Source of the DNA: a bacterium
GTDB taxonomy: Bacteria > Electryoneota > Electryoneia > Electryoneales > Electryoneaceae
NCBI GenBank assembly: GCA_020444265.1
Contig: JAHLLH010000008.1
Span: 1 to 58,944 of the forward strand
DNA: 58,944 bases
Reading direction: 5' to 3'
The notes under the pieces: generated by a model
The model's input: only the letters and a program-made list of their open reading frames with translations
What the model was told of the DNA's origin: nothing
The model's database searches: none
Shown: piece by piece, positions 1 to 58,944 of the stretch
Layout of the letters: each line of letters begins with the position of its first letter
Position numbering within the stretch: the first letter of the stretch is position 1
Translations under genes and position numbers: made by a program

Positions 1-180
1 GATACGAACTCGAGGGGGACAACACGAATATACAAGGCCGGATTCTTGAATCCGGTATCAAATCTAGGCCGGGGTTTCCCAACCCCGGCAAAAGAGAAGG
101 GGCCTCAGGGCCCCTGATACCTCAGCAAAAGGAACGTCATGGCTTCGCCATGACCTCGCCGGGTTCGGAGAACCCGGCCA
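1..180. repeat. String of five short perfect hairpins with unrelated stems
   Basis: Five stem-loops follow each other in about 140 bp: CCGGATTC/GAATCCGG (38-55), GCCGGGGTT/AACCCCGGC (68-89), AGGGGCC/GGCCCCT (98-115), GTCATGGC/GCCATGAC (136-154) and GCCGGGTT/AACCCGGC (158-178). Loops are 2 to 5 nt. The stems have different sequences, but every pair is perfectly complementary. Short linkers such as TATCAAA and GATAC recur after hairpins elsewhere in the window (for example near 34638 and 22509). No ORF is credible here. From 181 to 324 I see nothing recognisable. Confidence 0.8.
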
Positions 181-324
181 AGGATAGTGAGTCACCATGC
201 ATGTCCACAGCCGGAACCGATTCCGTCAAGTCCACAGGCTAAACGAATGCGCGAAGGAATACACAAGTCTTTCACTATCTACTATATCCCATCCCGCGCC
301 GCACTAGAGCATTAACTTTTACTC

Positions 325-1086
325 TTAAGTTGAAACAATAATTTTTGCAGTTTCATCTGCCCCAATGTGTGTTTCTAAAACTACCGCAAATTCATCACCT
401 TTATACTTTGAGTAGAGATGCTTCCAGTGTTTATAGAGGTAATATGCTGCACCAGAGGTACCGTAACATCCAAGACCAGCACATAATATAACGAATTTAT
501 CCTTATAAAAAGGATTACGGGTTTTTATTATTACGCCTTTATCTTTATTGTCACTTATATAGTATTTTTTATTATCAGAATTCCACTGAATGAAAGTACC
601 AGATTCATTTTGGCCGAAATATAGGTATTTTTTGTACATTTCACCTTCATATATTTCGGTTTTCACATTGGACGACTTGCTACCAATCAAAATTAAGTTA
701 TTATCCCATGTAGCTTTTTCACTGTTGTCCATTAGGAGGGTTGGGTCAGATTTAAGAGTTCCAGACAACCAAGAACTGAGATATTGAATACTTCTGGCCG
801 TGCAGTCGCCAATCAAATCTCTAGATCCATTAATATGAGCCTGATTATCATCTTTTTTCTTAAAAACATGTTTAGAAGGATCAATATCAAGTATTAATAA
901 ATCAGCAACAAGAATAATATTATTATTATTGTCCTTAATGTTAAGAAATCTAAAAATTTTTATATTTATAATAAATGCCAATATTTTTGGGAAATATATT
1001 ATTATTACTGACGCCACTAGTGAGGTGACTATACCTGAAAGTATTGTGATCCAAGCAGAGTTCTGGCAATAGAATCTTGTGAGCAT
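325..1086 (-). CDS. AT-rich membrane-anchored protein of unknown function
   Basis: A 253-residue protein with one strong N-terminal membrane segment (about residues 13-45, rich in I/V/F) and a soluble C-terminal domain. The gene is strikingly AT-rich (roughly one third G+C by eye) and Lys/Asn/Ile-rich, unlike every neighbour, which suggests recent acquisition. The soluble part contains NLILIGSKSSN, then RNPF and VILCAGLGCYGTSGAA. This glycine-rich strand-turn pattern resembles Rossmann-like nucleotide- or ligand-binding folds, and I have a vague memory of similar 'ILIGxxxSN...GTxGA' domains in accessory genes, but I cannot name the family. It starts with ATG preceded by AGAGG, 18 bp after the stop of the carboxylase gene on the same strand, so it could be co-transcribed. 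The coding call is firm because of length, ribosome binding site and membrane segment. The function is unknown. Confidence 0.75.
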   Translation of the reverse strand: MLTRFYCQNSAWITILSGIVTSLVASVIIIYFPKILAFIINIKIFRFLNIKDNNNNIILVADLLILDIDPSKHVFKKKDDNQAHINGSRDLIGDCTARSIQYLSSWLSGTLKSDPTLLMDNSEKATWDNNLILIGSKSSNVKTEIYEGEMYKKYLYFGQNESGTFIQWNSDNKKYYISDNKDKGVIIKTRNPFYKDKFVILCAGLGCYGTSGAAYYLYKHWKHLYSKYKGDEFAVVLETHIGADETAKIIVST

Positions 1087-1104
1087 AAATACCTCTTCTG
1101 TCTC

Positions 1105-2715
1105 CTACATCCTGAAAATCCCCATCTCCATATCCGGGACAGTCTTGTTCAGGGCTGTGGCGATGCCTAAGCCGAGCGCAGGACGGGTGTCTTTCAGGCA
1201 GATGATGCCATCGTCCCAGATACGGGCGGTGGCGTAGAAGGGGTGGCCCTCGGTCTCGTATTTCTCGAGGATCGGGGCCTGCATCTCCTTGATCTGCTCC
1301 TCGGTCAGGGGTGCTTCGCCACGGGCGACGAGCTGATCCTGCTTGACCTGGGTGAGCACATTGGCGGCCTGTTCGCCTCCCATCACCGAGATGCGCGCGT
1401 TGGGCCACATCCACATCATGCGTGGGAAGTAGCCGCGTCCGCACATGGCGTAGTTGCCTGCCCCATAGCTGCCACCGACAACCACCGTGAACTTCGGCAC
1501 ATCGGCATTGGCCACCGCGTGCACCATCTTCGCGCCATCACTGGCGATTGCCCCGTGCTCGTACTCGACCCCAACCATAAACCCTGTAATGTTTTGCAGG
1601 AAAATGAGCGGAATCTTACGTTTTGCACAAAGTGTAACAAAGTGGGCGCCCTTCTTCGAGGATTCGCTGAAGAGGACCCCGTTGTTCGCGACAATCCCGA
1701 CTGGGTAGCCCATCAGGTGGGCGAAGCCGGTGACCAGGGTGTTGCCGTAGCGCGCTTTGAACTCGTGGAACTTGGACCCATCGACCAGACGGGCGATGAT
1801 CTCACGGCTATCGTAGGGATGTTTCAGGTCGCGCGGGATGACACCATACAACTCATCGGGATCGTAGGCCGGGTCTTCGGGCGCGATCCGTCCGATGTCA
1901 AACTTCGGGCGCTTGCCCAGGTTCTCGATGATGTTGCGCAGGATTTTTAAGGCGTGCTCGTCATTCTCGGCGAAGTGGTCGGAAACACCGGAAATCCGTG
2001 TGTGCACATCCGCGCCTCCGAGTTCCTCGGGCGTGGTTTCGACACCGGTCGCGGCCTTCACAAGGGGCGGTCCACCGATGAAAATGGTACCCTGCTCCTT
2101 AACGATGACTGTCTCGTCGGACATGGCCGGCACATACGCCCCGCCGGCGGTGCAGGAACCCATCACGCAACTGAGCTGAGGAATGCCCAAGCGGCTCATC
2201 AAGGCCTGGTTGTAGAAAATCCGTCCGAAGTGTTCCTGGTCGGGGAAGGTGCCCGCCTGTTCCGGCAGGAAAATGCCGCCGGAGTCAACCAGGTAGACAC
2301 AGGGGAGATTGTTCTCGATGGCGATCTGCTGGGCACGCAGGTGCTTCTTGATCGTCATCGGGAAATAGGTTCCGCCTTTCACAGTCGCATCGTTCGCCAC
2401 CACCACCACTTCCTGCCCATGTACGACACCGACTCCGGTGATCACCCCGGCGGCGGGTGCTTCGCCCTTGTACATGCCATAGGCAGCGAGGGTCGAGAAC
2501 TCGAGGAAGGGGGTGTCCGGGTCGATCAGTGCCTCGATCCGTTCACGTGCTGTCAGTTTGCCACGGCTTTTGTGACGTTCCACGTACTTCGGCGGTCCAC
2601 CGGCCTTGATCTTATCGAGCGTCTCGATGTAATCGGCCTCGATTTTTTTGTGATGGGCATGGTTTGCCTGGAAGTCTGGATCGGAGGTCTGGACCTGCGA
2701 AGCGATGCGGAACAC
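1105..2715 (-). CDS. Acyl-CoA carboxylase carboxyltransferase subunit (methylcrotonyl-CoA carboxylase beta type)
   Basis: 536 residues, full length for the biotin-dependent carboxyltransferase beta subunit family. It carries both crotonase-like halves, including the N-terminal stretch [16 protein letters not shown], the oxyanion region [15 protein letters not shown] and the C-terminal [16 protein letters not shown] and [10 protein letters not shown] motifs. These match methylcrotonyl-CoA carboxylase beta subunits most closely, though propionyl- or geranyl-CoA specificity cannot be excluded. The enzyme transfers CO2 from carboxybiotin to an acyl-CoA in the cytosol. The start is GTG at 2715, supported by AGGGGGA just upstream. 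The partner biotin carboxylase and biotin carrier are probably the genes at 47.1-49.1 kb, an unusual separation. The downstream AT-rich ORF lies only 18 bp away. Confidence 0.9.
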
Positions 2716-3240
2716 GGTTCCCCCTGACGGTTTGTCGTGTTGGTGTGATTTGATCCGATAACGTACGCACCTCCCGTGCGGGAGGCAAGGCGGTGGATGC
2801 GTTCTGACTGGCCCGACACTTCAGTGTCGGGTCTCTTCGGAGGTGGGATGAGTGAGGGGCTGATCATCTCTCCTAAAGAGACCACCAGCGAATCGGAGAT
2901 CTCTTACCCGGTGCGAGTGGATGGGGATCCCCGACGCTCCCAGGCGCTACGCGCGGTGCCCATCTGCGATGGGCATGGGAAATGGGGATGACACACACGA
3001 AGTGACTGTTTCGCTGATGAGATGTGAGAGGGGGCTGATCGCTCTCAGGATTCACCTCGGTAGAGGAAGTATCCTTTGCGAGCGTAACTGTCACATGGGT
3101 TGGGTGGAGCACTCACTCTCGTGACTGTTACCCTCACACGCATCGACTCGCCCGTGCGATGTTTTAGTGCGCGTATCCGGCTCCGATGAAACCCGACACT
3201 GAAGTGTCGGGCCAGCATCGAGCGATGAGCGGGGAAACAG
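2716..3240. other. Long intergenic region filled with nested inverted repeats
   Basis: No credible ORF in 525 bp. It contains a CCTCCC/GGGAGG hairpin (2770-2785), two CCCGACACT/AGTGTCGGG hairpins in opposite orientation (2812-2831 and 3192-3211), an eroded MITE-like copy (2870-2993) and a 13-bp inverted repeat, AAGTGACTGTTTC at 3000-3012 against GAAACAGTCACTT at 3234-3246. The last arm runs over the stop codon of the radical SAM gene. The carboxylase promoter must lie near 2720-2770, but I see no clear -35/-10 pair. Confidence 0.7.
2870..2993. repeat. Eroded copy of the TGTCATCCCC-ended MITE-like element
   Basis: It aligns over most of its length with the copy at 4959-5122: both have ACCACCAGCG, then TCGG-GATC, then GGGGATCCCCGACGCTCC (2923-2940) and end in GGGGATGACA or GGGGGTGACA. 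The left terminus is not recognisable. Where the 4959 copy has the hairpin ATCCGGC/GCCGGAT, this copy has GCCCATC/GATGGGC at the same place. Confidence 0.6.
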
Positions 3241-4938
3241 TCACTTCCGTCCCGTCACCAATTCCTTCTGCTTGCGTTTCCGGTTCATGTCGCGCTCGAC
3301 GAAGACCTTGTCGCCGGTGAAGGGGTCGATACCGGTCCAGTACATCAGGGCGGACCAGGTGGAGGGGAGGGGAGTGAAGATCTGGACCTGTTCGGGGGTG
3401 AGCTGCAGTTCTTTGCGTGTGTAGTCACGCAGCGCTTTCATCTCGGTTTCGCCGCAGCCGGGGTGGGCGGCGATCAGGTAATAGGTGAGGAAACTTTTGC
3501 GTCCCGTCTTCTTCTCGGCACGTTTTGATGCCTCGTTGAACCGTTTCCGAAATTCCTTCAACAGCTTCTGCTTTGGCTTGCGCATCGCCTTGAGCACTCC
3601 CGGTTCCGTGTGCTCGGGCGCGATCTTGAGCTGTCCGGAGACATGGTGCTCGACCAGTTCGCGCAGAAAGGGTTCGCCGTAGTGTTCGTCGGCGAGGATG
3701 AGGTCGTGACGCAGGCCGCTGGTGACAAAGAGATGTTTGACCCCGGGCAGCTTGCGAAGCTGTTTCAGCAGGTCGATCTGCCCTTTGTGGCTGGCGCGTA
3801 GTGCCTTGCAGACGCCGGGACTGATGCAGGATTTGTCGGAACAGGGTCCGCGCTTGTCCCATTTTGCACAGGATGAGCCGTACATGTTCCCCGTCGGCGA
3901 CCCACCATCGTAAAGGATGCCTTTGAACTTCGGGTGTTTGGTCAGGGTGCGTGCTTCGGCGAGGATCGATTTCTCGCTGCGGCTCTGGATCATGCGCCCC
4001 TGGTGCACAGCGATCGCACAGAAATTGCACTCGCCATAGCAACCACGATGGGTGGCGAGCGAAAAACGGATCGTGTCGAGGGCACGTATCTCACCGCTTG
4101 ACGCATCCGACGGGTGTGCTTCTCGTTCGTAGTCGAGGCTGTAGACACGGTCCAGCTCTTTGCCCTGGATCGGCAGGGCGGGAGAGTGCTGGAGTAAATA
4201 GCGGTCGCCATGCTTCTGGGCGAGGGGTTTGCCCACGATCGGGTTGGTCTGTTCGTAGAAGGCGCGGAACATATCGGTGAAGCGTCCCTTGTCGTCCTTC
4301 ACATCCTCGTAGGCAGGTAGCTCCTGAACCCCTTTCGGCAGCTCTTTCACGATGCGGCAGATGCCACGGACATCATCCAGCGGTCTGTCATGCTTCAGAT
4401 GGTCGGCCAGTTCGAGGACGGTACCCTCCCCCATGCCGTAGACCAGCAGATCGGCTTTCGCATCGAAGAGGATGGAGCGTCGTACGGAATCCGACCAGAA
4501 ATCATAGTGCGCGATTCTGCGAAGCGAAGCTTCGAGCCCACCCAGAACGATGGGTTTTGTCCCTTTGAAGTGACGGCGAATCAGGTTGGAGTAAGCGATG
4601 GTGGCGCGGTCGGGTCGTCGATCATTGACCCCGCCGGGAGTGTAGTCATCGGTGCGACGGCGTTTCTTCAGGGCAGTCGTGTTGGCGACCATCGAATCAA
4701 CTGACCCCGCGCTGACCCCCCAAAAGAGGTTTGGTTCACCGAGACGAGAGATGTCATCTCCCTCGAGGTCAGGCTGGGCGATGATCCCAACACGGTACCC
4801 GGCGTCGACCAGCACATGCCCGATCACCGCGATCCCGATCAGGGGAGAGTCGATGTAGGCATCCCCGGTGACCAGCACCATATCCAGCTCGGACCAGCCG
4901 AGTCGGATCATTTCATCACGTGTGGTGGGAAGAAACAT
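3241..4938 (-). CDS. YgiQ family radical SAM protein
   Basis: 565 residues, close to the usual length of the YgiQ family. The N-terminal half is a B12-binding-like domain (MVLVTGDAYIDSPLIG near the start). The radical SAM cysteine motif CYGECNFC is near residue 300, followed by the YgiQ hallmark region GILYDGGSPTGNMYG, a cysteine-rich stretch (SCAKWDKRGPCSDKSC) and the C-terminal domain with IFTPLPSTWSALMYWTG. The family is widespread but its reaction is unknown. The protein is cytosolic and Fe-S dependent. Start ATG has GAGG at a good distance. The gene lies between two repeat-rich intergenic regions and appears monocistronic. The 3' end overlaps one arm of an inverted repeat at 3234-3246. 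Confidence 0.95.
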   Translation of the reverse strand: MFLPTTRDEMIRLGWSELDMVLVTGDAYIDSPLIGIAVIGHVLVDAGYRVGIIAQPDLEGDDISRLGEPNLFWGVSAGSVDSMVANTTALKKRRRTDDYTPGGVNDRRPDRATIAYSNLIRRHFKGTKPIVLGGLEASLRRIAHYDFWSDSVRRSILFDAKADLLVYGMGEGTVLELADHLKHDRPLDDVRGICRIVKELPKGVQELPAYEDVKDDKGRFTDMFRAFYEQTNPIVGKPLAQKHGDRYLLQHSPALPIQGKELDRVYSLDYEREAHPSDASSGEIRALDTIRFSLATHRGCYGECNFCAIAVHQGRMIQSRSEKSILAEARTLTKHPKFKGILYDGGSPTGNMYGSSCAKWDKRGPCSDKSCISPGVCKALRASHKGQIDLLKQLRKLPGVKHLFVTSGLRHDLILADEHYGEPFLRELVEHHVSGQLKIAPEHTEPGVLKAMRKPKQKLLKEFRKRFNEASKRAEKKTGRKSFLTYYLIAAHPGCGETEMKALRDYTRKELQLTPEQVQIFTPLPSTWSALMYWTGIDPFTGDKVFVERDMNRKRKQKELVTGRK

Positions 4939-4958
4939 GGACGCCTCGTCTCAAAAGT

Positions 4959-5122
4959 GTCATCCCCAGCGCGATAGGATGCGCAAGCAGCCTCGTGTCC
5001 GAAGGACACCACCAGCGCGTCGGGGATCCCCCTGGTTTCGCTCGACCATGGGGGACCCCCGACGCTCCCGGGTTCCCTGCGGTCACGATCCGGCGGCAGC
5101 CGGATTGGGAGCTGGGGGTGAC
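4959..5122. repeat. MITE-like element, 164 bp, TIR GTCATCCCCAGC
   Basis: Ends are GTCATCCCCAGC (left) and GCTGGGGGTGAC (right), inverted with one mismatch. Inside are GTGTCC/GGACAC and ATCCGGC/GCCGGAT hairpins and the conserved words GGGGATCCCC and CCGACGCTCC, shared with copies at 2870, 49281 and 52658. No ORF fits. The element lies between the methyltransferase 3' end and the start of the radical SAM gene, so it sits in the latter's promoter region. Confidence 0.75.
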
Positions 5123-5130
5123 AAAACGTT

Positions 5131-5850
5131 CTACTTCTTCACTGCCACAAAATAGAGGGTATCACCCGGCGCGAATCGCTTGAAGGGGTGTCGTGCCAGC
5201 TTTTTCAAACGGCGGCCGATGTCGGACTTATGCAACGGCGCGACCAGGCCGACTTTCCGTACGGTAAAATGTTGCTGCAGGCTGGCGACCAGCTTGGTCT
5301 TGTCGAAACGCTGCTTGTGGCCAATCCGATGGAACTCATGGCCGCAGTTTGGGCAGGAGACCATGCTTTTGGCGAGATTTTCCTCGTTTGGGACTGTCCC
5401 AATGAACAGCCCTCCCGGCTTCAAAGCTGCGTGGATGTTTTTCAGCGCCTGGGCGTATTCTTCTTCACTGATGTGCTCGAGGATGTCCAGGCAGAAAAAG
5501 GCGTCTTGCCCCTCAATCGTGTAACCCTTCGTATCCGCGATGTCTGCCTGGATGAATGAAATACTGCGTCCTTCCTGCTTCGTCAGCTCGCCAAGCCGTT
5601 CGATCAGGTAGCCGGAGAGATCGAGCCCGGTGACTTCCATATGGGAGTCGAACATTCTTCGGATCAGGTACCCTTCGCCAAGTCCGAATTCGGCGACCTT
5701 CATCCCAGGGTGCATGAAGGGACGAACCTGCTGGATGATGTGGTCGATCTTGGGACGATTGCCCCGGTAAATCCCACGTCCCCCCTCAAGATTCATCCGC
5801 CCGATGTAATCTTCGAGACCGATCCGGTGGTCCTGCTTCAGCTTGCTCAT
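5131..5850 (-). CDS. Class I SAM-dependent methyltransferase
   Basis: 239 residues from the ATG at 5850, which has GGGGA just upstream. A longer reading from 5919 lacks such support and adds an unconvincing N-terminus. Motif I reads VAEFGLGEGYLIRRMF (glycine-rich SAM loop), the acidic loop end is VTGLDLSGYLI, and motif IV is DAFFCLDILEHISEEEY. This is the architecture of methyltransferase domain 11/23 proteins. A CPNCGHEFHRIGHK segment in the C-terminal half looks like a partial metal-binding knuckle and is known from sugar or lipid-head methyltransferases of this superfamily. The substrate is unknown. No partner gene is adjacent; the neighbours are a repeat element and, upstream, an envelope protein gene separated by a strong hairpin. 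Confidence 0.85.
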   Translation of the reverse strand: MSKLKQDHRIGLEDYIGRMNLEGGRGIYRGNRPKIDHIIQQVRPFMHPGMKVAEFGLGEGYLIRRMFDSHMEVTGLDLSGYLIERLGELTKQEGRSISFIQADIADTKGYTIEGQDAFFCLDILEHISEEEYAQALKNIHAALKPGGLFIGTVPNEENLAKSMVSCPNCGHEFHRIGHKQRFDKTKLVASLQQHFTVRKVGLVAPLHKSDIGRRLKKLARHPFKRFAPGDTLYFVAVKK

Positions 5851-5948
5851 CTGAATTCCCCAGTGTGGTCGTGACAAGTGCGCGCTAAAGTAGTGTGGCG
5901 GACGAGGAAAGTCCAGCATCCTTCACGGTATGCGGTCCCTAAAAGGGT

Positions 5949-5983
5949 GCACCCCTCTGTCTTTCGGGGAGACAGAGGGGTGC
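5949..5983 (-). terminator. Long GC-rich hairpin, probable terminator of the 6054-6632 gene
   Basis: GCACCCCTCTGTCT (5949-5962) pairs perfectly with AGACAGAGGGGTGC (5970-5983) around a 7-nt loop. On the minus strand it is followed by ACCCTTTTAG, a weak T tract, about 70 bp past the stop codon of the secreted protein gene. Confidence 0.6.
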
Positions 5984-6053
5984 GGGGATTGGGAATGGTG
6001 CTGCCTGCAATGAGATGGGAGCCATTCATCTCATCACACTTGTATGGAAAGCC

Positions 6054-6632
6054 TCAGAACTTGCCGAACTTGAACGTGACGTTCGCAATCGGACCGCTGA
6101 GGTCGCTGTTGTCCAGGCCGACGACATTTACACCCTGTGCAAGCTGGTAGCCGACGCCGGCGTTGATTCGGAACCAGTTGGTGACATTCAGCTCCGCATT
6201 AGCCTGCGGGTAGAAGCTGAAGTAGTCATCCGAGTCGCTGAAGTTGATCGATTCAGACTGTGCGGTGATCTGTCCACGGCCGATCATCGCGTAGAGGCTG
6301 TAGTGCAGAACCTCATCCGAGTTGAAGAAGTACTCCATATCGAAGCCGCCGAAATCGACCTGCATGTTGTACCGATCCCCGCCTTGGATAATGTCGGGGA
6401 CGTTGTAAAAGCTGTAGCCGCTGAATCCGAGACCGATCTGATGGTTAATGATCCACTGTCCACGTCCACCGCTCAGGCCGACCAGGTCACCGTTGAACAT
6501 TGCGGCACCCGTGCTGAAGGAACCCATGCCGCCGTGGTCAAGATCTCGTCCGCTGAAGATGGACTGAGGGGCCGCCTGTGCGCTGAAGGCGAGGGTCAGG
6601 ATCAGGACTGTGGTCAGGATTATCTTTTTCAT
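6054..6632 (-). CDS. Secreted/outer-membrane protein, paralogue of the upstream gene
   Basis: 192 residues with a clear signal peptide (MKKIILTTVLILTLAFSAQA, cleavage after about residue 20). The mature part alternates aromatic and polar residues in short strands and ends in FKFGKF, consistent with a small beta-barrel with a terminal aromatic outer-membrane insertion signal. It shares the ending (N)DLSGPIANVTFKFGKF and the layout around 'RDLDHGGMGSFSTGAAMFNGD' with the gene just upstream (DLSGPVAGISFKFGKF), so the two are tandem paralogues, 54 bp apart. Start ATG has GAGAG upstream. A strong hairpin follows the stop. No catalytic motif is present. Function is unknown; I infer only an envelope role. 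Confidence 0.8.
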   Translation of the reverse strand: MKKIILTTVLILTLAFSAQAAPQSIFSGRDLDHGGMGSFSTGAAMFNGDLVGLSGGRGQWIINHQIGLGFSGYSFYNVPDIIQGGDRYNMQVDFGGFDMEYFFNSDEVLHYSLYAMIGRGQITAQSESINFSDSDDYFSFYPQANAELNVTNWFRINAGVGYQLAQGVNVVGLDNSDLSGPIANVTFKFGKF

Positions 6633-6686
6633 GGTACTATCTCTCTATGTTGAAGGCTGGCAAAGCAGCCGTTGATTTCGCGTTGT

Positions 6687-7331
6687 TTAAAACTTGCCGA
6701 ACTTGAAGCTGATACCCGCAACCGGACCGCTGAGGTCATTGTCATCCATGCCGAAGCTGTTGACCCCATTGACAATGCGATAGCCACCTTCGAAGCCGAC
6801 TCGCCAGAAGGAGAGGACGTTCACTTCGATTCGTGCCATTGGCTGTACGACGAAGAAGGGATCGTCGTCATATTTACGGCCATTGTCCCAATCGCCATCC
6901 GAATCGTAATGGGGGGTAAGACGGTCATCGAAGTAGTGGTTGACGACTGCTCCAGCACCGACGAGGACATCGGCTGACATGTGGACGACATCGTCACTGT
7001 TGTGAACCAGGCCCAACAGCATACCGCCATAACCCATCTCGAAACGGGAATCGCTGGTCCCGATTCCGGCGCTGGGTGCGCGGTGACGTGTTGCCATGCC
7101 GTACCCACCGGCTCCGATGTAGAAGCTCTTGTTTACCAGCATCGCGCCCTGGCCACCGACAATAACGGCGTCCTCTGAGCCGAACGTGGTGTACGCAGCC
7201 ATCGGGCCACCGTACCCACCTAGTTCAGTTGTGCGGGAATCAAGCAAGGTGCGAGGTGAGGCGAACACACTGGCTGTCATGGCCAGGACCAGAATGCATA
7301 CCGCGCCAGCGGTTTTCAGTACGTGCGTCAT
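6687..7331 (-). CDS. Secreted/outer-membrane protein, first of two tandem paralogues
   Basis: 214 residues from the ATG at 7331, chosen because GGAGGGGAG lies directly upstream and because the protein then begins with a typical signal peptide (MTHVLKTAGAVCILVLAMTASVFA). A 72-nt longer reading is less likely. The mature protein is rich in Gly, Tyr, Asp and Met with alternating strands, includes GGYGGPMAAYTTFG and ends in FKFGKF, like the downstream paralogue. It is probably a small outer-membrane barrel. Its Asp-rich insert (HYDSDGDWDNGRKYDDDP) could bind cations, which is speculative. It is likely co-transcribed with the downstream copy. Confidence 0.8.
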   Translation of the reverse strand: MTHVLKTAGAVCILVLAMTASVFASPRTLLDSRTTELGGYGGPMAAYTTFGSEDAVIVGGQGAMLVNKSFYIGAGGYGMATRHRAPSAGIGTSDSRFEMGYGGMLLGLVHNSDDVVHMSADVLVGAGAVVNHYFDDRLTPHYDSDGDWDNGRKYDDDPFFVVQPMARIEVNVLSFWRVGFEGGYRIVNGVNSFGMDDNDLSGPVAGISFKFGKF

Positions 7332-7673
7332 GCTCCCCTCCAGGGTGCGCGTTTCCGTGCGCTTCAGTTCAAAGTTGAATGTTGTGGCGGTCATCATGTT
7401 CACCAGGTATCTCTGTTGTCTTGTTGTTGGGCTGCGTCGCCTGTTCTGTGCAGAGCTGTATGCGAAGCGTGTGCCAGTTTCGATGCGTCGTACTCTCGAC
7501 GATGTTTAATCGTTGAAAATATGGAAAATAAGAGAGGTGCGAGAAGGAATCGTCCTTCTCGATAGGTCAATGTGACACCGTTGTTGGCGAGGAACAGGCG
7601 GGCCAAGCTGTGGTTTGTTTGCCACAGGTCCTAGAGTGGAAGCATGCTACAAGGGGTGGCCATCTGTTGCACA
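7332..7673. other. Intergenic region without recognised gene
   Basis: About 340 bp between the tandem envelope genes and the peroxiredoxin terminator. A 68-codon minus-strand reading frame (7400-7606) has no ribosome binding site and no recognisable features and is not called. The promoter of the envelope pair should lie here, but no clear consensus is visible. Confidence 0.5.
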
Positions 7674-7703
7674 CAAAAACGCCCGGCGCAGGCACCGGGC
7701 GTT
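7674..7703 (-). terminator. Rho-independent terminator of the peroxiredoxin gene
   Basis: On the minus strand ACGCCCGGTGCCTGCGCCGG continues into GCGTTTTTG: a stable GC stem followed by a T5 tract, about 20 bp after the stop codon. Confidence 0.9.
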
Positions 7704-7724
7704 GAATCAATAAAACTGTCTGGA

Positions 7725-8384
7725 TCAGTCGAGACTCTTATATGTGAACCACCAGTCGTAGCCCTCGAATTTATCGAGGCGAGTCTTCGCATCGGCTTCG
7801 GTGGTCGGCGGTGGAATGATCACCTTGTCGCCGAGCAATTCGTTGTTCGGCCAGTTGGCAGGCATCGCAACCTTGTTCGCATCGGACACCTGGAGTGCTT
7901 TGACCGCACGCAGGATTTCCGCCATGTTGCGACCAATTTCCTGCGGGTAGTAAATGACAAGACGGACAATGCCTTCCGGATCAATCACGAAGACTGCACG
8001 GACCGTATTTGAGCCCTTGCCGGGATGGAGCATGCCGAGCTTTTTACTGATGTTGCCTTGATCGTCAGCAATCACCGGAAAACCGATGGTCGTGTCCATC
8101 TTTTCATTGATCCACTCCACCCACTTGATGTGGCTGAAGACCTGGTCAATGGAAAGGCCGATTAGCTCAGTATTCGCGGCACGGAACTCCTCTTCCATCT
8201 TGGAGAAGGAGTAAAACTCTGTCGTGCAGACGGGTGTAAAGTCACCCGGATGGCTGAACAGCACCACCCACTTGCCTTTGTAAGCGTCCGGCAGCACGAG
8301 TTCGCCGTGAGTGGTTTTCACAGTCATCTTTGGAAACGGATCGCCGATCAGCGGGAAGCCAGCGTTGCCAGTATTTTCACTCAT
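7725..8384 (-). CDS. 1-Cys peroxiredoxin (Prx6 type)
   Basis: 219 residues. The peroxidatic cysteine is C53 in [12 protein letters not shown], and I find no second cysteine, which identifies the 1-Cys class. The thioredoxin fold is followed by the extended C-terminal domain typical of Prx6 and archaeal peroxiredoxins ([22 protein letters not shown], ending in [10 protein letters not shown]). It reduces H2O2 and organic peroxides in the cytosol; the reductant must come from another protein because there is no resolving cysteine. The gene has its own terminator and lies divergent to the secreted YwqK-like gene, so it looks monocistronic. Start ATG is preceded by TTGGGGGTTTAGA. Confidence 0.95.
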
Positions 8385-8588
8385 TCTAAACCCCCAAGGG
8401 CTAAGGTTAAACTTCTACACCGTGAAGATGTTCGGTGTTCCTAATATGCTGTAGTATTCTGATGAGTGAATTGTCACAAAGTTTCAGGTGCTCCGGAGCC
8501 TGTTTCTTATAGAGTTCAGGTGGTTGAAACCAACCGGAGGGTTCTCCAGTCGTATGATAGAAATCAATTGGATTTACGGGAGTGGGGG

Positions 8589-9179
8589 ATGATGATGAAG
8601 CATTCATCATTTGCATTGATTCTCTTGGTCGTCCTTCTTGTCCTACCTGCCCAAGCGAGAAACAAGGAGAAAATTCGCACGGAAACTTTCGACCCTCCGC
8701 ATGAAGTGCTCGGCCTGATGGCCAGCAGCGCCCGGTACCGGGAGGCGGGCACACTCTACCGTGTCGACCTCGCAGAAGCAGACACTTTGCTGAACTGGAT
8801 GATTCCTGCCAAATCGATGGTGCACTTCAGGGAGGATGGTGTCACCCCGAAGTATGTCTTCCTCTCCAGCAAAACCCGTCTCGATTCGCTGCTCGTCCAT
8901 GGTTCCGGTCACAATTGGATGACCACCTTTCACCCGAATGGACGATTGAAAACCGTCTGGCTTGCCGAGGATATCGTGATTGACGGAATCCCCATCCGCA
9001 AGGCAACCTTCTGGCGCGCGGTTCGTTCACGAGCTGCCACAAGGTTCCATGATAACGGTCAACTAAAGCTGGCCTGGTTGAGCCGTGACATCGAGATTCA
9101 AGGACACGCATTCAAGAAAGGCGATTGGGTTGCCTTCGATAAAGAAGGGAACGTCGATTTGGACCCGATCATCGACTAA
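8589..9179 (+). CDS. Secreted YwqK/MORN-like repeat protein
   Basis: 196 residues from the first of three consecutive ATG codons (8589), which follow GGGAGTGGGGG; any of the three could be used. A signal peptide is evident (KHSSFALILLVVLLVLPAQA). Two copies of a pattern of the form F-x-x-NG-x-L-K-x-x-W-L-x-x-D-I-x-I-x-G are visible (around FHPNGRLKTVWLAEDIVIDG and FHDNGQLKLAWLSRDIEIQG). Such NG-x-L repeats are seen in YwqK-like antitoxin-module and MORN-like proteins. Export makes a toxin-antitoxin role unlikely; an envelope scaffold or binding protein is more plausible. Function is not known. A weak hairpin (AGGC/GCCT, about 9189-9202) follows the stop. Confidence 0.75.
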   Translation: MMMKHSSFALILLVVLLVLPAQARNKEKIRTETFDPPHEVLGLMASSARYREAGTLYRVDLAEADTLLNWMIPAKSMVHFREDGVTPKYVFLSSKTRLDSLLVHGSGHNWMTTFHPNGRLKTVWLAEDIVIDGIPIRKATFWRAVRSRAATRFHDNGQLKLAWLSRDIEIQGHAFKKGDWVAFDKEGNVDLDPIID

Positions 9180-9290
9180 TCTCAGGTAGAGGCCTCGGCC
9201 TAATTTGTAAAAAGAACGAGCATGACTTGCATCAATCTTTGGTTAACCGAACATTGACGACTGGCACGGTACAACAACAAGGAAACCATC

Positions 9291-9626
9291 ATGGACCTGG
9301 GTGTATTCTCGATCAGCCTCGCAGTCAAAGATTTGAAAGCCTCCCTGGATTTTTATCAGAAACTGGGATTTGAAATCCTCGACGGGGATGGCGAGCATTG
9401 GCAGATACTGCAACATGAATCGGTGAAAATCGGCCTCTTCCAGGGAATGTTTGAGAAGAACTGCCTGACCTGGAATCCGACAGATGTTCGCAGCCTGCAG
9501 AAGAATCTCCGTGAACAAGGAGTCGAGCTGATCCAGGAAGCGGATGAATCGACCACCGGTCCTGCTCATATCACCATGCTCGATCCGGATGGAAACCCGA
9601 TTCTCTTCGATCAGCACAACGATTGA
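9291..9626 (+). CDS. VOC (glyoxalase/bleomycin resistance) family protein
   Basis: 111 residues, the usual size of a single-unit vicinal-oxygen-chelate protein. The paired beta-alpha-beta-beta-beta modules are recognisable: [22 protein letters not shown] at the start and [20 protein letters not shown] at the end. The terminal DPDGNPILF(D/E) motif is typical of small uncharacterised VOC proteins. Metal ligands are uncertain (an acidic residue in the last strand is missing or shifted). Members range from lyases to drug-binding proteins, so no substrate is proposed. The gene stands alone between the YwqK-like gene and the CPBP protease gene. Confidence 0.85.
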
Positions 9627-9692
9627 TCATTACGATAGACCATTTTTGACGTCCGGTTCCGTCAGATGTGATTCATCACAAAGGGGGAGTTG

Positions 9693-10574
9693 ATGAACAG
9701 GATATCTGATGTGGTGAAGGATGCACAGGGAATGAGGGTGAAAAACCCTCTTCTACGGCTTTTGATCGCCACGGGGTTTTTTCTTGCACCCGTGCTGATT
9801 GCGGCTGTGATCAAAATGGGGATGCGTTCGGCAGGGATCAATGACCTGCTCGCTCTCCGTCTGGTACATCTCTTCGTGACAATCGGTCTGCTGGTCTGGA
9901 GCTACTCGCTCTATTTAAAGTGGATTGAGCGCAGGTCCCTCTCGGAACTCTCCTTACGCCACGCTCCGCGTGACTTGGGAATCGGGTTGCTGGTTGGATT
10001 TGTGCTGATTTCCCTGTCCGTCCTCATCCTCTGGATCGCCGGGGTATACAAGGTTGAGGGTGTGCAAATCGCGTTGCGCCTCTTTAAGTGGCCTGTGCTC
10101 TTCCTGGTAACCGTTTTCATAGAAGAGCTGTTCTTCCGTGGCATCATGCTGCGTCTGCTGGACGAAGCTCTGGGGACCATCATCGCCGTTCTAATCAGCG
10201 GTACCCTTTTCGGCCTGCTGCACTGGACGAATGAAGGAGCCACCCTCTGGTCGAGCCTCGCGGTGGCGGTGGAAGGTGGCATCATGGTCGGCTTCTTCTG
10301 GCGGCTGTCGGGTCGGCTTTGGGGTGTCCTCGGCCTTCATTATGCCTGGAATACCGTCCAGGGCCCTCTTTTCGGATTCGATGTATCCGGCAGTCCCCAG
10401 ATGGGATTCATGCAGGCCTCCCTCACTGGTCCCACAATCCTGACTGGGGGCGCATTCGGCTTGGAGAACACGATCATCACAGTGACTCTGACCCTGATCG
10501 CCACTCTGATCTTCTACCGGATGGCACGGACCCGAGGAGCATGGACCTCGCCACCCTGGAAACGATCTGTGTGA
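9693..10574 (+). CDS. CPBP family intramembrane metalloprotease
   Basis: 293 residues from the ATG at 9693, preceded by AGGGGGAG. About seven to eight membrane segments. The CPBP (Abi/Rce1) motifs are present: EE-x-x-x-R in FIEELFFRG, then H in GLLHWTNEG and the last motif GLHYAWNTVQG. These residues form the metal/catalytic centre of CAAX-type prenyl proteases and bacteriocin self-immunity proteins. The bacterial substrates are mostly unknown. A clean terminator follows at 10578-10611. Confidence 0.9.
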   Translation: MNRISDVVKDAQGMRVKNPLLRLLIATGFFLAPVLIAAVIKMGMRSAGINDLLALRLVHLFVTIGLLVWSYSLYLKWIERRSLSELSLRHAPRDLGIGLLVGFVLISLSVLILWIAGVYKVEGVQIALRLFKWPVLFLVTVFIEELFFRGIMLRLLDEALGTIIAVLISGTLFGLLHWTNEGATLWSSLAVAVEGGIMVGFFWRLSGRLWGVLGLHYAWNTVQGPLFGFDVSGSPQMGFMQASLTGPTILTGGAFGLENTIITVTLTLIATLIFYRMARTRGAWTSPPWKRSV

Positions 10575-10577
10575 CTC

Positions 10578-10611
10578 AAAAAACGCTTGGATCATCCGAT
10601 TCAAGCGTTTT
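10578..10611 (+). terminator. Rho-independent terminator after the CPBP gene
   Basis: AAAACGCTTG (10580-10589) pairs with CAAGCGTTTT (10602-10611). The A-rich left arm and T-rich right arm could make it act in both directions. Confidence 0.8.
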
Positions 10612-10675
10612 GAATGTGGAGCTTCCTTAGAACAGTAGAAGCATGTCTTGCGACCGGTCTTTGCGGGAGGAGAGG

Positions 10676-12229
10676 ATGGATCGAGCTGAACGAGTGGCTG
10701 GAGGATTAGCTCCCCTCGCTTGGGTAGGGCTTTCCGCGTTTGCCATGGCACGTCTGATGATCTACCTGTTCACCGGGGCGCCAGGTGAGTTCGGTTGGTT
10801 TCGGGACGAACTCTACTACCTCGCCTGTGCGGATCATCTTGCCTGGGGCTATGTCGATCACCCTCCCCTCTCCGTCTTTCTGCTCGCGGTCGGTCGCTTC
10901 CTCTTAGGTGAGTCCCTGTTTGCTGTACGTCTGGTCTCTTCCCTTGTCAGCTCGCTTTGGCTGATCGGAATCGGGCTGCTGGCTCGTGAGATGGGGGGTG
11001 ACAAACGAGCGCAGCTCCTTGCAGCGGTCCTTGCCTTTGCTGCTCCCCAATTCTGGGGGATGCATGGCTACTACTCGATGAATGTCTTTGATGGGCTCTT
11101 CTGGCTGGGAGCATTTCTGCTGATGGCCCGGATGCTCCGTATCGGGGACCAAAAGCTCTGGTTAGCACTGGGATTCTGGTTGGGGATCGGCCTGCTGAAT
11201 AAAATCAGCCTGCTCTGGTTTGGTGCCGGACTGCTGGTGGCGTTGCTGATCAGCCCGCAACGAAGATGGCTGCTCAACTGGCGTCCCTATGCCGGGGCGG
11301 GGATCGCATTCCTGCTGTTTTCACCTTATCTCATCTGGCAGATGGTCCATGACTGGCCGACCTTGCTTTTCATGCGCAACGCCATGCAGTACAAGTACGT
11401 GGACCGTTCCCTGCTTGACCTGCTTTCGTCTCTTGTCCTGGACATGCACCCGGCGACCCTGCCGTTCTGGCTGGGTGGATTTGTCGCGTTGCTGTTCTAC
11501 AAGCCGATCCGAGCTTTCCGCCCCCTTGCCTGGCTTTTCATAACGGTCCTTGCGATCCTCACAGCTTCAGGATCTGCAAAACCGAGCTACCTTAGCCCCT
11601 CTCTGGTCCTGCTCTTCGCAGCGGGAGCGATTCTGTTAAGCGGCTGGACCAGGAACAAGCTTCGCTGGCTTCCTCTCGCAATCACCCTTCTTACAGCAGC
11701 CCAGGGGCTACCCTTCATTCCATTCGCCATTCCAGTGCTGGATGAGGAAGAGTATGTCTCCTACGCCGAATTAATGGGGATTGGACCTTCGACCAGTGAG
11801 CGCAAGGAACTTGGACCTCTGCCGCAGCACTTCGCAGACCGTCACGGCTGGGAAGAGCTTGCGGTAGAAGTATCGACTGCGTATCAATCCCTGACTCCCG
11901 AAGAGCAACTGGACTGTGCCGTGTTGGTCTGGAACTACGGTGAAGCAGGGGCAATCGATTACTACCGTAGCAACAATCCACTTCCACCGGTCTACTGCGG
12001 ACATAACAACTACTACCTCTGGGGTCCTCCGGCAGAAACCGCATCAGTTTGGATCATCCTGGGGGCGGAAGAGGATGACCTTATGGATGAATTTGAGCAG
12101 GTTGAGATGGTTGGAGAGTGGGACAACCCTTGGGCGATGCCCTACGAACGTCACCAGTGGATTCGCATCTGCAGGCAGCCCTACCGTACGATTCAAGAGA
12201 TTTGGCCTGAGTTGCGGAACTTCAACTGA
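10676..12229 (+). CDS. Glycosyltransferase family 39 (PMT/ArnT-like) membrane protein
   Basis: 517 residues from the ATG at 10676, chosen because GGGAGGAGAGG lies directly before it; an ATG 33 nt upstream is less well supported. The N-terminal loop carries the acidic signature of the dolichyl/undecaprenyl-phosphate-sugar-dependent transferases (FRDELYYLACADHLAWGYVDHPP: D-E and D-H-P-P). About ten membrane segments follow, then a C-terminal soluble domain of about 150 residues. Members transfer a sugar from a polyprenyl phosphate carrier to protein, lipid A or another lipid on the periplasmic face. The acceptor is unknown. It stands alone between the CPBP gene and the exported amidohydrolase. 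Confidence 0.88.
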   Translation: MDRAERVAGGLAPLAWVGLSAFAMARLMIYLFTGAPGEFGWFRDELYYLACADHLAWGYVDHPPLSVFLLAVGRFLLGESLFAVRLVSSLVSSLWLIGIGLLAREMGGDKRAQLLAAVLAFAAPQFWGMHGYYSMNVFDGLFWLGAFLLMARMLRIGDQKLWLALGFWLGIGLLNKISLLWFGAGLLVALLISPQRRWLLNWRPYAGAGIAFLLFSPYLIWQMVHDWPTLLFMRNAMQYKYVDRSLLDLLSSLVLDMHPATLPFWLGGFVALLFYKPIRAFRPLAWLFITVLAILTASGSAKPSYLSPSLVLLFAAGAILLSGWTRNKLRWLPLAITLLTAAQGLPFIPFAIPVLDEEEYVSYAELMGIGPSTSERKELGPLPQHFADRHGWEELAVEVSTAYQSLTPEEQLDCAVLVWNYGEAGAIDYYRSNNPLPPVYCGHNNYYLWGPPAETASVWIILGAEEDDLMDEFEQVEMVGEWDNPWAMPYERHQWIRICRQPYRTIQEIWPELRNFN

Positions 12230-12273
12230 ACGATCTGTATTGTAGCAAGATGATGTGGTCTACTGGAGAAGCC

Positions 12274-13824
12274 ATGATGAAGCAGTCTGGTTGCCTTTTG
12301 CGATTTAGTCTGGTGATGCTTGCCGTGACGCTGATGAGCCTTCCACTCCAAGCTCAGGGCATGGATAATGCCAATACTGAAGGTACTGGCTATACCTATC
12401 CCGGACTGATCGATGCCCACGCTCACCTCGCTGGTTTGGGAAGGACCTTGGAAGAGGTGCGTCTCTTCGGCACAGAGTCGGTCGGTGAGGTGGTTGAGAA
12501 GGTCCGAGCACGATCTGAGACTCTCTCGCAGGATGTATGGCTCAATGGGAGAGGGTGGGATCAGAATGATTGGCCGAAGAAGGAATACCCCACCTGGCGC
12601 GACCTCGAGGGAATCCCGCAACCGGTTTACCTTCGACGTGTCGATGGCCATGCTGCCTGGCTGAACCGAAGAGCCCTCGAGCTTTGCGGGATTGATGCTG
12701 CGACAATCGATCCGGATGGTGGGAGGATTGTACGCGATAAAGAGGGGAACCCGACCGGGATCCTGATCGACAATGCTGTGGACCTCGCAGCGGCGGCGCG
12801 TCCTAAGAAGAGAGCCGAAGATGTGGAACGTTGGCTGGTCACTGCGATGGAAGAATGCAACCGTCTCGGCCTCACCGGGGTTCATGATGCCGGCATCGAT
12901 TCGATCACCCTGGCTGTCTACAAACGGCTTGCTGATGAAGGACGACTGACACTTCGTATCTACGCTATGCTTGAGGGGGCGCATCTCAACTGGGCCATGC
13001 GGAAGATGGAGGAGGGGACGTACCAGCATCCGAGTGGAATGCTGACCGTCCGAGCTGTCAAGCTGTACGCAGATGGTGCGCTGGGGTCACGTGGGGCGGC
13101 ACTGCTCGAGGATTATGCAGATGATCCGGGCAATCGTGGCCTGCTGGTAACCCCGCTCGACACCATTCAGATGGTTGCAGAGCATGCGCTTCGGCACGGT
13201 TTCCAGGTTTGTACACATGCCATCGGGGACCGTGGGAATCGTGTCACCCTCGATGCCTATGAAGCCGCGCTGAGGAATATGCCTGTCGAGGATCACCGCT
13301 TCCGGATCGAGCATGCTCAAGTTGTTGCGTTGTCTGACATCCCGCGATTTGCTGAACTGGGAATCATTCCATCCATGCAGCCGACGCATGCGACTTCTGA
13401 TATGCCTTGGGCAGAGGAGCGGCTGGGGGAGGATCGTCTGGAAGGAGCCTATGCATGGCAGCAATTTCTGGATGCGGGCTGCTTACTGCCATTTGGCTCC
13501 GATTTCCCGGTGGAGCGTCCAGATCCTCGTCTCGGCTTGTACGCAGCCGTCACTCGTATGGACGCAGAAGGAAACCCGGAAGGTGGATGGCTACCCGATC
13601 AGCGAGTCAGCCGTGAGCAGGCGCTGGCTGGCTTTAGCAGGAATGCTGCCTTTGCAGCATTCGAAGAAGATGCATGGATGAACGGGGACCTGGGCGACTC
13701 GACAACATTCGATCGCGACCTACTTACCTGCACCCCGCAAGAGCTGCTCGAGGCAAAGGTTCTGTTGACAATTGTCAATGGCAGGGTTGTTTACGATGCT
13801 GATCATTCAGACGATGGGGATTGA
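12274..13824 (+). CDS. Exported amidohydrolase (YtcJ-like, amidohydrolase family 3)
   Basis: 516 residues from the ATG at 12274, preceded by GGAG. A signal peptide is visible (LLRFSLVMLAVTLMSLPLQAQ). The metal site begins with PGLIDAHAHLAGLG (H-x-H), and the YtcJ-type motifs follow: WLNGRGWDQNDWP, YLRRVDGHAAWLNRRAL, LTGVHDAGID, KLYADGALGSRGAAL, CTHAIGDRGNR, FRIEHAQVV and LPFGSDFPVE. This is a metal-dependent hydrolase acting on amide or similar bonds of unknown substrate. Most relatives are cytosolic or periplasmic; here export is predicted. The spacing to the preceding glycosyltransferase is 44 bp, so co-transcription is possible. Confidence 0.9.
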   Translation: MMKQSGCLLRFSLVMLAVTLMSLPLQAQGMDNANTEGTGYTYPGLIDAHAHLAGLGRTLEEVRLFGTESVGEVVEKVRARSETLSQDVWLNGRGWDQNDWPKKEYPTWRDLEGIPQPVYLRRVDGHAAWLNRRALELCGIDAATIDPDGGRIVRDKEGNPTGILIDNAVDLAAAARPKKRAEDVERWLVTAMEECNRLGLTGVHDAGIDSITLAVYKRLADEGRLTLRIYAMLEGAHLNWAMRKMEEGTYQHPSGMLTVRAVKLYADGALGSRGAALLEDYADDPGNRGLLVTPLDTIQMVAEHALRHGFQVCTHAIGDRGNRVTLDAYEAALRNMPVEDHRFRIEHAQVVALSDIPRFAELGIIPSMQPTHATSDMPWAEERLGEDRLEGAYAWQQFLDAGCLLPFGSDFPVERPDPRLGLYAAVTRMDAEGNPEGGWLPDQRVSREQALAGFSRNAAFAAFEEDAWMNGDLGDSTTFDRDLLTCTPQELLEAKVLLTIVNGRVVYDADHSDDGD

Positions 13825-13933
13825 TCTCACGGCTATTCGTGACGTATGATAAGAGAACCCCGCACTGATCCGCTAGACTGCAGCAGGACCTGAGCCGGCC
13901 TTTGTGTTTGCTGCACCAGCACGGAGACAAACC

Positions 13934-14752
13934 ATGAAGCATGTGATGGCACGGTTCCGCTTCCCGCGTCGGCCACAATCCGTCACCCAGACATTGATTA
14001 CCCTTTCGGCGACAGCTCTAGTCGCCCTGCTGTTGCTCGTTGGTGCCACCAGTACCGCTGTGGCGCAGGGGTATGGTCGTGTGATCTACGAGGAAGAATT
14101 GGATGCCGAGCCGCCGGTTCGGCCCTACATTCTCGGCTATGTGGGCATGGGTGACCCAGTGGACGACGCCTACAAAGAAGTCTTCTCAGACCCCTACTTC
14201 CGTATCGGAGGTGGTTTTGGAATGCGTTTCGGTTCTTTTGGAGCAGAAGTCATCCTTCGTCAGGGATCGGTGAAAGAGACCCATCTGGTTCCAATTCAAA
14301 CGATCGGGACTGAGGAATTCCGCACCTTTTCCTTCGGCACGACGGAGGTCCAGGCTCGTTTTTACGTGACCCCGAACGTTGGTCCCGTGCGGCTTCCCGC
14401 CGGTTTGGGCATTGGTATCATGAATATGACCGTTGACCGTGGCTTCCCAGGCGTCTATGATCGTTTCGGTAGCGGGGATGTCTTCATCAGCCCATTTCTC
14501 GGCGTTGAATACGAGGTGAATTCCTCCCTTGCTGTCGGTCTTGAGGTGGAATACACTTCGGGGGATGTCACCTTCAACCAGAGCCAGGTGTGGGTCGATC
14601 AATACGGCAGCATCAACCATGGCCAGATTGGTCATGGAGAGAGCTTCTGGGATACGGTAGGTGGTTCGGACAAGAATGTATTTGAGTCGGGGGGACTCGT
14701 GCTTTCCATGCGTGCAGTGATCTACATTCCGACCTACCGGGGTAACAACTGA
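13934..14752 (+). CDS. Outer-membrane beta-barrel-like protein
   Basis: 272 residues from the ATG at 13934 with GGAG ten bases upstream; a GTG reading starting 30 nt earlier has no support. The N-terminus is a long signal peptide (QTLITLSATALVALLLLVGATSTAVAQG). The mature chain shows alternating hydrophobic/polar strands with many Gly and aromatic residues: GMRFGSFGAEVILRQGS, VQARFYVTPNVGPVRLPAGL, PFLGVEYEVNSSLAVGLEV. This resembles eight-stranded outer-membrane barrels (OmpA/OprF-like fold families). There is no peptidoglycan-binding domain. Role unknown. A strong terminator follows. Confidence 0.8.
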   Translation: MKHVMARFRFPRRPQSVTQTLITLSATALVALLLLVGATSTAVAQGYGRVIYEEELDAEPPVRPYILGYVGMGDPVDDAYKEVFSDPYFRIGGGFGMRFGSFGAEVILRQGSVKETHLVPIQTIGTEEFRTFSFGTTEVQARFYVTPNVGPVRLPAGLGIGIMNMTVDRGFPGVYDRFGSGDVFISPFLGVEYEVNSSLAVGLEVEYTSGDVTFNQSQVWVDQYGSINHGQIGHGESFWDTVGGSDKNVFESGGLVLSMRAVIYIPTYRGNN

Positions 14753-14787
14753 GCCAACGATATGCTCAGCCTGTCGATATGCTTTTG

Positions 14788-14814
14788 ATCCCGGCTGACG
14801 CTGGGATTTTTTTT
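14788..14814 (+). terminator. Rho-independent terminator after the barrel protein gene
   Basis: ATCCCGGC (14788-14795) pairs with GCTGGGAT (14800-14807) with one G-U pair, followed by an uninterrupted run of T. Confidence 0.92.
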
Positions 14815-14839
14815 ACCACAACACGAGAGGGATCGTACC

Positions 14840-15625
14840 GTGGAACTGGCTACCGTGAAAGTTCATACACTCAATGGAACCGCCTACATCACGATGAACC
14901 GTCCCGAGCGACGGAACGCCTTCAACAGCCAGATGGTTGCCGACCTGACTGAAGCATTCCGGTCAATGCTGGATAATGAGTCCCGTTGTATCGTCCTCAG
15001 TGGTGAGGGGAGTGCGTTCAGTGCCGGGGCAGACCTGAACTACATGAAGCAGATCCGAGACGCGGGCAAAGAAGCCAACCTGGCCGATGCGATGGCACTT
15101 GCTGATCTGCTGGACCTGATCTACACCTTCCCCAAGCCTGTCATCGCCCAAATCCCGGGACCGGCCATCGGCGGAGGGCTGGGATTGATCGCGGCATGCG
15201 ACATGGCGATTGCGAAACAGGGTTCCTTCTTCGCTTTTTCCGAGGTAAAACTTGGCCTGATCCCTGCTGTGATTGGACCGTTTGTCGTAAAGAAAATCGG
15301 GGAAAGTGCCGCGAGACGATACATGCTGACTGGGGACCGTTTCCACGCTGAAACGGCTCGCGAGATGGGTCTTGTGCACCAGGTTGTCGTCCATGGCGAC
15401 CTCGATAATGCGGTGCGCAAACTGGCGGAAACAGTCGAGCAGGCAGGCCCGAACGCATTGACGGCCTGTAAAGAGCTGATCCGTCGCTGTGGCGAGGAGC
15501 CGCTTGATTCACTCAAGGAATGGACTGCACAACAGATTGCCACGTTGCGTGCCAGTGATGAGGGTCAGGAAGGCATGGCATCCTTCCTTGATAAACGGGA
15601 ACCTTCCTGGCGAAAGGGAGTCTGA
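14840..15625 (+). CDS. Enoyl-CoA hydratase/isomerase family protein (methylglutaconyl-CoA hydratase-like)
   Basis: 261 residues, the standard crotonase length. Start is GTG with GAGAGGG upstream. Oxyanion-hole segments are present: GSAFSAGADLNYMKQ (first) and GPAIGGGLGLIAACDMAIA (second), then FAFSEVKLGLIPAVIGPFV. The last motif, together with the carboxylase genes elsewhere in the window, resembles LiuC/methylglutaconyl-CoA hydratases of leucine breakdown, but general fatty-acid enoyl-CoA hydratase cannot be excluded. One glutamate is visible in the E-V-K-L-G-L catalytic region. Its stop is 6 bp before the start of a TonB-C-like gene, suggesting an operon of two unrelated proteins. Confidence 0.88.
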   Translation: MELATVKVHTLNGTAYITMNRPERRNAFNSQMVADLTEAFRSMLDNESRCIVLSGEGSAFSAGADLNYMKQIRDAGKEANLADAMALADLLDLIYTFPKPVIAQIPGPAIGGGLGLIAACDMAIAKQGSFFAFSEVKLGLIPAVIGPFVVKKIGESAARRYMLTGDRFHAETAREMGLVHQVVVHGDLDNAVRKLAETVEQAGPNALTACKELIRRCGEEPLDSLKEWTAQQIATLRASDEGQEGMASFLDKREPSWRKGV

Positions 15626-15631
15626 TCAACT

Positions 15632-16450
15632 GTGAAACGATTTCTCCTGATCCTGTTTCTGCTCGGTTGGTTGCTGACATATTCCCAGCCAGCCGTAGCT
15701 ATTGATGATCGTATCCTGATCCTGCCGCCATCGCTGCACACAAGCAGCAAAGCGGGTGACGTCGGTTGGCTCTGGGACCGGAGTGTTACCCTCTACCGCC
15801 AGGCCGTGTTGCAATCCGAACCCATCTCCCAGCAGGAGCAATTGGCCCTCTGGACCGGGGATACACTCCGGATTGATTTCTTCGATGTCGATGCGGCCTT
15901 GGAGTGGGGACAACAGTTCGAAGCGGATGTTGTGGTTCTGCTGGAATGGAACAGCGTTGGAGATGGACCCATAACGACGGTGTCGATGCAGCGATTCGAC
16001 CTCTGGTCTGGTGAAATCAGCGGGCCTGTCGAGCAGCCGACTCTCGAACTGGCTGTAGCAACTCTCGAACAGGAACGGTTTGTCTTCAATACAGATTTTA
16101 CGCCGGTTGATCAGCTGCTGCTGGACGCTGGACTGCCTGAGTCGGCTTACTCACCTCCGAGCTTTGGCGAGGGTCTGGATGCGGTTCACGATTACGCTCA
16201 CAAAACTCGGAGTTATCCTCCGGATGCGCTGATCCAGGGGATGGTCGGTACGGCGGATGTTCAGGTTACCGTTTCGTCAGCAGGGGTACCGGTTGATGTA
16301 AAGCTGCAACGGGTAACTCCTAAGTACCAGGACTTCGAAGCAGCGTTTGAAAAAGCATTGTGGGCGGTGAAATATTCGCCGGCACGATGGCAGGGTGAAG
16401 TGGTCAATGCCGTACTGATTCAGCGAATCCGTATGACACCAGTACCATAA
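15632..16450 (+). CDS. Exported protein with TonB-like C-terminal domain
   Basis: 272 residues, start GTG 6 bp after the hydratase stop, with AGGGAG upstream. A signal peptide (MKRFLLILFLLGWLLTYSQP, cleaved after AVA) is followed by a region of about 150 residues without recognised motifs. The C-terminal 80 residues match the TonB/energy-transducer fold: PPDALIQGMVGTADVQVTVS, then GVPVDVKLQRVTPKYQDFEA and WAVKYSPARWQGEVV, with the usual F/Y-x-P-A pattern. TonB proper is anchored by an N-terminal helix and has a Pro-rich linker; neither is present, so this is a periplasmic relative of the TonB-C domain rather than a classical energy transducer. Confidence 0.75.
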   Translation: MKRFLLILFLLGWLLTYSQPAVAIDDRILILPPSLHTSSKAGDVGWLWDRSVTLYRQAVLQSEPISQQEQLALWTGDTLRIDFFDVDAALEWGQQFEADVVVLLEWNSVGDGPITTVSMQRFDLWSGEISGPVEQPTLELAVATLEQERFVFNTDFTPVDQLLLDAGLPESAYSPPSFGEGLDAVHDYAHKTRSYPPDALIQGMVGTADVQVTVSSAGVPVDVKLQRVTPKYQDFEAAFEKALWAVKYSPARWQGEVVNAVLIQRIRMTPVP

Positions 16451-16459
16451 AATGAAAAT

Positions 16460-16482
16460 GGGAAACAAGCTGCTTGTCTCCC
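16460..16482. terminator. Hairpin between convergent genes
   Basis: GGGA-ACAAG and CTTGT-CTCCC pair around CTG between the plus-strand TonB-C gene and the minus-strand lamin-tail-like gene. No long T tract, so this may be only a weak bidirectional terminator. Confidence 0.5.
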
Positions 16483-16509
16483 TTGTGATCCTCACTTGAA
16501 ACCATCCTG

Positions 16510-16986
16510 TTAGATCGGTTGCAGCAGAAAACGTTCCGCTGGTGAGACTCGCTTCAAGCGCTTATTCACTGGAACTGGGACCTGGTAAGCTGCCAAATCA
16601 ATCGTTTTTCCACGTCTTGTGAGGAACAGTTTATCCGGACGTACGACCTGGAACAGGTAGACACTCTGTTTCGGGTTGACAAATCCGTGATAGACGTTGA
16701 GCTGCTGGTCATAGTAAGGTTTTCCACGACCTGAATGGATGCGCAAGGCGGTTAGCCCCGGCAGCGTGCCTTGAAGCCGCATGATAACTGTCTGTTTTGC
16801 CTCGCTACTGCCCAATGGGTAGGTCAGGTGCATCAGGGTGATATCATCGAGGGGAGCCGCAGAGCTGCTGGTGTTACGAATTTGAACCCACTCATGGTTG
16901 AGTTCTTCGTTTGATACCGCCGTGTTGAGCTTCTCGCTCTTCCCCTGCGGATTAACCATCGCAGCTTCAATGAGGAGTGATGCCAT
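16510..16986 (-). CDS. Small lamin-tail-domain-like protein
   Basis: 158 residues from the ATG at 16986, chosen because CGGAG is nine bases upstream; upstream ATG codons at 16995 and 17019 are alternatives. The sequence LIEAAMVNPQGKSEKLNTA, then NHEWVQIRNTSSSAAPLDDI, resembles the start of a lamin-tail (LTD) domain (A-x-x-NP-x-G, E-x-V-x-I-x-N, L-x-G-x-x-L). LTD domains are beta-sandwiches usually found in secreted or nuclease-linked proteins. No signal peptide is evident from this start. It is isolated, convergent with the TonB-C gene. Function unknown. Confidence 0.6.
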   Translation of the reverse strand: MASLLIEAAMVNPQGKSEKLNTAVSNEELNHEWVQIRNTSSSAAPLDDITLMHLTYPLGSSEAKQTVIMRLQGTLPGLTALRIHSGRGKPYYDQQLNVYHGFVNPKQSVYLFQVVRPDKLFLTRRGKTIDLAAYQVPVPVNKRLKRVSPAERFLLQPI

Positions 16987-17093
16987 CGTTTTCATCTCCG
17001 GGGAGGCGTGAAACATCAAGGTCCACGGACGTTGGCAACCGCAAATGCCAAGAAGAAAAAGATAGCGGCACGATGTTCATATTGCCAAGAGTA

Positions 17094-17141
17094 AGCCCCG
17101 ATCTGTGTGAAAAACCATTCTTTGGCACACAGAACGGGGCT
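17094..17141 (-). terminator. Inverted repeat after the second phosphate acyltransferase gene
   Basis: AGCCCCGATCTGTGTG (17094-17109) pairs with CACACAGAACGGGGCT (17126-17141) with one mismatch and a 16-nt loop, about 20 bp past the stop codon. There is no T tract on the minus strand, so terminator function is inferred from position only. Confidence 0.5.
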
Positions 17142-17162
17142 GATAGCGGAACAGAACCAATG

Positions 17163-18068
17163 TCAGTCGGTTGCCAGCGCAACCGCGAACGCAAGACTGC
17201 GAACCAATCCCTCTTCTCCCTCTGACGCATCCGGCAGGGCAAGCGGCACAGGACCGCCAAGCAGCAAGGTGGCGGCTGGTGTGTCACTCAGCAGGGTCCA
17301 GGCGTGCAAAATCCCACGAGCGACCGTCAGGTTTGGTGCATTGAGCAGATCGGCCTTTCCCGGAACCTCGCCGGTGGCTTTCTTCTTCTTCGCCGCATGT
17401 TCGCTGATCGCAAGGTCCATCGATAGCGGACCCTGCACATGGAAGCTGTCAGCATGTTCGAACGCAGCCGCGACAGCTTGTGCATCCATGGTAGCCGGCA
17501 GGCCCGGACTGGCCACTTCAACTGCCGTCAACATCGCGACACGTGGTTCGCTGATCCCCAGTTGTTTCAGCAGATCGACCAGTTTCGGAAGCATTGTGAT
17601 ACGGGTTTCGACATCTGGTTCTGCATGGACGACTGTGTCCGTGAGGAACAGGGGTCGTCCCAAGGTTTCAGGCACAACCATCGAGAGACCGAAGGAGTGT
17701 GCATCGGCTTTGAAGGGATCACCTTCAAGCTGCTGCAACAAGTCCCACGCAGCGATCTGGTCGCTTGGGGCAAAGGCGAGCGCCTTGACTGAACCGAGGG
17801 TCGCAAGCTGGAGCATGGTCCCGAGTGCTTCGGATGGGGTCTCCCACTCGCTAATCTCCAGACCTGCGAGATCTTCCCCACGGATCAAACCTTGGATTGT
17901 CGTTTCCGAACCCACCAGCACCGGCTTCATCCATCCTGCACCGGCAGCGGTACGCAGGGCAGCCAGGGTTGCCACAGACATCCCTTCCGCAAAAACAGCA
18001 ACCGGTACCGGCTTCTCTTCGATCGCATCAACCAGCTTCATCAGGTGGAGGTCAAGAGGGGTACTCAT
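17163..18068 (-). CDS. Phosphate acetyl/butyryltransferase family protein, divergent
   Basis: 301 residues, overlapping the upstream paralogue by ATGA (translational coupling). It aligns with the PTA/PTB fold in overall layout: PVLVGSETTIQGLI, FLTDTVVHAEPDVETRITML, GISEPRVAMLTAVEVASPG, DSFHVQGPLSMDLAIS, then ADLLNAPNLTVARGILHAW. It has diverged from the upstream copy, notably in the central MKG/T-rich segment that contributes to CoA binding. Similar 'second copies' exist in pairs of Ptb-like genes. It may be a heteromeric partner with altered substrate range or may be inactive. Cytosolic. An inverted repeat follows the stop. Confidence 0.75.
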   Translation of the reverse strand: MSTPLDLHLMKLVDAIEEKPVPVAVFAEGMSVATLAALRTAAGAGWMKPVLVGSETTIQGLIRGEDLAGLEISEWETPSEALGTMLQLATLGSVKALAFAPSDQIAAWDLLQQLEGDPFKADAHSFGLSMVVPETLGRPLFLTDTVVHAEPDVETRITMLPKLVDLLKQLGISEPRVAMLTAVEVASPGLPATMDAQAVAAAFEHADSFHVQGPLSMDLAISEHAAKKKKATGEVPGKADLLNAPNLTVARGILHAWTLLSDTPAATLLLGGPVPLALPDASEGEEGLVRSLAFAVALATD

Positions 18069-19051
18069 GCGTTCACCTCCTTCGGGGTGTAGGCTGGCAG
18101 TGGTTCAAATCCACGACGCTGGTAGTCTGCGAGGCAAACTGCGAGGGCGATGGAGGCCATCTTGTTCAACATTGTATCGCTTCGTGAGACGAGACTGATC
18201 GGAACCTTCGCACCAGCAATCACTCCCATGAAGATGGCTCCGCCGAACTGGATCAACGTTTTAGCGATGATATTGCCCTCTTCAAGGGTGTGGGCCAGCA
18301 GGACATCGGCATCGCCAGCGACAGGGCTGATGTGATCCTCTACCGGCTCCTGGGTTGCAGTTTGCAGGGTCATTGGGCCGGCGACATCCATCCACTCACC
18401 CCAAGTCTGTCGAGCCAGGTCGGCGAGCGCATGGGCATCTTCTGTTTCAGGTCGATCCGAACTGACATCATCCGCCGGTCCCAGGATCGCAATTTTCGGA
18501 CGATCAATACCGACCGACCGCATGACAGTTGCCCCGTTCGCGATGGCAATCATCTTCTGGTTAATGGTCGGTTTGACCAGCGTGCCGCCATCGGTGACGT
18601 TCAGCAGCTTTCCGTATCTGGGCACATAGAGGACGGCGCTGTGGCTGACCAGCTCACGGTCCCGCAAGCCATGCTCACTCTTGAGCAGTGTTTTCAACAG
18701 GGTTGAGGTCTTGAGGTAGCCTTTCATCACGACATCGGCATCACCTGATGCGGCGATGGTCGCGGCCTTTAAAGCGGATTCCTCGTCCGATTCGGTTTCG
18801 ATCAGCTCAAAGGTGTCCGCAGGAACTCCTGCCAGGTCGAGAGCTGCGTGGACCTTCTCGCGGTTTCCGACCAGGATGGCATTGGCGATGCCTTCCTTCT
18901 TGCACTCATACAACGCGGCGAGGACATCATCCTCTTCTGCTGCCGCCACCACAACCCGCGCAATGCCATTGGCCTTGCCAAGTGCACGGGCGCGTGCGAT
19001 GACCTCATCATGATCCCTCAAGGCATCCTCGAGGAAGGGTAACTCGTTCAT
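18065..19051 (-). CDS. Phosphate acyltransferase (phosphate butyryl/acetyltransferase family)
   Basis: 328 residues from the ATG at 19051; a TTG-started reading 27 nt longer is possible. Family motifs are intact: IANAILVGNREKVHAALD, ADVVMKGYLKTSTLLKTLL, SHSAVLYVPRYGKLLNVTDG, PKIAILGPADDVSSDRPET, DADVLLAHTLEEGNIIAKTL, GAIFMGVIAGAKVPISLVSR. These proteins exchange phosphate and CoA on short acyl chains (acyl-CoA + Pi to acyl-phosphate). No acyl kinase is in the window. It precedes a divergent paralogue with a 4-base overlap, so the two are made together, perhaps as a complex. A long perfect hairpin lies upstream (19144-19182). Confidence 0.88.
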   Translation of the reverse strand: MNELPFLEDALRDHDEVIARARALGKANGIARVVVAAAEEDDVLAALYECKKEGIANAILVGNREKVHAALDLAGVPADTFELIETESDEESALKAATIAASGDADVVMKGYLKTSTLLKTLLKSEHGLRDRELVSHSAVLYVPRYGKLLNVTDGGTLVKPTINQKMIAIANGATVMRSVGIDRPKIAILGPADDVSSDRPETEDAHALADLARQTWGEWMDVAGPMTLQTATQEPVEDHISPVAGDADVLLAHTLEEGNIIAKTLIQFGGAIFMGVIAGAKVPISLVSRSDTMLNKMASIALAVCLADYQRRGFEPLPAYTPKEVNA

Positions 19052-19143
19052 AGTATGTCCAAGGTGTGGTTCACTCAATGTGACGGAAGGTGCGAAAGCA
19101 CGACCATTATCTCAAGGGAGGCGAGAGCGGGGGGGGGCGGAGA

Positions 19144-19182
19144 GTGACAGTCACCTGATTCATAGAATCAGGTGACTGTCAC
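19144..19182. repeat. Perfect 18-bp hairpin with GTGAC ends
   Basis: GTGACAGTCACCTGATTC (19144-19161) pairs exactly with its complement at 19165-19182 around a 3-nt loop. It lies between two minus-strand genes, downstream of the M14 peptidase gene's promoter-distal side and upstream of the acyltransferase pair. No T tract follows. It shares GTGACWGT ends with inverted repeats at 3000, 28742 and 56670. Confidence 0.85.
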
Positions 19183-19208
19183 GTATACCTACCTGCATTC
19201 AAACATTC

Positions 19209-21497
19209 CTATTTCACAATCACGGCCTTTTGTACAGCGTGGTGATAAGTGCCGTTAACTCCGTGCAGATCAACCACGACGAAGTACAGGCCGGTGGCCC
19301 AGGTGCGGCCATCCAAGACCAGGCTGCTGCGTCCGGGATTCTTCTGGCCGAGGGAAAGGTGCTGCACCTCACGACCGAGGATGTCGATAACCCGGACGGT
19401 TACCTCTGCTGCGACGGGTAAGCCGATTTGCAGCGTCGAGGTCGGGTTGAAGGGGTTGGGGTAGAGTGGAGCAACCTCGTAGTTCTGTGGTAGACCAGAG
19501 TCGGTTAGATCTCCAGCACTGGTGTTGGTTCCTGCAGTTACGGCTAGCAACGAGGACCAGCTGCTGATATCTCCTTCTTCATCGATCGAACGTACCATGT
19601 ACCAGAAATCCGTCGGCTCGGTCAAATCTTCTTTCACGACCGTCAGGAAGGTGTCTTCTACCGCTTCCGCAATCATCTCCTGTGTCTCAAAGCCGACCAC
19701 CGGGCTGATGTCGTCCACGTAGAAGCCTTCCTCACTCACATAGGTGTCCGTGATGTAGGCAAAGCGGAATTGTAGAGATTGCCCAGCGTACTCATCCAAT
19801 GGGAATCGTGCTTCGATCCAGTCGTTCTGAGGACCTGTGATGCCATTGCCCTGGTTTGCACCATTGGGGTTGGCATTGGTGGTGATACTCCCCTCGAGAT
19901 TGACATATTCGCCACCATTCACCCTCGCTTGCACATAAGCGTAATCGTAGTCATCCTCAATCACAAAACGTGTGTTGAACGACAGGGTGTCGCCTTCTGC
20001 GATGGTAATCGGATAGGTCGCTGTCAGGGTGTTCGTTACCGAGTTTTCGTTGCCGGAGTAGTATGCGTACGAGCCGCCGTAGCTTCCACGACTGAAGCCA
20101 TCAAAATCCCAGATGTTCACCGTCGCAGATTCGGCATCATCGGAATCGACAAAGCCAGTCATTTCGGCGACATCATAGTTCGCTGCCACGTTTCCAACGG
20201 TGTCAGCGACCGGGTGCCAGGTCAGGGTGAAGCTGGTCGCTGTTTCGTCGGACAGGAATAGTGTGGGAGATGGAGCGGGCATCAGGATCCACGGATTGGC
20301 ACCCATCTCGCAGAATCGGAACAGGGGCTCTTCCTGCTCGGGGATGAGTTCATCACGACGTGCCAGCGTAGGCCAGAACCCATCCCAGCCGGTACCAACC
20401 TCGAAGGTGAAGGTCCACATGTGGTAGTCTGCGCCACCTTCCTGCCAGTCCTCGGCGCCACCATTGGTTGCATAGATGATCTCCGGACCACCTACCTGCC
20501 AGCCCAGCGTTTCGTTCAGGTGAGTCCCGAGGGCGAAGTAGACATCGTAGTTCGGAGGACGTTCGTAGGTGTAACCCCAGGGAAGCAGGATCAGGTTGCT
20601 GTAAGAATGGTAGTTCAGGACTGCACTGAACTCACGCTCGTTTGTAAAGTTCATCATCGCCTGGGTTTCCGGCTCGCTGCCCGCTTCGGGACCACGATAC
20701 GTACCATCACTTCTGTCAGGCGAGGAGCCTATGTCATCGTATCCCCACATATAGGGGAAGTTTCGATTCAGGTCGACACCATAGACAAAGTCCTGGAATT
20801 CATACCTGTTTTTCCGCCACATCCCGCCACCATTCGGATCAGTCTGTTCGTTGTAGGCGTACCCATCAGGATTGACATTGAGCTGAAACCAGATTTCGCG
20901 GCTGTCGAGCAGATCGGTGGCACGTTGGTCGGTGCCATAACCTTCCAACAGCAGATCGGCGAAGTTCATCAATACGAGGGGGGTGATCACCTCGCGAGCA
21001 TGAATTGCAGAGTTGAGGAAAATTTCCGGCTCATCCTCATCGACCGCTGCATTGGCAGAAAGCTTGAACACGAGGAGCGGCCGCTCTTCATGGGTGTACC
21101 CGATGGTGTCCGGTCCGGCCACAAGCTCTGGGTAGGAGGCTGCAGTTTCCATGATCCACGCATTGATCTCGCTGAGCGTCGCATAACCGCCCATGTCATC
21201 GAGGTCGCTGTCGAGACGGTTCCGGTAGAACTCCTCAACATTCTCAATCCGGGTGTTCCAAGTGAGGCCGAGTTCGGCGAGACGTTCTTCATCACCGGGC
21301 CAGGCGACTACAGCAGCCATCCGGCCATGCCATTCAACAATGTCAAGATTGCTACTGCGAAGGTCCTGCGCGGCTATCCGGTCAGGCAGGTAGACATCGA
21401 GCAACGATGTCGCTTCTGCTACAGCGAGTGGGAGCGAAAGGACGGCAAGGATCAGGAAAAAGTGAATAAAACGGCGGGTTGAGTGCAGGCTGTGCAC
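19209..21497 (-). CDS. Secreted M14 zinc carboxypeptidase with type IX-style sorting domain
   Basis: 762 residues, start GTG with GGAGGTAG upstream. A signal peptide (about residues 1-29, FFLILAVLSLPLAVAEA) is followed by a short propeptide. The M14 domain has its zinc ligands H166 and E169 in NSAIHAREV and H297 in NYHSYSNL, the substrate-binding NPDG (209-212) and the catalytic glutamate E366 in TFTFEVG. About residues 390-670 hold an immunoglobulin/CUB-like region with an MAM-like layout (YYSGNENSVTNTL, FYVDDISPVVGF). The C-terminus has the sorting-domain signature APLYPNPFNPTSTLQIGLP followed by a Por-type beta-sandwich ending in VIVK. It probably digests proteins or peptides outside the cell or on its surface. 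Confidence 0.93.
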   Translation of the reverse strand: MHSLHSTRRFIHFFLILAVLSLPLAVAEATSLLDVYLPDRIAAQDLRSSNLDIVEWHGRMAAVVAWPGDEERLAELGLTWNTRIENVEEFYRNRLDSDLDDMGGYATLSEINAWIMETAASYPELVAGPDTIGYTHEERPLLVFKLSANAAVDEDEPEIFLNSAIHAREVITPLVLMNFADLLLEGYGTDQRATDLLDSREIWFQLNVNPDGYAYNEQTDPNGGGMWRKNRYEFQDFVYGVDLNRNFPYMWGYDDIGSSPDRSDGTYRGPEAGSEPETQAMMNFTNEREFSAVLNYHSYSNLILLPWGYTYERPPNYDVYFALGTHLNETLGWQVGGPEIIYATNGGAEDWQEGGADYHMWTFTFEVGTGWDGFWPTLARRDELIPEQEEPLFRFCEMGANPWILMPAPSPTLFLSDETATSFTLTWHPVADTVGNVAANYDVAEMTGFVDSDDAESATVNIWDFDGFSRGSYGGSYAYYSGNENSVTNTLTATYPITIAEGDTLSFNTRFVIEDDYDYAYVQARVNGGEYVNLEGSITTNANPNGANQGNGITGPQNDWIEARFPLDEYAGQSLQFRFAYITDTYVSEEGFYVDDISPVVGFETQEMIAEAVEDTFLTVVKEDLTEPTDFWYMVRSIDEEGDISSWSSLLAVTAGTNTSAGDLTDSGLPQNYEVAPLYPNPFNPTSTLQIGLPVAAEVTVRVIDILGREVQHLSLGQKNPGRSSLVLDGRTWATGLYFVVVDLHGVNGTYHHAVQKAVIVK

Positions 21498-21539
21498 GAG
21501 CTACCTCCAATCTTCGTCTCGGTCAGATCCAGGCAAAGA

Positions 21540-21580
21540 TAGAAAAAGAAAGGGGTGGTCGCTCTTTGCGGCTCCACCCC
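21540..21580 (-). terminator. Terminator of the polyamine operon
   Basis: On the minus strand GGGGTGG and CCACCCC (21574-21580 and 21552-21558) enclose a 15-nt loop and are followed by TTTCTTTTTC. It lies 9 bp past the speB stop. Confidence 0.8.
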
Positions 21581-21588
21581 AGCCTCGA

Positions 21589-22440
21589 TCAGCGATTCTC
21601 CAACAGTAATAGAAGCAACGCTCGTGCCACTCGTGCGGCGTAGACATCGCTACGGCCGGTCGGGTCGATGGAAGGGGCCAATTCGACGACATCCGCGCCG
21701 ACAACCTGTTTGCCCAGCAAGAGCTTGACCATGGGCTCAAAATCCAGCCAGCGAAAGCCGCCGGGTTCAACCGTTCCGGTACCGGGGACTTCCGATGGGT
21801 CGAAACCGTCAAGATCAACGGAGATGTAGAGGGGGCGATTTCCAAGTTTATTCATCGCTTCGCTCAGTCCGTCGGGTGTCATTACATGCAACATGTTATG
21901 TTCGCGCATGAAACTGAATTCGTCACGCAGCCCCGACCGAATACCGAACATCGCGACACGTTCCGGCCCGATCAAATCCACCACACGATGAGTAATGCTG
22001 GCGTGGGAGTGGGGCGACCCTTCGTATTCTTTACGCAGATCGGCATGAGCATCGAAGACGATGTGGGCGAGGTCGGGATACTGCTTCAACGCACGCTCAA
22101 AGGGAGGCAGGGTGACCGAGTGTTCCCCCCCGAACATGATCAGCGGCAAATCTTCAGGTAGTTCGTTTAACGAGTTTCGGACCCGTTCAACCATTTCACC
22201 AGGGTCGCTGGTTTCGAGAAAGACATTCCCGAAGTCGATATAGATGTGGTCCTCAAGGTCGCGGTCGAGGTTGGGATCGTAGGTCTCTATGGAATCCGAG
22301 GCACGGCGCAGCGCATCCGGCCCGAAACGTGTGCCCGGGCGATACGATGTGGTGCCATCAAAAGGAATCCCCACGATTCCAGCTTTTGCATCGGTCCGGT
22401 CGCCGGCCGCTTCGAGGAACCGCAACGGTGAAAAACTCAT
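21589..22440 (-). CDS. speB: Agmatinase-family ureohydrolase (SpeB-like)
   Basis: 283 residues with the full ureohydrolase metal site: GGEHSVTLPPFE, VFDAHADLRKEYEGSPHSHA and ISVDLDGFDPSEVPGTGTVE (binuclear Mn ligands His and Asp). N-terminal GIPFDGTTSYRPGTRFGPDALR is typical of bacterial agmatinases. It hydrolyses agmatine to putrescine plus urea, or N1-aminopropylagmatine to spermidine as in Thermus. Because the operon supplies an arginine decarboxylase and an aminopropyltransferase upstream, either order is possible from sequence. It is separated from speE by 103 bp holding a bipartite palindromic repeat (22458-22510). Confidence 0.93.
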   Translation of the reverse strand: MSFSPLRFLEAAGDRTDAKAGIVGIPFDGTTSYRPGTRFGPDALRRASDSIETYDPNLDRDLEDHIYIDFGNVFLETSDPGEMVERVRNSLNELPEDLPLIMFGGEHSVTLPPFERALKQYPDLAHIVFDAHADLRKEYEGSPHSHASITHRVVDLIGPERVAMFGIRSGLRDEFSFMREHNMLHVMTPDGLSEAMNKLGNRPLYISVDLDGFDPSEVPGTGTVEPGGFRWLDFEPMVKLLLGKQVVGADVVELAPSIDPTGRSDVYAARVARALLLLLLENR

Positions 22441-22457
22441 GAATCCCTCTCTACACG

Positions 22458-22510
22458 TTCCGCCAGGTCTCCTGACCTGGCGGAAAATGAGTCAGGTCGT
22501 GAGACCTGAT
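22458..22510. repeat. Bipartite palindromic repeat (BIME-like unit 1)
   Basis: First hairpin CGCCAGGTC/GACCTGGCG (22461-22482; extends to TTC/GAA), then TCAGGTC/GACCTGA (22492-22509). It lies inside the polyamine operon, between speE and speB. Confidence 0.85.
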
Positions 22511-22543
22511 ACAACAACTGGTTCACCCTGAATAGCTCGGTAT

Positions 22544-23422
22544 CTACAAACCTAGTTCCCGTTTCACAAAACTCGGCTGAGCAAAAGCGGCTTTGTGCAG
22601 GTCACGGTTGTAGTACTGGCCACCTTCCTCAATCGGTTCCGCACGCTCTTGATCAACATCTGCCACCGGATCAATGCCTTTGCTGGCGTACCCGAAGGAC
22701 CATGTGCCCGAAGGATAGACCGGAATCTGGCTGGAGAACGTCTTGACCACAGGGAAAATCTTCTGCAATGTCTCAACAATAACCTTCAGCATCGGCATGT
22801 TATACCAGGCCGATTCCGCCTGGCAGACCATGATTCCATCATCGGCGAGGATACGGTCCACGTTCCGGTAGAACTCTTCGCCGAAGAGTCCAAGAGCAGG
22901 GCCGAAGGGATCGGTTGAATCGATCAGCACGATATCGTAGCTGCCATCCGGCGCAGTTTTCACATGCTCTATGCCGTCGCCAATGATCAAGTCGACTTTC
23001 GGGTTGTCGTACGCCGCGGCGATCTTCGGCAAATGCTCTTTGCAAATGCGTACCACCTCACCATCGATCTCAACCTGACGGGCCAGCTCTACGGATGGGT
23101 GACGAACCACTTCACGAAGCGTGCCACCATCGCCCCCACCGATCACCAGCACCCGTTTCGGGTTAGGATGGGAGAGCAGGGGAACATGGACGATCATCTC
23201 GTGGTACGCAACCTCGTCCCGTTCGGTCAGCATCACGCAGCCGTCCATCACCAACAATTTGCCGTGAGTTTCCGTCTCGTACAGTTCGATCATCTGTAGC
23301 GGAGACTGGGCACTCTCGATGGTCTGGACAATGCGAAAACTAAGGCCAGTGCTTTCCGGAAACCATTCCGTAAACACCAGCCCCATTGCGTTTTCCTGAG
23401 TTGGCAAATTCTGCTCACTCAT
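22544..23422 (-). CDS. speE: Spermidine synthase-like aminopropyltransferase (SpeE)
   Basis: 292 residues from the ATG at 23422, with GGAG upstream; an upstream TTG six bases earlier is unnecessary. The aminopropyltransferase core is clear: LLVMDGCVMLTERDEVAYHE, then VLVIGGGDGGTLREVVRH (decarboxylated-SAM loop), VEIDGEVVRICKEHLP and DIVLIDSTDPFGPALGLFG. It transfers the aminopropyl group of decarboxylated SAM to putrescine or agmatine. The start is 2 bp from the pdaD stop, a tight operon with speD and pdaD. Cytosolic. Confidence 0.95.
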   Translation of the reverse strand: MSEQNLPTQENAMGLVFTEWFPESTGLSFRIVQTIESAQSPLQMIELYETETHGKLLVMDGCVMLTERDEVAYHEMIVHVPLLSHPNPKRVLVIGGGDGGTLREVVRHPSVELARQVEIDGEVVRICKEHLPKIAAAYDNPKVDLIIGDGIEHVKTAPDGSYDIVLIDSTDPFGPALGLFGEEFYRNVDRILADDGIMVCQAESAWYNMPMLKVIVETLQKIFPVVKTFSSQIPVYPSGTWSFGYASKGIDPVADVDQERAEPIEEGGQYYNRDLHKAAFAQPSFVKRELGL

Positions 23423-23424
23423 GG

Positions 23425-23922
23425 TCAAACATCTCCATAGCCGAAAACAACCGCCGCAAACGTGGATCCGATGCTGGTGACATGATGCTCGACGGAGGTC
23501 GAAAGGATTTCTTTCACTTCACGGCCTCGTGCCTCGAAGGCATGACGCGCCATGTCGCGGACAATCTCTTCCGCACTTTCCTTGCTTCCGCGTGCCGAGT
23601 ACTCCATGATTACACCCGGCAGTTCCGGATCCACCGGCACCGCACAGGCCACCGCAGCAGCGATGGTCTCGCCCGGAAGGTGGGAGGTGATGGAGGCATA
23701 AGCGACTGGTGTCAACGATCCCGGCTCGAGCTTAAAGCGGTCCACCTGCGTGCAACTGGGCGGCAGGATGCTGGACAGTTTCACCAGGTTCACATCCCCG
23801 ACACTAGCGTTCAACAAGGCGGCGTCGAACGCATTCAAGGGTGTATACCCCTCCGCTGCACCGGCGGTAAGGAAAAATTTCGTAGGACGAGGGATGCTGT
23901 GCACGGGCTGCTCGTTATGCAT
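23425..23922 (-). CDS. Pyruvoyl-dependent arginine decarboxylase
   Basis: 165 residues, the full length of the pyruvoyl arginine decarboxylase family. The self-cleavage site is the Ser-Ser pair 50/51 in NLVKLSSILPP, which generates the beta chain and the pyruvoyl-carrying alpha chain. ATITSHLPGETIAAAVACAVP-like segments and a terminal glycine-rich strand (AAVVFGYGDV) complete the trimer fold. It makes agmatine from arginine. It starts 2 bp after the speD stop and ends 2 bp before speE, a compact operon. The choice of the pyruvoyl enzyme rather than the PLP-dependent SpeA is typical of archaea, chlamydiae and several deep bacterial lineages. Confidence 0.92.
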   Translation of the reverse strand: MHNEQPVHSIPRPTKFFLTAGAAEGYTPLNAFDAALLNASVGDVNLVKLSSILPPSCTQVDRFKLEPGSLTPVAYASITSHLPGETIAAAVACAVPVDPELPGVIMEYSARGSKESAEEIVRDMARHAFEARGREVKEILSTSVEHHVTSIGSTFAAVVFGYGDV

Positions 23923-23924
23923 GA

Positions 23925-24407
23925 TCAGGCTACCTTGGTGTGAGCGTTACCATTGCTGTGCTGGAAGTGGCCATTCCCTGCACCATTCCCATTCTTTGCA
24001 AAGTCGGGCATCTCCGCATCTACCGCAAGTGGCTTGTGTACACCGTTCGCCTGTGGGAGCAGACCACGCTTCATTTCGACAACGGACATGTTCTGCGAAC
24101 CGAGACGTTCCTCGAGAAGCTCGAAGCCCTTCATCGGGTCTACTTCGGTTCCACAGGTGAAGAGGTCCACCGCCGCATAGCCATACTCCGGCCAGGTGTG
24201 AATCGCAAGGTGTGACTCGGCAATGACAACAACACCACTGACCCCGAAGGGGCTGAAACGATGAAAGACTTTCTCGACGATGGTGGCACCGCTGACAATC
24301 GCGGCATCCTGCATGGCTTTTTCGATCCCGGCGAGATCGTCCAGCATCTGCTTGTCGCAGTCATAAAACTCAACCATCAATTGATGGCCAAGAGCCTGAG
24401 TGGTCAA
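23925..24407 (-). CDS. speD: S-adenosylmethionine decarboxylase proenzyme (SpeD)
   Basis: 160 residues starting with TTG at 24407, selected because AGGAGG lies at proper spacing and the resulting N-terminus ([17 protein letters not shown]) aligns with the normal SpeD start; an ATG ten codons later would truncate a conserved strand. Self-cleavage occurs between E64 and S65 in [12 protein letters not shown], giving the pyruvoyl serine; C85 in DLFTCG is the conserved catalytic cysteine. It makes decarboxylated SAM for SpeE. The C-terminal 30 residues are a low-complexity Asn/Gly/His tail ([19 protein letters not shown]), unusual for this family. First gene after the XRE regulator, with a 101-bp leader containing three hairpins. 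Confidence 0.95.
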
Positions 24408-24425
24408 GGTTGGATCCTCCTACAA

Positions 24426-24501
24426 CACCGGATCATCCGGTGGGAACGTCTCCGGCAGCCTCACTGCCGTACTTGTTGCTTTCAGCACTCCATGGTGGAG
24501 T
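24426..24501 (-). promoter_or_regulatory. Three-hairpin leader between the XRE regulator and speD
   Basis: In the 101-bp gap three perfect hairpins occur: ACTCCA/TGGAGT (24487-24501), CGGCAG/CTGCCG (24453-24469) and CACCGGAT/ATCCGGTG (24426-24442). The last ends just before the AGGAGG of speD, so it could occlude or expose it. No known riboswitch consensus is recognised. The array also resembles the hairpin strings at 1-180 and 31680-31752, so regulation is only one reading. Confidence 0.5.
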
Positions 24502-24508
24502 ACTGCGA

Positions 24509-25060
24509 TCAGAAAAACGGGGGGCTTGTTACCCAAAGAAAGCTCGCGTCACGCTGTGACACGTTTTCAATCGTCAATTCGTAGTCGCCCTTCGCATAGA
24601 AGGACTGCTTCTTCGATGCCTTATCAGTACGGCCCGCGTAATGAACCGCGACCCGGCCCGACAACACATACCCGAACTGTTCACCGCTGAAAGGCTCCAG
24701 GCTGGTTGATTCGCCGGGAGCAAGGTGGACACGGATCGGCTCCATCTGACGATTGGCCGCACCGGGTACCAGGGCGATGAACTGGCTGACTCCTTCACGA
24801 TCGAGTTCAACGGTTTCCGAATCTCGGAAGACGACTCGTGCGCCTCGCTGGGGACGGAAAAAGTCCGAAATGTGGATGTTCAAGGCATCCAGGATCATGA
24901 TCAAGCTGTCAATCGAGATCGATACTTTCCCACGCTCCAGCTGGCTGATGAAACCTGCCGTCAAGTCGGCACGTTCCGCCAGTTCGCCCTGGGTCATCTC
25001 GGCCGCTGTCCGTAGACGGCGAATCCGTGATCCGATCTCTTGAAGCTTTTCAGGAGCCAT
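24509..25060 (-). CDS. XRE family regulator with C-terminal cupin domain (PuuR-like)
   Basis: 183 residues. The helix-turn-helix spans about residues 9-63 (IGSRIRRLRTAAEMTQGELA, then LTAGFISQLERGKVSISIDS), followed by a cupin (about 100-178) with LAPGESTSLEPFSGEQFGYVL and ENVSQRDASFLWV. This architecture is that of PuuR and related regulators that sense polyamines or amino acids through the cupin. Placement directly upstream of a complete spermidine operon, same strand, supports a role as its regulator (inference). ATG 25060 has no obvious ribosome binding site; two direct copies of ACTATACTAA lie immediately upstream and suggest autoregulation. Confidence 0.9.
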   Translation of the reverse strand: MAPEKLQEIGSRIRRLRTAAEMTQGELAERADLTAGFISQLERGKVSISIDSLIMILDALNIHISDFFRPQRGARVVFRDSETVELDREGVSQFIALVPGAANRQMEPIRVHLAPGESTSLEPFSGEQFGYVLSGRVAVHYAGRTDKASKKQSFYAKGDYELTIENVSQRDASFLWVTSPPFF

Positions 25061-25092
25061 ACTATACTAAAATTCCGTTGTTACTATACTAA
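25061..25092 (-). promoter_or_regulatory. Candidate operator/promoter of the XRE-cupin gene
   Basis: ACTATACTAA occurs at 25061-25070 and 25083-25092, exactly 22 bp apart (two helical turns), as TTAGTATAGT on the gene's strand. The distal copy contains TATAGT, a possible -10. The proximal copy directly abuts the start codon. A dimeric XRE repressor binding both would block its own transcription. Seen: the repeats and spacing. Inferred: their role. Confidence 0.55.
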
Positions 25093-25285
25093 CATTAAAA
25101 TGTGGCCGGTAATATAGCCGGTCCCTCCGTTTTGCACAATAGGGTAATGGTCCTCCGGAGCCCTCAACTAGAAGAATAGTGAGGATGGAATGTTAGTGAC
25201 ACTATGAGGGGTTGATAAGGCGAAGAACAGCCAGATATTCAAGAATATAAAAGGGTTTCAGGCTGTGAGGAGGTGAAGAGAACTA

Positions 25286-25942
25286 CTAGTCGTTTCGTGG
25301 ATCCGCATTCATTTTTGCCAGAAGCAACGAGACCTGTTTTCTGGTTAACACTCGGTAGTGCGGCTGATAGTTTTGCTGGTAAGTATCCGAATGGTGGATG
25401 GCGGGCCATTCGTTCGCTTTTAAGAGTTCGGTGAGTTCGTCAAATCGCGCCAAATCGAGTCCGTGCAGAGAGTAGTTGGCAACAGAAAGCCGTAACTCAT
25501 CCCAGACCTTCGGTAGCCGGGCTGGGTCGGGTTGAGACTTCGCCGACTCGATCTGCGCGTGCGCCAGTGCCTCGATTGATCCTCCTGCCGCGATGTAGGG
25601 AGCGAGGTAGAGACGGCTGTAGTGTGGACCAATCTCTTCCACCATCCGGTCCGACTGCGTGGAATCCACCGTCATCCCCTCTACTTCTTTACGCAACCAC
25701 GTCTCCACAGGACCATAGGACATGCCATAGTGCCCCGGCCCGCGTGTCGCCTGGAAGAGTAGTTTGTAGGCATCCTCCTCGTTCATCATGGGGTATCGAT
25801 CCATTTGCTCACGAACCAAATCGAGGTAGGGGGTGAGATCCTGTGTGGTTGGTGGATCAGATTCAGCAGTCGCCGGACGGGGTGTCAGGCCGAGAGAAAG
25901 AACGAATAACAGGGCCCCCACCCGAACGAATCGACCGATCAC
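25286..25942 (-). CDS. Exported protein of unknown function coupled to the PorV-like gene
   Basis: 218 residues starting with GTG that overlaps the stop of the PorV-like gene (GTGA), so it is translationally coupled. A signal peptide is present (VRVGALLFVLSLGLTPRPATA). The mature protein is mainly helical with Tyr- and Arg-rich patterns, for example EEDAYKLLFQATRGPGHYGM and PHYSRLYLAPYIAAGGS. I have seen similar hypothetical proteins in Bacteroidetes-like genomes but cannot name a family or function. Periplasmic location is inferred. Its partner suggests an envelope role. Confidence 0.75.
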   Translation of the reverse strand: MIGRFVRVGALLFVLSLGLTPRPATAESDPPTTQDLTPYLDLVREQMDRYPMMNEEDAYKLLFQATRGPGHYGMSYGPVETWLRKEVEGMTVDSTQSDRMVEEIGPHYSRLYLAPYIAAGGSIEALAHAQIESAKSQPDPARLPKVWDELRLSVANYSLHGLDLARFDELTELLKANEWPAIHHSDTYQQNYQPHYRVLTRKQVSLLLAKMNADPRND

Positions 25943-26910
25943 CGCACCGCACCCCAGTGGTAGCCGACGCTGATACGGTGGGTTGCGCCGAGGTCATCGT
26001 GCCCGACAAACGCGTAGTCGAGGCCGATGGGCCCAATGGCGAGTCCTGCACCGTAGCTCAGACGGTCATCATCCATACCGCCGCGCAGCGAAACGATGTT
26101 CCGAATCGTCCACTCGAGCCCGACATGGGGGATGAAGGCATTCTCGGTGCCGAGGGCTTCGCTGCGGAATTCTGCTTCGACCACAGGGGTTGCAATCGCA
26201 TTGAACCGTTCGACCGGGAACGAGAATGCGGCACCAGCACGCAGGGTCGGCTTGATAGCCTCCTGACGACCACCTTCCCAGGTCAGCAGGGTGGTGATCG
26301 CGTCACGCAACTGTGCACCCAGGACCAACCCGCCGAATCGTTTCGTATATCCGAGGTCGAAACCAAGCCCGAAACCATCTGTGGTGTCGAGCCGTTTGTA
26401 GAGCAGCTTCGCCGCGCCGCCGATTGTGCCGTAGGGACGGTCCTGGCTGTAGGCGAGCAGGAAGGCATATTCGGAAGCGCTCGTCCAGTTGGCGACGTAG
26501 GGACGGTTTTGTGGGTTAATGCCGCTGCTGCGGTCACGGAGTGCGGTCACCGGGATGTCATCGACTCCCTGACGAACCAGCCCGAAGCCGATGGCGTGGT
26601 CCCCGTTGTTCCGTGCCCAAGCGGCATGATCCACTTTGACAGCGGACTCAAAACGGTCCGCGTGCATCAATGATACACCCTGCCCCGCGAGAAAGCCGAT
26701 GCGCGATGGATTTCCCAACACAGCGGAGGGACCGTCCGAAATGGCGACTCCCGCTCCGCCCAGTGCGAGCAGGCGTGCGTTGGATTGGCCGGTGATGAAA
26801 TCTCCGGCATACTTGGCATCCCAGTCAAATTCGGCGTACGACGGCAGCGCCAGGCTCAGCAACGCGAAGCCGGCGACAAGAGTGATTATGCGGCGGTGCA
26901 GTGTCATCAT
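25939..26910 (-). CDS. PorV/PorQ-like (UPF0164) outer-membrane barrel protein
   Basis: 323 residues with a signal peptide (ITLVAGFALLSLALPSYA). The N-terminal signature SNARLLALGGAGVAISDGPS, then AVLGNPSRIGF, is the hallmark of the UPF0164/PorV family (G-G-A-x-x-A, x-NPA-like turn). The remainder is a 14-strand-type barrel with Gly/aromatic periodicity. In Bacteroidetes, PorV/PorQ proteins shuttle or anchor type IX secretion cargo, which fits the sorting-domain proteins at 19.2 and 42.8 kb. Start ATG-ATG with GGGAG just before. The function here is inferred from the family. Confidence 0.85.
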   Translation of the reverse strand: MMTLHRRIITLVAGFALLSLALPSYAEFDWDAKYAGDFITGQSNARLLALGGAGVAISDGPSAVLGNPSRIGFLAGQGVSLMHADRFESAVKVDHAAWARNNGDHAIGFGLVRQGVDDIPVTALRDRSSGINPQNRPYVANWTSASEYAFLLAYSQDRPYGTIGGAAKLLYKRLDTTDGFGLGFDLGYTKRFGGLVLGAQLRDAITTLLTWEGGRQEAIKPTLRAGAAFSFPVERFNAIATPVVEAEFRSEALGTENAFIPHVGLEWTIRNIVSLRGGMDDDRLSYGAGLAIGPIGLDYAFVGHDDLGATHRISVGYHWGAVR

Positions 26911-26960
26911 TCTACTCCCTTCACACGAGGGTCATGCGAGCCACGGTGTGCCGCGCCGAG

Positions 26961-27090
26961 ACAGTTCACCCTTTTCGGGGTCGGGTGACAAGGTCCGGTA
27001 CGGTGGGCACCGACGGGGATAGGCCCGTCTCCATTAACCATCAACCGTGAACAAAGGACCGTCTTCCGCTCTCCGAAAAGGGTGAACTGT
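26961..27090. ncRNA. Stable nested structure, possible structured RNA or mobile palindrome
   Basis: ACAGTTCACCCTTTTCGG (26961-26978) pairs perfectly with its complement at 27073-27090. Inside are further nested pairs: GGTCC/GGACC (26992-26996 with 27056-27060), ACGGT/ACCGT (27000-27004 with 27044-27048) and GACGGG/CCCGTC (27012-27017 with 27024-27029). Two internal loops of 12-13 nt face each other. The overall shape (closing stem, bubble, apical stem) recalls 6S RNA but the length is short and I see no consensus. It lies upstream of the PorV-like gene on the minus strand, so it could be a 5' leader, or it could be a transposon-like palindrome. Confidence 0.45.
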
Positions 27091-27165
27091 TATCTCAGTA
27101 TAGCATACTGGCAGGGGATACGTCAAGTTCCCACCCCCGATTCTGGTCCAGCCAGCGAGCTTCCA

Positions 27166-28629
27166 CTACTTCACTTTGAACCCGTTGAAATGATAAAAGA
27201 CATGGAAGACCTTGTCCGGTGCTTCCGGCTGGGCGGCCATGCCAAGGATGAACTGGACATCGGCATCATCGTCGCTCACCTCCAGCGATGAACGCATCAG
27301 CAAATAGATCCAGTTGATGCCGGCCGTCTCCTCGACTTTCCACGCCAAAGGTGCCCAACCACCCATTGCCGCAGGGAGTTTGGGCAGCAAATCGAGATCG
27401 TTGGCACGTTCCTCGGGACCAAACTCCTCGAGGTCGTAGTGGCGGAACATCACCGCTTCGATGCTGTCTGCGGACTCGCTGCCAATGGCGTGCGCCATCT
27501 CGAGGATGGCTTCCTCCAAGGGGTGCTCGGCCTCGTCCCATCGGTCGATGTGGTAGTAAACATCCTTCTTCTTCGACCCGGAGAAATCGACCTCGGCGGC
27601 TTGCATGGCCAGAGTGGAGGCGAGGGTCAGGATGTCGTCCATAGGTTCGACGTTCTTGTTGATGAAGAGGGCGACAATCAGTTCACTCGGACGATCGATC
27701 AGGATTCGGTTGCTGTAGCCGGGCAAGTGCGCCGCGACGGAGAGCTGGTCTTCGCCGCCTTCTTCGTAGCCGAAATCATTGAACAGCAGATCCAGGTGCT
27801 CTTCGTCGAGAATGTCTCCCGCCATCAGCAGATCGATGAAACGGCAGACATCATCCAGCGAAGCGACATAGCCGCCAGACGTGTATCGGGTCCGCAGATC
27901 GATTTTGATGGTGGGGAAGCTGCCATCCATCTCGAAACCGGGGAAAGGTTTGTGACGTGCGTAGCCGAGGGTTTCAAGGCCGTACGGCTGTGCGATCAGG
28001 CTGTCGAGCAACTCTGTGATGGTCTGCCCGGTCGCCGCTTCCATCGCTCCACCCAGCAGCCAGTAGCCGAGGTTGCTGTACTTCGAGTCGCCGCCGGGTA
28101 CGGTTTCCGGGGTGATGGACAATCCATCCAGCCAGGGGCCGACATAGCCTTCTGCATTCCATTCGGCCGCCGATTCTTCCGAGCTGCCGTTGATTTCGCG
28201 TGGCAATCCTGCACGATGGGTGACCAGGTGACGGATGGTGATCGAGTCGAGACCAGTTGAGGCAAGCGAGGGACGGACATCCAGCAATCGTGCATCAAGG
28301 TCCAGCAGGCCTGCCTGATCGAGCTGCAACACCATCGTCATGGTGAAGAGCTTGCTGACCGAGGCGAGAGCAACGGGTGTACTTGTGCCGGGGGTTCGAT
28401 CCGGGTTGGTCCCGAAACGGGTTGAACTGGTGTAGGCGAGGGTGTCCGTTCCGACCCGGACGAACGCCGTACCCTGCCAGGTTCCTTTGTCTGCAGCTTG
28501 TTTGAGTGTCGCCTGCACACGGCTCGCAGGGTCCTGGCAGCCTGTGAAAACCAGAGCGATGAAGAAGAGGATCAGGAATGCGATGTATCGGTGGGCTACC
28601 GTGCTCCGCATCTCTGAATGGGGGGACAT
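27166..28629 (-). CDS. Serine hydrolase lipoprotein (beta-lactamase/D,D-peptidase family)
   Basis: 487 residues; ATG at 28629 has AAGGAG at ideal spacing. A lipoprotein signal peptide ends at C31 (ALVFTGC). The class C beta-lactamase-like domain has S90-x-x-K93 (ASVSKLFT), Y184-x-N186 (SKYSNLGYW) and a later glycine motif (RYTSGGYVAS). The C-terminal about 150 residues are an additional domain. Members are esterases, D,D-peptidases or dipeptidases; a real beta-lactamase is unlikely. The protein should be lipid-anchored in the envelope. It is convergent to nothing close; its 3' end lies about 75 bp from the structured element. Confidence 0.9.
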   Translation of the reverse strand: MSPHSEMRSTVAHRYIAFLILFFIALVFTGCQDPASRVQATLKQAADKGTWQGTAFVRVGTDTLAYTSSTRFGTNPDRTPGTSTPVALASVSKLFTMTMVLQLDQAGLLDLDARLLDVRPSLASTGLDSITIRHLVTHRAGLPREINGSSEESAAEWNAEGYVGPWLDGLSITPETVPGGDSKYSNLGYWLLGGAMEAATGQTITELLDSLIAQPYGLETLGYARHKPFPGFEMDGSFPTIKIDLRTRYTSGGYVASLDDVCRFIDLLMAGDILDEEHLDLLFNDFGYEEGGEDQLSVAAHLPGYSNRILIDRPSELIVALFINKNVEPMDDILTLASTLAMQAAEVDFSGSKKKDVYYHIDRWDEAEHPLEEAILEMAHAIGSESADSIEAVMFRHYDLEEFGPEERANDLDLLPKLPAAMGGWAPLAWKVEETAGINWIYLLMRSSLEVSDDDADVQFILGMAAQPEAPDKVFHVFYHFNGFKVK

Positions 28630-28741
28630 CCAAACTCCTTTCTATGAGTGTCACCCGACGGTGACTGGTACGCGTTCTATGATGTACGACGAAGGTATCC
28701 AATTCGACAAGGGTTTGTAGCGGGAGAATGGTGGACACTCG

Positions 28742-28793
28742 GAGTGTACCTGTCACCATCTGCGGCACGTTCGATTTGGTGACAGGTACACTC
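28742..28793. repeat. Inverted repeat with GTGACA core
   Basis: GAGTGTACCTGTCACC (28742-28757) pairs with GGTGACAGGTACACTC (28778-28793) across a 20-nt centre. It lies between the serine hydrolase start and the end of the first permease gene, with GTGTACC again at 28860. It probably belongs to the GTGAC-ended repeat set at 3000, 19144 and 56670. Confidence 0.7.
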
Positions 28794-28880
28794 TGGGATT
28801 GTACTGCATCGGTTGAGCAGGATGATCTCGCAGATTGCGACCGAATTTCTCTCACATGATGTGTACCAGTCACCCACGGG

Positions 28881-30101
28881 TTACTCATACCGCAAGCTGA
28901 CAATAGGATCCATGCGGCTCGCTTTCCAAGCAGGCCAGGTTCCGAAAACCAGGCCGATAAAGCTGCAGAAGAGGATACCGACCATCACACTCCACGCCGG
29001 TACCGCGACTGGTAAGTCGGCTGCCTTGCCTAGCAGGAAGGCGCCTGCAACTCCTACCACTACGCCAATGAACGCACCGATTTCTGTCAGGATGACCGCT
29101 TCAACGAGGAACTGACTCATGATCGAACGCCGTCTTGCGCCGAGTGCTTTACGCACCCCGATTTCACGGGTTCGTTCGGTCACCGAGACCAGCATGATGT
29201 TCATAATCCCCACACCAGCGACAATCAGGGCGATGGAAGCGATCCCAAAGGCGGCGATTCGGATCCACTTGGTCATGTCATTGAAGCTGTCCACGAGCTG
29301 GTTCGAATGGAAGATACCGAAATTGTTCTTTTCACCCGGTTTTACGTTCCGTGCGCCACGCAATGCAGCAACCGTCTGGTCAATGCAATCCTGGATTTTC
29401 GAAGGGTCGCTGGTCTGCACGGTGATAAACCAGCTTCGGCGATCGCCCCACCAGCGGGTAAAGGTGGTGATGGGCACGACACAGTGGTAGTCGGAATTGT
29501 CGTTGAACATGCTGCCACGTCCCTCGAACACACCGACCACTTGTGCACGGTTACCATTGATGGTCACATATTCCCCGACTGGATTTCGGAAGGGGAAGAG
29601 TTTGTTGGCGACACCTTGCGCGAGTACGACCACGGGTCTCGCAAAATGAACATCCTGGTCGGTGAGAAATCGTCCCCGTTCGACCATGTAGCCGTTGTTT
29701 GGAGCGAAGCCGGGAACTCCACCAGCGACGACGATATTCGGGTTGGTTGCCTCGTCCTTGTACTTGACCGTGATGACATATTTCCACACCTCCGGTGCCA
29801 CAATCTGGGCGAGGGGGACATTTTCCTCAATGGCACGGACTTCACGCATCCCGATCTTAGGCGGCGATTCCCGTCGCCAGTGGTTGCCATTGAAATCCCG
29901 CTCAAACTGCTGCACCTGGAAAACGCCAGCGGAGAGGATCGACATCTCCTTTTCGACCATCTGTTGCAGGCCGCGGATCACCGACATCGTAGCGATGATG
30001 GTCATGACGCCGATGATCACCCCGAGCAGGGTGAGTGAGCTGCGAAGCTTTTGCGAGACAATGCTGTCCAGCGCAATGCGGAAGGATTCTATGAGGTTCA
30101 T
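28881..30101 (-). CDS. MacB-type ABC transporter permease, type A (copy 2)
   Basis: 406 residues with the MacB/LolC layout: an N-terminal membrane helix (LRSSLTLLGVIIGVMTIIATM), a large periplasmic MacB core domain, and three C-terminal FtsX helices starting FGIASIALIVAGVGIMNIML, with ERTREIGVRKALGA before helix 3. No ATPase domain. It is more similar to the permease at 31880 (same start MN-ES-R and the same C-terminal box) than to its direct neighbour at 30282. Together with that neighbour it forms the second A/B pair. It is the last gene of the export operon on the minus strand. Confidence 0.93.
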   Translation of the reverse strand: MNLIESFRIALDSIVSQKLRSSLTLLGVIIGVMTIIATMSVIRGLQQMVEKEMSILSAGVFQVQQFERDFNGNHWRRESPPKIGMREVRAIEENVPLAQIVAPEVWKYVITVKYKDEATNPNIVVAGGVPGFAPNNGYMVERGRFLTDQDVHFARPVVVLAQGVANKLFPFRNPVGEYVTINGNRAQVVGVFEGRGSMFNDNSDYHCVVPITTFTRWWGDRRSWFITVQTSDPSKIQDCIDQTVAALRGARNVKPGEKNNFGIFHSNQLVDSFNDMTKWIRIAAFGIASIALIVAGVGIMNIMLVSVTERTREIGVRKALGARRRSIMSQFLVEAVILTEIGAFIGVVVGVAGAFLLGKAADLPVAVPAWSVMVGILFCSFIGLVFGTWPAWKASRMDPIVSLRYE

Positions 30102-30134
30102 GGCGTACTCACCTTACCGGTTGTGTCTTTTTGT

Positions 30135-30188
30135 TGCGTCCGGTCTCCGGACCTGACGCATCTTTCGCTCAGGTCGGGAGACCGGACA
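30135..30188. repeat. Bipartite palindromic repeat (BIME-like unit 2)
   Basis: TGCGTCCGGTC/GACCTGACGCA (30135-30160, one mismatch), spacer, then CAGGTC-GGGA-GACCGG (30170-30185). Between permease genes. Confidence 0.75.
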
Positions 30189-30205
30189 GAACAGTCCTAC
30201 ATCGT

Positions 30206-30262
30206 TGTGTCAGGTCCTCAGACCTGACACATGATTCCGTCAGATCTGAGGATGTGACGGAA
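30206..30262. repeat. Bipartite palindromic repeat (BIME-like unit 3)
   Basis: TGTGTCAGGTC/GACCTGACACA (30206-30231, perfect) followed by TTCCGTCAGATC/GATGTGACGGAA (30235-30262, one mismatch). Variable outer bases are complementary within each hairpin. Confidence 0.85.
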
Positions 30263-30281
30263 CACTCGTTCTGGAACATCT

Positions 30282-31508
30282 TTACTCCGACCTGAGCGCG
30301 ACGATAGGATCCAACCGACTCGCTTTTGCGGCCGGGAAAATCCCGAATAACAAGCCGACGGTGGCCGAAAAACCGACCGCCGCGAGTGCAAGCCAGAGTG
30401 GTAGAGAAACCGGCAACTGCGATTTGATCGCGGCACCCGCAGCGGCGGCCAGTCCAAGTCCCAGCAGCCCCCCGGCACTGCAAATCAGCATCGCTTCGAC
30501 CAGGAATTGCCACAAGATGTCTGTCGTCTTGGCACCGACTGCCTTGCGCATCCCGATCTCCCAAGTACGTTCGGTGACCGAAACGAGCATGATGTTCATG
30601 ATCCCCACTCCACCAACCAGCAGGGCAATGCCGCCAATGATCAGCCCGGCTGCGTAAATGCCAGACGTCATCCGTTTGTAGAACGACTCGAGCATCTCCT
30701 GGCGATTGATGACAAAATTGTCTTCTTCGAGGGGTTTCAGCTCACGGGCTCGCCGCATCAGGTAGTGCATTTCATCCTCGAGATCATCCACCGACACTCC
30801 TTCGGCTGCCTTCGCAACGATTTGGACACCACGACGGTGACCGTACACCTTTTCGAAGGTCGAGAGGGGGATGACGACACGTTTGTCCATTGTCTCGCCG
30901 AAGGATTCTCCCTGTTCGGTGAGGATGCCTACGACACGGAAACGGTTGTTGCCGATGCGGATATCCCGTCCCATCGGGTTGACCGAACGGAAGAGATCGT
31001 CCCGAAGGTCCGATCCAATCACACAGACTTGGCGAGCGGCGCGTTCGTCTGTGTGGCTGAAGAAACGGCCTACGTCCAGATCAAAGCCGGAGGCATCGAG
31101 ATACTCTGGCGTTGCGCCGTTGATGCGCACTCGTTCGAGGCGCTCATCACGGTACCCGACCGTGCGACGGGTCCCGGCACCAGCGGCAACAGCGTAGGCA
31201 TCCTGGCTGTGGTCACGCAGGTACTCGTAGTTCGCTGCGGTCACTTCTGGACGATTGATGTACTTCCACCAGGAACCGTCCGTAATGATCCACGGCCACC
31301 GTTCGATGTAAATGGTATTGGACCCGAGGATGGAAAGCTGGCTGGTGAACGAGGTGTTCAACCCCTGGATAATCATCAGCATCACGGTAACCGTGAGCAC
31401 ACCGATGACAATACCCAGGGTCGTCAGCAATGACCGGGTCTTGTTGGCGATCAGGGCGCGGAACGCAATGTTCAGCCCTTCTCGCAGAGTTGTCGTTGTA
31501 AACGCCAT
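30282..31508 (-). CDS. MacB-type ABC transporter permease, type B (copy 2)
   Basis: 408 residues. The N-terminal helix reads RSLLTTLGIVIGVLTVTVML, the core periplasmic domain follows, and the C-terminal FtsX part has AAGLIIGGIALLVGGVGIMN and ERTWEIGMRKAVGAKTTDIL. It resembles the permease at 33330 (ERTWEIGMRKAIGAKTSHIL) far more than the adjacent type A permeases (ERTREIGVRKALGA). Start ATG at 31508 has only a weak ribosome binding site. It likely pairs with the type A permease at 28881 as a heterodimer. The 3' end is followed by two bipartite repeats. Confidence 0.92.
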   Translation of the reverse strand: MAFTTTTLREGLNIAFRALIANKTRSLLTTLGIVIGVLTVTVMLMIIQGLNTSFTSQLSILGSNTIYIERWPWIITDGSWWKYINRPEVTAANYEYLRDHSQDAYAVAAGAGTRRTVGYRDERLERVRINGATPEYLDASGFDLDVGRFFSHTDERAARQVCVIGSDLRDDLFRSVNPMGRDIRIGNNRFRVVGILTEQGESFGETMDKRVVIPLSTFEKVYGHRRGVQIVAKAAEGVSVDDLEDEMHYLMRRARELKPLEEDNFVINRQEMLESFYKRMTSGIYAAGLIIGGIALLVGGVGIMNIMLVSVTERTWEIGMRKAVGAKTTDILWQFLVEAMLICSAGGLLGLGLAAAAGAAIKSQLPVSLPLWLALAAVGFSATVGLLFGIFPAAKASRLDPIVALRSE

Positions 31509-31648
31509 ACTGGGCTCGCGCAGGAGTTCCGGCTCCTTCTATGCGCACCTGGACCGCGATCCACACAATTGGATCTCGTCCAACAGCCCCAATCCCTATG
31601 GAGGTGAGACACTCTCACCGGATAATAGGTTACAGCTGAATCGACTGG

Positions 31649-31752
31649 CCCGACACTTTCGTGTCGGGTTTCTTCGGTGCGAAGATTGCTTCGCGTATTG
31701 CGGTTACCCAGAACGCGGTCATGGACCGCGTATACACGGGCAAGATGCCCGT
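31649..31752. repeat. String of four short hairpins between permease genes
   Basis: CCCGACAC/GTGTCGGG (31649-31668; third copy of the hairpin at 2812 and 3192), CGAAG/CTTCG (31680-31693), GCGGTC/GACCGC (31715-31729) and ACGGGC/GCCCGT (31736-31752). This fills most of the 370-bp gap between permease genes together with the bipartite unit at 31820. Confidence 0.75.
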
Positions 31753-31819
31753 ACTACAGGGTGGCCAGTGATTTTTGTCCTGGGTTTCAGTGTCCATTCG
31801 TACTGTACATCTTTCATGT

Positions 31820-31875
31820 TTCGTCGGGTCTCCTGACCCGACGAATATTCGGTCAGGTCGGGAGACCTGACCGAA
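31820..31875. repeat. Bipartite palindromic repeat (BIME-like unit 4)
   Basis: TTCGTCGGGTC/GACCCGACGAA (31820-31845), TATTC-like spacer, TTCGGTCAGGTC/GACCTGACCGAA (31848-31875). Both hairpins perfect; loops TCCT and GGGA mark opposite orientation. Confidence 0.9.
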
Positions 31876-31879
31876 CAAC

Positions 31880-33106
31880 TTACTCGTATCTCAGCGCTTC
31901 GATCGGATCCAAGCGGCTTGCTCTCCATGCAGGCCAGGTTCCGAAACCTAAGCCAATGGCGGAGGAGAAGAGGATGCCGACGATCACACTCCAAAGCGGC
32001 ACTGAAATCGGCAGGTTGGCCGCGCCACCGAGCAGGTAAGCGGACCCAATACCGACCCCGACCCCGATCAGCGCCCCGATTTCCGTCAGGATGACCGCTT
32101 CGACAAGGAACTGTGCCAGGATCGAAGTACGTTTCGCGCCGAGTGCTTTGCGGACTCCGATTTCACGGGTTCGTTCGGTGACCGACACCAGCATGATGTT
32201 CATGATGCCGACCCCGGCGACGATTAGCGCGATGGAGGCAATGCCAAAGGCGGCGATCTTGATCCATTTGGTCATCTCGTTGAAGCTGTTCACAAGCTGG
32301 TTCGAGTGCCAGATGGCGAAGTTGTTCTCGTCGCCCGGTTTCAGGCCGCGCGCGGCACGCATGGCGATGGTCGTCTGCTCGATCGCTTTGTCCATCTTGG
32401 TCGGGTCTTTCGCCTGGACCGTGATCGCGTAAGATCGTTCCTTTCCGAACCAGCGCTCGAAGGTGGTGATGGGGATCAACGCCACATGGTCCGCATTCTG
32501 GTTGAGCATGGACCCTTTTTCCTGCAGGACACCGATCACCTGGGCACGTTGCCCGTTGAGCGTCACGTGCTGCCCCACCGGGTCACGGTAGGGGAAGAGA
32601 CGTCTCGCGATGGCGGCGCCAATCACGACGACCGAGCGGGCGTATTGCAAATCCTGTTCGGTGAGGTTGCGTCCGTTCTCGATACTATGACCGTTGTTGG
32701 CAACAGTCGCGGTCACTCCACCGAAGAGAGTGTTGTTAGGTGGCGTGGCATCGTTCTTGTATTTAATCTGCACGCCCCATTTATGAATCTCCGGGGCGAC
32801 CATGCTGACCTGGGGTACATTCTGCTGGATGGCTCGGACCTCTTCCATGCCGATGTGGGGACGGTATTCCCGTTTCCTGCCGCCGACATGCATCCCGACC
32901 TGAACGTCATATCGCTGGACCTGGAAAACGCCTGTCGACAACTCGGACATCTCGTTTTCCATCATCTTGTTAAGGCCACGGATCACTGACATGGTGGCGA
33001 TGATGGTCATCACCCCGATGACCACACCGAGCAGGGTCAGCGAGGAACGAAGTTTGTTCCCCGCGATACTTGCCACCGACACCCTGTAGGATTCGAGCAT
33101 GTTCAT
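31880..33106 (-). CDS. MacB-type ABC transporter permease, type A (copy 1)
   Basis: 408 residues from the ATG at 33106, whose N-terminus MNMLESYRVSVASIAGNKLR aligns with MNLIESFRIALDSIVSQKLR of the type A permease at 28881; the longer reading from 33151 is not needed. Same MacB core and C-terminal FtsX helices (AAFGIASIALIVAGVGIMNI, ERTREIGVRKALGA). It is the A member of the first A/B pair. It ends just before a bipartite repeat. The periplasmic domain should contact the HlyD-type adaptor encoded upstream. Confidence 0.93.
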   Translation of the reverse strand: MNMLESYRVSVASIAGNKLRSSLTLLGVVIGVMTIIATMSVIRGLNKMMENEMSELSTGVFQVQRYDVQVGMHVGGRKREYRPHIGMEEVRAIQQNVPQVSMVAPEIHKWGVQIKYKNDATPPNNTLFGGVTATVANNGHSIENGRNLTEQDLQYARSVVVIGAAIARRLFPYRDPVGQHVTLNGQRAQVIGVLQEKGSMLNQNADHVALIPITTFERWFGKERSYAITVQAKDPTKMDKAIEQTTIAMRAARGLKPGDENNFAIWHSNQLVNSFNEMTKWIKIAAFGIASIALIVAGVGIMNIMLVSVTERTREIGVRKALGAKRTSILAQFLVEAVILTEIGALIGVGVGIGSAYLLGGAANLPISVPLWSVIVGILFSSAIGLGFGTWPAWRASRLDPIEALRYE

Positions 33107-33124
33107 CGAGCTGGTTCCCTTTGT

Positions 33125-33184
33125 TGCGTCAGACGCCCACGTCTGACGCAATTCCCGTTGTGTCAGATCCGTAGATCTGACACA
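33125..33184. repeat. Bipartite palindromic repeat (BIME-like unit 5)
   Basis: TGCGTCAGAC/GTCTGACGCA (33125-33150) and TGTGTCAGATC/GATCTGACACA (33159-33184), both perfect. The inner hexamer is CAGATC rather than CAGGTC in the second hairpin, changed on both arms. Confidence 0.88.
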
Positions 33185-33208
33185 GAATTCGCGCCATTGG
33201 CACGATCA

Positions 33209-33310
33209 TCTGTCAGGTCACCGCTGCGCTAAGGACCTGACAGAACAACAATTCTTCCGTCAGACTCAGGGGTCTGACGGAACAACAGTCAGGTCAGGAG
33301 ACCTGGCTGA
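33209..33310. repeat. Further palindromic repeats of the same family
   Basis: TCTGTCAGGTC/GACCTGACAGA with a 14-nt loop (33209-33244), then the bipartite unit TTCCGTCAGAC/GTCTGACGGAA (33255-33282) and CAGGTC-AGGA-GACCTG (about 33290-33305). They occupy the gap between two permease genes. Confidence 0.8.
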
Positions 33311-33329
33311 ACGGTTCTTCGGAACTCTT

Positions 33330-34565
33330 TTACTGCGCCCTGAGCGCGCTGATGGGGTCGAGACGAGCGGCTTTTGCCGCAGGGAAGATGCCGAAGACAA
33401 TCCCGACTCCTGCCGAAAAGAGGACCGCCATCCCCGCCAACCAGAGCGGGAGAGAGGTCGGCAAGACATTGTTGATCGCAAGGCTGCCGAGGTAGGCAAG
33501 CCCCAGGCCGACAACACCTCCTAACACGCAGATCATCATCGCTTCGACCAGGAATTGCCAGAGGATGTGGCTGGTTTTCGCGCCAATCGCTTTTCTCATC
33601 CCGATTTCCCAGGTCCGTTCGGTCACCGAGACCAGCATGATGTTCATAATGCCGATCCCACCAACCAGCAGACTGATCCCGCCAATAATCAACCCAGCGG
33701 CATAAACTCCGCCGGTCATGGTTTTGTATAAGTTCTGCAAGGCCGCCTGACGATTGATCGAGAAGTTGTCATCATCCTGCGGTTTGAGATTTTTGGAGGT
33801 ACGCATGATGCCGGTCAGTTCATCGACCAGGGCATCGATCTCCACTCCATCTTTCGCCTTGACAGCGATTTGCAGGGAACGGTTTCGTCCAAAGGTGTTG
33901 AGCAGGGTGAACGTCGGAATGATGATGGTATTGTCTCGGCTCATACCGAAGGTCGAGCCCTGCTTTTCGAGGATACCCACCACACGGAACTGGTAATGCC
34001 CAACACGGATATCCCGTCCAATCGGATCAAGCGGGCCGAAAAGCTCGTTTTGAACGTCCTGACCGATTACACAAATACGCCGTGAACTGCGGTTGTCCGA
34101 GTCATTGATGAACCGTCCGAATTCCGGCACCGTACTGCTCACATCAATGAAGGAAGGAGTCGCACCCATGATCTGCACACCTGTGAGGGTCTTGTCACGG
34201 TACGCAATGGGGCGTGAGGTGCCGGTCAACGGGGCAACTGCGGCTGAAAGGTCCGACCGGTTGAGGATATCCTGGTAGTTCTCTATGGTGACTTTCGGAC
34301 GATTGATGTACTTCCACCACTCGTCATCCCAAATCCAGGGGTACTGATCCACATAAACCGTGTTGCTGCCGAGGAAGGAGATTTGCTTGGCAAACGAAGC
34401 GTTCAACCCCTGAATGATCGTCAGCATCAGGGTCACTGTCACCACCCCGATGATAATGCCGAGGGTGGTCAGCGCCGCACGGGTCTTGTTCGCCAACAAT
34501 GCTCGGTTGGCGATGACAAACCCTTCTGCGAGGGCATGGGAGATGGTGGTCAACTTCTTGGCCAT
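33330..34565 (-). CDS. MacB-type ABC transporter permease, type B (copy 1)
   Basis: 411 residues. N-terminal helix ANKTRAALTTLGIIIGVVTV, MacB core domain, and C-terminal AAGLIIGGISLLVGGIGIMN with ERTWEIGMRKAIGAKTSHIL. The ATG at 34565 has AAGGA upstream. First permease after the ATPase gene. It forms the first A/B pair with the gene at 31880, while the type B copy at 30282 pairs with 28881. The ATPase gene is 139 bp upstream, across a hairpin (ACGGGGTC/GACCCCGT, 34620-34638). Confidence 0.92.
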   Translation of the reverse strand: MAKKLTTISHALAEGFVIANRALLANKTRAALTTLGIIIGVVTVTLMLTIIQGLNASFAKQISFLGSNTVYVDQYPWIWDDEWWKYINRPKVTIENYQDILNRSDLSAAVAPLTGTSRPIAYRDKTLTGVQIMGATPSFIDVSSTVPEFGRFINDSDNRSSRRICVIGQDVQNELFGPLDPIGRDIRVGHYQFRVVGILEKQGSTFGMSRDNTIIIPTFTLLNTFGRNRSLQIAVKAKDGVEIDALVDELTGIMRTSKNLKPQDDDNFSINRQAALQNLYKTMTGGVYAAGLIIGGISLLVGGIGIMNIMLVSVTERTWEIGMRKAIGAKTSHILWQFLVEAMMICVLGGVVGLGLAYLGSLAINNVLPTSLPLWLAGMAVLFSAGVGIVFGIFPAAKAARLDPISALRAQ

Positions 34566-34619
34566 GAATGGGTCCTTACCAGGGACAATCAGACGTTCAG
34601 GCTACCGATCCCAAAAGCA

Positions 34620-34638
34620 ACGGGGTCTGCGACCCCGT
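34620..34638. repeat. Short perfect hairpin between ATPase and permease genes
   Basis: ACGGGGTC (34620-34627) pairs with GACCCCGT (34631-34638), followed by ATCAAA as at the hairpin at 38-55. Confidence 0.75.
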
Positions 34639-34704
34639 ATCAAAGATAAATTGCCACACTGCGCCGTGCTTGTTCGCCAGGTCGTTCAAGCAGATATGTT
34701 GCAG

Positions 34705-35451
34705 CTACGAAGCCGTTTCTTCATCCGCAGGTTTTCCTGCAAACATGCCGTTTTCACCCGTACGCGGTACCTGGGTCTCATCCGAGGAGATTTTGCCGTC
34801 CAACAGACGTACGACACGATGGGAATAAGCAGCGATATCCTCTTCATGGGTCACAAGGATGATCGTATTCCCGCCCTCATAAAGCTGGCCAAACAGCTCC
34901 ATGATCTCGTAGCTGGTGCGGCTGTCCAGGTTACCCGTCGGTTCGTCCGCCAGCAGCAGGCTGGGATTATTCACCAGCGCACGCGCGACCGCGACCCTCT
35001 GCCTTTGACCGCCGGAGAGCTCGTTGGGCTTGTGGTGCATCCGGTCGGCGAGGCCAACCTTTTCAAGCGCAGATTCAACCTGTTCCTTGCGCTGAGAGCG
35101 AGAGATGCCGGCATAAATCAGCGGCAGCTCGACATTGTGAAAGGCATCAGCACGCGGGAGCAGGTTAAAGGTCTGGAATACAAAGCCAATCCTGCGGTTG
35201 CGGATGTCCGCGAGCTCGTTGTCGGTCATCTGGTCGACACGTTCCCCAGCCAGACGGTAGATACCGTCAGTCGGTGTGTCAAGGCAGCCGATAATGTTCA
35301 TCATTGTCGATTTGCCCGATCCCGATGGTCCCATGATGGCGACGTACTCGCCCTCGCGGATATCCAGATCAACCCCAGCTAGAGCCGGGACCTTGATCTG
35401 CCCGATCTCGTAAACCTTATGCAGGTTTTTCAGATCAATTATACTACTCAT
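34705..35451 (-). CDS. ABC transporter ATPase (MacB/LolD type)
   Basis: 248 residues with Walker [14 protein letters not shown]-loop [16 protein letters not shown], signature [17 protein letters not shown], Walker [14 protein letters not shown] and the H-loop VTHEEDIA. It belongs to the MacB/LolD/FtsE family, which drives mechanotransmission rather than substrate passage. It is the only ATPase near four permeases, so it probably serves both permease pairs. The ATG overlaps the stop of the adaptor gene by one base (TAATG). Confidence 0.96.
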
Positions 35452-36749
35452 TACGACTCCCCGTCACTGCTTTCACCTTCGGCCATCGTGCTGTCGGCTT
35501 CTTCACCCGGCATATCAGGCTTGGAGTAGGATACGATGGTTCCGCTGTGCAGTTCACGTGACAGCAAACGGAACGGCCCGGTGACAATGACATCACCCTC
35601 GTGGATTCCCTCGAGGATCTCGAAGTGGGTGTCCGAGTAAATGCCGAGCTTCACCTGCTTTGCCCAGACTGTATCACCCTGCGCGATGAAGACAACTTCC
35701 ACGGGCTCTTCCTTATCGGTACCCATGTTGCCACTCTTCATCTCGCCTTCATTGTCGTCCTTGTCGCTGTTGCGAGCCTGTTCGGCGCGACGGTTTTCAT
35801 CGCTCATCGTCCGCACCGCGACTGCTTCCTGGGGCAAAACGAGGGTGTTGCTGCGAGTCTCGGTTACCACCTCAACGGTGGCACTCATCCCGGGACGCAG
35901 TTCAACCACCTGGTCGGTGACCGCGACGGTGACACTGAAGTTGGTGACCTCTTCGGAGGAGCCACGGTTCCGGATCACGCCTGAATGGGCGATCTCGGTT
36001 ACCATACCATTGAAGCTGGTGTCCGGCAGGGCGAAGACTTCGATCTTGACGGGGTCACCGATCGCAATCAGGACCACGTCATTCTCGTTAACCTCGACAT
36101 CGACCTCCATCTGGTCCAGCTTCGACACCACCATGATGATGTCCTGGCTGAAGGTGGCACCAATCGCCATCTCGCCCACTTCTTTATTCAGCTGGGTGAC
36201 GGTTCCGGAGATGGGGGAGTAAATCCGTGTTTTGGAAAGCTGGTCCTCACCCTGAGTCACGTTGGCTCGCATCCGGTCCACATCGGCTTCAAGCCGTTTA
36301 ACCGACGCCATTGCGGTTTCCAGGTCGGCATCGCTGGAGAGACCGTTTTCATGGAGCTCACGGGTACGCTTCAAGCGTGACTTCGCCTCGTCCAGGCTGG
36401 CGACCCCGCTGGCGAGCGAGAAACGCATCTGCTCGAGCTGGGCGGCGTAGTTCTCGTCCTCAATTCGGACCAGCAACTGATCCTTCTGGACCATGTCGCC
36501 CTCTTCGGCACCGAGATAGAGGATCCGGCCGCTGACATTGGCACTGATCTTCACCTCTTCCTTCGGCTGAATTTTGCCGGAGGCGGTAACAGTCTGGGTC
36601 AGACTGTCAAGCTGGGCGACGGTTACATCGACATCCACTCCCTTGGGACCACGTTTGGTCAGGAGATTGGCGGCTACCAGGCCGGCAATAATCACGACGA
36701 CACCGATGATGATCCAGAGCTTTTTACCATTCTTTTTCTTGGGACTCAC
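35451..36749 (-). CDS. HlyD/MacA-type periplasmic adaptor
   Basis: 432 residues, start GTG with GAGGAGGT upstream. One N-terminal membrane anchor ([20 protein letters not shown]) is followed by a barrel-sandwich hybrid ([20 protein letters not shown] and [20 protein letters not shown]), an alpha hairpin (about residues 110-180) and beta-barrel/membrane-proximal domains. An acidic, low-complexity insert ([19 protein letters not shown]) near residue 330 is unusual. It links the inner-membrane transporter to TolC. It lies between the TolC and ATPase genes. Confidence 0.93.
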
Positions 36750-36771
36750 GGGGCTACCTCCTCAGCGCGAA

Positions 36772-38136
36772 CTACCTGTTCGCGGCGTCCAACGATGTTC
36801 CCAGGTCGCGTTCCAAGGTTGCCTGGGTGGTGTAAAAATCAAGCACCTTGGTCAAATAATCCTGCTCAGCCGTAATGAAGGTTACCTGGGCGCTGCGCAG
36901 GTTGAGCTGGTCCGAAGCACCGACCCGGTACCGTTCCTGCTCAAGTTGAAGTTGACGGCGGGCCAGGTCGCGATTCTTGTTCGAAACCTGTATCTGCTGG
37001 TACAAGACTTCGAGATTCCGCCATTCGGAACGAAGGGTGGTCTGAATCTGTTGACTCTGCTGGTGACTGTCCCACATCGACTTGCGGGCCTGCACCACGG
37101 CATTCTGACGGTTGTACTCGCGTGAGAAACCGTCAAACAGGGTCCAGCTCATGTTGAAGCTAAGACGGCTACCCGGAGTGTCGGGGGAGAGCAGGAACTT
37201 GTTTGCCGCACCCGGAACTGTCTCCGAACGCCCAAAACCGTAACTCATGCTTACCGTCGGGTAATAGTTGGCAGTCTGCCGTTTGACAGCAAGTTTGTTG
37301 ATCTGAACCGTATTGCGCAGGGCGAGGTAGTCTGGTCTTGATTCCAGTGCAACGCGGACCAATGTATCCGCATTCAATTCGGGCAGAACCGGGCTGAACT
37401 CATCCACCACGGGGAAACGGCTGTCCAAGTTTAATCCGGCGGCCAGGTTAAGCGCTTCTTGCGCGTTCTCAACACCCTGTTCGGCTTGAAGCACAAGGTT
37501 CTGCTGCGTGCCGAGGTCAATTTCCGCCTGCATCACGTCCAACTCAATCACATCACCAGTCTTGAACCGGGCGTTCGCGAGTCGATGAGCTTCCCTGCGC
37601 TGTTCGAGTACCTCTTTTTGCACCTCGAGATAACGATGGGAGGCGACGAGGTTGTAATAGTAACTCTTGACATCTGAGACAATCATGTCGCGTGTGCGCT
37701 GGGTATTGAGGTAGGTGTTCTCGACGGTAAGTTTGGCCTGCTTCATGCCATGCAGCCGCGAGAATCCCTGGAAAATCGACTCACTAACACCAAAGGAGAG
37801 GCTGCTTGAGCTGCTCGTCTGGTCTTCAACGCCAATCGGTACACCACCAACGTATTGGGTGCCTTTTGTGGTATTGTTGCTGAAGCTTCCGTCTGCAGAA
37901 ATTCGCGGAAGGAAGGAGCCGATTGCGGCAAGTTTCATCACGCCGATGACACGTTCGTCCTCAACGGCCTTCTGGTAATTGGCCTGATTTTGCAGCGCGA
38001 ACTCGATCAGCTCGTCCACCGCCATTGGGGTGTCCTGCTGAATCAAGGGCGGTTCAATCAGTTCCTCGCTGAACGCCTGCAACGGCAGGAGCACGATGAT
38101 AAGGACGAACATGGCAAAGAATGAAAGCTGCTTCAT
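36772..38136 (-). CDS. TolC family outer-membrane efflux protein
   Basis: 454 residues with a signal peptide (MKQLSFFAMFVLIIVLLPLQ, cleaved after AFS). Two homologous OEP halves are recognisable, including ANARFKTGDVIELDVMQAEI and QERYRVGASDQLNLRSAQV, the typical 'Y/F-x-x-G-x-x-x-x-L-x-V-x-x-A' repeat. It forms the outer-membrane channel and periplasmic tunnel of the exporter encoded downstream. First gene of the export operon; the adaptor starts 22 bp after the stop. ATG 38136 has AGAGG upstream. Confidence 0.95.
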   Translation of the reverse strand: MKQLSFFAMFVLIIVLLPLQAFSEELIEPPLIQQDTPMAVDELIEFALQNQANYQKAVEDERVIGVMKLAAIGSFLPRISADGSFSNNTTKGTQYVGGVPIGVEDQTSSSSSLSFGVSESIFQGFSRLHGMKQAKLTVENTYLNTQRTRDMIVSDVKSYYYNLVASHRYLEVQKEVLEQRREAHRLANARFKTGDVIELDVMQAEIDLGTQQNLVLQAEQGVENAQEALNLAAGLNLDSRFPVVDEFSPVLPELNADTLVRVALESRPDYLALRNTVQINKLAVKRQTANYYPTVSMSYGFGRSETVPGAANKFLLSPDTPGSRLSFNMSWTLFDGFSREYNRQNAVVQARKSMWDSHQQSQQIQTTLRSEWRNLEVLYQQIQVSNKNRDLARRQLQLEQERYRVGASDQLNLRSAQVTFITAEQDYLTKVLDFYTTQATLERDLGTSLDAANR

Positions 38137-38194
38137 GAAATACCTCTTTACACAGGCGGTTGATGATCTGTAGACGATGGCAACCGGGAGATCG

Positions 38195-38953
38195 TTACAC
38201 CCAGGCCTGACCAGTCAAGAGTGATGTCAGCAGGCCAAGACCGAGATAGCAGACAAGACCCCAGGCGATTCCCTTGCCCTGCGATACCTTTGCCACCATC
38301 GCCAGCCCGATTCCTGCGACAATTCCTTCCCAGATGCTGAAGACATTGAAGACTGAGAGAATCTTGTGGGCAGTCGAGGTCGGGTCACCCTTTGTAATGA
38401 TCCCAAGACCCAGCTGCGCACCGTACATGTCACCGGTGGCATTCATCAGGATGCCGCCGACAATCATCCCGATCGCACCAATAACCGAGGCGTACCAGAG
38501 GACCGCCCAATACTGGCCGAACTTGGCGTTGCCACCGAAGATGACGTTTCCACCCAATAGAAAGAGACCGGCGAAGAGCAGCTTGACCAAGAAGGTTGCA
38601 ATCACTGGGTTGACAATCATGAATACCTGCATCATGCCGCCACTCTGCCGCTGCATGAACTGGTCTGCCTGTTCCTGGGTGAGCTGGCCAGTCTGGACCA
38701 TTTCATCAAAGCGTTCTCGGGTCTGATCCATTGCAAACTCGGAGACCACATCGCCCGCGATCAGGCTGAAAATGCCTACTGCGACGATGAAAACCAGTAG
38801 CGGCACCCACCAGCTACCCTTCTGCGCAACACCGCGCATGGCAGCAGCGGGGTCGGTGATGACTGCAACTAATCTGGACCAGGGGTTGACGACTGCGGAT
38901 TCTTCGGATGATTCTTCTGTGGTTGGCATCTGCTGATCATTCTCGGTGACCAT
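38195..38953 (-). CDS. YIP1 family membrane protein
   Basis: 252 residues from the ATG at 38953, chosen because GGAGGGAGC lies directly upstream; the longer GTG reading from 39061 runs through a polypurine stretch and is unlikely. A polar N-terminus (NDQQMPTTEESSEESAVVNP) precedes WSRLVAVITDPAAAMRGVAQ, the usual start of the Yip1 domain, and five membrane segments (PLLVFIVAVGIFSLIAGDVV and others) follow. Bacterial YIP1 proteins have no established function; some are linked to export or trafficking-like processes. It precedes the TolC gene by 58 bp on the same strand, so it may be part of the export operon. Confidence 0.82.
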   Translation of the reverse strand: MVTENDQQMPTTEESSEESAVVNPWSRLVAVITDPAAAMRGVAQKGSWWVPLLVFIVAVGIFSLIAGDVVSEFAMDQTRERFDEMVQTGQLTQEQADQFMQRQSGGMMQVFMIVNPVIATFLVKLLFAGLFLLGGNVIFGGNAKFGQYWAVLWYASVIGAIGMIVGGILMNATGDMYGAQLGLGIITKGDPTSTAHKILSVFNVFSIWEGIVAGIGLAMVAKVSQGKGIAWGLVCYLGLGLLTSLLTGQAWV

Positions 38954-39315
38954 GCTCCCTCCTTCAAGTCTCCCATTTGAACGACCCACTCCCTCCAGAA
39001 TGGTCCGTTCCCCGGTAACACAGGGTTGCATTTTGCAACTCCCGTGCCTCTTTTTTTCCACGTAAATCCTTGAAAAAAACTCCTATTTCTAACAATCATT
39101 GTGGCAAAACGCACCACACTGTGTGGTACGAGTAGCGGCATGATGCACGATAACGAACACTTGGTGTACGGTATCGTTCGTCCGTAAGACAGCCTCAACG
39201 AGTGATCGTTACACCGTTTTCTTCATTTTTCCGCGGATCAGCTCTGATCAGCCGATTCCAAAATACTTCTATCTCAGAAAGATGGACTTCAACAGGCTGA
39301 AGCTCAAGGGGACGA
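38954..39315. other. Intergenic region without recognised gene
   Basis: About 360 bp between htpG and the YIP1 gene. It holds an ACCACA/TGTGTGGT palindrome near 39110 and poly-A/poly-T tracts, probably the promoter region of the export operon on the minus strand. No gene is supported. Confidence 0.5.
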
Positions 39316-39342
39316 GAAAAAAAGGCCGCCAATCGGCGGCCT
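39316..39342 (-). terminator. Rho-independent terminator of htpG
   Basis: On the minus strand AGGCCGCC/GGCGGCCT (39323-39342) is followed by TTTTTTT (39316-39322), a few bases past the stop codon. Confidence 0.93.
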
Positions 39343-39348
39343 CAACTT

Positions 39349-41226
39349 TTAGCGTTTGTTCAGCGCTGCTTCCAGAATCTGGGTACTTCGTTCGACAAGG
39401 CTTTTTGGGTCTACAAGCAGACCCGCCGCGATTCGTGCATTGTCCAGCATCAGGTGAACTGCTTGGCCAGCCAGGTTGCTGCCACCCTCTTCGTTGCGCA
39501 GCTCCTCGATCCGTTTCAGGATCATGTGACCGGGGTTGATTTCGAGGATCAATTTCCCCATCGGACCTAGGTCGCGATTGGCGGCCTGCATTACCCGTCG
39601 CATCCCGGTGGTCATCATCTCGTCCGGGTTGACCAGCAGGGCAGGGCTGTTGGTGAGACGTTTCGAGACTCGAACTTCTTCGACCTCGTCTCCGAGCTGG
39701 TTTTTGATCCAGCTGGCCAGATCGCCCGCTGCCTTGTCATCAAGCGCATCCTCCTGCGCCTCGTTCTCTTTGTCCGGTAGCTTCAAATCCGCCTGATCTG
39801 CAGAGATCAGGGACTTGCCGTCAAACTCGCGCAGTGTGGTCATCACAAAGTCATCGATGCCCTCGTAGCAGTAAATCACCTCGAAGTCACGTTCCTGCAA
39901 AGCCTCGAGATAGGGACCGGCTTCGATTGCTTCACGGTTCGGGCCGCTGATGTAGTAAATCGCCTGCTGATCCTCTTTCATCCGCTCGACATAGTCGGGC
40001 AGGGAGGTCATGGTCTCGGTGTCGTGGGTTGAGTCAAAGCGCAACAGCTTGGCGAGATCATCCCGATGCTCGAAGTCCGAGGCGGCACCTTCCTTGATGA
40101 ACATGCCGAAACTCTTGAAGAACTCCTCGTACTTCTTCGCGTCATCCTTCGCTTCTTCAGCGAGGAATTTCAACAGACGACCTGTCAGCACTCGTTTCAG
40201 CTTTGCGACAAGCGCGCTGTCCTGCATCGTTTCACGGCTGATGTTGAGTGGCAAATCTTCACTGTCAACCACGCCACGGAAGAAGCGGAAATAATCCGGA
40301 AGCAGCTCCTCAACATCGTTCGCGATCATTACCTTCTTGCAGTACAGCGAAACCCCTGGCTCCATCCGACTGAGGCCGAATTTTTCCAGGTTTTCGCCCG
40401 GGACAAAGAGGAGCGAACGAATGGCGAGGGGCGCATCGGCATTAAACTGGAACTTGTAAGTCGGCTCGTCGAAGGCATTGGCGACGAAACGATAAAACTC
40501 GGTCAGCTCTTCGTCGCTGATGTCACTCTTCGACTTCATCCAGAGCGGCTGGATTGTGTTGACCTGCTCACCGTTCACCTTGATCGGAAAGGGGACAAAG
40601 TTGCTGTACTTCCGGATCAAGGACTTGATCGTGTCAGCCTTCGCATACTCGGCGTCCTCCTCGCGCAGGTCGACCGTGATGGTGGTACCGCGTGGAAGAT
40701 CGTCCGTCTCACGCAAGCTGAAGTTGCCCGCACCCTTGGAACTCCAGACCACGGGGTTCTCGTCACTCTGCCAGGAACGTGTGTGGACGGTGACCTTGTC
40801 GGCGACCATGAAGGCGGCATAAAAACCAACCCCGAACTGCCCGATCAGGGTGGCATCGACCTTTTTTCCTTCCTCGATCTGCTTCATGAATTCACGGCTG
40901 CCCGAGTGGGCGATGGTGCCCAGGTTGGTGGCTGCTTCCTGTCGTGTCATCCCGATGCCGGTGTCGGTGATCGAGAAGGTGCGTGCCTCTTCATCGGTGT
41001 GGATGTTGATTTCGAGCTCGCTGCCCGCATCCGCCATCTCGCCTTTTTCGGTCAACTGCAGGTGACGCAGTTTCTCGAGGGCGTCCGAGGCATTGCTCAC
41101 CAGTTCACGGACAAAAATTTCCTTGTCGGTGTACAGCGAATTGATGACAATGTTCAGCAGTTCGGCGACTTCCGCCTTGAATTTCAACGTCTGCTGTTTC
41201 GGTTTCTTGTCGGACGTTTCACTCAT
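39349..41226 (-). CDS. htpG: Molecular chaperone HtpG (bacterial Hsp90)
   Basis: 625 residues, the normal HtpG length. The N-terminal GHKL ATPase domain carries ELVSNASDALEKLRHLQL, DTGIGMTRQEA and GQFGVGFYAAFMVADKV; the middle domain has the catalytic arginine in NISRETMQDS; the C-terminal dimerisation domain begins near residue 495. It binds ATP and remodels client proteins in the cytosol. It lies in a chaperone pair with a DnaJ-type co-chaperone gene 434 bp upstream, separated by a hairpin array. ATG 41226 has AGGAGAG upstream. It has its own terminator. Confidence 0.97.
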   Translation of the reverse strand: MSETSDKKPKQQTLKFKAEVAELLNIVINSLYTDKEIFVRELVSNASDALEKLRHLQLTEKGEMADAGSELEINIHTDEEARTFSITDTGIGMTRQEAATNLGTIAHSGSREFMKQIEEGKKVDATLIGQFGVGFYAAFMVADKVTVHTRSWQSDENPVVWSSKGAGNFSLRETDDLPRGTTITVDLREEDAEYAKADTIKSLIRKYSNFVPFPIKVNGEQVNTIQPLWMKSKSDISDEELTEFYRFVANAFDEPTYKFQFNADAPLAIRSLLFVPGENLEKFGLSRMEPGVSLYCKKVMIANDVEELLPDYFRFFRGVVDSEDLPLNISRETMQDSALVAKLKRVLTGRLLKFLAEEAKDDAKKYEEFFKSFGMFIKEGAASDFEHRDDLAKLLRFDSTHDTETMTSLPDYVERMKEDQQAIYYISGPNREAIEAGPYLEALQERDFEVIYCYEGIDDFVMTTLREFDGKSLISADQADLKLPDKENEAQEDALDDKAAGDLASWIKNQLGDEVEEVRVSKRLTNSPALLVNPDEMMTTGMRRVMQAANRDLGPMGKLILEINPGHMILKRIEELRNEEGGSNLAGQAVHLMLDNARIAAGLLVDPKSLVERSTQILEAALNKR

Positions 41227-41249
41227 CCTTCGGACTCTCCTGATTGCGT

Positions 41250-41655
41250 TGTACTGGCCCGGACCTGCGGCCCGGGTTTATCCTGTTTTCTCACCCTTTT
41301 GGGTGCCCCGGCTTGGCTTGCAAGCCGGGTTTTTGTAACGGATCAATCGTCCGATCTTGATCGGACCCCTTTTCGCGCCAAAGGCGCGATTCAGATGCAG
41401 GCCAGGGTGTCCAACCCCGGCAATGCGAACCATACGGTTTGCGTTCCCTATTGCGCCTTTGGTGCGACGATCTGTCAGGTCAGAGGACCTGATGGAACAG
41501 CGAAGCGGTCGATGGGCTGCGCCCATCCTCGCCGGGGTTGGAAACCCCGGCCTACACTGGACAAGATCTTCAGACTCGCGGCCTGACGGTGTGTAGTCAA
41601 GCCACCTGTTACATGCTGATATGCACGCTTGGGTGACGGGGCACCCAAGCCACTT
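41250..41655. repeat. Dense array of unrelated hairpins between dnaJ-like and htpG genes
   Basis: No ORF in 430 bp. Recognisable stems include CCCGGCTT/AAGCCGGG (41307-41329), TCCGATC/GATCGGA, TCGCGCC/GGCGCGA, GCGAACC/GGTTTGC, TCTGTCAGGTC/GACCTGATGGA (41471-41495; a half unit of the bipartite family), GATGGGC/GCCCATC, GCCGGGGTT/AACCCCGGC and GCTTGGGTG/CACCCAAGC. Each is followed by a short linker. Stem sequences differ, arms stay complementary. This resembles the array at 1-180. Confidence 0.8.
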
Positions 41656-41660
41656 CAAGC

Positions 41661-42671
41661 CTACTCCTTATCCCACTCACGCGGGTTAAACGAGCTCCTC
41701 TCCTGCAGAAACTCGAACAGCTCTTTCTCGTGCTTGCTCATCTTTTCAGGAATCTGGATCTGCAACTCAGCGAGCAGGTCGCCGCGTGTCCCATCCTTCG
41801 TCGGCAACCCTTTACCGCCGATCTTCAGCTTCTGCCCGGACCGTGCCCCCGGCTTGATGTTAACACGCAGGGTGTCCTCGAGGGTGGGGACGGTCACCTT
41901 CGCACCGAGCGCCGCTTCCCACGGAGTGATCGGGAGAAGGAGCTTCAGGTTAAATCCATCGACGGTGAAACGGGGATGTTTCTTGAAGCCGATCTTCAGG
42001 TAGAGATCGCCTGCGTGCCCCCCGCCGGAACCGGGTCCGCCCTGTCCAGGGAGACGGATTTTCATGTTTTCGCGCACGCCCTGCGGGATTTTGAACTCGA
42101 TGGTCCGTGTCCCGGGACGTAGATCGCCCGTCGGGGAGGTCTCGGTGGTTTGCAGGCTGATCCGATGGCTTCCGCCCTTGAGTGCTTCTTCTAGAGTGAT
42201 GTCAACTGCTGCCTCGTGATCCTGGCCGCGAAAGCCCTGGCTGCGACGGCTTCGGCCCTGGTGCTGACCACCAAAGCCACCCATTCCGCCCATGCCACCA
42301 CCGCCCATTCCCCCGAAAATGAATTCGAAGAAGTCGCTGAAGTCACCACTGCCGGAGAAGCCACCGCTCCCGCCGCTGAAACCGCCTCCGCCGGGTCGTC
42401 CGCTGTATCCGCCAAAGCCGCCACCGGGTGGGGGACGGAAATCATCACCCATCTTCCAGTTGGCACCGAGCGCATCGTACTTCTTGCGCTTGGTCGCGTC
42501 CTTCAATACCTCGTACGCTTCACCCGCTTCCTTGAAACGGTCTTCCGCGCCCGGCTCCTTGTTCACATCGGGGTGGTACTTCCGCGCGATCTTGCGGTAG
42601 GCCTTTTGGATGTCCTCTTGCGTGGCCTTCCGCTCCACCCCGAGGATCTGGTAATAGTCCTTGTATTTCAT
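41661..42671 (-). CDS. DnaJ-type co-chaperone without zinc finger (CbpA-like)
   Basis: 336 residues. The J domain has the HPD motif at residues 33-35 ([12 protein letters not shown]); a Gly/Phe/Ser-rich linker follows (about residues 78-150, [20 protein letters not shown] and so on). The C-terminal peptide-binding domains begin with [19 protein letters not shown] and end near the C-terminus. The CXXCXGXG zinc repeats of DnaJ itself are absent, so this is the type II/CbpA class. It stimulates DnaK ATPase. It is upstream of htpG on the same strand with a repeat array between; a DnaK gene is not in the window. Confidence 0.93.
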
Positions 42672-42843
42672 GGTTTTGGGCGTTCTCTACGACTGTTTAA
42701 CGTTCCACGGGAATATACCATGCTCTATCGGGGAGAGTTCCAAGGGATAGGGGAAGGGAGAGCGTATCCCTTGGATCATGGAACCTGCTCGCGTAAGTTG
42801 AAGGAAATGTGAAACGAGCATCCCCCTCAATACTGAGTCACGT

Positions 42844-45075
42844 ATGAAATATTCCTTAGCCGTCCTCACTCTTACAGCGGTTTTTCTTTTCTCCCTGCAG
42901 ATCATGCCTGTCTATGCAACCAACCCGGTTCTGGTCACAAGCCGACCTGTTGACTCCCGGCATTCGATCATGAACGAAGATGAAGGGGTGACAGAGATAT
43001 CCTCTCTCTTTTCCGCATGGTCGTACTGCGGAGACCTGGTGGTGGATGACAGCATCGCGTATGTCGCGACGGGGGTGACGGGTGTGGAAATCATTGACCT
43101 GCACGATCCCTTGCATCCAACAATCCTGGGTACATGCCGCCTCGATGGGAACCCTGCCCGGTTGGTAAAACAGGATACGCTCCTTCTGGTCCATGAATAT
43201 GGCCGGATGCTTTGGGTGGTGAATGTTGCTGATCCTTCAAATCCTTATGAAATCGGCCACTTTGATGGCAGTAGCTATTATGACTTGGGAAGAGTCTCTG
43301 TAGAGGGTGATTTGGCGGCAGTCGCTGGGAACCGTTATGGTGTTCGCATCCTCGATATCAGCGACCCCGCTCACCCCGATCAGATCGGCTTCCATCTTGT
43401 TTCAATTGGGGCTATCCGTGACGTCGACCTGCAGGATTCCCTCCTTGTGGTTGCGGCAGATGATGAGGGTGTGTGGACGATGGATGTTTCGGACCCAACG
43501 GACCCTGAAGTCATCGGCACCTGGGAGTTGACGGGAACCTACTATGACTATTTCAAGGCGGTTGTTCGTTTCGGGGATATAGTCTATGCTGGAAATGAAT
43601 CGACGGGATTGTATCTGCTGGATATTTCGGATCCTGCGAATATTGTCGAAATCGATCATCTCTTTGATGAACTGCCCATATCTCATCTTCGTCTCTTCGG
43701 TGATCGACTACTTGTTGAAACATCAGCCTACCAACAGGATGATGGGCTCCTCTGGTTCGACGTCAGTAACCCACTAGCACCTGTCCAGCTTGGAGTCCTG
43801 CTCGATCCACAGGTCTACCGTCGATATGGAAAAGGTGTACTGATGGGGGACTATGTTGTTACGGCTGGTGCACCGGATAACCTGGAAATCTATGACATTA
43901 CTGACCCTGCCAACCCTCTGCTTACCTCGCGTTTGATCCGGTCAGAACGATTCAATCATATCGCACTCGCGGGAGATCTGGCAGTTGTCGGAAATCGTAT
44001 CGTGGATGTCTCAGTTCCATCCGACCCCGTTGCCTTGATCCCCCCTGCTGAAGGGTACGAATTCAAGGAACGAGCTATTCAGGACAACTACCTCTATTTC
44101 GTGAACGAGGATGATGGCATCCACTGCTTCGATATCTCCAATCCCACGTCACCGATATTTACAAGCCAAAGCTTGCCGGGGACCGATCTTCGTCAGATCA
44201 TCCTCTCCGGTAACCAGGCATTTGCCGCCTCGTATGCACAAGGATTATTCAAGCTGGATGCTTCCGATCCAGCAGTTCTGGTTCCCCAGGATACTTTGAA
44301 TGATGTTTACGTTTACAGCATGTGCTGGCGTGATGGCCTGCTATACGTTGCGAGTTCCAGGAGAATCAGGATCATCCAGGCGAGTGAGGGGCAACCGCTG
44401 TCACTACTCAACACAGTGGATATCGAAGCCTATGATACCTATGGTATGGCTGTGGAAGACACTCTCCTCTGTTTGACCTATGCCCATGGGATGATGTCAT
44501 TTTCCATCGCAGACCCGGTTTCGCCCCGATACCTGGGTGAATATGTGGAAGAGAATGTTTCGCCAGCGGATTTGAAAATGGAGAACGGGCACGCGTATCT
44601 CTCAAGCCTCAGCGGGGGAATCAGAGTTCTTGATCTGACGGATCCTGCCCAGCCTGTCCTCGCAGGCAGCTACGAGTCCGAGTGGGAGACCTATGGGATT
44701 GAAGTGCGTGATGGCCTCCTCTACGTGGCGAACAAGTACTCGTTCCGGATACTCGATGCCAATCCTGCTCTATGGACTCCCGAAACGGGACGAACTCACG
44801 AGCAGCCGACGGCCTTAAGTATCAGTCAAGTCTACCCCAATCCCTTTAATCCGACAACCACCATGACTGTCCGTGTCCCGGAGATTCAGACAGTACGTTT
44901 GTCTGTGTACAACCTGCTAGGACAGGAGGTGGCGCAGCTTCACAGAGGGGTGTTGCGGGTCGGGGATCACCGTTTCACTTTGCAGGCAGAATCATTGGCA
45001 AGTGGGGTCTATATCGCCGTTCTAAGCTCGCAGGGAGAGTGGATGGCAGCGAGACGGTTGGTACTGATGAAATAG
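42844..45075 (+). CDS. Secreted LVIVD-repeat beta-propeller with type IX-style sorting domain
   Basis: 743 residues with a signal peptide (MKYSLAVLTLTAVFLFSLQI, cleaved after VYA). Many repeats of the type 'x-A-Y-V-A-x-G-x-x-G-V-x-I-I-D-(x)-x-D-P-x-x-P' (for example VAGNRYGVRILDISDPAHPD) identify the LVIVD family, expected to form one or two propellers. The C-terminus has VYPNPFNPTTTMTVRVPE and the Por-type sandwich ending in RRLVLMK. It is probably secreted by a type IX-like system; the biochemical role is unknown. ATG 42844 has no obvious ribosome binding site. A divergent promoter region with the dnaJ-like gene is 172 bp. Confidence 0.9.
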   Translation: MKYSLAVLTLTAVFLFSLQIMPVYATNPVLVTSRPVDSRHSIMNEDEGVTEISSLFSAWSYCGDLVVDDSIAYVATGVTGVEIIDLHDPLHPTILGTCRLDGNPARLVKQDTLLLVHEYGRMLWVVNVADPSNPYEIGHFDGSSYYDLGRVSVEGDLAAVAGNRYGVRILDISDPAHPDQIGFHLVSIGAIRDVDLQDSLLVVAADDEGVWTMDVSDPTDPEVIGTWELTGTYYDYFKAVVRFGDIVYAGNESTGLYLLDISDPANIVEIDHLFDELPISHLRLFGDRLLVETSAYQQDDGLLWFDVSNPLAPVQLGVLLDPQVYRRYGKGVLMGDYVVTAGAPDNLEIYDITDPANPLLTSRLIRSERFNHIALAGDLAVVGNRIVDVSVPSDPVALIPPAEGYEFKERAIQDNYLYFVNEDDGIHCFDISNPTSPIFTSQSLPGTDLRQIILSGNQAFAASYAQGLFKLDASDPAVLVPQDTLNDVYVYSMCWRDGLLYVASSRRIRIIQASEGQPLSLLNTVDIEAYDTYGMAVEDTLLCLTYAHGMMSFSIADPVSPRYLGEYVEENVSPADLKMENGHAYLSSLSGGIRVLDLTDPAQPVLAGSYESEWETYGIEVRDGLLYVANKYSFRILDANPALWTPETGRTHEQPTALSISQVYPNPFNPTTTMTVRVPEIQTVRLSVYNLLGQEVAQLHRGVLRVGDHRFTLQAESLASGVYIAVLSSQGEWMAARRLVLMK

Positions 45076-45114
45076 GAAGATGAGGAATTGCTGCGAAGCT
45101 GGAAGCAGATAAAT

Positions 45115-45160
45115 CAACCCCCTCAACTCTGGCAAAATTCTGCCAGGACTGAGGGGGTTG
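45115..45160. terminator. Bidirectional terminator between convergent genes
   Basis: CAACCCCCTCA (45115-45125) pairs with TGAGGGGGTTG (45150-45160), with an inner stem TGGCA/TGCCA. It lies between the LVIVD gene (+) and the M24 peptidase gene (-). Confidence 0.85.
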
Positions 45161-45200
45161 CTTCGTTGGCGCGGGGCGCCGCCTCGCAATGACTTGAGGG

Positions 45201-46388
45201 CTAGACCTTCACCAGAATCAGATCTTCCTGGTCCGAGCCTTCCGAGAAAACCGGCTTGCCATCCTTGTCGATCAGGACATCGTACTCGGTGCGCATGCCG
45301 AATTCGGGCAGGTAGATGCCGGGTTCGATGCTGAAAAGGGTGCGTGGGATCAGCGGGCGCAATTCCTTGGTCTCGAGGTTGTCGATGTTGGCGCCGGAGC
45401 CATGGTCTACAGTAGTGATGCTGTGGCCCGTGCGGTGGAAGAAGTAGTCGCCGTAGCCGGCGGCGTCGATCGGGGCACGGACCTCATCATCCACCTCCCA
45501 GCCGTACACAGGTTCGCCCGCATCGATGCGCGATTTGACCAGGTTGAACCCGGCGCGACGCGCATCGCGCAGCAGCTCCCAAACTTCTACCACTTTCTCC
45601 GGTGGATTGTCGCCGATGTAGCCCATCCAGGTCTGGTCGGAGAAGATGTCCTCGTCCCCCTTGCCCTTCGCCCAGAGATCGATCAGCAACACGCAACCCG
45701 GTTCGATGGCGGCATCGCTGTCTTCCTGCGGATCGTAATGGGGGTCGGAGGCATTGGCATCGACCGCAACAATCGGCGGATGGTCGGTGGTCAACCCTTC
45801 CTGTGCAAAACGTTGCATGATAAAATGCTGGATCTGCGCCTCACGAGGGGTGTCCCCCTCACGTAGCCTCCGTCCAACTTCCTCGAACGCTTCCTTTGCG
45901 ACACGTTGGGTAATTTCCGCAGCCACGAAGTGCGACTCGATCTGCTCGTCGGTCAGACGCGCCTCGAAGTACTGGATCAGTTCGGCACTGGAGACGACCT
46001 CAACACCGAAGGAACGGATGCGTTCGATGGTTCCTGCATCGACCCAGGAGACGGTGGGGATCAGGGAGTTGGGGCTGTATTCCATCGCCACCTTTTTCGC
46101 ATCGCCGATCATCGTCTGCAACTGTTCGGCGAGGCTGGTGTAGCTGAGGTAGCTCTCCGCTTTGCCGGGCAGATGGGCAAGGGTGTGAGGTTCGATAGCG
46201 TGCTGGAGCTTGCACGGCTCGCCCTCGGTCGGAATCCAGTAGTAGGCGCGACGGGACCGTGTCTGGCCCGCTGGCAGCGCGAGGGTGGTCACCGCGACCG
46301 GGTTCATGTCACGGAAGACATGCAGCAGCCAACCGTCCACCACGAGTTCCTTCAGCCGTGCCTGGATCTCTGCAATCGTCGCTTTCAT
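45201..46388 (-). CDS. M24 family metallopeptidase (aminopeptidase P-like)
   Basis: 395 residues from the ATG at 46388, one base after the Rrf2 stop and preceded by GAGGAG; the ORF extends 33 nt upstream without support. The N-terminal creatinase-like domain (about 1-160) is followed by the pita-bread fold: IVAVDANASDPHYDPQED and CVLLIDLWAKGKGDEDIFSD (metal-binding Asp), FFHRTGHSITTVDHGSGANI (His), then FSIEPGIYLPEFGMRTEYDV (Glu). Members cleave X-Pro peptides or act on other substrates. Probably cytosolic. Translationally coupled to an Rrf2 regulator. Confidence 0.93.
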   Translation of the reverse strand: MKATIAEIQARLKELVVDGWLLHVFRDMNPVAVTTLALPAGQTRSRRAYYWIPTEGEPCKLQHAIEPHTLAHLPGKAESYLSYTSLAEQLQTMIGDAKKVAMEYSPNSLIPTVSWVDAGTIERIRSFGVEVVSSAELIQYFEARLTDEQIESHFVAAEITQRVAKEAFEEVGRRLREGDTPREAQIQHFIMQRFAQEGLTTDHPPIVAVDANASDPHYDPQEDSDAAIEPGCVLLIDLWAKGKGDEDIFSDQTWMGYIGDNPPEKVVEVWELLRDARRAGFNLVKSRIDAGEPVYGWEVDDEVRAPIDAAGYGDYFFHRTGHSITTVDHGSGANIDNLETKELRPLIPRTLFSIEPGIYLPEFGMRTEYDVLIDKDGKPVFSEGSDQEDLILVKV

Positions 46389-46389
46389 C

Positions 46390-46857
46390 CTACTCCTCAC
46401 CATCCTCAATGATCGTTTCATCGTTCACAACAGGTCGTGGCTGGGGCGGCAGCGCACGGACCAGATCCTCGATCGTCGTTTCCGCGAGGAACTCGAGCAT
46501 GCCACGCTCATAGGGACGCCACCGTTCCTGGATCGCCCTTTTCAGATCGGCGCTGGCATCCTCAAAGCCTGCCGCTGCGAGGTCGAGCACATCGCTGTCC
46601 TCGGTGGCACGTGCGATGTCGACCAGACGGATATCGCCAGGGGGTGCCGCCAGACGGACTCCGCCTCCTCGTCCACGAGCGCTGTCGACCAGCCCGGCGT
46701 TCGAAAGTTGATGCAGCACCTTCGAGAGGAAGGAGGAGGGTAGTCCGGCAGATTCCGCCAGCTCACCTGCTTGCCAACGGTACTCCGGATCCTCGAAGGT
46801 GGCCGCTAGACGGACCAGTGCCCGTACTCCATAACCCCAGGATTTGCTGAACGTCAT
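46390..46857 (-). CDS. Rrf2 family transcriptional regulator without cysteines
   Basis: 155 residues. The winged helix-turn-helix is present (AGELAESAGLPSSFLSKVLH, then QLSNAGLVDSARGRGGGVRL). There is no cysteine in the protein, so it cannot carry the Fe-S cluster used by IscR, NsrR or RirA; regulators of the CymR type, which lack such a cluster, are closer. ATG 46857 has GAGGAGAG upstream. It lies directly before the M24 gene (one-base gap), so it may regulate its own operon. Confidence 0.9.
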   Translation of the reverse strand: MTFSKSWGYGVRALVRLAATFEDPEYRWQAGELAESAGLPSSFLSKVLHQLSNAGLVDSARGRGGGVRLAAPPGDIRLVDIARATEDSDVLDLAAAGFEDASADLKRAIQERWRPYERGMLEFLAETTIEDLVRALPPQPRPVVNDETIIEDGEE

Positions 46858-46890
46858 CGCTTGCTCTCCTCTTCACGCCGGGTGGTCCAT

Positions 46891-47070
46891 GTGCCCCGGC
46901 TTGGCTTGCAAGCCGGGTATTTGTAAAGGGTCGATCAGGTCTTACCGATTTGCCTCGTGCTTGCCAACGTCCGCAGAGGTTGCCTATGTGCAAAGTCGAG
47001 ACGGATAAAACGGTAACACTTTTTTGATTTTGTTACTGAAACCCGGCTTGCAAGACAAGCCGGGGCACCC
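46891..47070. repeat. Pair of inverted hairpin elements
   Basis: The element GTGCCCCGGCTTGGCTTGC-AAGCCGGG (from 46891, ending TTTGTAA at 46926) recurs in inverted orientation at 47041-47070. A third, nearly identical copy lies at 41304-41337. The copies each contain the hairpin CCCGGCTT/AAGCCGGG. The 110 bp between the inverted copies have no recognised feature. Confidence 0.75.
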
Positions 47071-47090
47071 TTGATCATAACAGCTGTTCC

Positions 47091-47588
47091 CTACTCCTCA
47101 CCCTCTTCAAACTCTACCAACGGCACATTCGCGTCGACCTGCTGGCCTTCGGCGCACTTCAAGGCGGCGATACGACCAGCGACGGGAGCGCGGAGGGTGG
47201 TTTCCATCTTCATCGCTTCGACAATCAGGACCGGCTGGCCTTCCTCGACCTCATCGCCAACCTGCGCCATCAGCTTGATCACTTTGCCGGGTATCGGGGC
47301 GGCGATCATGTTCTCCGCTGCCGCACCGCCCGCCATGTCATCGTCGGTGGCACGTTTGAACGTAAAGACACGGCCATCAACCGAGACCCAGACGACCCCA
47401 TTGTGTTCGGCAGCGGCGAGTTGGTACCGTTTCCCGTTGACCTGCCAGATACCCTGGCCGGTTCCGGTGCGCTGGAACTCGCCCTCGACCGGTTCGAGAT
47501 TGTCGAGGGTAACCGTCAACCGCTGCCCACGGACGTCGCCCCGCACCACCTGCTTTTCGCCATCAATCAGCCATTCCGCGCGGCTCAT
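47091..47588 (-). CDS. Biotin carboxyl carrier protein of an acyl-CoA carboxylase
   Basis: 165 residues. The biotinylation motif is EAMKM with K127. The first 90 residues form the BT-like linker domain seen at the end of the carboxylase alpha subunits (VNGKRYQLAAAEHNGVVWVS). It ends in a Glu-rich tail (LVEFEEGEE). ATG 47588 overlaps the biotin carboxylase stop (ATGA) and has GGAGGTGACC upstream. In most methylcrotonyl- and propionyl-CoA carboxylases this domain is fused to the biotin carboxylase; here the two are separate but coupled. It shuttles carboxybiotin to the carboxyltransferase subunit. Confidence 0.92.
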   Translation of the reverse strand: MSRAEWLIDGEKQVVRGDVRGQRLTVTLDNLEPVEGEFQRTGTGQGIWQVNGKRYQLAAAEHNGVVWVSVDGRVFTFKRATDDDMAGGAAAENMIAAPIPGKVIKLMAQVGDEVEEGQPVLIVEAMKMETTLRAPVAGRIAALKCAEGQQVDANVPLVEFEEGEE

Positions 47589-49087
47589 TGGTCACCTCCG
47601 ATCCGCCAGTTGCCCAGGGTTGACCAGGGGGAGGCAAGCTCCGCCGTACCATCCTCGCCCATAACTGCGGCTTGTTTTTTCTCCGGCAGGATCGTCGCCG
47701 CGCCCAGCGCGATTTCCTTGATTCCATCCAGCTCCGGCTTCCACCCCTCGAAATGGGTCGGGATGAAGTCGGTGAAGGTTTGGCCGTCACGGAAGGCATC
47801 GTGTGCCAGCACATCGCGCAGGAAAGGGGCGGAGGTCGGCACGCCGAGGGCGACATAGTGTTCAAGGGCGTGGATCAGGCGAAGACGTGCCGACTCACGG
47901 TCCGGGCCATAGGCGATCACTTTCGCCATGATCGGATCGTAATGGACCGGCACAGCAACCCCTTCTTGCACGCCACTGTCGACACGGATCCCCGGGCCGA
48001 CCGGTTCCTCGAGATGAAGCAGAGGGCCGGCTGCAGGCAGAAAACCATTGGCTGGGTCCTCGGCATAGATACGTGCCTGGATCGCATGCCCCCGCTGACG
48101 TAGATCCTCCTGGGTCCAGGGCAGGGTGCCACCATCGGCTATTCTGAATTGTTCTGCGACCAGATCGACCCCGACCACCTCCTCGGTCACCGGGTGCTCG
48201 ACCTGGATACGTGTGTTGACCTCGAGGAAGTAGAAATTCTCTCCAGCTTCGTCCAGCAGGAACTCGACCGTACCGGCATTGACATAGCCGGAGGCACGTG
48301 CCGCTTCCACCGCCGCATCGCCCATCTTTTTCCGCAGCTCCGGGGTCAGCGCGACAGAGGGGGTCTCTTCGATAACTTTCTGGTGACGTCTTTGGATCGA
48401 GCATTCACGTTCGAAGAGGTGGACCACATTGCCGTGCGAGTCGGCGAAGATCTGAAATTCGACGTGACGTGGTTTCTCGACGTACTTCTCGATGAAGACA
48501 CGGCTATCGCCAAACGCGCCCTGTGCCTCACGCATTGCCCCTTCGATTGCTTCAGCGAGCTCGGATTCCTCGCGCACGACACGCATCCCCTTGCCGCCTC
48601 CACCCGCCGCCGCCTTGATCAGAAGGGGGTAGCCGATCTTTCCGGCTTCGGGCAGGAAGGTTTCGAGACTGGGATTGTCCGAATCAAAGCCAGGGGTAAC
48701 GGGGACACCCGCTTCGGCCATGGTCCGTCTGCTGGCAACTTTGTCGCCGAGCAGCTCGATGGCGGAAGCTGAAGGTCCCACCCAAACCAGCCCAGCCTCT
48801 TCAACAGCTTTTGCAAAGGCGGCTCGTTCGGAGAGGAAGCCATAGCCGGGATGGATGGCATCACAGCCGGTCCGTTTCGCGGCTTCGATCAATTTGTCAA
48901 TCAGCAGGTAGCTTTCCGCAGCGGCGGCGGGACCGAGTAAAACGGCTTCATCCGCCAGTCGCACATGCAGCGCCTCACTGTCCGCTTCGCTGTAGACCGC
49001 CACCGGGCTGATGCCCAGGGAGCGGGCGGCACGGATGATGCGGACGGCGATTTCGCCACGGTTCGCAATCAAAACACGTTGAATCAT
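47585..49087 (-). CDS. Biotin carboxylase subunit of an acyl-CoA carboxylase
   Basis: 500 residues. ATP-grasp biotin carboxylase: MIQRVLIANRGEIAVRII, GYGFLSERAAFAKAVEEAG, PLLIKAAAGGGGKGMRVV (glycine-rich ATP loop), FLEVNTRIQVEHPVTEEVVG and RIYAEDP. It has the long C-terminal extension typical of acyl-CoA carboxylase alpha subunits (FTDFIPTHFEGWKPELDG). It makes carboxybiotin from bicarbonate and ATP. Start ATG with GAGGGGGG upstream. It overlaps the biotin carrier gene by 4 bases. Its CT partner is probably the gene at 1105. Confidence 0.95.
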   Translation of the reverse strand: MIQRVLIANRGEIAVRIIRAARSLGISPVAVYSEADSEALHVRLADEAVLLGPAAAAESYLLIDKLIEAAKRTGCDAIHPGYGFLSERAAFAKAVEEAGLVWVGPSASAIELLGDKVASRRTMAEAGVPVTPGFDSDNPSLETFLPEAGKIGYPLLIKAAAGGGGKGMRVVREESELAEAIEGAMREAQGAFGDSRVFIEKYVEKPRHVEFQIFADSHGNVVHLFERECSIQRRHQKVIEETPSVALTPELRKKMGDAAVEAARASGYVNAGTVEFLLDEAGENFYFLEVNTRIQVEHPVTEEVVGVDLVAEQFRIADGGTLPWTQEDLRQRGHAIQARIYAEDPANGFLPAAGPLLHLEEPVGPGIRVDSGVQEGVAVPVHYDPIMAKVIAYGPDRESARLRLIHALEHYVALGVPTSAPFLRDVLAHDAFRDGQTFTDFIPTHFEGWKPELDGIKEIALGAATILPEKKQAAVMGEDGTAELASPWSTLGNWRIGGDQ

Positions 49088-49214
49088 ACCCCCCTCAAGG
49101 GTTTGGTCAGGGCTAAGATGTGTGCTAGAGGTTACGGTTCAGCAGTGCCCTGTGCAAGCAGGGAAGGGGGTTGGGAGGTCTGCTCGGTGGGAAGCGAGAG
49201 GCAATATTCCCGGT

Positions 49215-49275
49215 TCTGTCATGTCCCCCGACCTGACCGAAAGATACGGCAGGTCGGGAGACCTGCTGTAACGTG
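49215..49275. repeat. Bipartite palindromic repeat (BIME-like unit 6)
   Basis: GTCATGTC-CCCC-GACCTGAC (one mismatch), spacer AAGATAC, then GCAGGTC-GGGA-GACCTGC. A near-identical direct copy lies at 49491. Confidence 0.85.
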
Positions 49276-49280
49276 GACAA

Positions 49281-49462
49281 CCTGTCATCCCCAGGCCCCA
49301 TGTCCGGCAGCTGCCGGACAAGGTGTTTGTGTTGGGGGCGTCGGGGATCCCCGTTGGTCGAAGCCGCCAGGGTGTGACACCTGTGATGGGGATTCCCGAC
49401 GCTCGCCGGTTCACTTCGTTCACGATCCGGCTGCCGCCGGATTGCGAGCTGGGAATGACAGG
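49281..49462. repeat. MITE-like element, 182 bp, TIR CCTGTCATCCCCAG
   Basis: Ends CCTGTCATCCCCAG and CTGGGAATGACAGG. Inner hairpins TGTCCGGCAG/CTGCCGGACA and ATCCGGC/GCCGGAT. It shares long blocks with the copy at 52658. It is flanked on both sides by direct copies of the bipartite repeat. Confidence 0.85.
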
Positions 49463-49490
49463 TGGATGTAAGATTAGTCCTCTTCCAGGT

Positions 49491-49547
49491 TCAGTCATGT
49501 CTCCCGACCTGACCGAAAGATTCGGCAGGTCGGGAGACCTGCCGTAA
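49491..49547. repeat. Bipartite palindromic repeat (BIME-like unit 7)
   Basis: GTCATGTC-TCCC-GACCTGAC followed by CGGCAGGTC-GGGA-GACCTGCCG (perfect). Direct repeat of unit 6. Confidence 0.9.
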
Positions 49548-49615
49548 CAGGCTATGTGCGATCTCAATCCTGCGTTAGATATTCGGAATTGACGCAACCC
49601 GCTTAGCCTCATATC

Positions 49616-49645
49616 CAAAAATGGCCGGGCAATTCGCCCGGCCAT
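49616..49645 (-). terminator. Rho-independent terminator of the OPT gene
   Basis: On the minus strand ATGGCCGGGC/GCCCGGCCAT (49621-49645) is followed by TTTTT (49616-49620). Confidence 0.92.
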
Positions 49646-49667
49646 CTGGATCGACTTCAAACGGCTA

Positions 49668-51731
49668 CTAGAACAAGAACTGCGTCGCCATCAGGTAAAG
49701 CGCGAAGGCGACCATCATCAGACCTTCACCGGCGATGAAGCCGCTGGCGAGGCTGGCACCGTACTTGTCGACACGCACCGGGTGCTTTTTGTTGTAAATC
49801 TGCGTCAGCAGGGCACCGAGCCACATGCCGATCGAGTAGACGGCGGGGACCATGAAGGCGATGCCGAAGGCGACCGGGCTGGGGATCCACTTGGAGACGC
49901 TCTTGGGCAGGAAACGGCTGCCGAGCGGCAGCAGGATGCCCAAGCCGCCACCGACCGCTGCACCCCAGAGGGCACCAGCTGGAAGTGCAGACAAGCCAAC
50001 CGCGAGGATTTCCGCCATCTTGTACCAGGCGAAGACCGCCGGGCCGGGGAATTCATGGCCGGGGATCTCGTAGACAATGGTCAGTACACGGAACGTTGCT
50101 GCCGCCGCAAAGACACCGACAATAACACCGAGCAGCTGGGTCAGGACCTGGCGACGGATCGACACCTTCAGCATGTAGCCCGCCTTCATGTCCTGCATCA
50201 GGTCGCCCGCTTGGGAGGCCCCGGCGCTGGTGATTGCGGCGGCCATCAGGTTGGTCACCATCTTGCCCGGGGCGAGGGCACCATAGACCACCTGCGTGAT
50301 CTTGCCCATCGCGCCGACCGGGTTGATGTCGGTTTCGCCGGTCGCACGGACCGCAATCGCCGCGATGAAGAGCGAGAGGAAGATCGCCAGCAGCCCTTCC
50401 CAGATGGGGATGCCGAAGTAAATCTTGGCGAGGGTGACGGTAAATGCGGTGGCCAGGGTCATCCCAATCACCCAGAATTTCATCGGGTAGGGGTCGGGCG
50501 CATCCGGTTCTTCTTCATCCTCACCGTTTTCGTCACCCGGTCGTTTGGTCGCAGCACGCATGCTGGTGAAAGTTCGGGCGATGGTCTTCCACTGCATCGC
50601 AAGGCTGGTGAAGGACGAGGTGATCATCAGGGCGACACCGGTCCAGAGGACCCAGTTGAAGCCGGCGCGATAGGGGCTGGTGGTGTCCGGCGCCTTGGTG
50701 ATTGCCGGGACCGGTTTCGCCTCATCCGCAGGCTGCATGCCCGCCGCACGGAGCAGCTCGGCGGGTGCCTCGTAGTGACGCAGGACATCTATCGCTGTCA
50801 CACCAGAACGGTGCGAAGCGATCCGTTCCGCTCGATGAATCGCATCGCCGATCTCGCTATCGAGGTGCCTTTGCGCACGATCACTATCGGGTTTCTCCTG
50901 CACGTGAACCAGCGCGGATGATACCGCGCCCACGTTCGGCGCTACTTCGACGGTGCCGTTATTCAGTAGAATCGGGGTGAGGATGCCCCAGGCGAGAATC
51001 GATCCGGCCAACAGGCTCCAACCCACTTTTGGCCCGATCAGTACACCAGCACCCAACATCATTGGTGAAAGGTTAAAGCCGATCTGGAGTTGGTAAATCG
51101 GGACGCCGAGGATAGCGATCATCCCAAGGCCGAAATCGTTGAAGGAGAGATCCTCGACCAAGCCGATGCTGTCCGGGAAGGCGAGGTAGAGCAGCTTCAA
51201 CGCTGCCGCGCCGATGCCGGTCCAGAGTAGGATTTTTGTCTTCTTCATCGCTTCAACACCGGACGCGTACATCGCTTTGATCGTCTCAGCGGTGGCGGTT
51301 CCGGTCGGGTAACGAAGCTTCTCTGTGACAATCATCTGACGGCGCAGCGGGACGGCAAAATGGACACCGAGGAAGGCAACTGACATCCCCCAGATCACCA
51401 GGGAGATGAAAGGAAGCGGGCCGAGGCCCTGGTCAGCGCGGATCATTTCCAATGCCGGAATCGCGGCGACAAACCCGCCTGCGGAAGCCATCGTACCGGA
51501 AGAAGAGCCCGCGGTCGCGGCGATCAGGTTTTCCTTCGAATCAAAGGGTCGTTTCATCCCCTTCATCGTGCTGAAAAGGGCAAACGAGATGACAGCTGCG
51601 GTGATTCCTGCTCCGAATGTCCAACCGATCTTGAGACCGATAGTGACATTCGATGCGCCGATCAGGCAGCCGACAAAAAGGCCGGACAACACGGCTCGCA
51701 AGGTGAGTTCGGATGGAGACTTGACTTCCAT
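49668..51731 (-). CDS. OPT family oligopeptide transporter
   Basis: 687 residues from the ATG at 51731, chosen for its GAGGAAG ribosome site; a 43-codon longer reading upstream is unsupported. At least 14 membrane segments. Family features include LRAVLSGLFVGCLIGASNVT, the SAGGFVAAIPALEMI and GMSVAFLGVHFAVPLRRQM segments, then SAGASQAGDLMQDMKAGYML and PVAFGIAFMVPAVYSIGMW. OPT proteins import peptides or metal chelates by proton coupling. A cytosolic loop with an Asp/Glu-rich stretch (DENGEDEEEPDAPDP) lies near residue 420. It stands alone. Confidence 0.92.
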   Translation of the reverse strand: MEVKSPSELTLRAVLSGLFVGCLIGASNVTIGLKIGWTFGAGITAAVISFALFSTMKGMKRPFDSKENLIAATAGSSSGTMASAGGFVAAIPALEMIRADQGLGPLPFISLVIWGMSVAFLGVHFAVPLRRQMIVTEKLRYPTGTATAETIKAMYASGVEAMKKTKILLWTGIGAAALKLLYLAFPDSIGLVEDLSFNDFGLGMIAILGVPIYQLQIGFNLSPMMLGAGVLIGPKVGWSLLAGSILAWGILTPILLNNGTVEVAPNVGAVSSALVHVQEKPDSDRAQRHLDSEIGDAIHRAERIASHRSGVTAIDVLRHYEAPAELLRAAGMQPADEAKPVPAITKAPDTTSPYRAGFNWVLWTGVALMITSSFTSLAMQWKTIARTFTSMRAATKRPGDENGEDEEEPDAPDPYPMKFWVIGMTLATAFTVTLAKIYFGIPIWEGLLAIFLSLFIAAIAVRATGETDINPVGAMGKITQVVYGALAPGKMVTNLMAAAITSAGASQAGDLMQDMKAGYMLKVSIRRQVLTQLLGVIVGVFAAAATFRVLTIVYEIPGHEFPGPAVFAWYKMAEILAVGLSALPAGALWGAAVGGGLGILLPLGSRFLPKSVSKWIPSPVAFGIAFMVPAVYSIGMWLGALLTQIYNKKHPVRVDKYGASLASGFIAGEGLMMVAFALYLMATQFLF

Positions 51732-51937
51732 GGGCTTCCTCAGCAGGTGGTGGATTCGAGAATACCGTGCAAGATAGCCGCCCCAGCGAAACCTTGCAAT
51801 GCGGGAGCGAGCCCGTTCCCGAATACATCCCTGGACCCGACACTCCCCTGTTCCCTTCAAGAAAGCAGCTTTTCCCCTTGTCCCAACCCAGACCTAAGCG
51901 GTATGCTCAGAGACGGACCAAACAGGAGAGTAGAATC

Positions 51938-52573
51938 ATGCGATCAAAGGAAGCAGTTAAAAGTCCCCTGCGGAACCTGATTGGCGGCCCCTGGCTGGTG
52001 ATCGGGATGCTCCTGCTCTCCGGCGTGGGCCTCGTTCTTGCAGTGTTGCGAAGACGCAAACTGCGTGAGAATCCACCGGAAACGGTCGCCGAAGTAGATC
52101 TTGCGAAGTATGCCGGTCTCTGGTATGAAATTGCACGGCTGCCCAGCAGCTTTCAGCAGGATTGCGCGGGCAGCACGGCCTTCTACGAGTTACGTGACAA
52201 CGGTACCCTTTCGGTGAGGAACCACTGTTATGTGGGGACATTGGATGGCCCGGAACGAGAGATCAGCGGCTCTGCGTGGATCAGCGACCCGGAACAGCCT
52301 GCACGACTGAAGGTCCGTCTCGGTTGGATGCCTTTCACCAGCGACTACTGGATCCTTCAGCTCGGCCCGAAGTACCGCTATGCAGTCGTCGGTACCCCGG
52401 ATCGTCGTCACCTCTGGATTCTGAGTCGTGAGCCGGAGATGGATATGCATCTCTACCAGGACATCATCGCTCGTGTGGAACTGGCGGGCTTCAATACAGA
52501 ACGTCTCGTCGACACCTTGCAACCGCTCGAGAGTGATTTCGAGTCCGATGAGGACGTTACGGACGAGGATTAA
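51938..52573 (+). CDS. Membrane-anchored lipocalin (Blc-like)
   Basis: 211 residues from the ATG at 51938 with AGGAGAG upstream. An N-terminal membrane helix (WLVIGMLLLSGVGLVLAVLR) precedes the Blc lipocalin domain: VDLAKYAGLWYEIARLPSSF (first motif G-x-W-Y), TLSVRNHCYVG, YWILQLGPKYRYAVVGTPDR and WILSREPEM. Bacterial lipocalins are usually lipoproteins; here a non-cleavable anchor replaces the lipobox. They bind lysophospholipids or fatty acids. It ends in an acidic tail (SDFESDEDVTDED). Divergent from the OPT gene. Confidence 0.9.
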   Translation: MRSKEAVKSPLRNLIGGPWLVIGMLLLSGVGLVLAVLRRRKLRENPPETVAEVDLAKYAGLWYEIARLPSSFQQDCAGSTAFYELRDNGTLSVRNHCYVGTLDGPEREISGSAWISDPEQPARLKVRLGWMPFTSDYWILQLGPKYRYAVVGTPDRRHLWILSREPEMDMHLYQDIIARVELAGFNTERLVDTLQPLESDFESDEDVTDED

Positions 52574-52590
52574 CTAGTTCGGCGAACATG

Positions 52591-52648
52591 TTCGGTCAGA
52601 TCTCCTGATCTGACCGAAAAATGCGTCAGGTCAGGAGACTTGCCGCAA
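52591..52648. repeat. Bipartite palindromic repeat (BIME-like unit 8)
   Basis: TTCGGTCAGATC/GATCTGACCGAA (52591-52618, perfect), then GCGTCAGGTC-AGGA-GACTTGCCGC with mismatches. The two arms carry the same A/T exchange in the first hairpin. Confidence 0.85.
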
Positions 52649-52657
52649 CGGCTGAAT

Positions 52658-52835
52658 TGTCATCCCCAGGCCCCATGTCCGGCAGCTGCCGGACAAGGTG
52701 TTTCTGTTGGGGCCGTCGGGGATCCCCTTTGATCGAAGCCATCAGTGAGTGCAGTCTGCCATGGGGATTCCCGACGCTCGCTGGTTCACTTCGTTCACGA
52801 TCCGGCTCGTGCCGGATTGCGATCTGGGAATGACA
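52658..52835. repeat. MITE-like element, 178 bp, TIR TGTCATCCCCAG
   Basis: Ends TGTCATCCCCAG and CTGGGAATGACA. It shares long blocks with the copy at 49281 (for example TGTCCGGCAGCTGCCGGACA and TTCACTTCGTTCACGATCC). A further half hairpin (GCAGGTC-AATG-GACTTGC) follows at 52846-52866. Confidence 0.85.
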
Positions 52836-52910
52836 GGTAATCATGCGGCAGGTCAATGGACTTGCCGTTACGTATCTTGAGTCGTTTTTACCCAGTGAGG
52901 ATTCAGGACG

Positions 52911-53567
52911 GTGAGTAACGTGCGTTTCAAGATTTGTTGCATTCAGAGTGTCGAAGAAGCAAGGACCGCGATGGCCTGGGGCGCGGATGCGCTCGGGCTG
53001 GTCGCATCGATGCCAAGCGGCCCCGGACCGATCCCGGAAAAAGAGATCGCACGGATCGCTGCGGAGGTGCCGGTGGGTGTCAGCGCGGTTTTGCTGACCA
53101 GTCGTACTGATCCAGCCGAGATCATTGAGCAGCAGCGCCAGACCCGTACTGATTCCATTCAGCTCTGCGCCTGGCTCGAAGCAGATGCGCATGTAGTCCT
53201 GAAACGTGAGCTGCCGGGTATTCGGTTGATGCAGGTCGTGCATGTAACCGGTGAAGAGTCCTATACCCAGGCAATCCAGGCGGCGAAGAGTGTGCACGGT
53301 CTCCTGCTGGATACTGGCGCTCCCAAGGCGGACACGCCTGTCCTTGGTGGAACCGGCAAAACCCATGATTGGTCGATCAGCCAACGGATCGTGCGGGACT
53401 GCAACAAGCCAGTCTATCTCGCGGGGGGGCTGAATGCTGGCAATGTGGTAGAGGCGATTCGCAAGGTTCGCCCCTGGGGAGTCGACATCTGTACTGGCGT
53501 GCGCAAGGATATGTTGCTTGATGATCAGAAGCTTGCGGACTATGTTCGCGCGGTGAAGTCTATCTAG
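52911..53567 (+). CDS. Phosphoribosylanthranilate isomerase family protein (TrpF-like), atypical
   Basis: 218 residues, TIM-barrel layout of TrpF. The N-terminal KICC keeps the catalytic cysteine of K-I-C-G but has Cys in place of Gly. The region equivalent to V-Q-L-H-G reads SIQLCAWLE. The phosphate-binding parts are present: GLLLDTGAP, VLGGTGKTHDW, VYLAGGLNAGNVVEAI and PWGVDICTGVRKD (usual form D-V-S-S-G-V). GTG start with GAGG upstream. There is no other trp gene in the window, and it lies next to a YhhQ-like gene. It may be a TrpF paralogue with another substrate. Confidence 0.75.
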   Translation: MSNVRFKICCIQSVEEARTAMAWGADALGLVASMPSGPGPIPEKEIARIAAEVPVGVSAVLLTSRTDPAEIIEQQRQTRTDSIQLCAWLEADAHVVLKRELPGIRLMQVVHVTGEESYTQAIQAAKSVHGLLLDTGAPKADTPVLGGTGKTHDWSISQRIVRDCNKPVYLAGGLNAGNVVEAIRKVRPWGVDICTGVRKDMLLDDQKLADYVRAVKSI

Positions 53568-53591
53568 CTGAGAATGGCGGGGGTTGCTACC

Positions 53592-54266
53592 ATGAGCAAT
53601 GATCTACTCTTTATCCTGATCCTGATCGCCGCGTTCAGCACGGTGCTGGTCGGTTTGAAGCTGGGACGTGAAGGGCTGTTGGCGACGGTGATCATTTTCA
53701 CGCTTACCTCGAACATGTTTGTCGCCAAGCTGAGCATGGTCTTCGGGGTGGTCACCAGCCTGGCGTTGCCGCTCTACGCTGCTGTCTTCCTCGCGACCCA
53801 CCTGCTGATCGAGCATTATGATCCGAAGGATGCTTTCCGTGCCGTCTGGTTGGGTTTCCTCGCGCAAGTGTCGCTGGTGTTGTTTGGCTACTTGATCAAA
53901 TTGGGCGAACCCTTCGGTGACCCGACAGCCTCCAATGCGCTAAACGAGATCCTCTCCTACCTGCCGCGTCTTGTGATTGCCTCCTTCATCGCCTACATCA
54001 CGAGCCAGAACCTGAATGTCTACCTTTACAAGCTGATGAAGCTGCTGACTGGCTCGAAGCATCTCGGTCTTAGGAATTTCCTGAGTACGGCGGTCTCGCA
54101 GTTCATTGACACGGTGATTTTTGTCGGTATTGCGTTCTGGGGGGTGATTGATAATATCGGCCTCTTCATCGTCAGTTACTGGTTGCTGAAAGTCTTCGCC
54201 GCTGCGATCGACACGCCCTTCATCTACTTGAGCTACCTGGTGCTCGGAAAAAAACGAACCGTCTGA
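53592..54266 (+). CDS. VUT/YhhQ family transporter (queuosine precursor transporter-like)
   Basis: 224 residues from the ATG at 53592; an ATG at 53574 is an alternative. About six membrane segments. The family core is visible: LTSNMFVAKLSMVFGVVTSL, LIEHYDPKDAFRAVWLGF (polar loop with E-x-Y/x-x-K), SQNLNVYLYKLMKLLTG and STAVSQFIDTVIFVGIAF. These proteins import queuine or preQ precursors. No queuosine biosynthesis gene is in the window, so a queuine uptake role is plausible but unproven. It probably shares a transcript with the TrpF-like gene. Confidence 0.88.
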   Translation: MSNDLLFILILIAAFSTVLVGLKLGREGLLATVIIFTLTSNMFVAKLSMVFGVVTSLALPLYAAVFLATHLLIEHYDPKDAFRAVWLGFLAQVSLVLFGYLIKLGEPFGDPTASNALNEILSYLPRLVIASFIAYITSQNLNVYLYKLMKLLTGSKHLGLRNFLSTAVSQFIDTVIFVGIAFWGVIDNIGLFIVSYWLLKVFAAAIDTPFIYLSYLVLGKKRTV

Positions 54267-54284
54267 TTACACCCCAGAAACGAA

Positions 54285-54314
54285 CATGGCCCGGGCAACA
54301 TTGCTCGGGCCATG
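54285..54314. terminator. Bidirectional terminator hairpin between convergent genes
   Basis: CATGGCCCGGGC (54285-54296) pairs with GCTCGGGCCATG (54303-54314) with one G-U pair. T-rich sequence (CCATTTTAC) follows on the plus strand. Confidence 0.75.
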
Positions 54315-54334
54315 CCATTTTACACCTACCACTA

Positions 54335-55291
54335 TCAAAACGTAATGAAATAAACCCCTTCCACCTGTTCCACAAGCGCATCATGCCCTTCTGCTGCCGC
54401 GGGATTGATCGCATTGGTGATGGTGACACGATCACCGTTCTGCAAATCTTTGAATGTCACGCCGATCGGGCCGCCATTGGTGACACGATTGGCGAAGAGA
54501 CCGGTACCATCTGCGTTCAATGAAGGCTTTGTTGCCCCGAGAATCTCGGTATCAATGTTGTTGTTCAGGGCAAGATGGACACGGACCACATCGGAGAGGC
54601 TGCCTGGGTTCAGTTGGCTGGCGAAGACAAAATTGTTGGTCGGTGCCCAAATGATATCCGTGCCGATCCGGTCCCCGATCTCGAGGACGTCCAATGTTTC
54701 GAGGGGAGCGTAGCGAAGCGCCAGCCCGGGAGTGCTCGAGTTGACGAGATAGACGAGGCGTGTACCATCGGGTGAGATGGCAGCATGACTGCCCTCGTTG
54801 GCCAGCAGTTCGGTCTCGCTGCCTTCAAGAGTAAACTGGACAAGTCGTCCTTCCGCATCTGTCATCACCAGTGATGCATCATCGACCCAGGCGGGATTCT
54901 TCCCCGGTCCCAATTCAAGGAAACCATCGGTGCCGAAGAAAACAACCAGCACACCGCCGCTCGGATTGGGGGTGCTGAAGGCGACAATTGAACCATCCGG
55001 GGAAGGCGTGTAGTCATGGTTATGGGCACCGATGTAGACCGTTTCAACGTTACCGTCCAGGTCGGAATAGTAAATCCCCGGATCGCCTCGCCCTTCCTGG
55101 TAGACAAAAAGGAAGGAGCTGTACTCATTGTCGATCCAGACCGGTGCAGCCCCATCTTCGACAATCAGGGTGCGGTCAATCACCACTTCGTCTTCCGGCG
55201 GATCATCCGGGGAAGGGCACCCGATGACCGCGATGGACAACACGGCTACCAACAAAGCAACCAGCCATTTACCGCGCATAACGTATCTCAT
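54335..55291 (-). CDS. Lipoprotein with TolB/WD40-like beta-propeller
   Basis: 318 residues (ATG at 55291 or, equally possible, 55279). A lipobox is present (LSIAVIGC, C25). Repeats of the type SPDGSIVAFSTPNPSG, SPDGTRLVYLVNSSTPG and NADGTGLFANRVTNGG are characteristic of PD40/TolB propellers. Its start overlaps the end of the DUF4139 gene in another frame, so it is coupled. An outer-membrane-associated binding or quality-control role is possible but not shown. Confidence 0.85.
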   Translation of the reverse strand: MRYVMRGKWLVALLVAVLSIAVIGCPSPDDPPEDEVVIDRTLIVEDGAAPVWIDNEYSSFLFVYQEGRGDPGIYYSDLDGNVETVYIGAHNHDYTPSPDGSIVAFSTPNPSGGVLVVFFGTDGFLELGPGKNPAWVDDASLVMTDAEGRLVQFTLEGSETELLANEGSHAAISPDGTRLVYLVNSSTPGLALRYAPLETLDVLEIGDRIGTDIIWAPTNNFVFASQLNPGSLSDVVRVHLALNNNIDTEILGATKPSLNADGTGLFANRVTNGGPIGVTFKDLQNGDRVTITNAINPAAAEGHDALVEQVEGVYFITF

Positions 55292-56603
55292 AGCTCACCG
55301 TTTCTGTCAGTCCGGCTCCGACCGGGACATCAAAGCGTGCCGTGCGTGCATCCACACGCTGGTACTCGACCGCATCACCACCACCGGTCATCGTGATCGA
55401 CCAGTCGCCGAAGAGACGTTCCAACACACGGACCGTGACCATCTCGCGTCCCGAGTTACCGAGGGTAACCTGGACTCCCTGAACGGTCTCGCCTTCCTCA
55501 CGCGCACCTTCCGCCGTACGAATCCGTTCCGCAGAGAGGTCGAAAACCTGGCCCAAGGTCAGCTCGAGGGTTGAACCAGCGGGGGTATCGTCGATGGTGT
55601 CCTCGCCGGTAAACATTGCGGGTCCATCATCACGTTCGAAAACTCGGACGATTCCGCCGGGCAAGGCGGATGGCAGCGAGAAGGCGAGCTTGGCGCTGGC
55701 ACGGTCATCAAAGATGGTCGCGTCATAGACATAATACCGCTCGACATCCCGCCCGACCAGTTCGCCCCGTGGATGGAGGGAGGTTATCCCGACGGTCAGG
55801 GTGCCGGGGATATCGATTTTCCAGAAACGGAGATCGCCGGTTTTGAAGGTCGGGTCGTAACCCGAGGCACCCGGTTTGGGGTTGAGACGATCCACGCGCC
55901 GTTTGTCACCAGCCCTGTGAATATCTCCACCAACAAGGTTGAGGAGACCGTACTCAATCCGTTCCCCAGTCGTATTGGTGATCGCAAATCCTGGGCTGAC
56001 CGTCGCGACTCCTTCGGCCAGAGCAACCCGGTGCGCACCGGACCAGTGCAAACCATCCACCATGTAGGTCAGTTTCAACTGGCGTTTTCCGTCAATGGTG
56101 GTGCTGCAACGTAAAATCAGGGTTGGTTCAGTTACCAAGCCTGCCGGGATGGTTTCGATCTCAAGGGATTTGTCCGCCTGTGACCTTGCCACGATCTCCA
56201 GCATCCCCTCCCGATCCAGGAAGAGGTTGGATGAGGTCACTCGTTTCAGGATGCCGGTCGAGATGGTGTCATCATGGAAGATGGTAAGGTCCTCCCCGAC
56301 ACGAGCGTCCCAATACTTGTCGATATCCAGTAGGTTGGTGTTGAACTGAACCGACTCGAGGTGAATCTCCGCTCCCTTGGTCACCTCCACACGGACCGAA
56401 CCATCCACGATGGCTGGCACAATACCGGTGATGAAGAGGTCATGAGTGCCCTTATCCAGCTCGACCGATCTCAGTTCGGTCACGACACCCAGGTCACGGG
56501 TGTAAAGGGTCAGATGCCGAAAAATCTCGCCTGCCTGCAGCAGGGAAGGGATCAACAGGAAGAGGGTCAGCAAAAGAGCGGTGGGGGAAATCCCGCGTTT
56601 CAT
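55269..56603 (-). CDS. DUF4139 domain-containing exported protein
   Basis: 444 residues from the ATG at 56603 with GGAG upstream; the longer reading from 56645 is unsupported. A signal peptide (TALLLTLFLLIPSLLQA) is followed by LTLYTRDLGVVTELRSVEL and an early beta-rich region, then the DUF4139 part: LTYMVDGLHWSGAHRVAL and ITNTTGERIEYGLLNLVGGD, ending in VSYEIRYAR. Proteins of this family are found in many phyla with no assigned function. Its 3' end overlaps the next gene by 11-23 bp. Confidence 0.85.
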   Translation of the reverse strand: MKRGISPTALLLTLFLLIPSLLQAGEIFRHLTLYTRDLGVVTELRSVELDKGTHDLFITGIVPAIVDGSVRVEVTKGAEIHLESVQFNTNLLDIDKYWDARVGEDLTIFHDDTISTGILKRVTSSNLFLDREGMLEIVARSQADKSLEIETIPAGLVTEPTLILRCSTTIDGKRQLKLTYMVDGLHWSGAHRVALAEGVATVSPGFAITNTTGERIEYGLLNLVGGDIHRAGDKRRVDRLNPKPGASGYDPTFKTGDLRFWKIDIPGTLTVGITSLHPRGELVGRDVERYYVYDATIFDDRASAKLAFSLPSALPGGIVRVFERDDGPAMFTGEDTIDDTPAGSTLELTLGQVFDLSAERIRTAEGAREEGETVQGVQVTLGNSGREMVTVRVLERLFGDWSITMTGGGDAVEYQRVDARTARFDVPVGAGLTETVSYEIRYAR

Positions 56604-56669
56604 GGTCCACTCCGTAGGGTTGGTCGTCGATGAAAAAAGATACAACAGCAGATGCGAGGATGCTCAGCG

Positions 56670-56776
56670 GTGTCTGTCACGAATTACAGTCTTACCATGT
56701 CCGATTCAACGTACTTGTGATCGGTTCATCATGATTGAGGAAGAAATCCAGGGCAGCGGTAATTCGTGACTGTCAC
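56670..56776. repeat. Inverted repeat element with GTGAC-type ends, 107 bp
   Basis: GTGTCTGTCACGAATTAC (56670-56687) and GTAATTCGTGACTGTCAC (56759-56776) are inverted with two mismatches. The 71 bp between have no ORF. It lies between the PAS gene and the DUF4139 gene. Confidence 0.75.
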
Positions 56777-56790
56777 GAGAGACAGTGCTC

Positions 56791-57303
56791 CTACAACAGT
56801 GACTGCACCCGCTCACGCAGCCGTTCGACCTCGTTGCCCATCTCCTGCAAACGCTCGTCAAGGCTGAGCAGCTCGGACGGGTCACGGCCGATGATCACAG
56901 CGCCGACAATATTGTTGGTGTCGTCAATCACTGGTGCAACATGCACGGTGAGGGTGAGGGCGGGCGCATTGACTCGCTGAACCGTCCATGGGCCCATCTG
57001 GGGACGACCCGTTTCGAAGGCGCTTTCCAGCATGGGGATCAGGGAATTGGGCAGTGCAGCGGTGATGGCATCCTCAAGGTGCGCACCGATGTCATCCCTG
57101 GTGACGTTCAGCAGGTTACGTCCGACAAGGTTGACATCCTGGATGTTCAACACGCGGTTCACAACCAGCATCATGTCGAGGCTCGCTTCGGAAATCGCTT
57201 CGTACCGTGCCTTGATCTCCTTCAGACGCGCCTCACTACCGCGTAGCTTGGTCGCTTCTTTTTTCAGATGCTGGTAATCGTCCCAGAATTCCTGCTGATC
57301 CAT
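56791..57303 (-). CDS. Small PAS domain protein between two coiled coils
   Basis: 170 residues. An N-terminal coiled coil (WDDYQHLKKEATKLRGSEAR, about residues 6-38), a PAS-like fold (about 38-138, with LVVNRVLNIQDVNLVGRNLL and HVAPVIDDTNNIVGAVIIG) and a C-terminal leucine-zipper-like helix (RLQEMGNEVERLRERVQSLL). There is no kinase, cyclase or DNA-binding output domain, so it probably acts by dimerising or by partner binding. The PAS ligand is unknown. ATG 57303 has GAGGACC upstream. Confidence 0.85.
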   Translation of the reverse strand: MDQQEFWDDYQHLKKEATKLRGSEARLKEIKARYEAISEASLDMMLVVNRVLNIQDVNLVGRNLLNVTRDDIGAHLEDAITAALPNSLIPMLESAFETGRPQMGPWTVQRVNAPALTLTVHVAPVIDDTNNIVGAVIIGRDPSELLSLDERLQEMGNEVERLRERVQSLL

Positions 57304-57394
57304 GCGGTCCTCACGTCAATATTCGGGTTGGCAACCAATGTAGGCCGGACGATTGGTTCAAGCAATGAACTGTTGGGAGGGGGGACGTTCATCG

Positions 57395-57572
57395 TGTCAC
57401 CCCGGACTTGATCCGGGGCCCAGCATCTGCTGTTGGGGACGTGCTGCTTGATCTGATTTGGGTATCCTGTGATAGAGGCGTGTGAGGGCTCTGGACCTCT
57501 CACCACGAGGCTGACCAGCGTACAACGTCGAATCATCCTCGGCTGGATCCCGGGTCGTGGCCCGGGATGACA
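57395..57572. repeat. MITE-like element, 178 bp, TIR TGTCACCCCGG
   Basis: Left end TGTCACCCCGGACTTGATCC, right end with CCCGGGATGACA; each end contains its own hairpin (CCCCGG/CCGGGG; CCCGGGTCGTGGCCCGGG). It has the same size and TGTCA ends as the copies at 49281 and 52658 but a different inside, so a second subfamily. A bipartite repeat follows. Confidence 0.75.
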
Positions 57573-57593
57573 GTGTAGCCGATCAGGGGAGTA

Positions 57594-57650
57594 CTGTCAG
57601 CTCTTCAGACCGGACAGAAAATGCGGCAGGTCGAGAGACTTGCCGCAACG
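57594..57650. repeat. Bipartite palindromic repeat (BIME-like unit 9)
   Basis: CTGTCAGCTC-TTCA-GACCGGACAG (imperfect), then GCGGCAGGTC-GAGA-GACTTGCCGC. Decayed relative to unit 10. Confidence 0.7.
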
Positions 57651-57703
57651 TGATTCACCAATAGACACCGAAGTTGAAGCTTCGTGGAATCGAGTACCGC
57701 TCC

Positions 57704-57913
57704 TTACTCTGTCTCCGCAGCTGTGTCGGCCTCTTTCTGCTTTTTCTTGTCTGCTGCGAAGATGCCTACCTGCGCAAACAAGCTGATAACCGCACCTGCT
57801 CCAAGCACACCCTGGATCTTCGGATATGCGTCTGTCCCGATCAGAAGAATTGAGCAGAAGATGATCACCACTCCCCAGATTATCGCCTGGGCAAGGATTA
57901 AACGACCCTTCAT
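57704..57913 (-). CDS. Small two-helix membrane protein
   Basis: 69 residues. Two membrane helices (ILAQAIIWGVVIIFCSILLI and VLGAGAVISLFAQVGIFAA) joined by a short loop, and a Lys/Glu/Ala-rich tail (DKKKQKEADTAAETE). ATG has GGGGGATCC upstream. No homology recognised. Its position between repeats does not inform its function, but the topology and ribosome site make it a real gene. Confidence 0.7.
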   Translation of the reverse strand: MKGRLILAQAIIWGVVIIFCSILLIGTDAYPKIQGVLGAGAVISLFAQVGIFAADKKKQKEADTAAETE

Positions 57914-58022
57914 GGATCCCCCGAACGTGTAAAAGCACCTGTAAATCGTCTCGTTCTCCGCATCATAGAGAAAAGCGGGCTCTTCTGCAAGTACCCGCGT
58001 CGAAACAAGGAATATTTCTTCG

Positions 58023-58078
58023 GTTCGGTCAGGTCACCCTATCTGAACGAAAACGCGGCAGGTCGGGAGACCTGCCGC
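58023..58078. repeat. Bipartite palindromic repeat (BIME-like unit 10)
   Basis: TTCGGTCAGGTC...CTGAACGAA with a decayed first hairpin, then GCGGCAGGTC/GACCTGCCGC (58055-58078, perfect, loop GGGA). Confidence 0.8.
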
Positions 58079-58109
58079 AACGGGGTTGCTCAGACAACGA
58101 GATGGAGGG

Positions 58110-58944
58110 CTATTCCTCCGAAGCGTCCTCGGCCTGGTCCTTATCCCGCAGTAGCGGGAAGAGGATGACGTCACGGATGCTGGAGCGGTTGGTCATGATC
58201 ATCACGAGACGGTCCATGCCCAAGCCGAGCCCGGCGGTCGGCGGCATGCCGAGTTCGAGGGCTCCGAGGAAATCCTCGTCGAGCGGCATCGCCTCATCGT
58301 CGCCGCCTGCACGGTTTTTCTGTTGTTCCTCGAACCGGGCCCGTTGATCGACGGGGTCGTTAAGCTCGGTAAAGGCATTGGCGATTTCCATCCCGCCGAC
58401 ATAGGCCTCGAAACGCTCTACAAGACGTTCATCGCTGCGGTGCTTCTTCGCCAGCGGGCTCAGCTGCAGCGGGTAGTCGGTGATGAAGGTGGGCTTCTCG
58501 AAGGTCGGTTCGACCAACTCGCCCATGATCTCATCCACCACCTTGCCCCAGCTCGCGCCTTCCGGGTACTTCACATGTTTCTCGTCCGCGAAGGCCTTTA
58601 CTTCCTCGATCGTTGCACCCAGAAGGTCCTTGCCGGTCACCGTCTTGATCGCATCGAAGAATTTAACCCGGTCCCACGGTGGCGTGAAGTCGAGGGTCTT
58701 GTCGCCGAAGGGGATCTCGTAACTGCCGTGAAGCTGCATCGCGATGTCGCTGACCATCTGCTCCATCAGGTCCATGTGGTAACGGTAATCCTCGAAGGCG
58801 ATGTAGCATTCCATCATGGTGAATTCGGGGTTGTGGCTGCGATCCACACCCTCGTTGCGGAAGTCCTTTGATATCTCGTAGACACGATCCAGTCCGCCGA
58901 CAATCAGCCGCTTCAGGTAGAGCTCATCTGCGATTCGCAGGTAG
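58110..58944 (-). CDS. lysS: Lysyl-tRNA synthetase class II, C-terminal part (5' end beyond window)
   Basis: The reading frame stays open to the window edge, so the gene is truncated at its 5' end here. Class II motif 2 is visible (VYEISKDFRNEGVDRSHNPE, FTMMECY), followed by the catalytic-domain inserts (THE LysS-type PLQLSPLAKKHRSDERLVER, FEAYVGGMEIANAFTELNDP) and motif 3 (PPTAGLGLGMDRLVMIMTNR), then DVILFPLLRDKDQ. It charges tRNA-Lys. An internal GTG at 58847 is not the start. The C-terminus ends in an acidic tail (AEDASEE). Confidence 0.96.
   Translation of the reverse strand, partial: YLRIADELYLKRLIVGGLDRVYEISKDFRNEGVDRSHNPEFTMMECYIAFEDYRYHMDLMEQMVSDIAMQLHGSYEIPFGDKTLDFTPPWDRVKFFDAIKTVTGKDLLGATIEEVKAFADEKHVKYPEGASWGKVVDEIMGELVEPTFEKPTFITDYPLQLSPLAKKHRSDERLVERFEAYVGGMEIANAFTELNDPVDQRARFEEQQKNRAGGDDEAMPLDEDFLGALELGMPPTAGLGLGMDRLVMIMTNRSSIRDVILFPLLRDKDQAEDASEE

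Follow-up and report, generated by a model that had tools for sequence, protein, structure and literature searches.

Inverted palindromic doublets and a candidate RAYT partner in a probable relative of Candidatus Electryonea

The DNA analysed here (a stretch of 58,944 nucleotides, referred to as the window) carries short palindromic units in its intergenic gaps, which raises the question of whether these units form a family kept for its structure and, if so, whether that structure is kept in DNA or in RNA and which protein, if any, serves the family. Judged by genomic criteria, the repeats are a variant of the REPIN/RAYT systems described previously (PMC3116915, PMC2817692, PMC6006769), most likely residing in a relative of Candidatus Electryonea; NCBI taxonomy assigns Candidatus Electryonea clarkiae to Candidatus Electryoneota, within the FCB group.

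Architecture and genomic distribution of the units

An earlier note on this DNA had listed eleven units of two hairpins each, and every one of them was located again, displaced by 1-3 bases at most. Ten are indeed doublets of ~60 bp made of two inverted 28-nt hairpins, whereas the one placed at 33125 resolves into a single hairpin followed by a three-hairpin composite. The standard unit runs from an initial G through a 12-bp stem closed by a 4-nt loop, a linker of 1-2 nt, and another stem-loop of the same dimensions to a final C. Each REP reads 5'-GTT-NN-GTCAGGTC-loop-GACCTGAC-NN-3', and two REPs are joined in inverted orientation, 1-2 nt apart, with their GTT tags at the outer ends.

The ten REPINs (all features are given on the + strand) begin with 22457..22515 (78.1 bits with model R1, E 1.7e-15), which has arginase-family and spermidine-synthase genes on either side. 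It is followed by 30133..30192 (65.9 bits), 30204..30263 (66.7 bits), which belongs to a subtype with CTCA/TGAG loops, and 31818..31876 (82.3 bits); the latter two fold as single-stranded DNA into two hairpins, with z -7.5 and z -9.2, respectively. Next come 33254..33312 (66.6 bits) and the near-duplicates 49213..49272 (75.0 bits) and 49489..49548 (76.7 bits), then 52590..52649 (77.8 bits), which has the stop codon of a lipocalin-like gene 16 bp ahead of it, 57591..57649 (70.7 bits), and 58023..58081 (72.1 bits). Read directly from the sequence, the single hairpin is a REP of the CAGACG-CCCA-CGTCTG subtype at 33123..33151 (hairpin 33123-33152, stem 12), and the composite at 33157..33246 is composed of a REP, a degenerate GCGCC hairpin, and a long-loop GTCAGGTC hairpin ending in AAC, a layout that is matched at two other loci of the genome (L083 and L068). 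A degenerate single REP at 41471..41498 (30.4 bits over 41450-41498), also read from the sequence and absent from the earlier list, lies in a repeat-rich gap. Four tandem MacB-like permease genes (28881-30101, 30282-31508, 31880-33151, and 33330-34565) have REPs in every gap between them, and unit density in this region (28881-34565) is far above the genome average.

The family is not confined to the window. A covariance model built from the ten window units, together with a whole-genome search, as the earlier note had proposed, finds it at >80 places in the genome. Likewise, the 4.33-Mb genome contains 96 instances of CAGGTC-N4-GACCTG and 0 of a reversed-pattern control, and the dispersed short intergenic palindrome GTCAGGTC-N3..33-GACCTGAC forms 105 exact hairpins compared with 1 for its reversed control. 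The genome stretches examined yielded 78 distinct units, including 65 full inverted-REP doublets (51 non-redundant). Their loops fall into subtypes: TCCC/GGGA, CTCA/TGAG, and CAGACG-CCCA-CGTCTG, the last of which is paired with a GGCTCGGGGGCC-type hairpin. Family units or hairpins lie 64-86 bases from the starts of contigs C3, C4, and C6 (L063, L123, and L122, respectively); thus, the assembly is interrupted close to repeats of this family, and the copy numbers given here are minimum values. Hairpins of another kind, TCGCGCC-N3-GGCGCGA with free loops, number 49 genome-wide compared with 1 in the control (for example, at 41373-41389 in the window); they are often joined to GTCAGGTC hairpins as three-hairpin composites, and no RAYT was seen beside them.

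The probable RAYT partner and its relatives

The earlier note had reported no RAYT transposase, which is correct for the window; nonetheless, the search for a RAYT/TnpA-REP protein that it recommended reveals five in the genome, one of which, RAYT-A, is bracketed by the family in question. Three of the five were found with Pfam Y1_Tnp and two more with the more sensitive NF047646. The family flanks none of the first three, and Y1_Tnp alone would have wrongly suggested that it has no partner RAYT; RAYT-A is one of the two revealed by NF047646.

RAYT-A (G000:C11:414312-414794, locus L004) encodes 160 aa with HVH and YIHNNPV motifs, i.e., a RAYT with HUH and a single Tyr, and is flanked by REPs of its own family. 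Upstream, the best-scoring unit of the genome (85 bits) stops 26 bp short of the start codon; downstream, a single inverted-type REP with a GGGA loop lies 18 bp past the stop codon. RAYT-A scores 73.4 bits against NF047646, under the curated cut-off of 80, and Pfam Y1_Tnp gives no match at 0.001; among solved structures, its sole match is 4ER8, E. coli TnpA-REP (E 0.0037).

Other palindromes bracket the remaining four RAYTs, one for each, so that five RAYTs have five palindromes: GCTTGGGTG/CACCCAAGC (L120), CCCGACACT/AGTGTCGGG (L003), TGTAGGCCGGATTC/GAATCCGGC (another RAYT of the genome), and a TTATTAGTGACAGTTACTAAT-type palindrome (L001). The CAGACG subtype is without a RAYT of its own in this genome. 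Members of these other families also occur in the window. The second REP family, CCCGACACT...AGTGTCGGG, has three copies (2810-2833, 3192-3211, and 31647-31670; 6 strand-matches vs. 0.24 expected), and a copy of GCTTGGGTG/CACCCAAGC, the palindrome around the L120 RAYT, is found at 41627-41650. In addition, GTGACAGT...ACTGTCAC palindromes at 19144-19182 and 56670-56776 are similar to those around the L001 RAYT, which is encoded on the same contig as the window. A longer repeat that starts with TGTCATCCCCAGG and contains CCATGTCCGGCAGCTGCCGGACAAGG is present at 49276-49470, 52650-52830, and ~5017-5107, the copies having inner palindromes in common; one copy sits between the near-identical REPINs at 49213 and 49489, and the repeat is possibly a MITE.

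The coupling between RAYT-A and its palindrome extends to other species. Across 84,980 named genomes, 74 relatives were found, including 23 with 44-54% identity, from Candidatus Zixiibacteriota, Candidatus Electryonea clarkiae, LCP-89, Calditrichaeota, Ignavibacterium, and others. Of the 23 close homologues, 19 have AGGTC...GACCT within 300 bp, whereas only 6 of the 51 less similar RAYTs do (Fisher p 4.7e-9); the remaining four close homologues carry self-complementary cores of different sequence (CAACATC/GATGTTG, CAGGTG/CACCTG, CAGGGTC/GACCCTG, and CCGGGTC/GACCCGG). Beside RAYT-A homologues, upstream copies keep GTT and downstream copies keep AAC at their outward-facing ends, and their inner sides show no comparable conservation, which indicates that GTT is a one-sided tag. 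The loops of copies beside related RAYTs range from 4 nt up to secondary hairpins, whereas the stem core stays. It is possible, although the proposal is tentative, that recognition in this clade depends on the GTT guide and the eight-base stem core GTCAGGTC/GACCTGAC, that the loop can take any form between four bases and a second hairpin, and that the single short hairpin, rather than the doublet, is under constraint. If so, the 23 RAYT-REP pairs, including the four with changed cores, would constitute a natural data set for the DNA-hairpin code of the transposase.

Within the phylum, RAYT-A homologues (45-54% identity) are present in six other genomes. Hairpins of the GTCAGGTC type occur in 6 of the 7 genomes with a detected clade-A RAYT and in 10 of the 32 without (39 phylum genomes), a tie that is only loose. 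A cousin system was found in genome G007, in which GTCAGGTG/CACCTGAC flanks a RAYT and is also dispersed. At L140 (the same place as L177), a clade-A RAYT has the Tyr of YIHxNPV replaced by His, and the loops of its flanking REPs are very long; this RAYT is possibly inactive or specialised.

Covariation and its competing explanations

In the alignment of the ten window units, 87.9% of cells are paired, and two-sided changes affect 10 of 24 pairs (25 such cells vs. 8.5 in shuffles). The covariation score is 0.315 compared with 0.129 in shuffles, none of 500 shuffles equals it, and it is lost when partners are shifted by one to three columns. Thus, the stem covariation that the earlier note had described is real, and the paired core change CAGATC/GATCTG is present in hairpin A of the unit at 52590..52649. 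The further claim that structure rather than sequence is kept holds for the compensated pairing of the stems but not for the stem core (GTC.GGTC) and the GTT tag, which are conserved as sequence too. Among the 51 non-redundant units, within-hairpin pairing is 89.5%, a value that drops to 77.2% (sd 0.7) once each 3' arm is replaced by that of a different unit. The most variable stem positions (3, 4, and 6) change with compensation and the core is nearly invariant; for example, position 4 of hairpin A is C-G in 16 units, G-C in 15, T-A in 15, and A-T in 4, with one mispair. Pairing of the outer arms as one long hairpin gives no signal in the same units (74.8% vs. 76.0% shuffled). Some copies (L004 and 49489) fold as one long hairpin; nonetheless, the doublet as a whole is not kept as such a hairpin, as a REPIN in the sense of Bertels and Rainey would be. 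The compensatory changes in the stems preserve each short hairpin, not the unit as a single long hairpin. Compensatory changes in REPs were noted earlier (PMC2817692, PMC3116915), and covariation alone is therefore not new.

The repeats are very probably REPINs, a non-autonomous mobile family served by the RAYT-A of its own genome. This bears out the BIME-like, REP-based reading of the earlier note, in that the units are inverted REP doublets with true covariation, and the family probably spreads with the help of this domesticated transposase. By analogy with the TnpA-REP of E. coli, Stenotrophomonas, and Marinomonas, from which the individual steps are taken (PMC8266576), the RAYT would bind one strand of the REP folded as a hairpin in single-stranded DNA, the 5' tag would serve as a guide that selects a dinucleotide cleavage site, and cleavage and rejoining by the RAYT would place new copies of doublets in intergenic DNA, which tolerates insertions. 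On this view, the paired stem changes would result from selection for a hairpin that the RAYT can bind, with template-switch repair of imperfect palindromes possibly adding to the covariation. Pairing within each hairpin and strand symmetry are as expected of a DNA hairpin substrate.

Template switching is an established mutational mechanism for quasi-palindromes. The covariation might thus be purely mutational, i.e., imperfect palindromes are perfected so that both arms change together without constraint, which would also yield the strand symmetry and the pairing of each short hairpin. However, the invariant core, the GTT tag, the spread through the genome, and the coupling to one RAYT clade are left unexplained, and this account appears rather unlikely as a whole; template switching can add to the REPIN/RAYT explanation and does not replace it.

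It is much less likely that the units are RNA elements, with hairpins in the 3' UTR that would terminate transcription or shield the mRNA and with selection on RNA driving the covariation. REPs elsewhere can act in mRNA (PMC3733652), and in co-directional gaps the units tend to sit just downstream of genes, at a median of 28 bp from the stop codon. Such a function predicts an excess of G-U mispairs; however, transcript strands show 22 G-U and 25 A-C mispairs (p 0.77; 37 units placed in co-directional gaps, a comparison of modest power that relies on simple longest-ORF gene calls, with three window units assigned by hand). Since G-U is no commoner than A-C on transcribed strands, the hairpin structure appears to be maintained at the level of DNA, not RNA. 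In addition, 5 units lie in divergent gaps (vs. 37 in co-directional and 17 in convergent ones, the three kinds being used roughly in proportion to their length), unit orientation relative to genes shows no clear preference (23 vs. 14), the consensus is without U-runs, and Rfam gave no match. Finally, a MITE of a DDE-type insertion sequence with short terminal inverted repeats would account for the inverted-repeat ends and the dispersed intergenic copies and is nevertheless barely credible, given that no consistent target duplication flanks the 78 units (by eye) and that the protein bracketed by the family is of the Y1/HUH rather than the DDE type.

Relation to known REP systems

The REPIN/RAYT reading, which is based on genomic data, points to a multi-family system, with five RAYTs each having its own palindrome, in a little-studied phylum for which no description of REPs was found in the open-access literature. 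Its tag lies outside the textbook GT[A/G]G, it provides statistical support for REP structure kept per hairpin in DNA, and the pairs of RAYT and REP core across species make the specificity of a domesticated transposase testable.

In their general layout, the units resemble the GTAG- and CGTC-tagged REPs (Di Nocera 2013, PMC3733652), which are also short hairpins located near the 3' ends of genes and form head-head doublets that are sometimes 1-2 bp apart. CGTC REPs are characterised by an unpaired CGTC tag and A-T pairs that start the stem and are reportedly without a transposase; the family described here departs from this combination, as it has a RAYT and its CGTC is paired inside the stem. 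The RAYT/REP systems of Stenotrophomonas and E. coli (Nunvar 2010, PMC2817692; TnpA-REP, PMC8266576, PDB 4ER8) are closer in that a Y1 HUH gene is flanked by inverted REPs, REP copies are dispersed, and REP and RAYT diverge together. Their head, however, is GT[A/G]G at the 5' foot of the hairpin, whereas here it is GTT[C/G], and here the loops vary freely while the core stays. The REPINs of Pseudomonas fluorescens (Bertels and Rainey 2011, PMC3116915) share intergenic inverted-REP doublets, RAYT partners, compensatory changes, and the presence of several families and RAYTs per genome. In contrast to these elements, which have a spacer of tens of bp, the units described here have a spacer of only 1-2 nt and a GTT tag, and their covariation favours two short hairpins over one long hairpin.

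Follow-up and report, generated by a model that had tools for sequence, protein, structure and literature searches.

Type VII ABC systems are usually viewed as having one permease dimer per ATPase. The Lol system is not known to include a TolC or an adaptor. According to an excerpt of a MacB review, MacB is one fused chain that forms a homodimer and FtsX is a homodimer too, and the same excerpt names LolCDE as a heterodimer of individual units (PMC5985334). AatP/AatC and CexP/CexC are known examples of an ATPase and a permease that are split and work with a TolC-like channel (excerpt of PMC8277102), and LolF and BBJ27, whose ATPase is separate, are regarded as homodimers (excerpt of PMC13078400). 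The YknWXYZ system of Bacillus, as excerpted text describes it, combines a Yip1-family protein, an adaptor, a separate ATPase and a MacB-like permease (PMC4887032). In ADOP proteins (TIGR03434), two MacB-like permease units belong together and are fused into a single chain of about 800 aa. A shared ATPase is known from type I importers of the MsmK kind. There, one ATPase serves several permease pairs (excerpt of PMC7658222).

The operon and its chassis genes

The window, that is, the whole stretch of 58,944 nucleotides that was analysed, carries a minus-strand operon in which four intact ORFs for MacB-type permeases, B1-A1-B2-A2, come after a single TolC, a single adaptor and a single ATPase. 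This is the B-A-B-A order on the minus strand that an earlier sequence-only reading had described.

38195 to 38953, minus strand: Yip1-domain membrane protein, YknW-like accessory (Yip1 PF04893, 53 bits, above cut-off)
36772 to 38136, minus strand: TolC-family outer membrane factor (PF02321, 185 bits)
35451 to 36749, minus strand: periplasmic adaptor (membrane fusion protein) of the MacA/RND_mfp type (TIGR01730, 166 bits, cut-off 94.9; HlyD_D23)
34705 to 35451, minus strand: ATPase of the MacB-N/LolD type, the only one in the operon (PF00005, 119 bits)
33330 to 34565, minus strand: permease B1, 411 aa, MacB_PCD and FtsX
31880 to 33106, minus strand: permease A1, 408 aa counted from ATG, MacB_PCD and FtsX
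30282 to 31508, minus strand: permease B2, 408 aa, MacB_PCD and FtsX
28881 to 30101, minus strand: permease A2, 406 aa, MacB_PCD and FtsX

With an adaptor and a TolC-family channel in the operon, the locus has the make-up of a tripartite ABC exporter. It resembles MacAB-TolC in its permease fold with a periplasmic core domain, its MacA-type adaptor and its TolC-family channel, but differs in having two co-inherited permease classes and two pairs per ATPase. It is not MacAB-TolC proper (PRK10535 equivalog), as the genes are separate and score 172-264 bits against 966. The top NCBIfam matches of the ATPase are the MacB N-part, DarD and LolD, all under their cut-offs, and its Walker A, signature and Walker B motifs are intact. 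A single ATPase, adaptor and TolC had been called available to the permeases; this holds for the operon but not for the cell, because the genome contains 49 MacB_PCD matches, the operon's four included.

The Yip1-domain ORF extends to 39061 (GTG start), with an ATG near 38953 as the likely start, and relatives of this protein stand at the operon head in four of six same-family relatives; the contigs of the other two (G002 and G004) end before that point. The likeness to YknWXYZ has its bounds, since that system has a single permease and no TolC, and the protein here scores 80.5 bits with the NCBIfam YknW_fam model, under its equivalog cut-off of 110.

MacB_PCD (PF12704) and FtsX (PF02687) were found in all four permeases, well above the Pfam cut-offs; the longest ORF of A1 begins at TTG 33151. 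AF2 models of moderate confidence (A1, pLDDT 80.9, pTM 0.57; B1, pLDDT 83.3, pTM 0.63) have MacB 5gko as their top Foldseek match in the PDB (A1, E = 7.3e-25; B1, E = 5.0e-27). The same two models also match LolC/LolE, and the operon, like LolCDE, combines two kinds of four-helix permease with a LolD-like ATPase encoded on its own, so that one might think of a LolCDE-like lipoprotein extractor instead of an exporter to TolC. However, the LolC/LolE matches are weaker than those to MacB, the LolCDE equivalog models are missed (lolCE, 25-50 bits where 362 are required; LolD TIGR02211, 230 of 308) and the operon carries an adaptor and a TolC, which makes a Lol-like extractor highly improbable.

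Co-inheritance of two permease classes

Each permease is nearest to its non-adjacent copy, as first read from the sequence: global identity is 65.2% for A1-A2 and 59.5% for B1-B2 versus 34.6-37.2% in all four A-B comparisons. The phylogeny proposed as a check was run and did not make adjacent copies sisters; rather, in a tree of 44 rows hand-chosen from the clades of an earlier tree (L086, placed in both clades there, was omitted), A and B form two deep clades of 22 rows each with 100/100 support, spanning the window's phylum and others. The quoted class motifs are all present but ERTREIGVRKALGA marks class only partly, as 7 of its 14 positions have an identical residue at ≥90% in both classes (38 A and 39 B proteins). 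ERTREIGVRKALGA is a general feature of the MacB/FtsX family, presumably its coupling region. The class-specific residue is the one after ERT, which is R at ≥90% in A; in B it is W most often, followed by R or K.

A profile scan of genome contigs, which is not a census, gave at least 80 loci. B occurs in 30 of 39 genomes of the window's phylum and A in 28 of these 30, the two B-bearing genomes without A having a completeness of 79% and 56%. The nine genomes without B all belong to one family and likewise lack A, and no genome among the 39 has A without B. The two genes adjoin in 21 of the 30 B-bearing genomes, so the pair as such is not unusual: it is the arrangement that this phylum normally shows, and arrays of several pairs are met again in other groups. 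In all six genomes of family f6, B adjoins the ATPase and A is a lone gene elsewhere, with no ATPase or adaptor match within the roughly 12-17 kb fetched. In another genome (G041), both A/B-class loci read adaptor-B-A with no adjoining ATPase match. A-B pairing is not universal, because one locus is B-A-A (L085) and another has two sister permeases (L089).

In one Bacteroidota family, multi-pair arrays lie behind one ATPase match in 9 of 13 genomes. Among the Gemmatimonadota matches listed, 13 loci have two to four alternating pairs behind one ATPase match; these give no prevalence, because 12 of the 13 were chosen by eye as two matches a few kb apart on the same contig. The alternation is regular, with 66 of 66 best matches in other loci having the same parity. 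In the Bacteroidota family, both supported pair lineages hold identical blocks in the B and A trees (5/5 and 8/8), and the remaining 10 readable blocks fall in "the rest" in both trees alike; judged from these trees, a B gene and its A gene are passed on together as a block. In the largely open-access literature searched, we found no description of TolC-linked heterodimers of this kind or of multi-pair arrays.

The permeases could instead each be homodimeric, as MacB and FtsX are, giving up to four MacB-like exporters on one ATPase, adaptor and TolC. Single-permease operons with an adaptor and a separate ATPase do exist in the same phylum (L234-L240), the co-inheritance of A and B would also fit two homodimers required for one task, and a lone A could use another ATPase. 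Yet A accompanies B almost throughout the phylum and in none of its 39 genomes occurs without it, all f6 genomes keep a lone A with no ATPase match nearby, and the arrays alternate. Under homodimerisation, loss or amplification of single genes would be expected more often; among the loci read it was seen in the B-A-A locus. We therefore regard separate homodimers as unlikely. The long co-inheritance of A and B, together with an A that is unlinked yet kept in f6, favours an A/B heterodimer.

In NCBIfam alignments to ADOP, A matches the C half and B matches the N half, but the window's permeases are single units of about 410 aa and score 128-136 bits against 622 with the ADOP model. ADOP as a fused B-A was rejected, as the A and B profiles failed to sort the halves of the genome's own ADOP-like proteins.

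Age and role of the second pair

In a tree of the concatenated permeases, three relatives from two other genera join pair 1 (97/97) and pair 2 lies outside, such that pair 2 split off before pair 1 diverged from those genera. Sisterhood of the two pairs was rejected by the AU test (p-AU 0.009, concatenated); by class, p-AU was 0.037 for A alone and 0.072, not significant, for B alone. A tree of the ATPase, adaptor and TolC places the window as in the pair 1 tree (94/96). Duplication of a two-gene module as a block had been proposed, and of this the two classes in two blocks stand, whereas simple tandem duplication is unsupported, since pair 1 groups with its relatives and its sisterhood with pair 2 is rejected. 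A recent tandem duplication in situ was likewise rejected on the concatenated tree and AU test, although B alone misses 0.05. Placing pair 2 outside the rest of the family was not rejected (p-AU 0.35). Pair 2 may be either an older duplicate, lost in the family's six other genomes, or an import; its GC and GC3 are ordinary.

Could pair 2 be a redundant or decaying duplicate, kept for dosage or as a relic? Two pairs were found in only 1 of the 30 B-bearing genomes of the phylum, repeats fill the spacers, and the branch of B2 is longer than that of B1 (0.40 vs 0.17), which fits specialisation or relaxed constraint. However, both ORFs are intact, 60-65% identical to their pair 1 partners and in possession of the family's conserved motifs, their GC3 (0.69 and 0.68) is neighbour-like, their separation predates the split of pair 1 from two other genera, and the Bacteroidota family keeps multi-pair arrays in 9 of its 13 genomes. 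A pair 2 without a function of its own is, in our estimate, rather improbable.

Both pairs might also work jointly in one larger assembly, for example, with two ABC units per adaptor ring. All share one adaptor and one TolC, and arrays reach four pairs, but the nearest relatives manage with a single pair and in solved MacAB-TolC each adaptor ring carries one permease dimer, leaving such an assembly very doubtful.

Proposed working and the spacers

Taken as a whole, the operon probably encodes a TolC-linked, MacB-type (type VII) ABC exporter whose membrane part would join one B permease to one A permease as a heterodimer, in contrast to the homodimer of MacB. We infer cognate pairing within a block, such that B1A1 and B2A2 would share the single ATPase, adaptor and TolC. 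Two ATPase subunits would dock onto one B and one A at their coupling regions, and ATP binding and hydrolysis would drive a mechanotransmission stroke in which both periplasmic core domains push a periplasmic substrate via the adaptor into TolC. Pair 1 would be the conserved resident module and pair 2 an older diverged module that may widen or change the substrate range. In our reading, alternative heterodimeric permease modules work on one common chassis of ATPase, adaptor and TolC. This recalls the importers of the MsmK kind, but those are of another fold, whereas the pairs of this putative type VII exporter lie in one gene cluster.

For a broader generalisation we would put the balance at about even: a widespread, undescribed type VII layout in which one chassis carries two to four interchangeable heterodimeric cassettes, each a block in its gain, loss and inheritance, that have multiplied in several phyla independently of one another, and in which cassette swapping under a constant motor alters substrate range. 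The recurring multi-pair layout suggests that these pumps may change their substrate-handling half under the same motor. If true, a TolC-linked heterodimer and several permease pairs per ATPase would amount to a modular layout of a new kind, and one could test which component of a MacB-type pump determines its choice of substrate. Natural arrays, in which two to four permease modules accompany a single motor, already provide swap experiments, and in f6 the unlinked A gene offers a natural test of whether heterodimerisation is obligate.

Three spacers separate the permease genes:

33107 to 33329: B1-A1 spacer, 223 bp, palindromes and three minus-strand matches of terminator-like form
31509 to 31879: A1-B2 spacer, parting the two pairs, 371 bp, copy of a genome-wide palindrome at 31852-31871
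30102 to 30281: B2-A2 spacer, 180 bp, palindrome copy at 30209-30228

Palindrome-rich spacers and terminator-like matches between genes might count against expression of pair 2, though the total is at shuffle level. For terminators and promoters, the region as a whole shows no excess over shuffles (10 terminator-like matches vs 8.6 ± 3.0), and one of the 10 lies between the ATPase and B1.

Two permease classes under one ATPase

The minus strand of the window carries, in this order, a Yip1-like protein, TolC, an adaptor, an ATPase and four permeases of two classes, A and B, arranged as two B-A pairs:

33330-34565, minus strand, permease B1 (pair 1)
31880-33106, minus strand, permease A1 (pair 1)
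30282-31508, minus strand, permease B2 (pair 2)
28881-30101, minus strand, permease A2 (pair 2)

All four genes are intact and encode single-unit permeases of MacB type, 406-411 residues long, with profile matches to both the MacB periplasmic core domain and the FtsX domain. A1 and A2 share 65.2% identity and B1 and B2 59.5%, values low enough to exclude both recent copying and an artefact of assembly; identity between A and B is 34.6-37.2%. AF2 monomer models of A1 (pLDDT 80.9, pTM 0.57) and B1 (pLDDT 83.3, pTM 0.63) are consistent with the MacB fold, with MacB structures (5gko, 5lil, 5nik) and 5xu1, a non-canonical Streptococcus pneumoniae ABC transporter, among their leading structural matches. 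The class motifs quoted in the sequence-only reading are present but partly general to the family: among 38 A and 39 B proteins, 43 alignment columns hold the same residue at ≥90% in both classes and 11 (2 + 5 + 4) are strongly class-specific. A and B proteins from the window and other phyla fall into the same two clades (22 versus 22 rows, 100/100), in a tree where the branch of B2 is 0.40 long versus 0.17 for B1. The Yip1-like protein resembles YknW of Bacillus, which PMC4887032 describes as modulating YknXYZ assembly, but it scores under the YknW cut-off.

Origin of the second pair

A tandem duplication of the pair as a block had been proposed from the sequence. The block of one B and one A gene holds, but a simple tandem duplication is not supported: in a concatenated B+A tree of 27 rows, pair 1 clusters with G002, G005 and G006, genomes of two other genera (97/97), pair 2 lies outside this group, at a fork within the family that the tree leaves open, and forcing the two pairs together was 27 log units worse (p-AU 0.009). 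The same constraint on single genes gave p = 0.037 for A and p = 0.072 for B. The ATPase, adaptor and TolC tree likewise places the window beside these three genomes (94/96), which makes pair 1 the resident, with pair 2 older or foreign. Pair 2 may stem either from a duplication before the family's genera split, followed by loss in all six others, or from transfer from an unsampled relative. A constraint uniting all family residents in one clade with pair 2 excluded was not rejected (p = 0.35), and pair 2 shows ordinary GC and GC3. Both pair 2 and the single pair in G002 are followed downstream by a PorV-like gene, with none in the other relatives' stretches, which hints that these two pairs occupy the same locus.

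The operon's spacers bear a palindromic intergenic repeat, GTCAGGTC-N4-GACCTGAC, found at 158 places in the genome versus 2 for the reversed control (≤2 mismatches). Together with three Y1_Tnp (PF01797) matches, this suggests that a REP/RAYT system has enlarged these spacers. Features of the spacers and of other parts of the window are:

30209-30228 and 31852-31871, palindrome copies
30102-30281, 31509-31879 and 33107-33329, repeat-bearing operon spacers
28742-28793, perfect 17-bp inverted repeat, arms 18 nt apart, in the stretch separating A2 from the gene downstream, which encodes a beta-lactamase-family domain
25939-26910, PorV/PorQ-like protein, under family cut-offs
19209-21497 and 42844-45075, Por_Secre_tail proteins, barely above the Pfam cut-off

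The PorV/PorQ-like and Por_Secre_tail proteins are suggestive of type IX secretion. Promoter-like and terminator-like matches over the region were at shuffle level (5 versus 4.7 and 10 versus 8.6, respectively); the B1-A1 spacer, however, contains three of the terminator-like matches and the ATPase-B1 spacer one, so the operon genes are not necessarily all co-transcribed. In all, the window's genome has 49 MacB_PCD matches, the four permeases here included (contigs C1, C2, C4, C6, C9-C12 and C15-C19), many in fused, ADOP-like double permeases of ~800 aa. One locus (C15:35734-39478) has three consecutive single-unit permeases, very distant from A and B, and then an ATPase match.

The B-A pair across the phylum

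Of 39 genomes from the same phylum as the window, 30 have B, and 28 of these also have A (a fragment in G035, cut at the contig end in G032). A is missing from two B-bearing genomes, G010 (79% complete) and G038 (56% complete), and the nine genomes with neither gene all belong to family f2. B and A are adjacent, in that order, in 21 of the 30, including two f8 genomes with ~1.1 kb between them; the ATPase directly precedes B in 20 of these 21, the contig of the remaining one (G004) bearing the pair alone. Two pairs occur only in the window's genome among the 30.

In family f6 (six genomes, six different genera) the pair is split throughout. B is the last gene of a Yip1-TolC-adaptor-ATPase-B operon, with all parts visible in five genomes and the sixth contig beginning within the adaptor, while the A orthologue is solitary at a separate locus in all six, the ~12-17 kb read there containing neither an ATPase nor an adaptor match. 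Since a permease without an ATPase is unpowered, yet A is retained in genomes whose B has one, we infer, short of proof, an A/B heterodimer assembled in trans. The solitary A could take an ATPase from elsewhere, and the co-inheritance of A and B is also compatible with two homodimers that are both required together.

A MacB review gives MacB and FtsX as homodimers, LolCE as a heterodimer of individual units and BceB and YbbP as fused forms (PMC5985334); a Chem Rev review gives LolCDE as the heterodimer and also presents split MacB-like systems that have a single permease (PMC8277102). By analogy with what is established for MacB and Lol (in part PMC5985334), an A/B heterodimer would most likely be bound by two ATPase subunits, and the stroke of the two periplasmic core domains would drive a periplasmic substrate via the adaptor into TolC. 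One ATPase with two pairs would then serve two alternative pumps. The long branch of B2 and the occurrence of two pairs in a single genome of the phylum count against this reading.

Multi-pair arrays in other phyla

We found no description of multi-pair permease arrays in the literature searched on the question. Among the matches listed in a scan of named genomes, a Bacteroidota contig (L082) reads TolC-adaptor-ATPase-B-A-B-A-B-A, and its B and A trees mirror each other, with blocks 1 and 3 sisters and block 2 outside (98/91 and 100/96). We read the loci of 13 genomes of its family: nine have at least two pairs (three each in G042 and G061) and four have one, the arrays of G061 and G053 being cut by the contig end. 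Exactly one ATPase match heads the array in all 10 of the 13 contigs that reach the head. B and A are both readable in 23 of the 24 blocks, and two well-supported pair lineages keep identical blocks in the B and A trees (middle, 5/5; last, 8/8); the other 10 lie outside both lineages in both trees and form no supported clade. The blocks combine as first+middle+last, first+middle, first+last, first only or middle only. Pairing exceptions elsewhere are L085 (B-A-A) and L089 (two sister permeases). G041 has two A/B-class loci, both adaptor-B-A with no adjoining ATPase match, an arrangement likewise compatible with in-trans sharing of an ATPase; a third locus there does have an ATPase, but its permeases cannot be clearly assigned to classes A and B. 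In the Bacteroidota array L251 (genome G058) the first B gene is broken by an in-frame TAG at 7347-7349, its A and pair 2 being open.

Gemmatimonadota loci show this multi-pair layout too, with a different pair of permease classes. The 13 considered, L117 (among the matches listed in the named-genome scan) and 12 picked by eye from the match listing, hold two (seven loci), three (five) or four (one) pairs and one ATPase match each; L261 has its ATPase at the contig end, and neither adaptor nor TolC is visible. Pairs are sometimes separated by gaps of several kb (e.g. L262). A quick tree, computed without bootstrap, separates the 33 odd-position from the 33 even-position permeases, each complete set forming a single clade (SH-aLRT 99 and 100, respectively). 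The best match in other loci is of the same parity for 66/66 permeases; by the stricter test that every same-parity match exceed every other-parity match, the count is 38/66. The largest array (L267, genome G112) has eight permeases in four alternating pairs, with a single ATPase match upstream.
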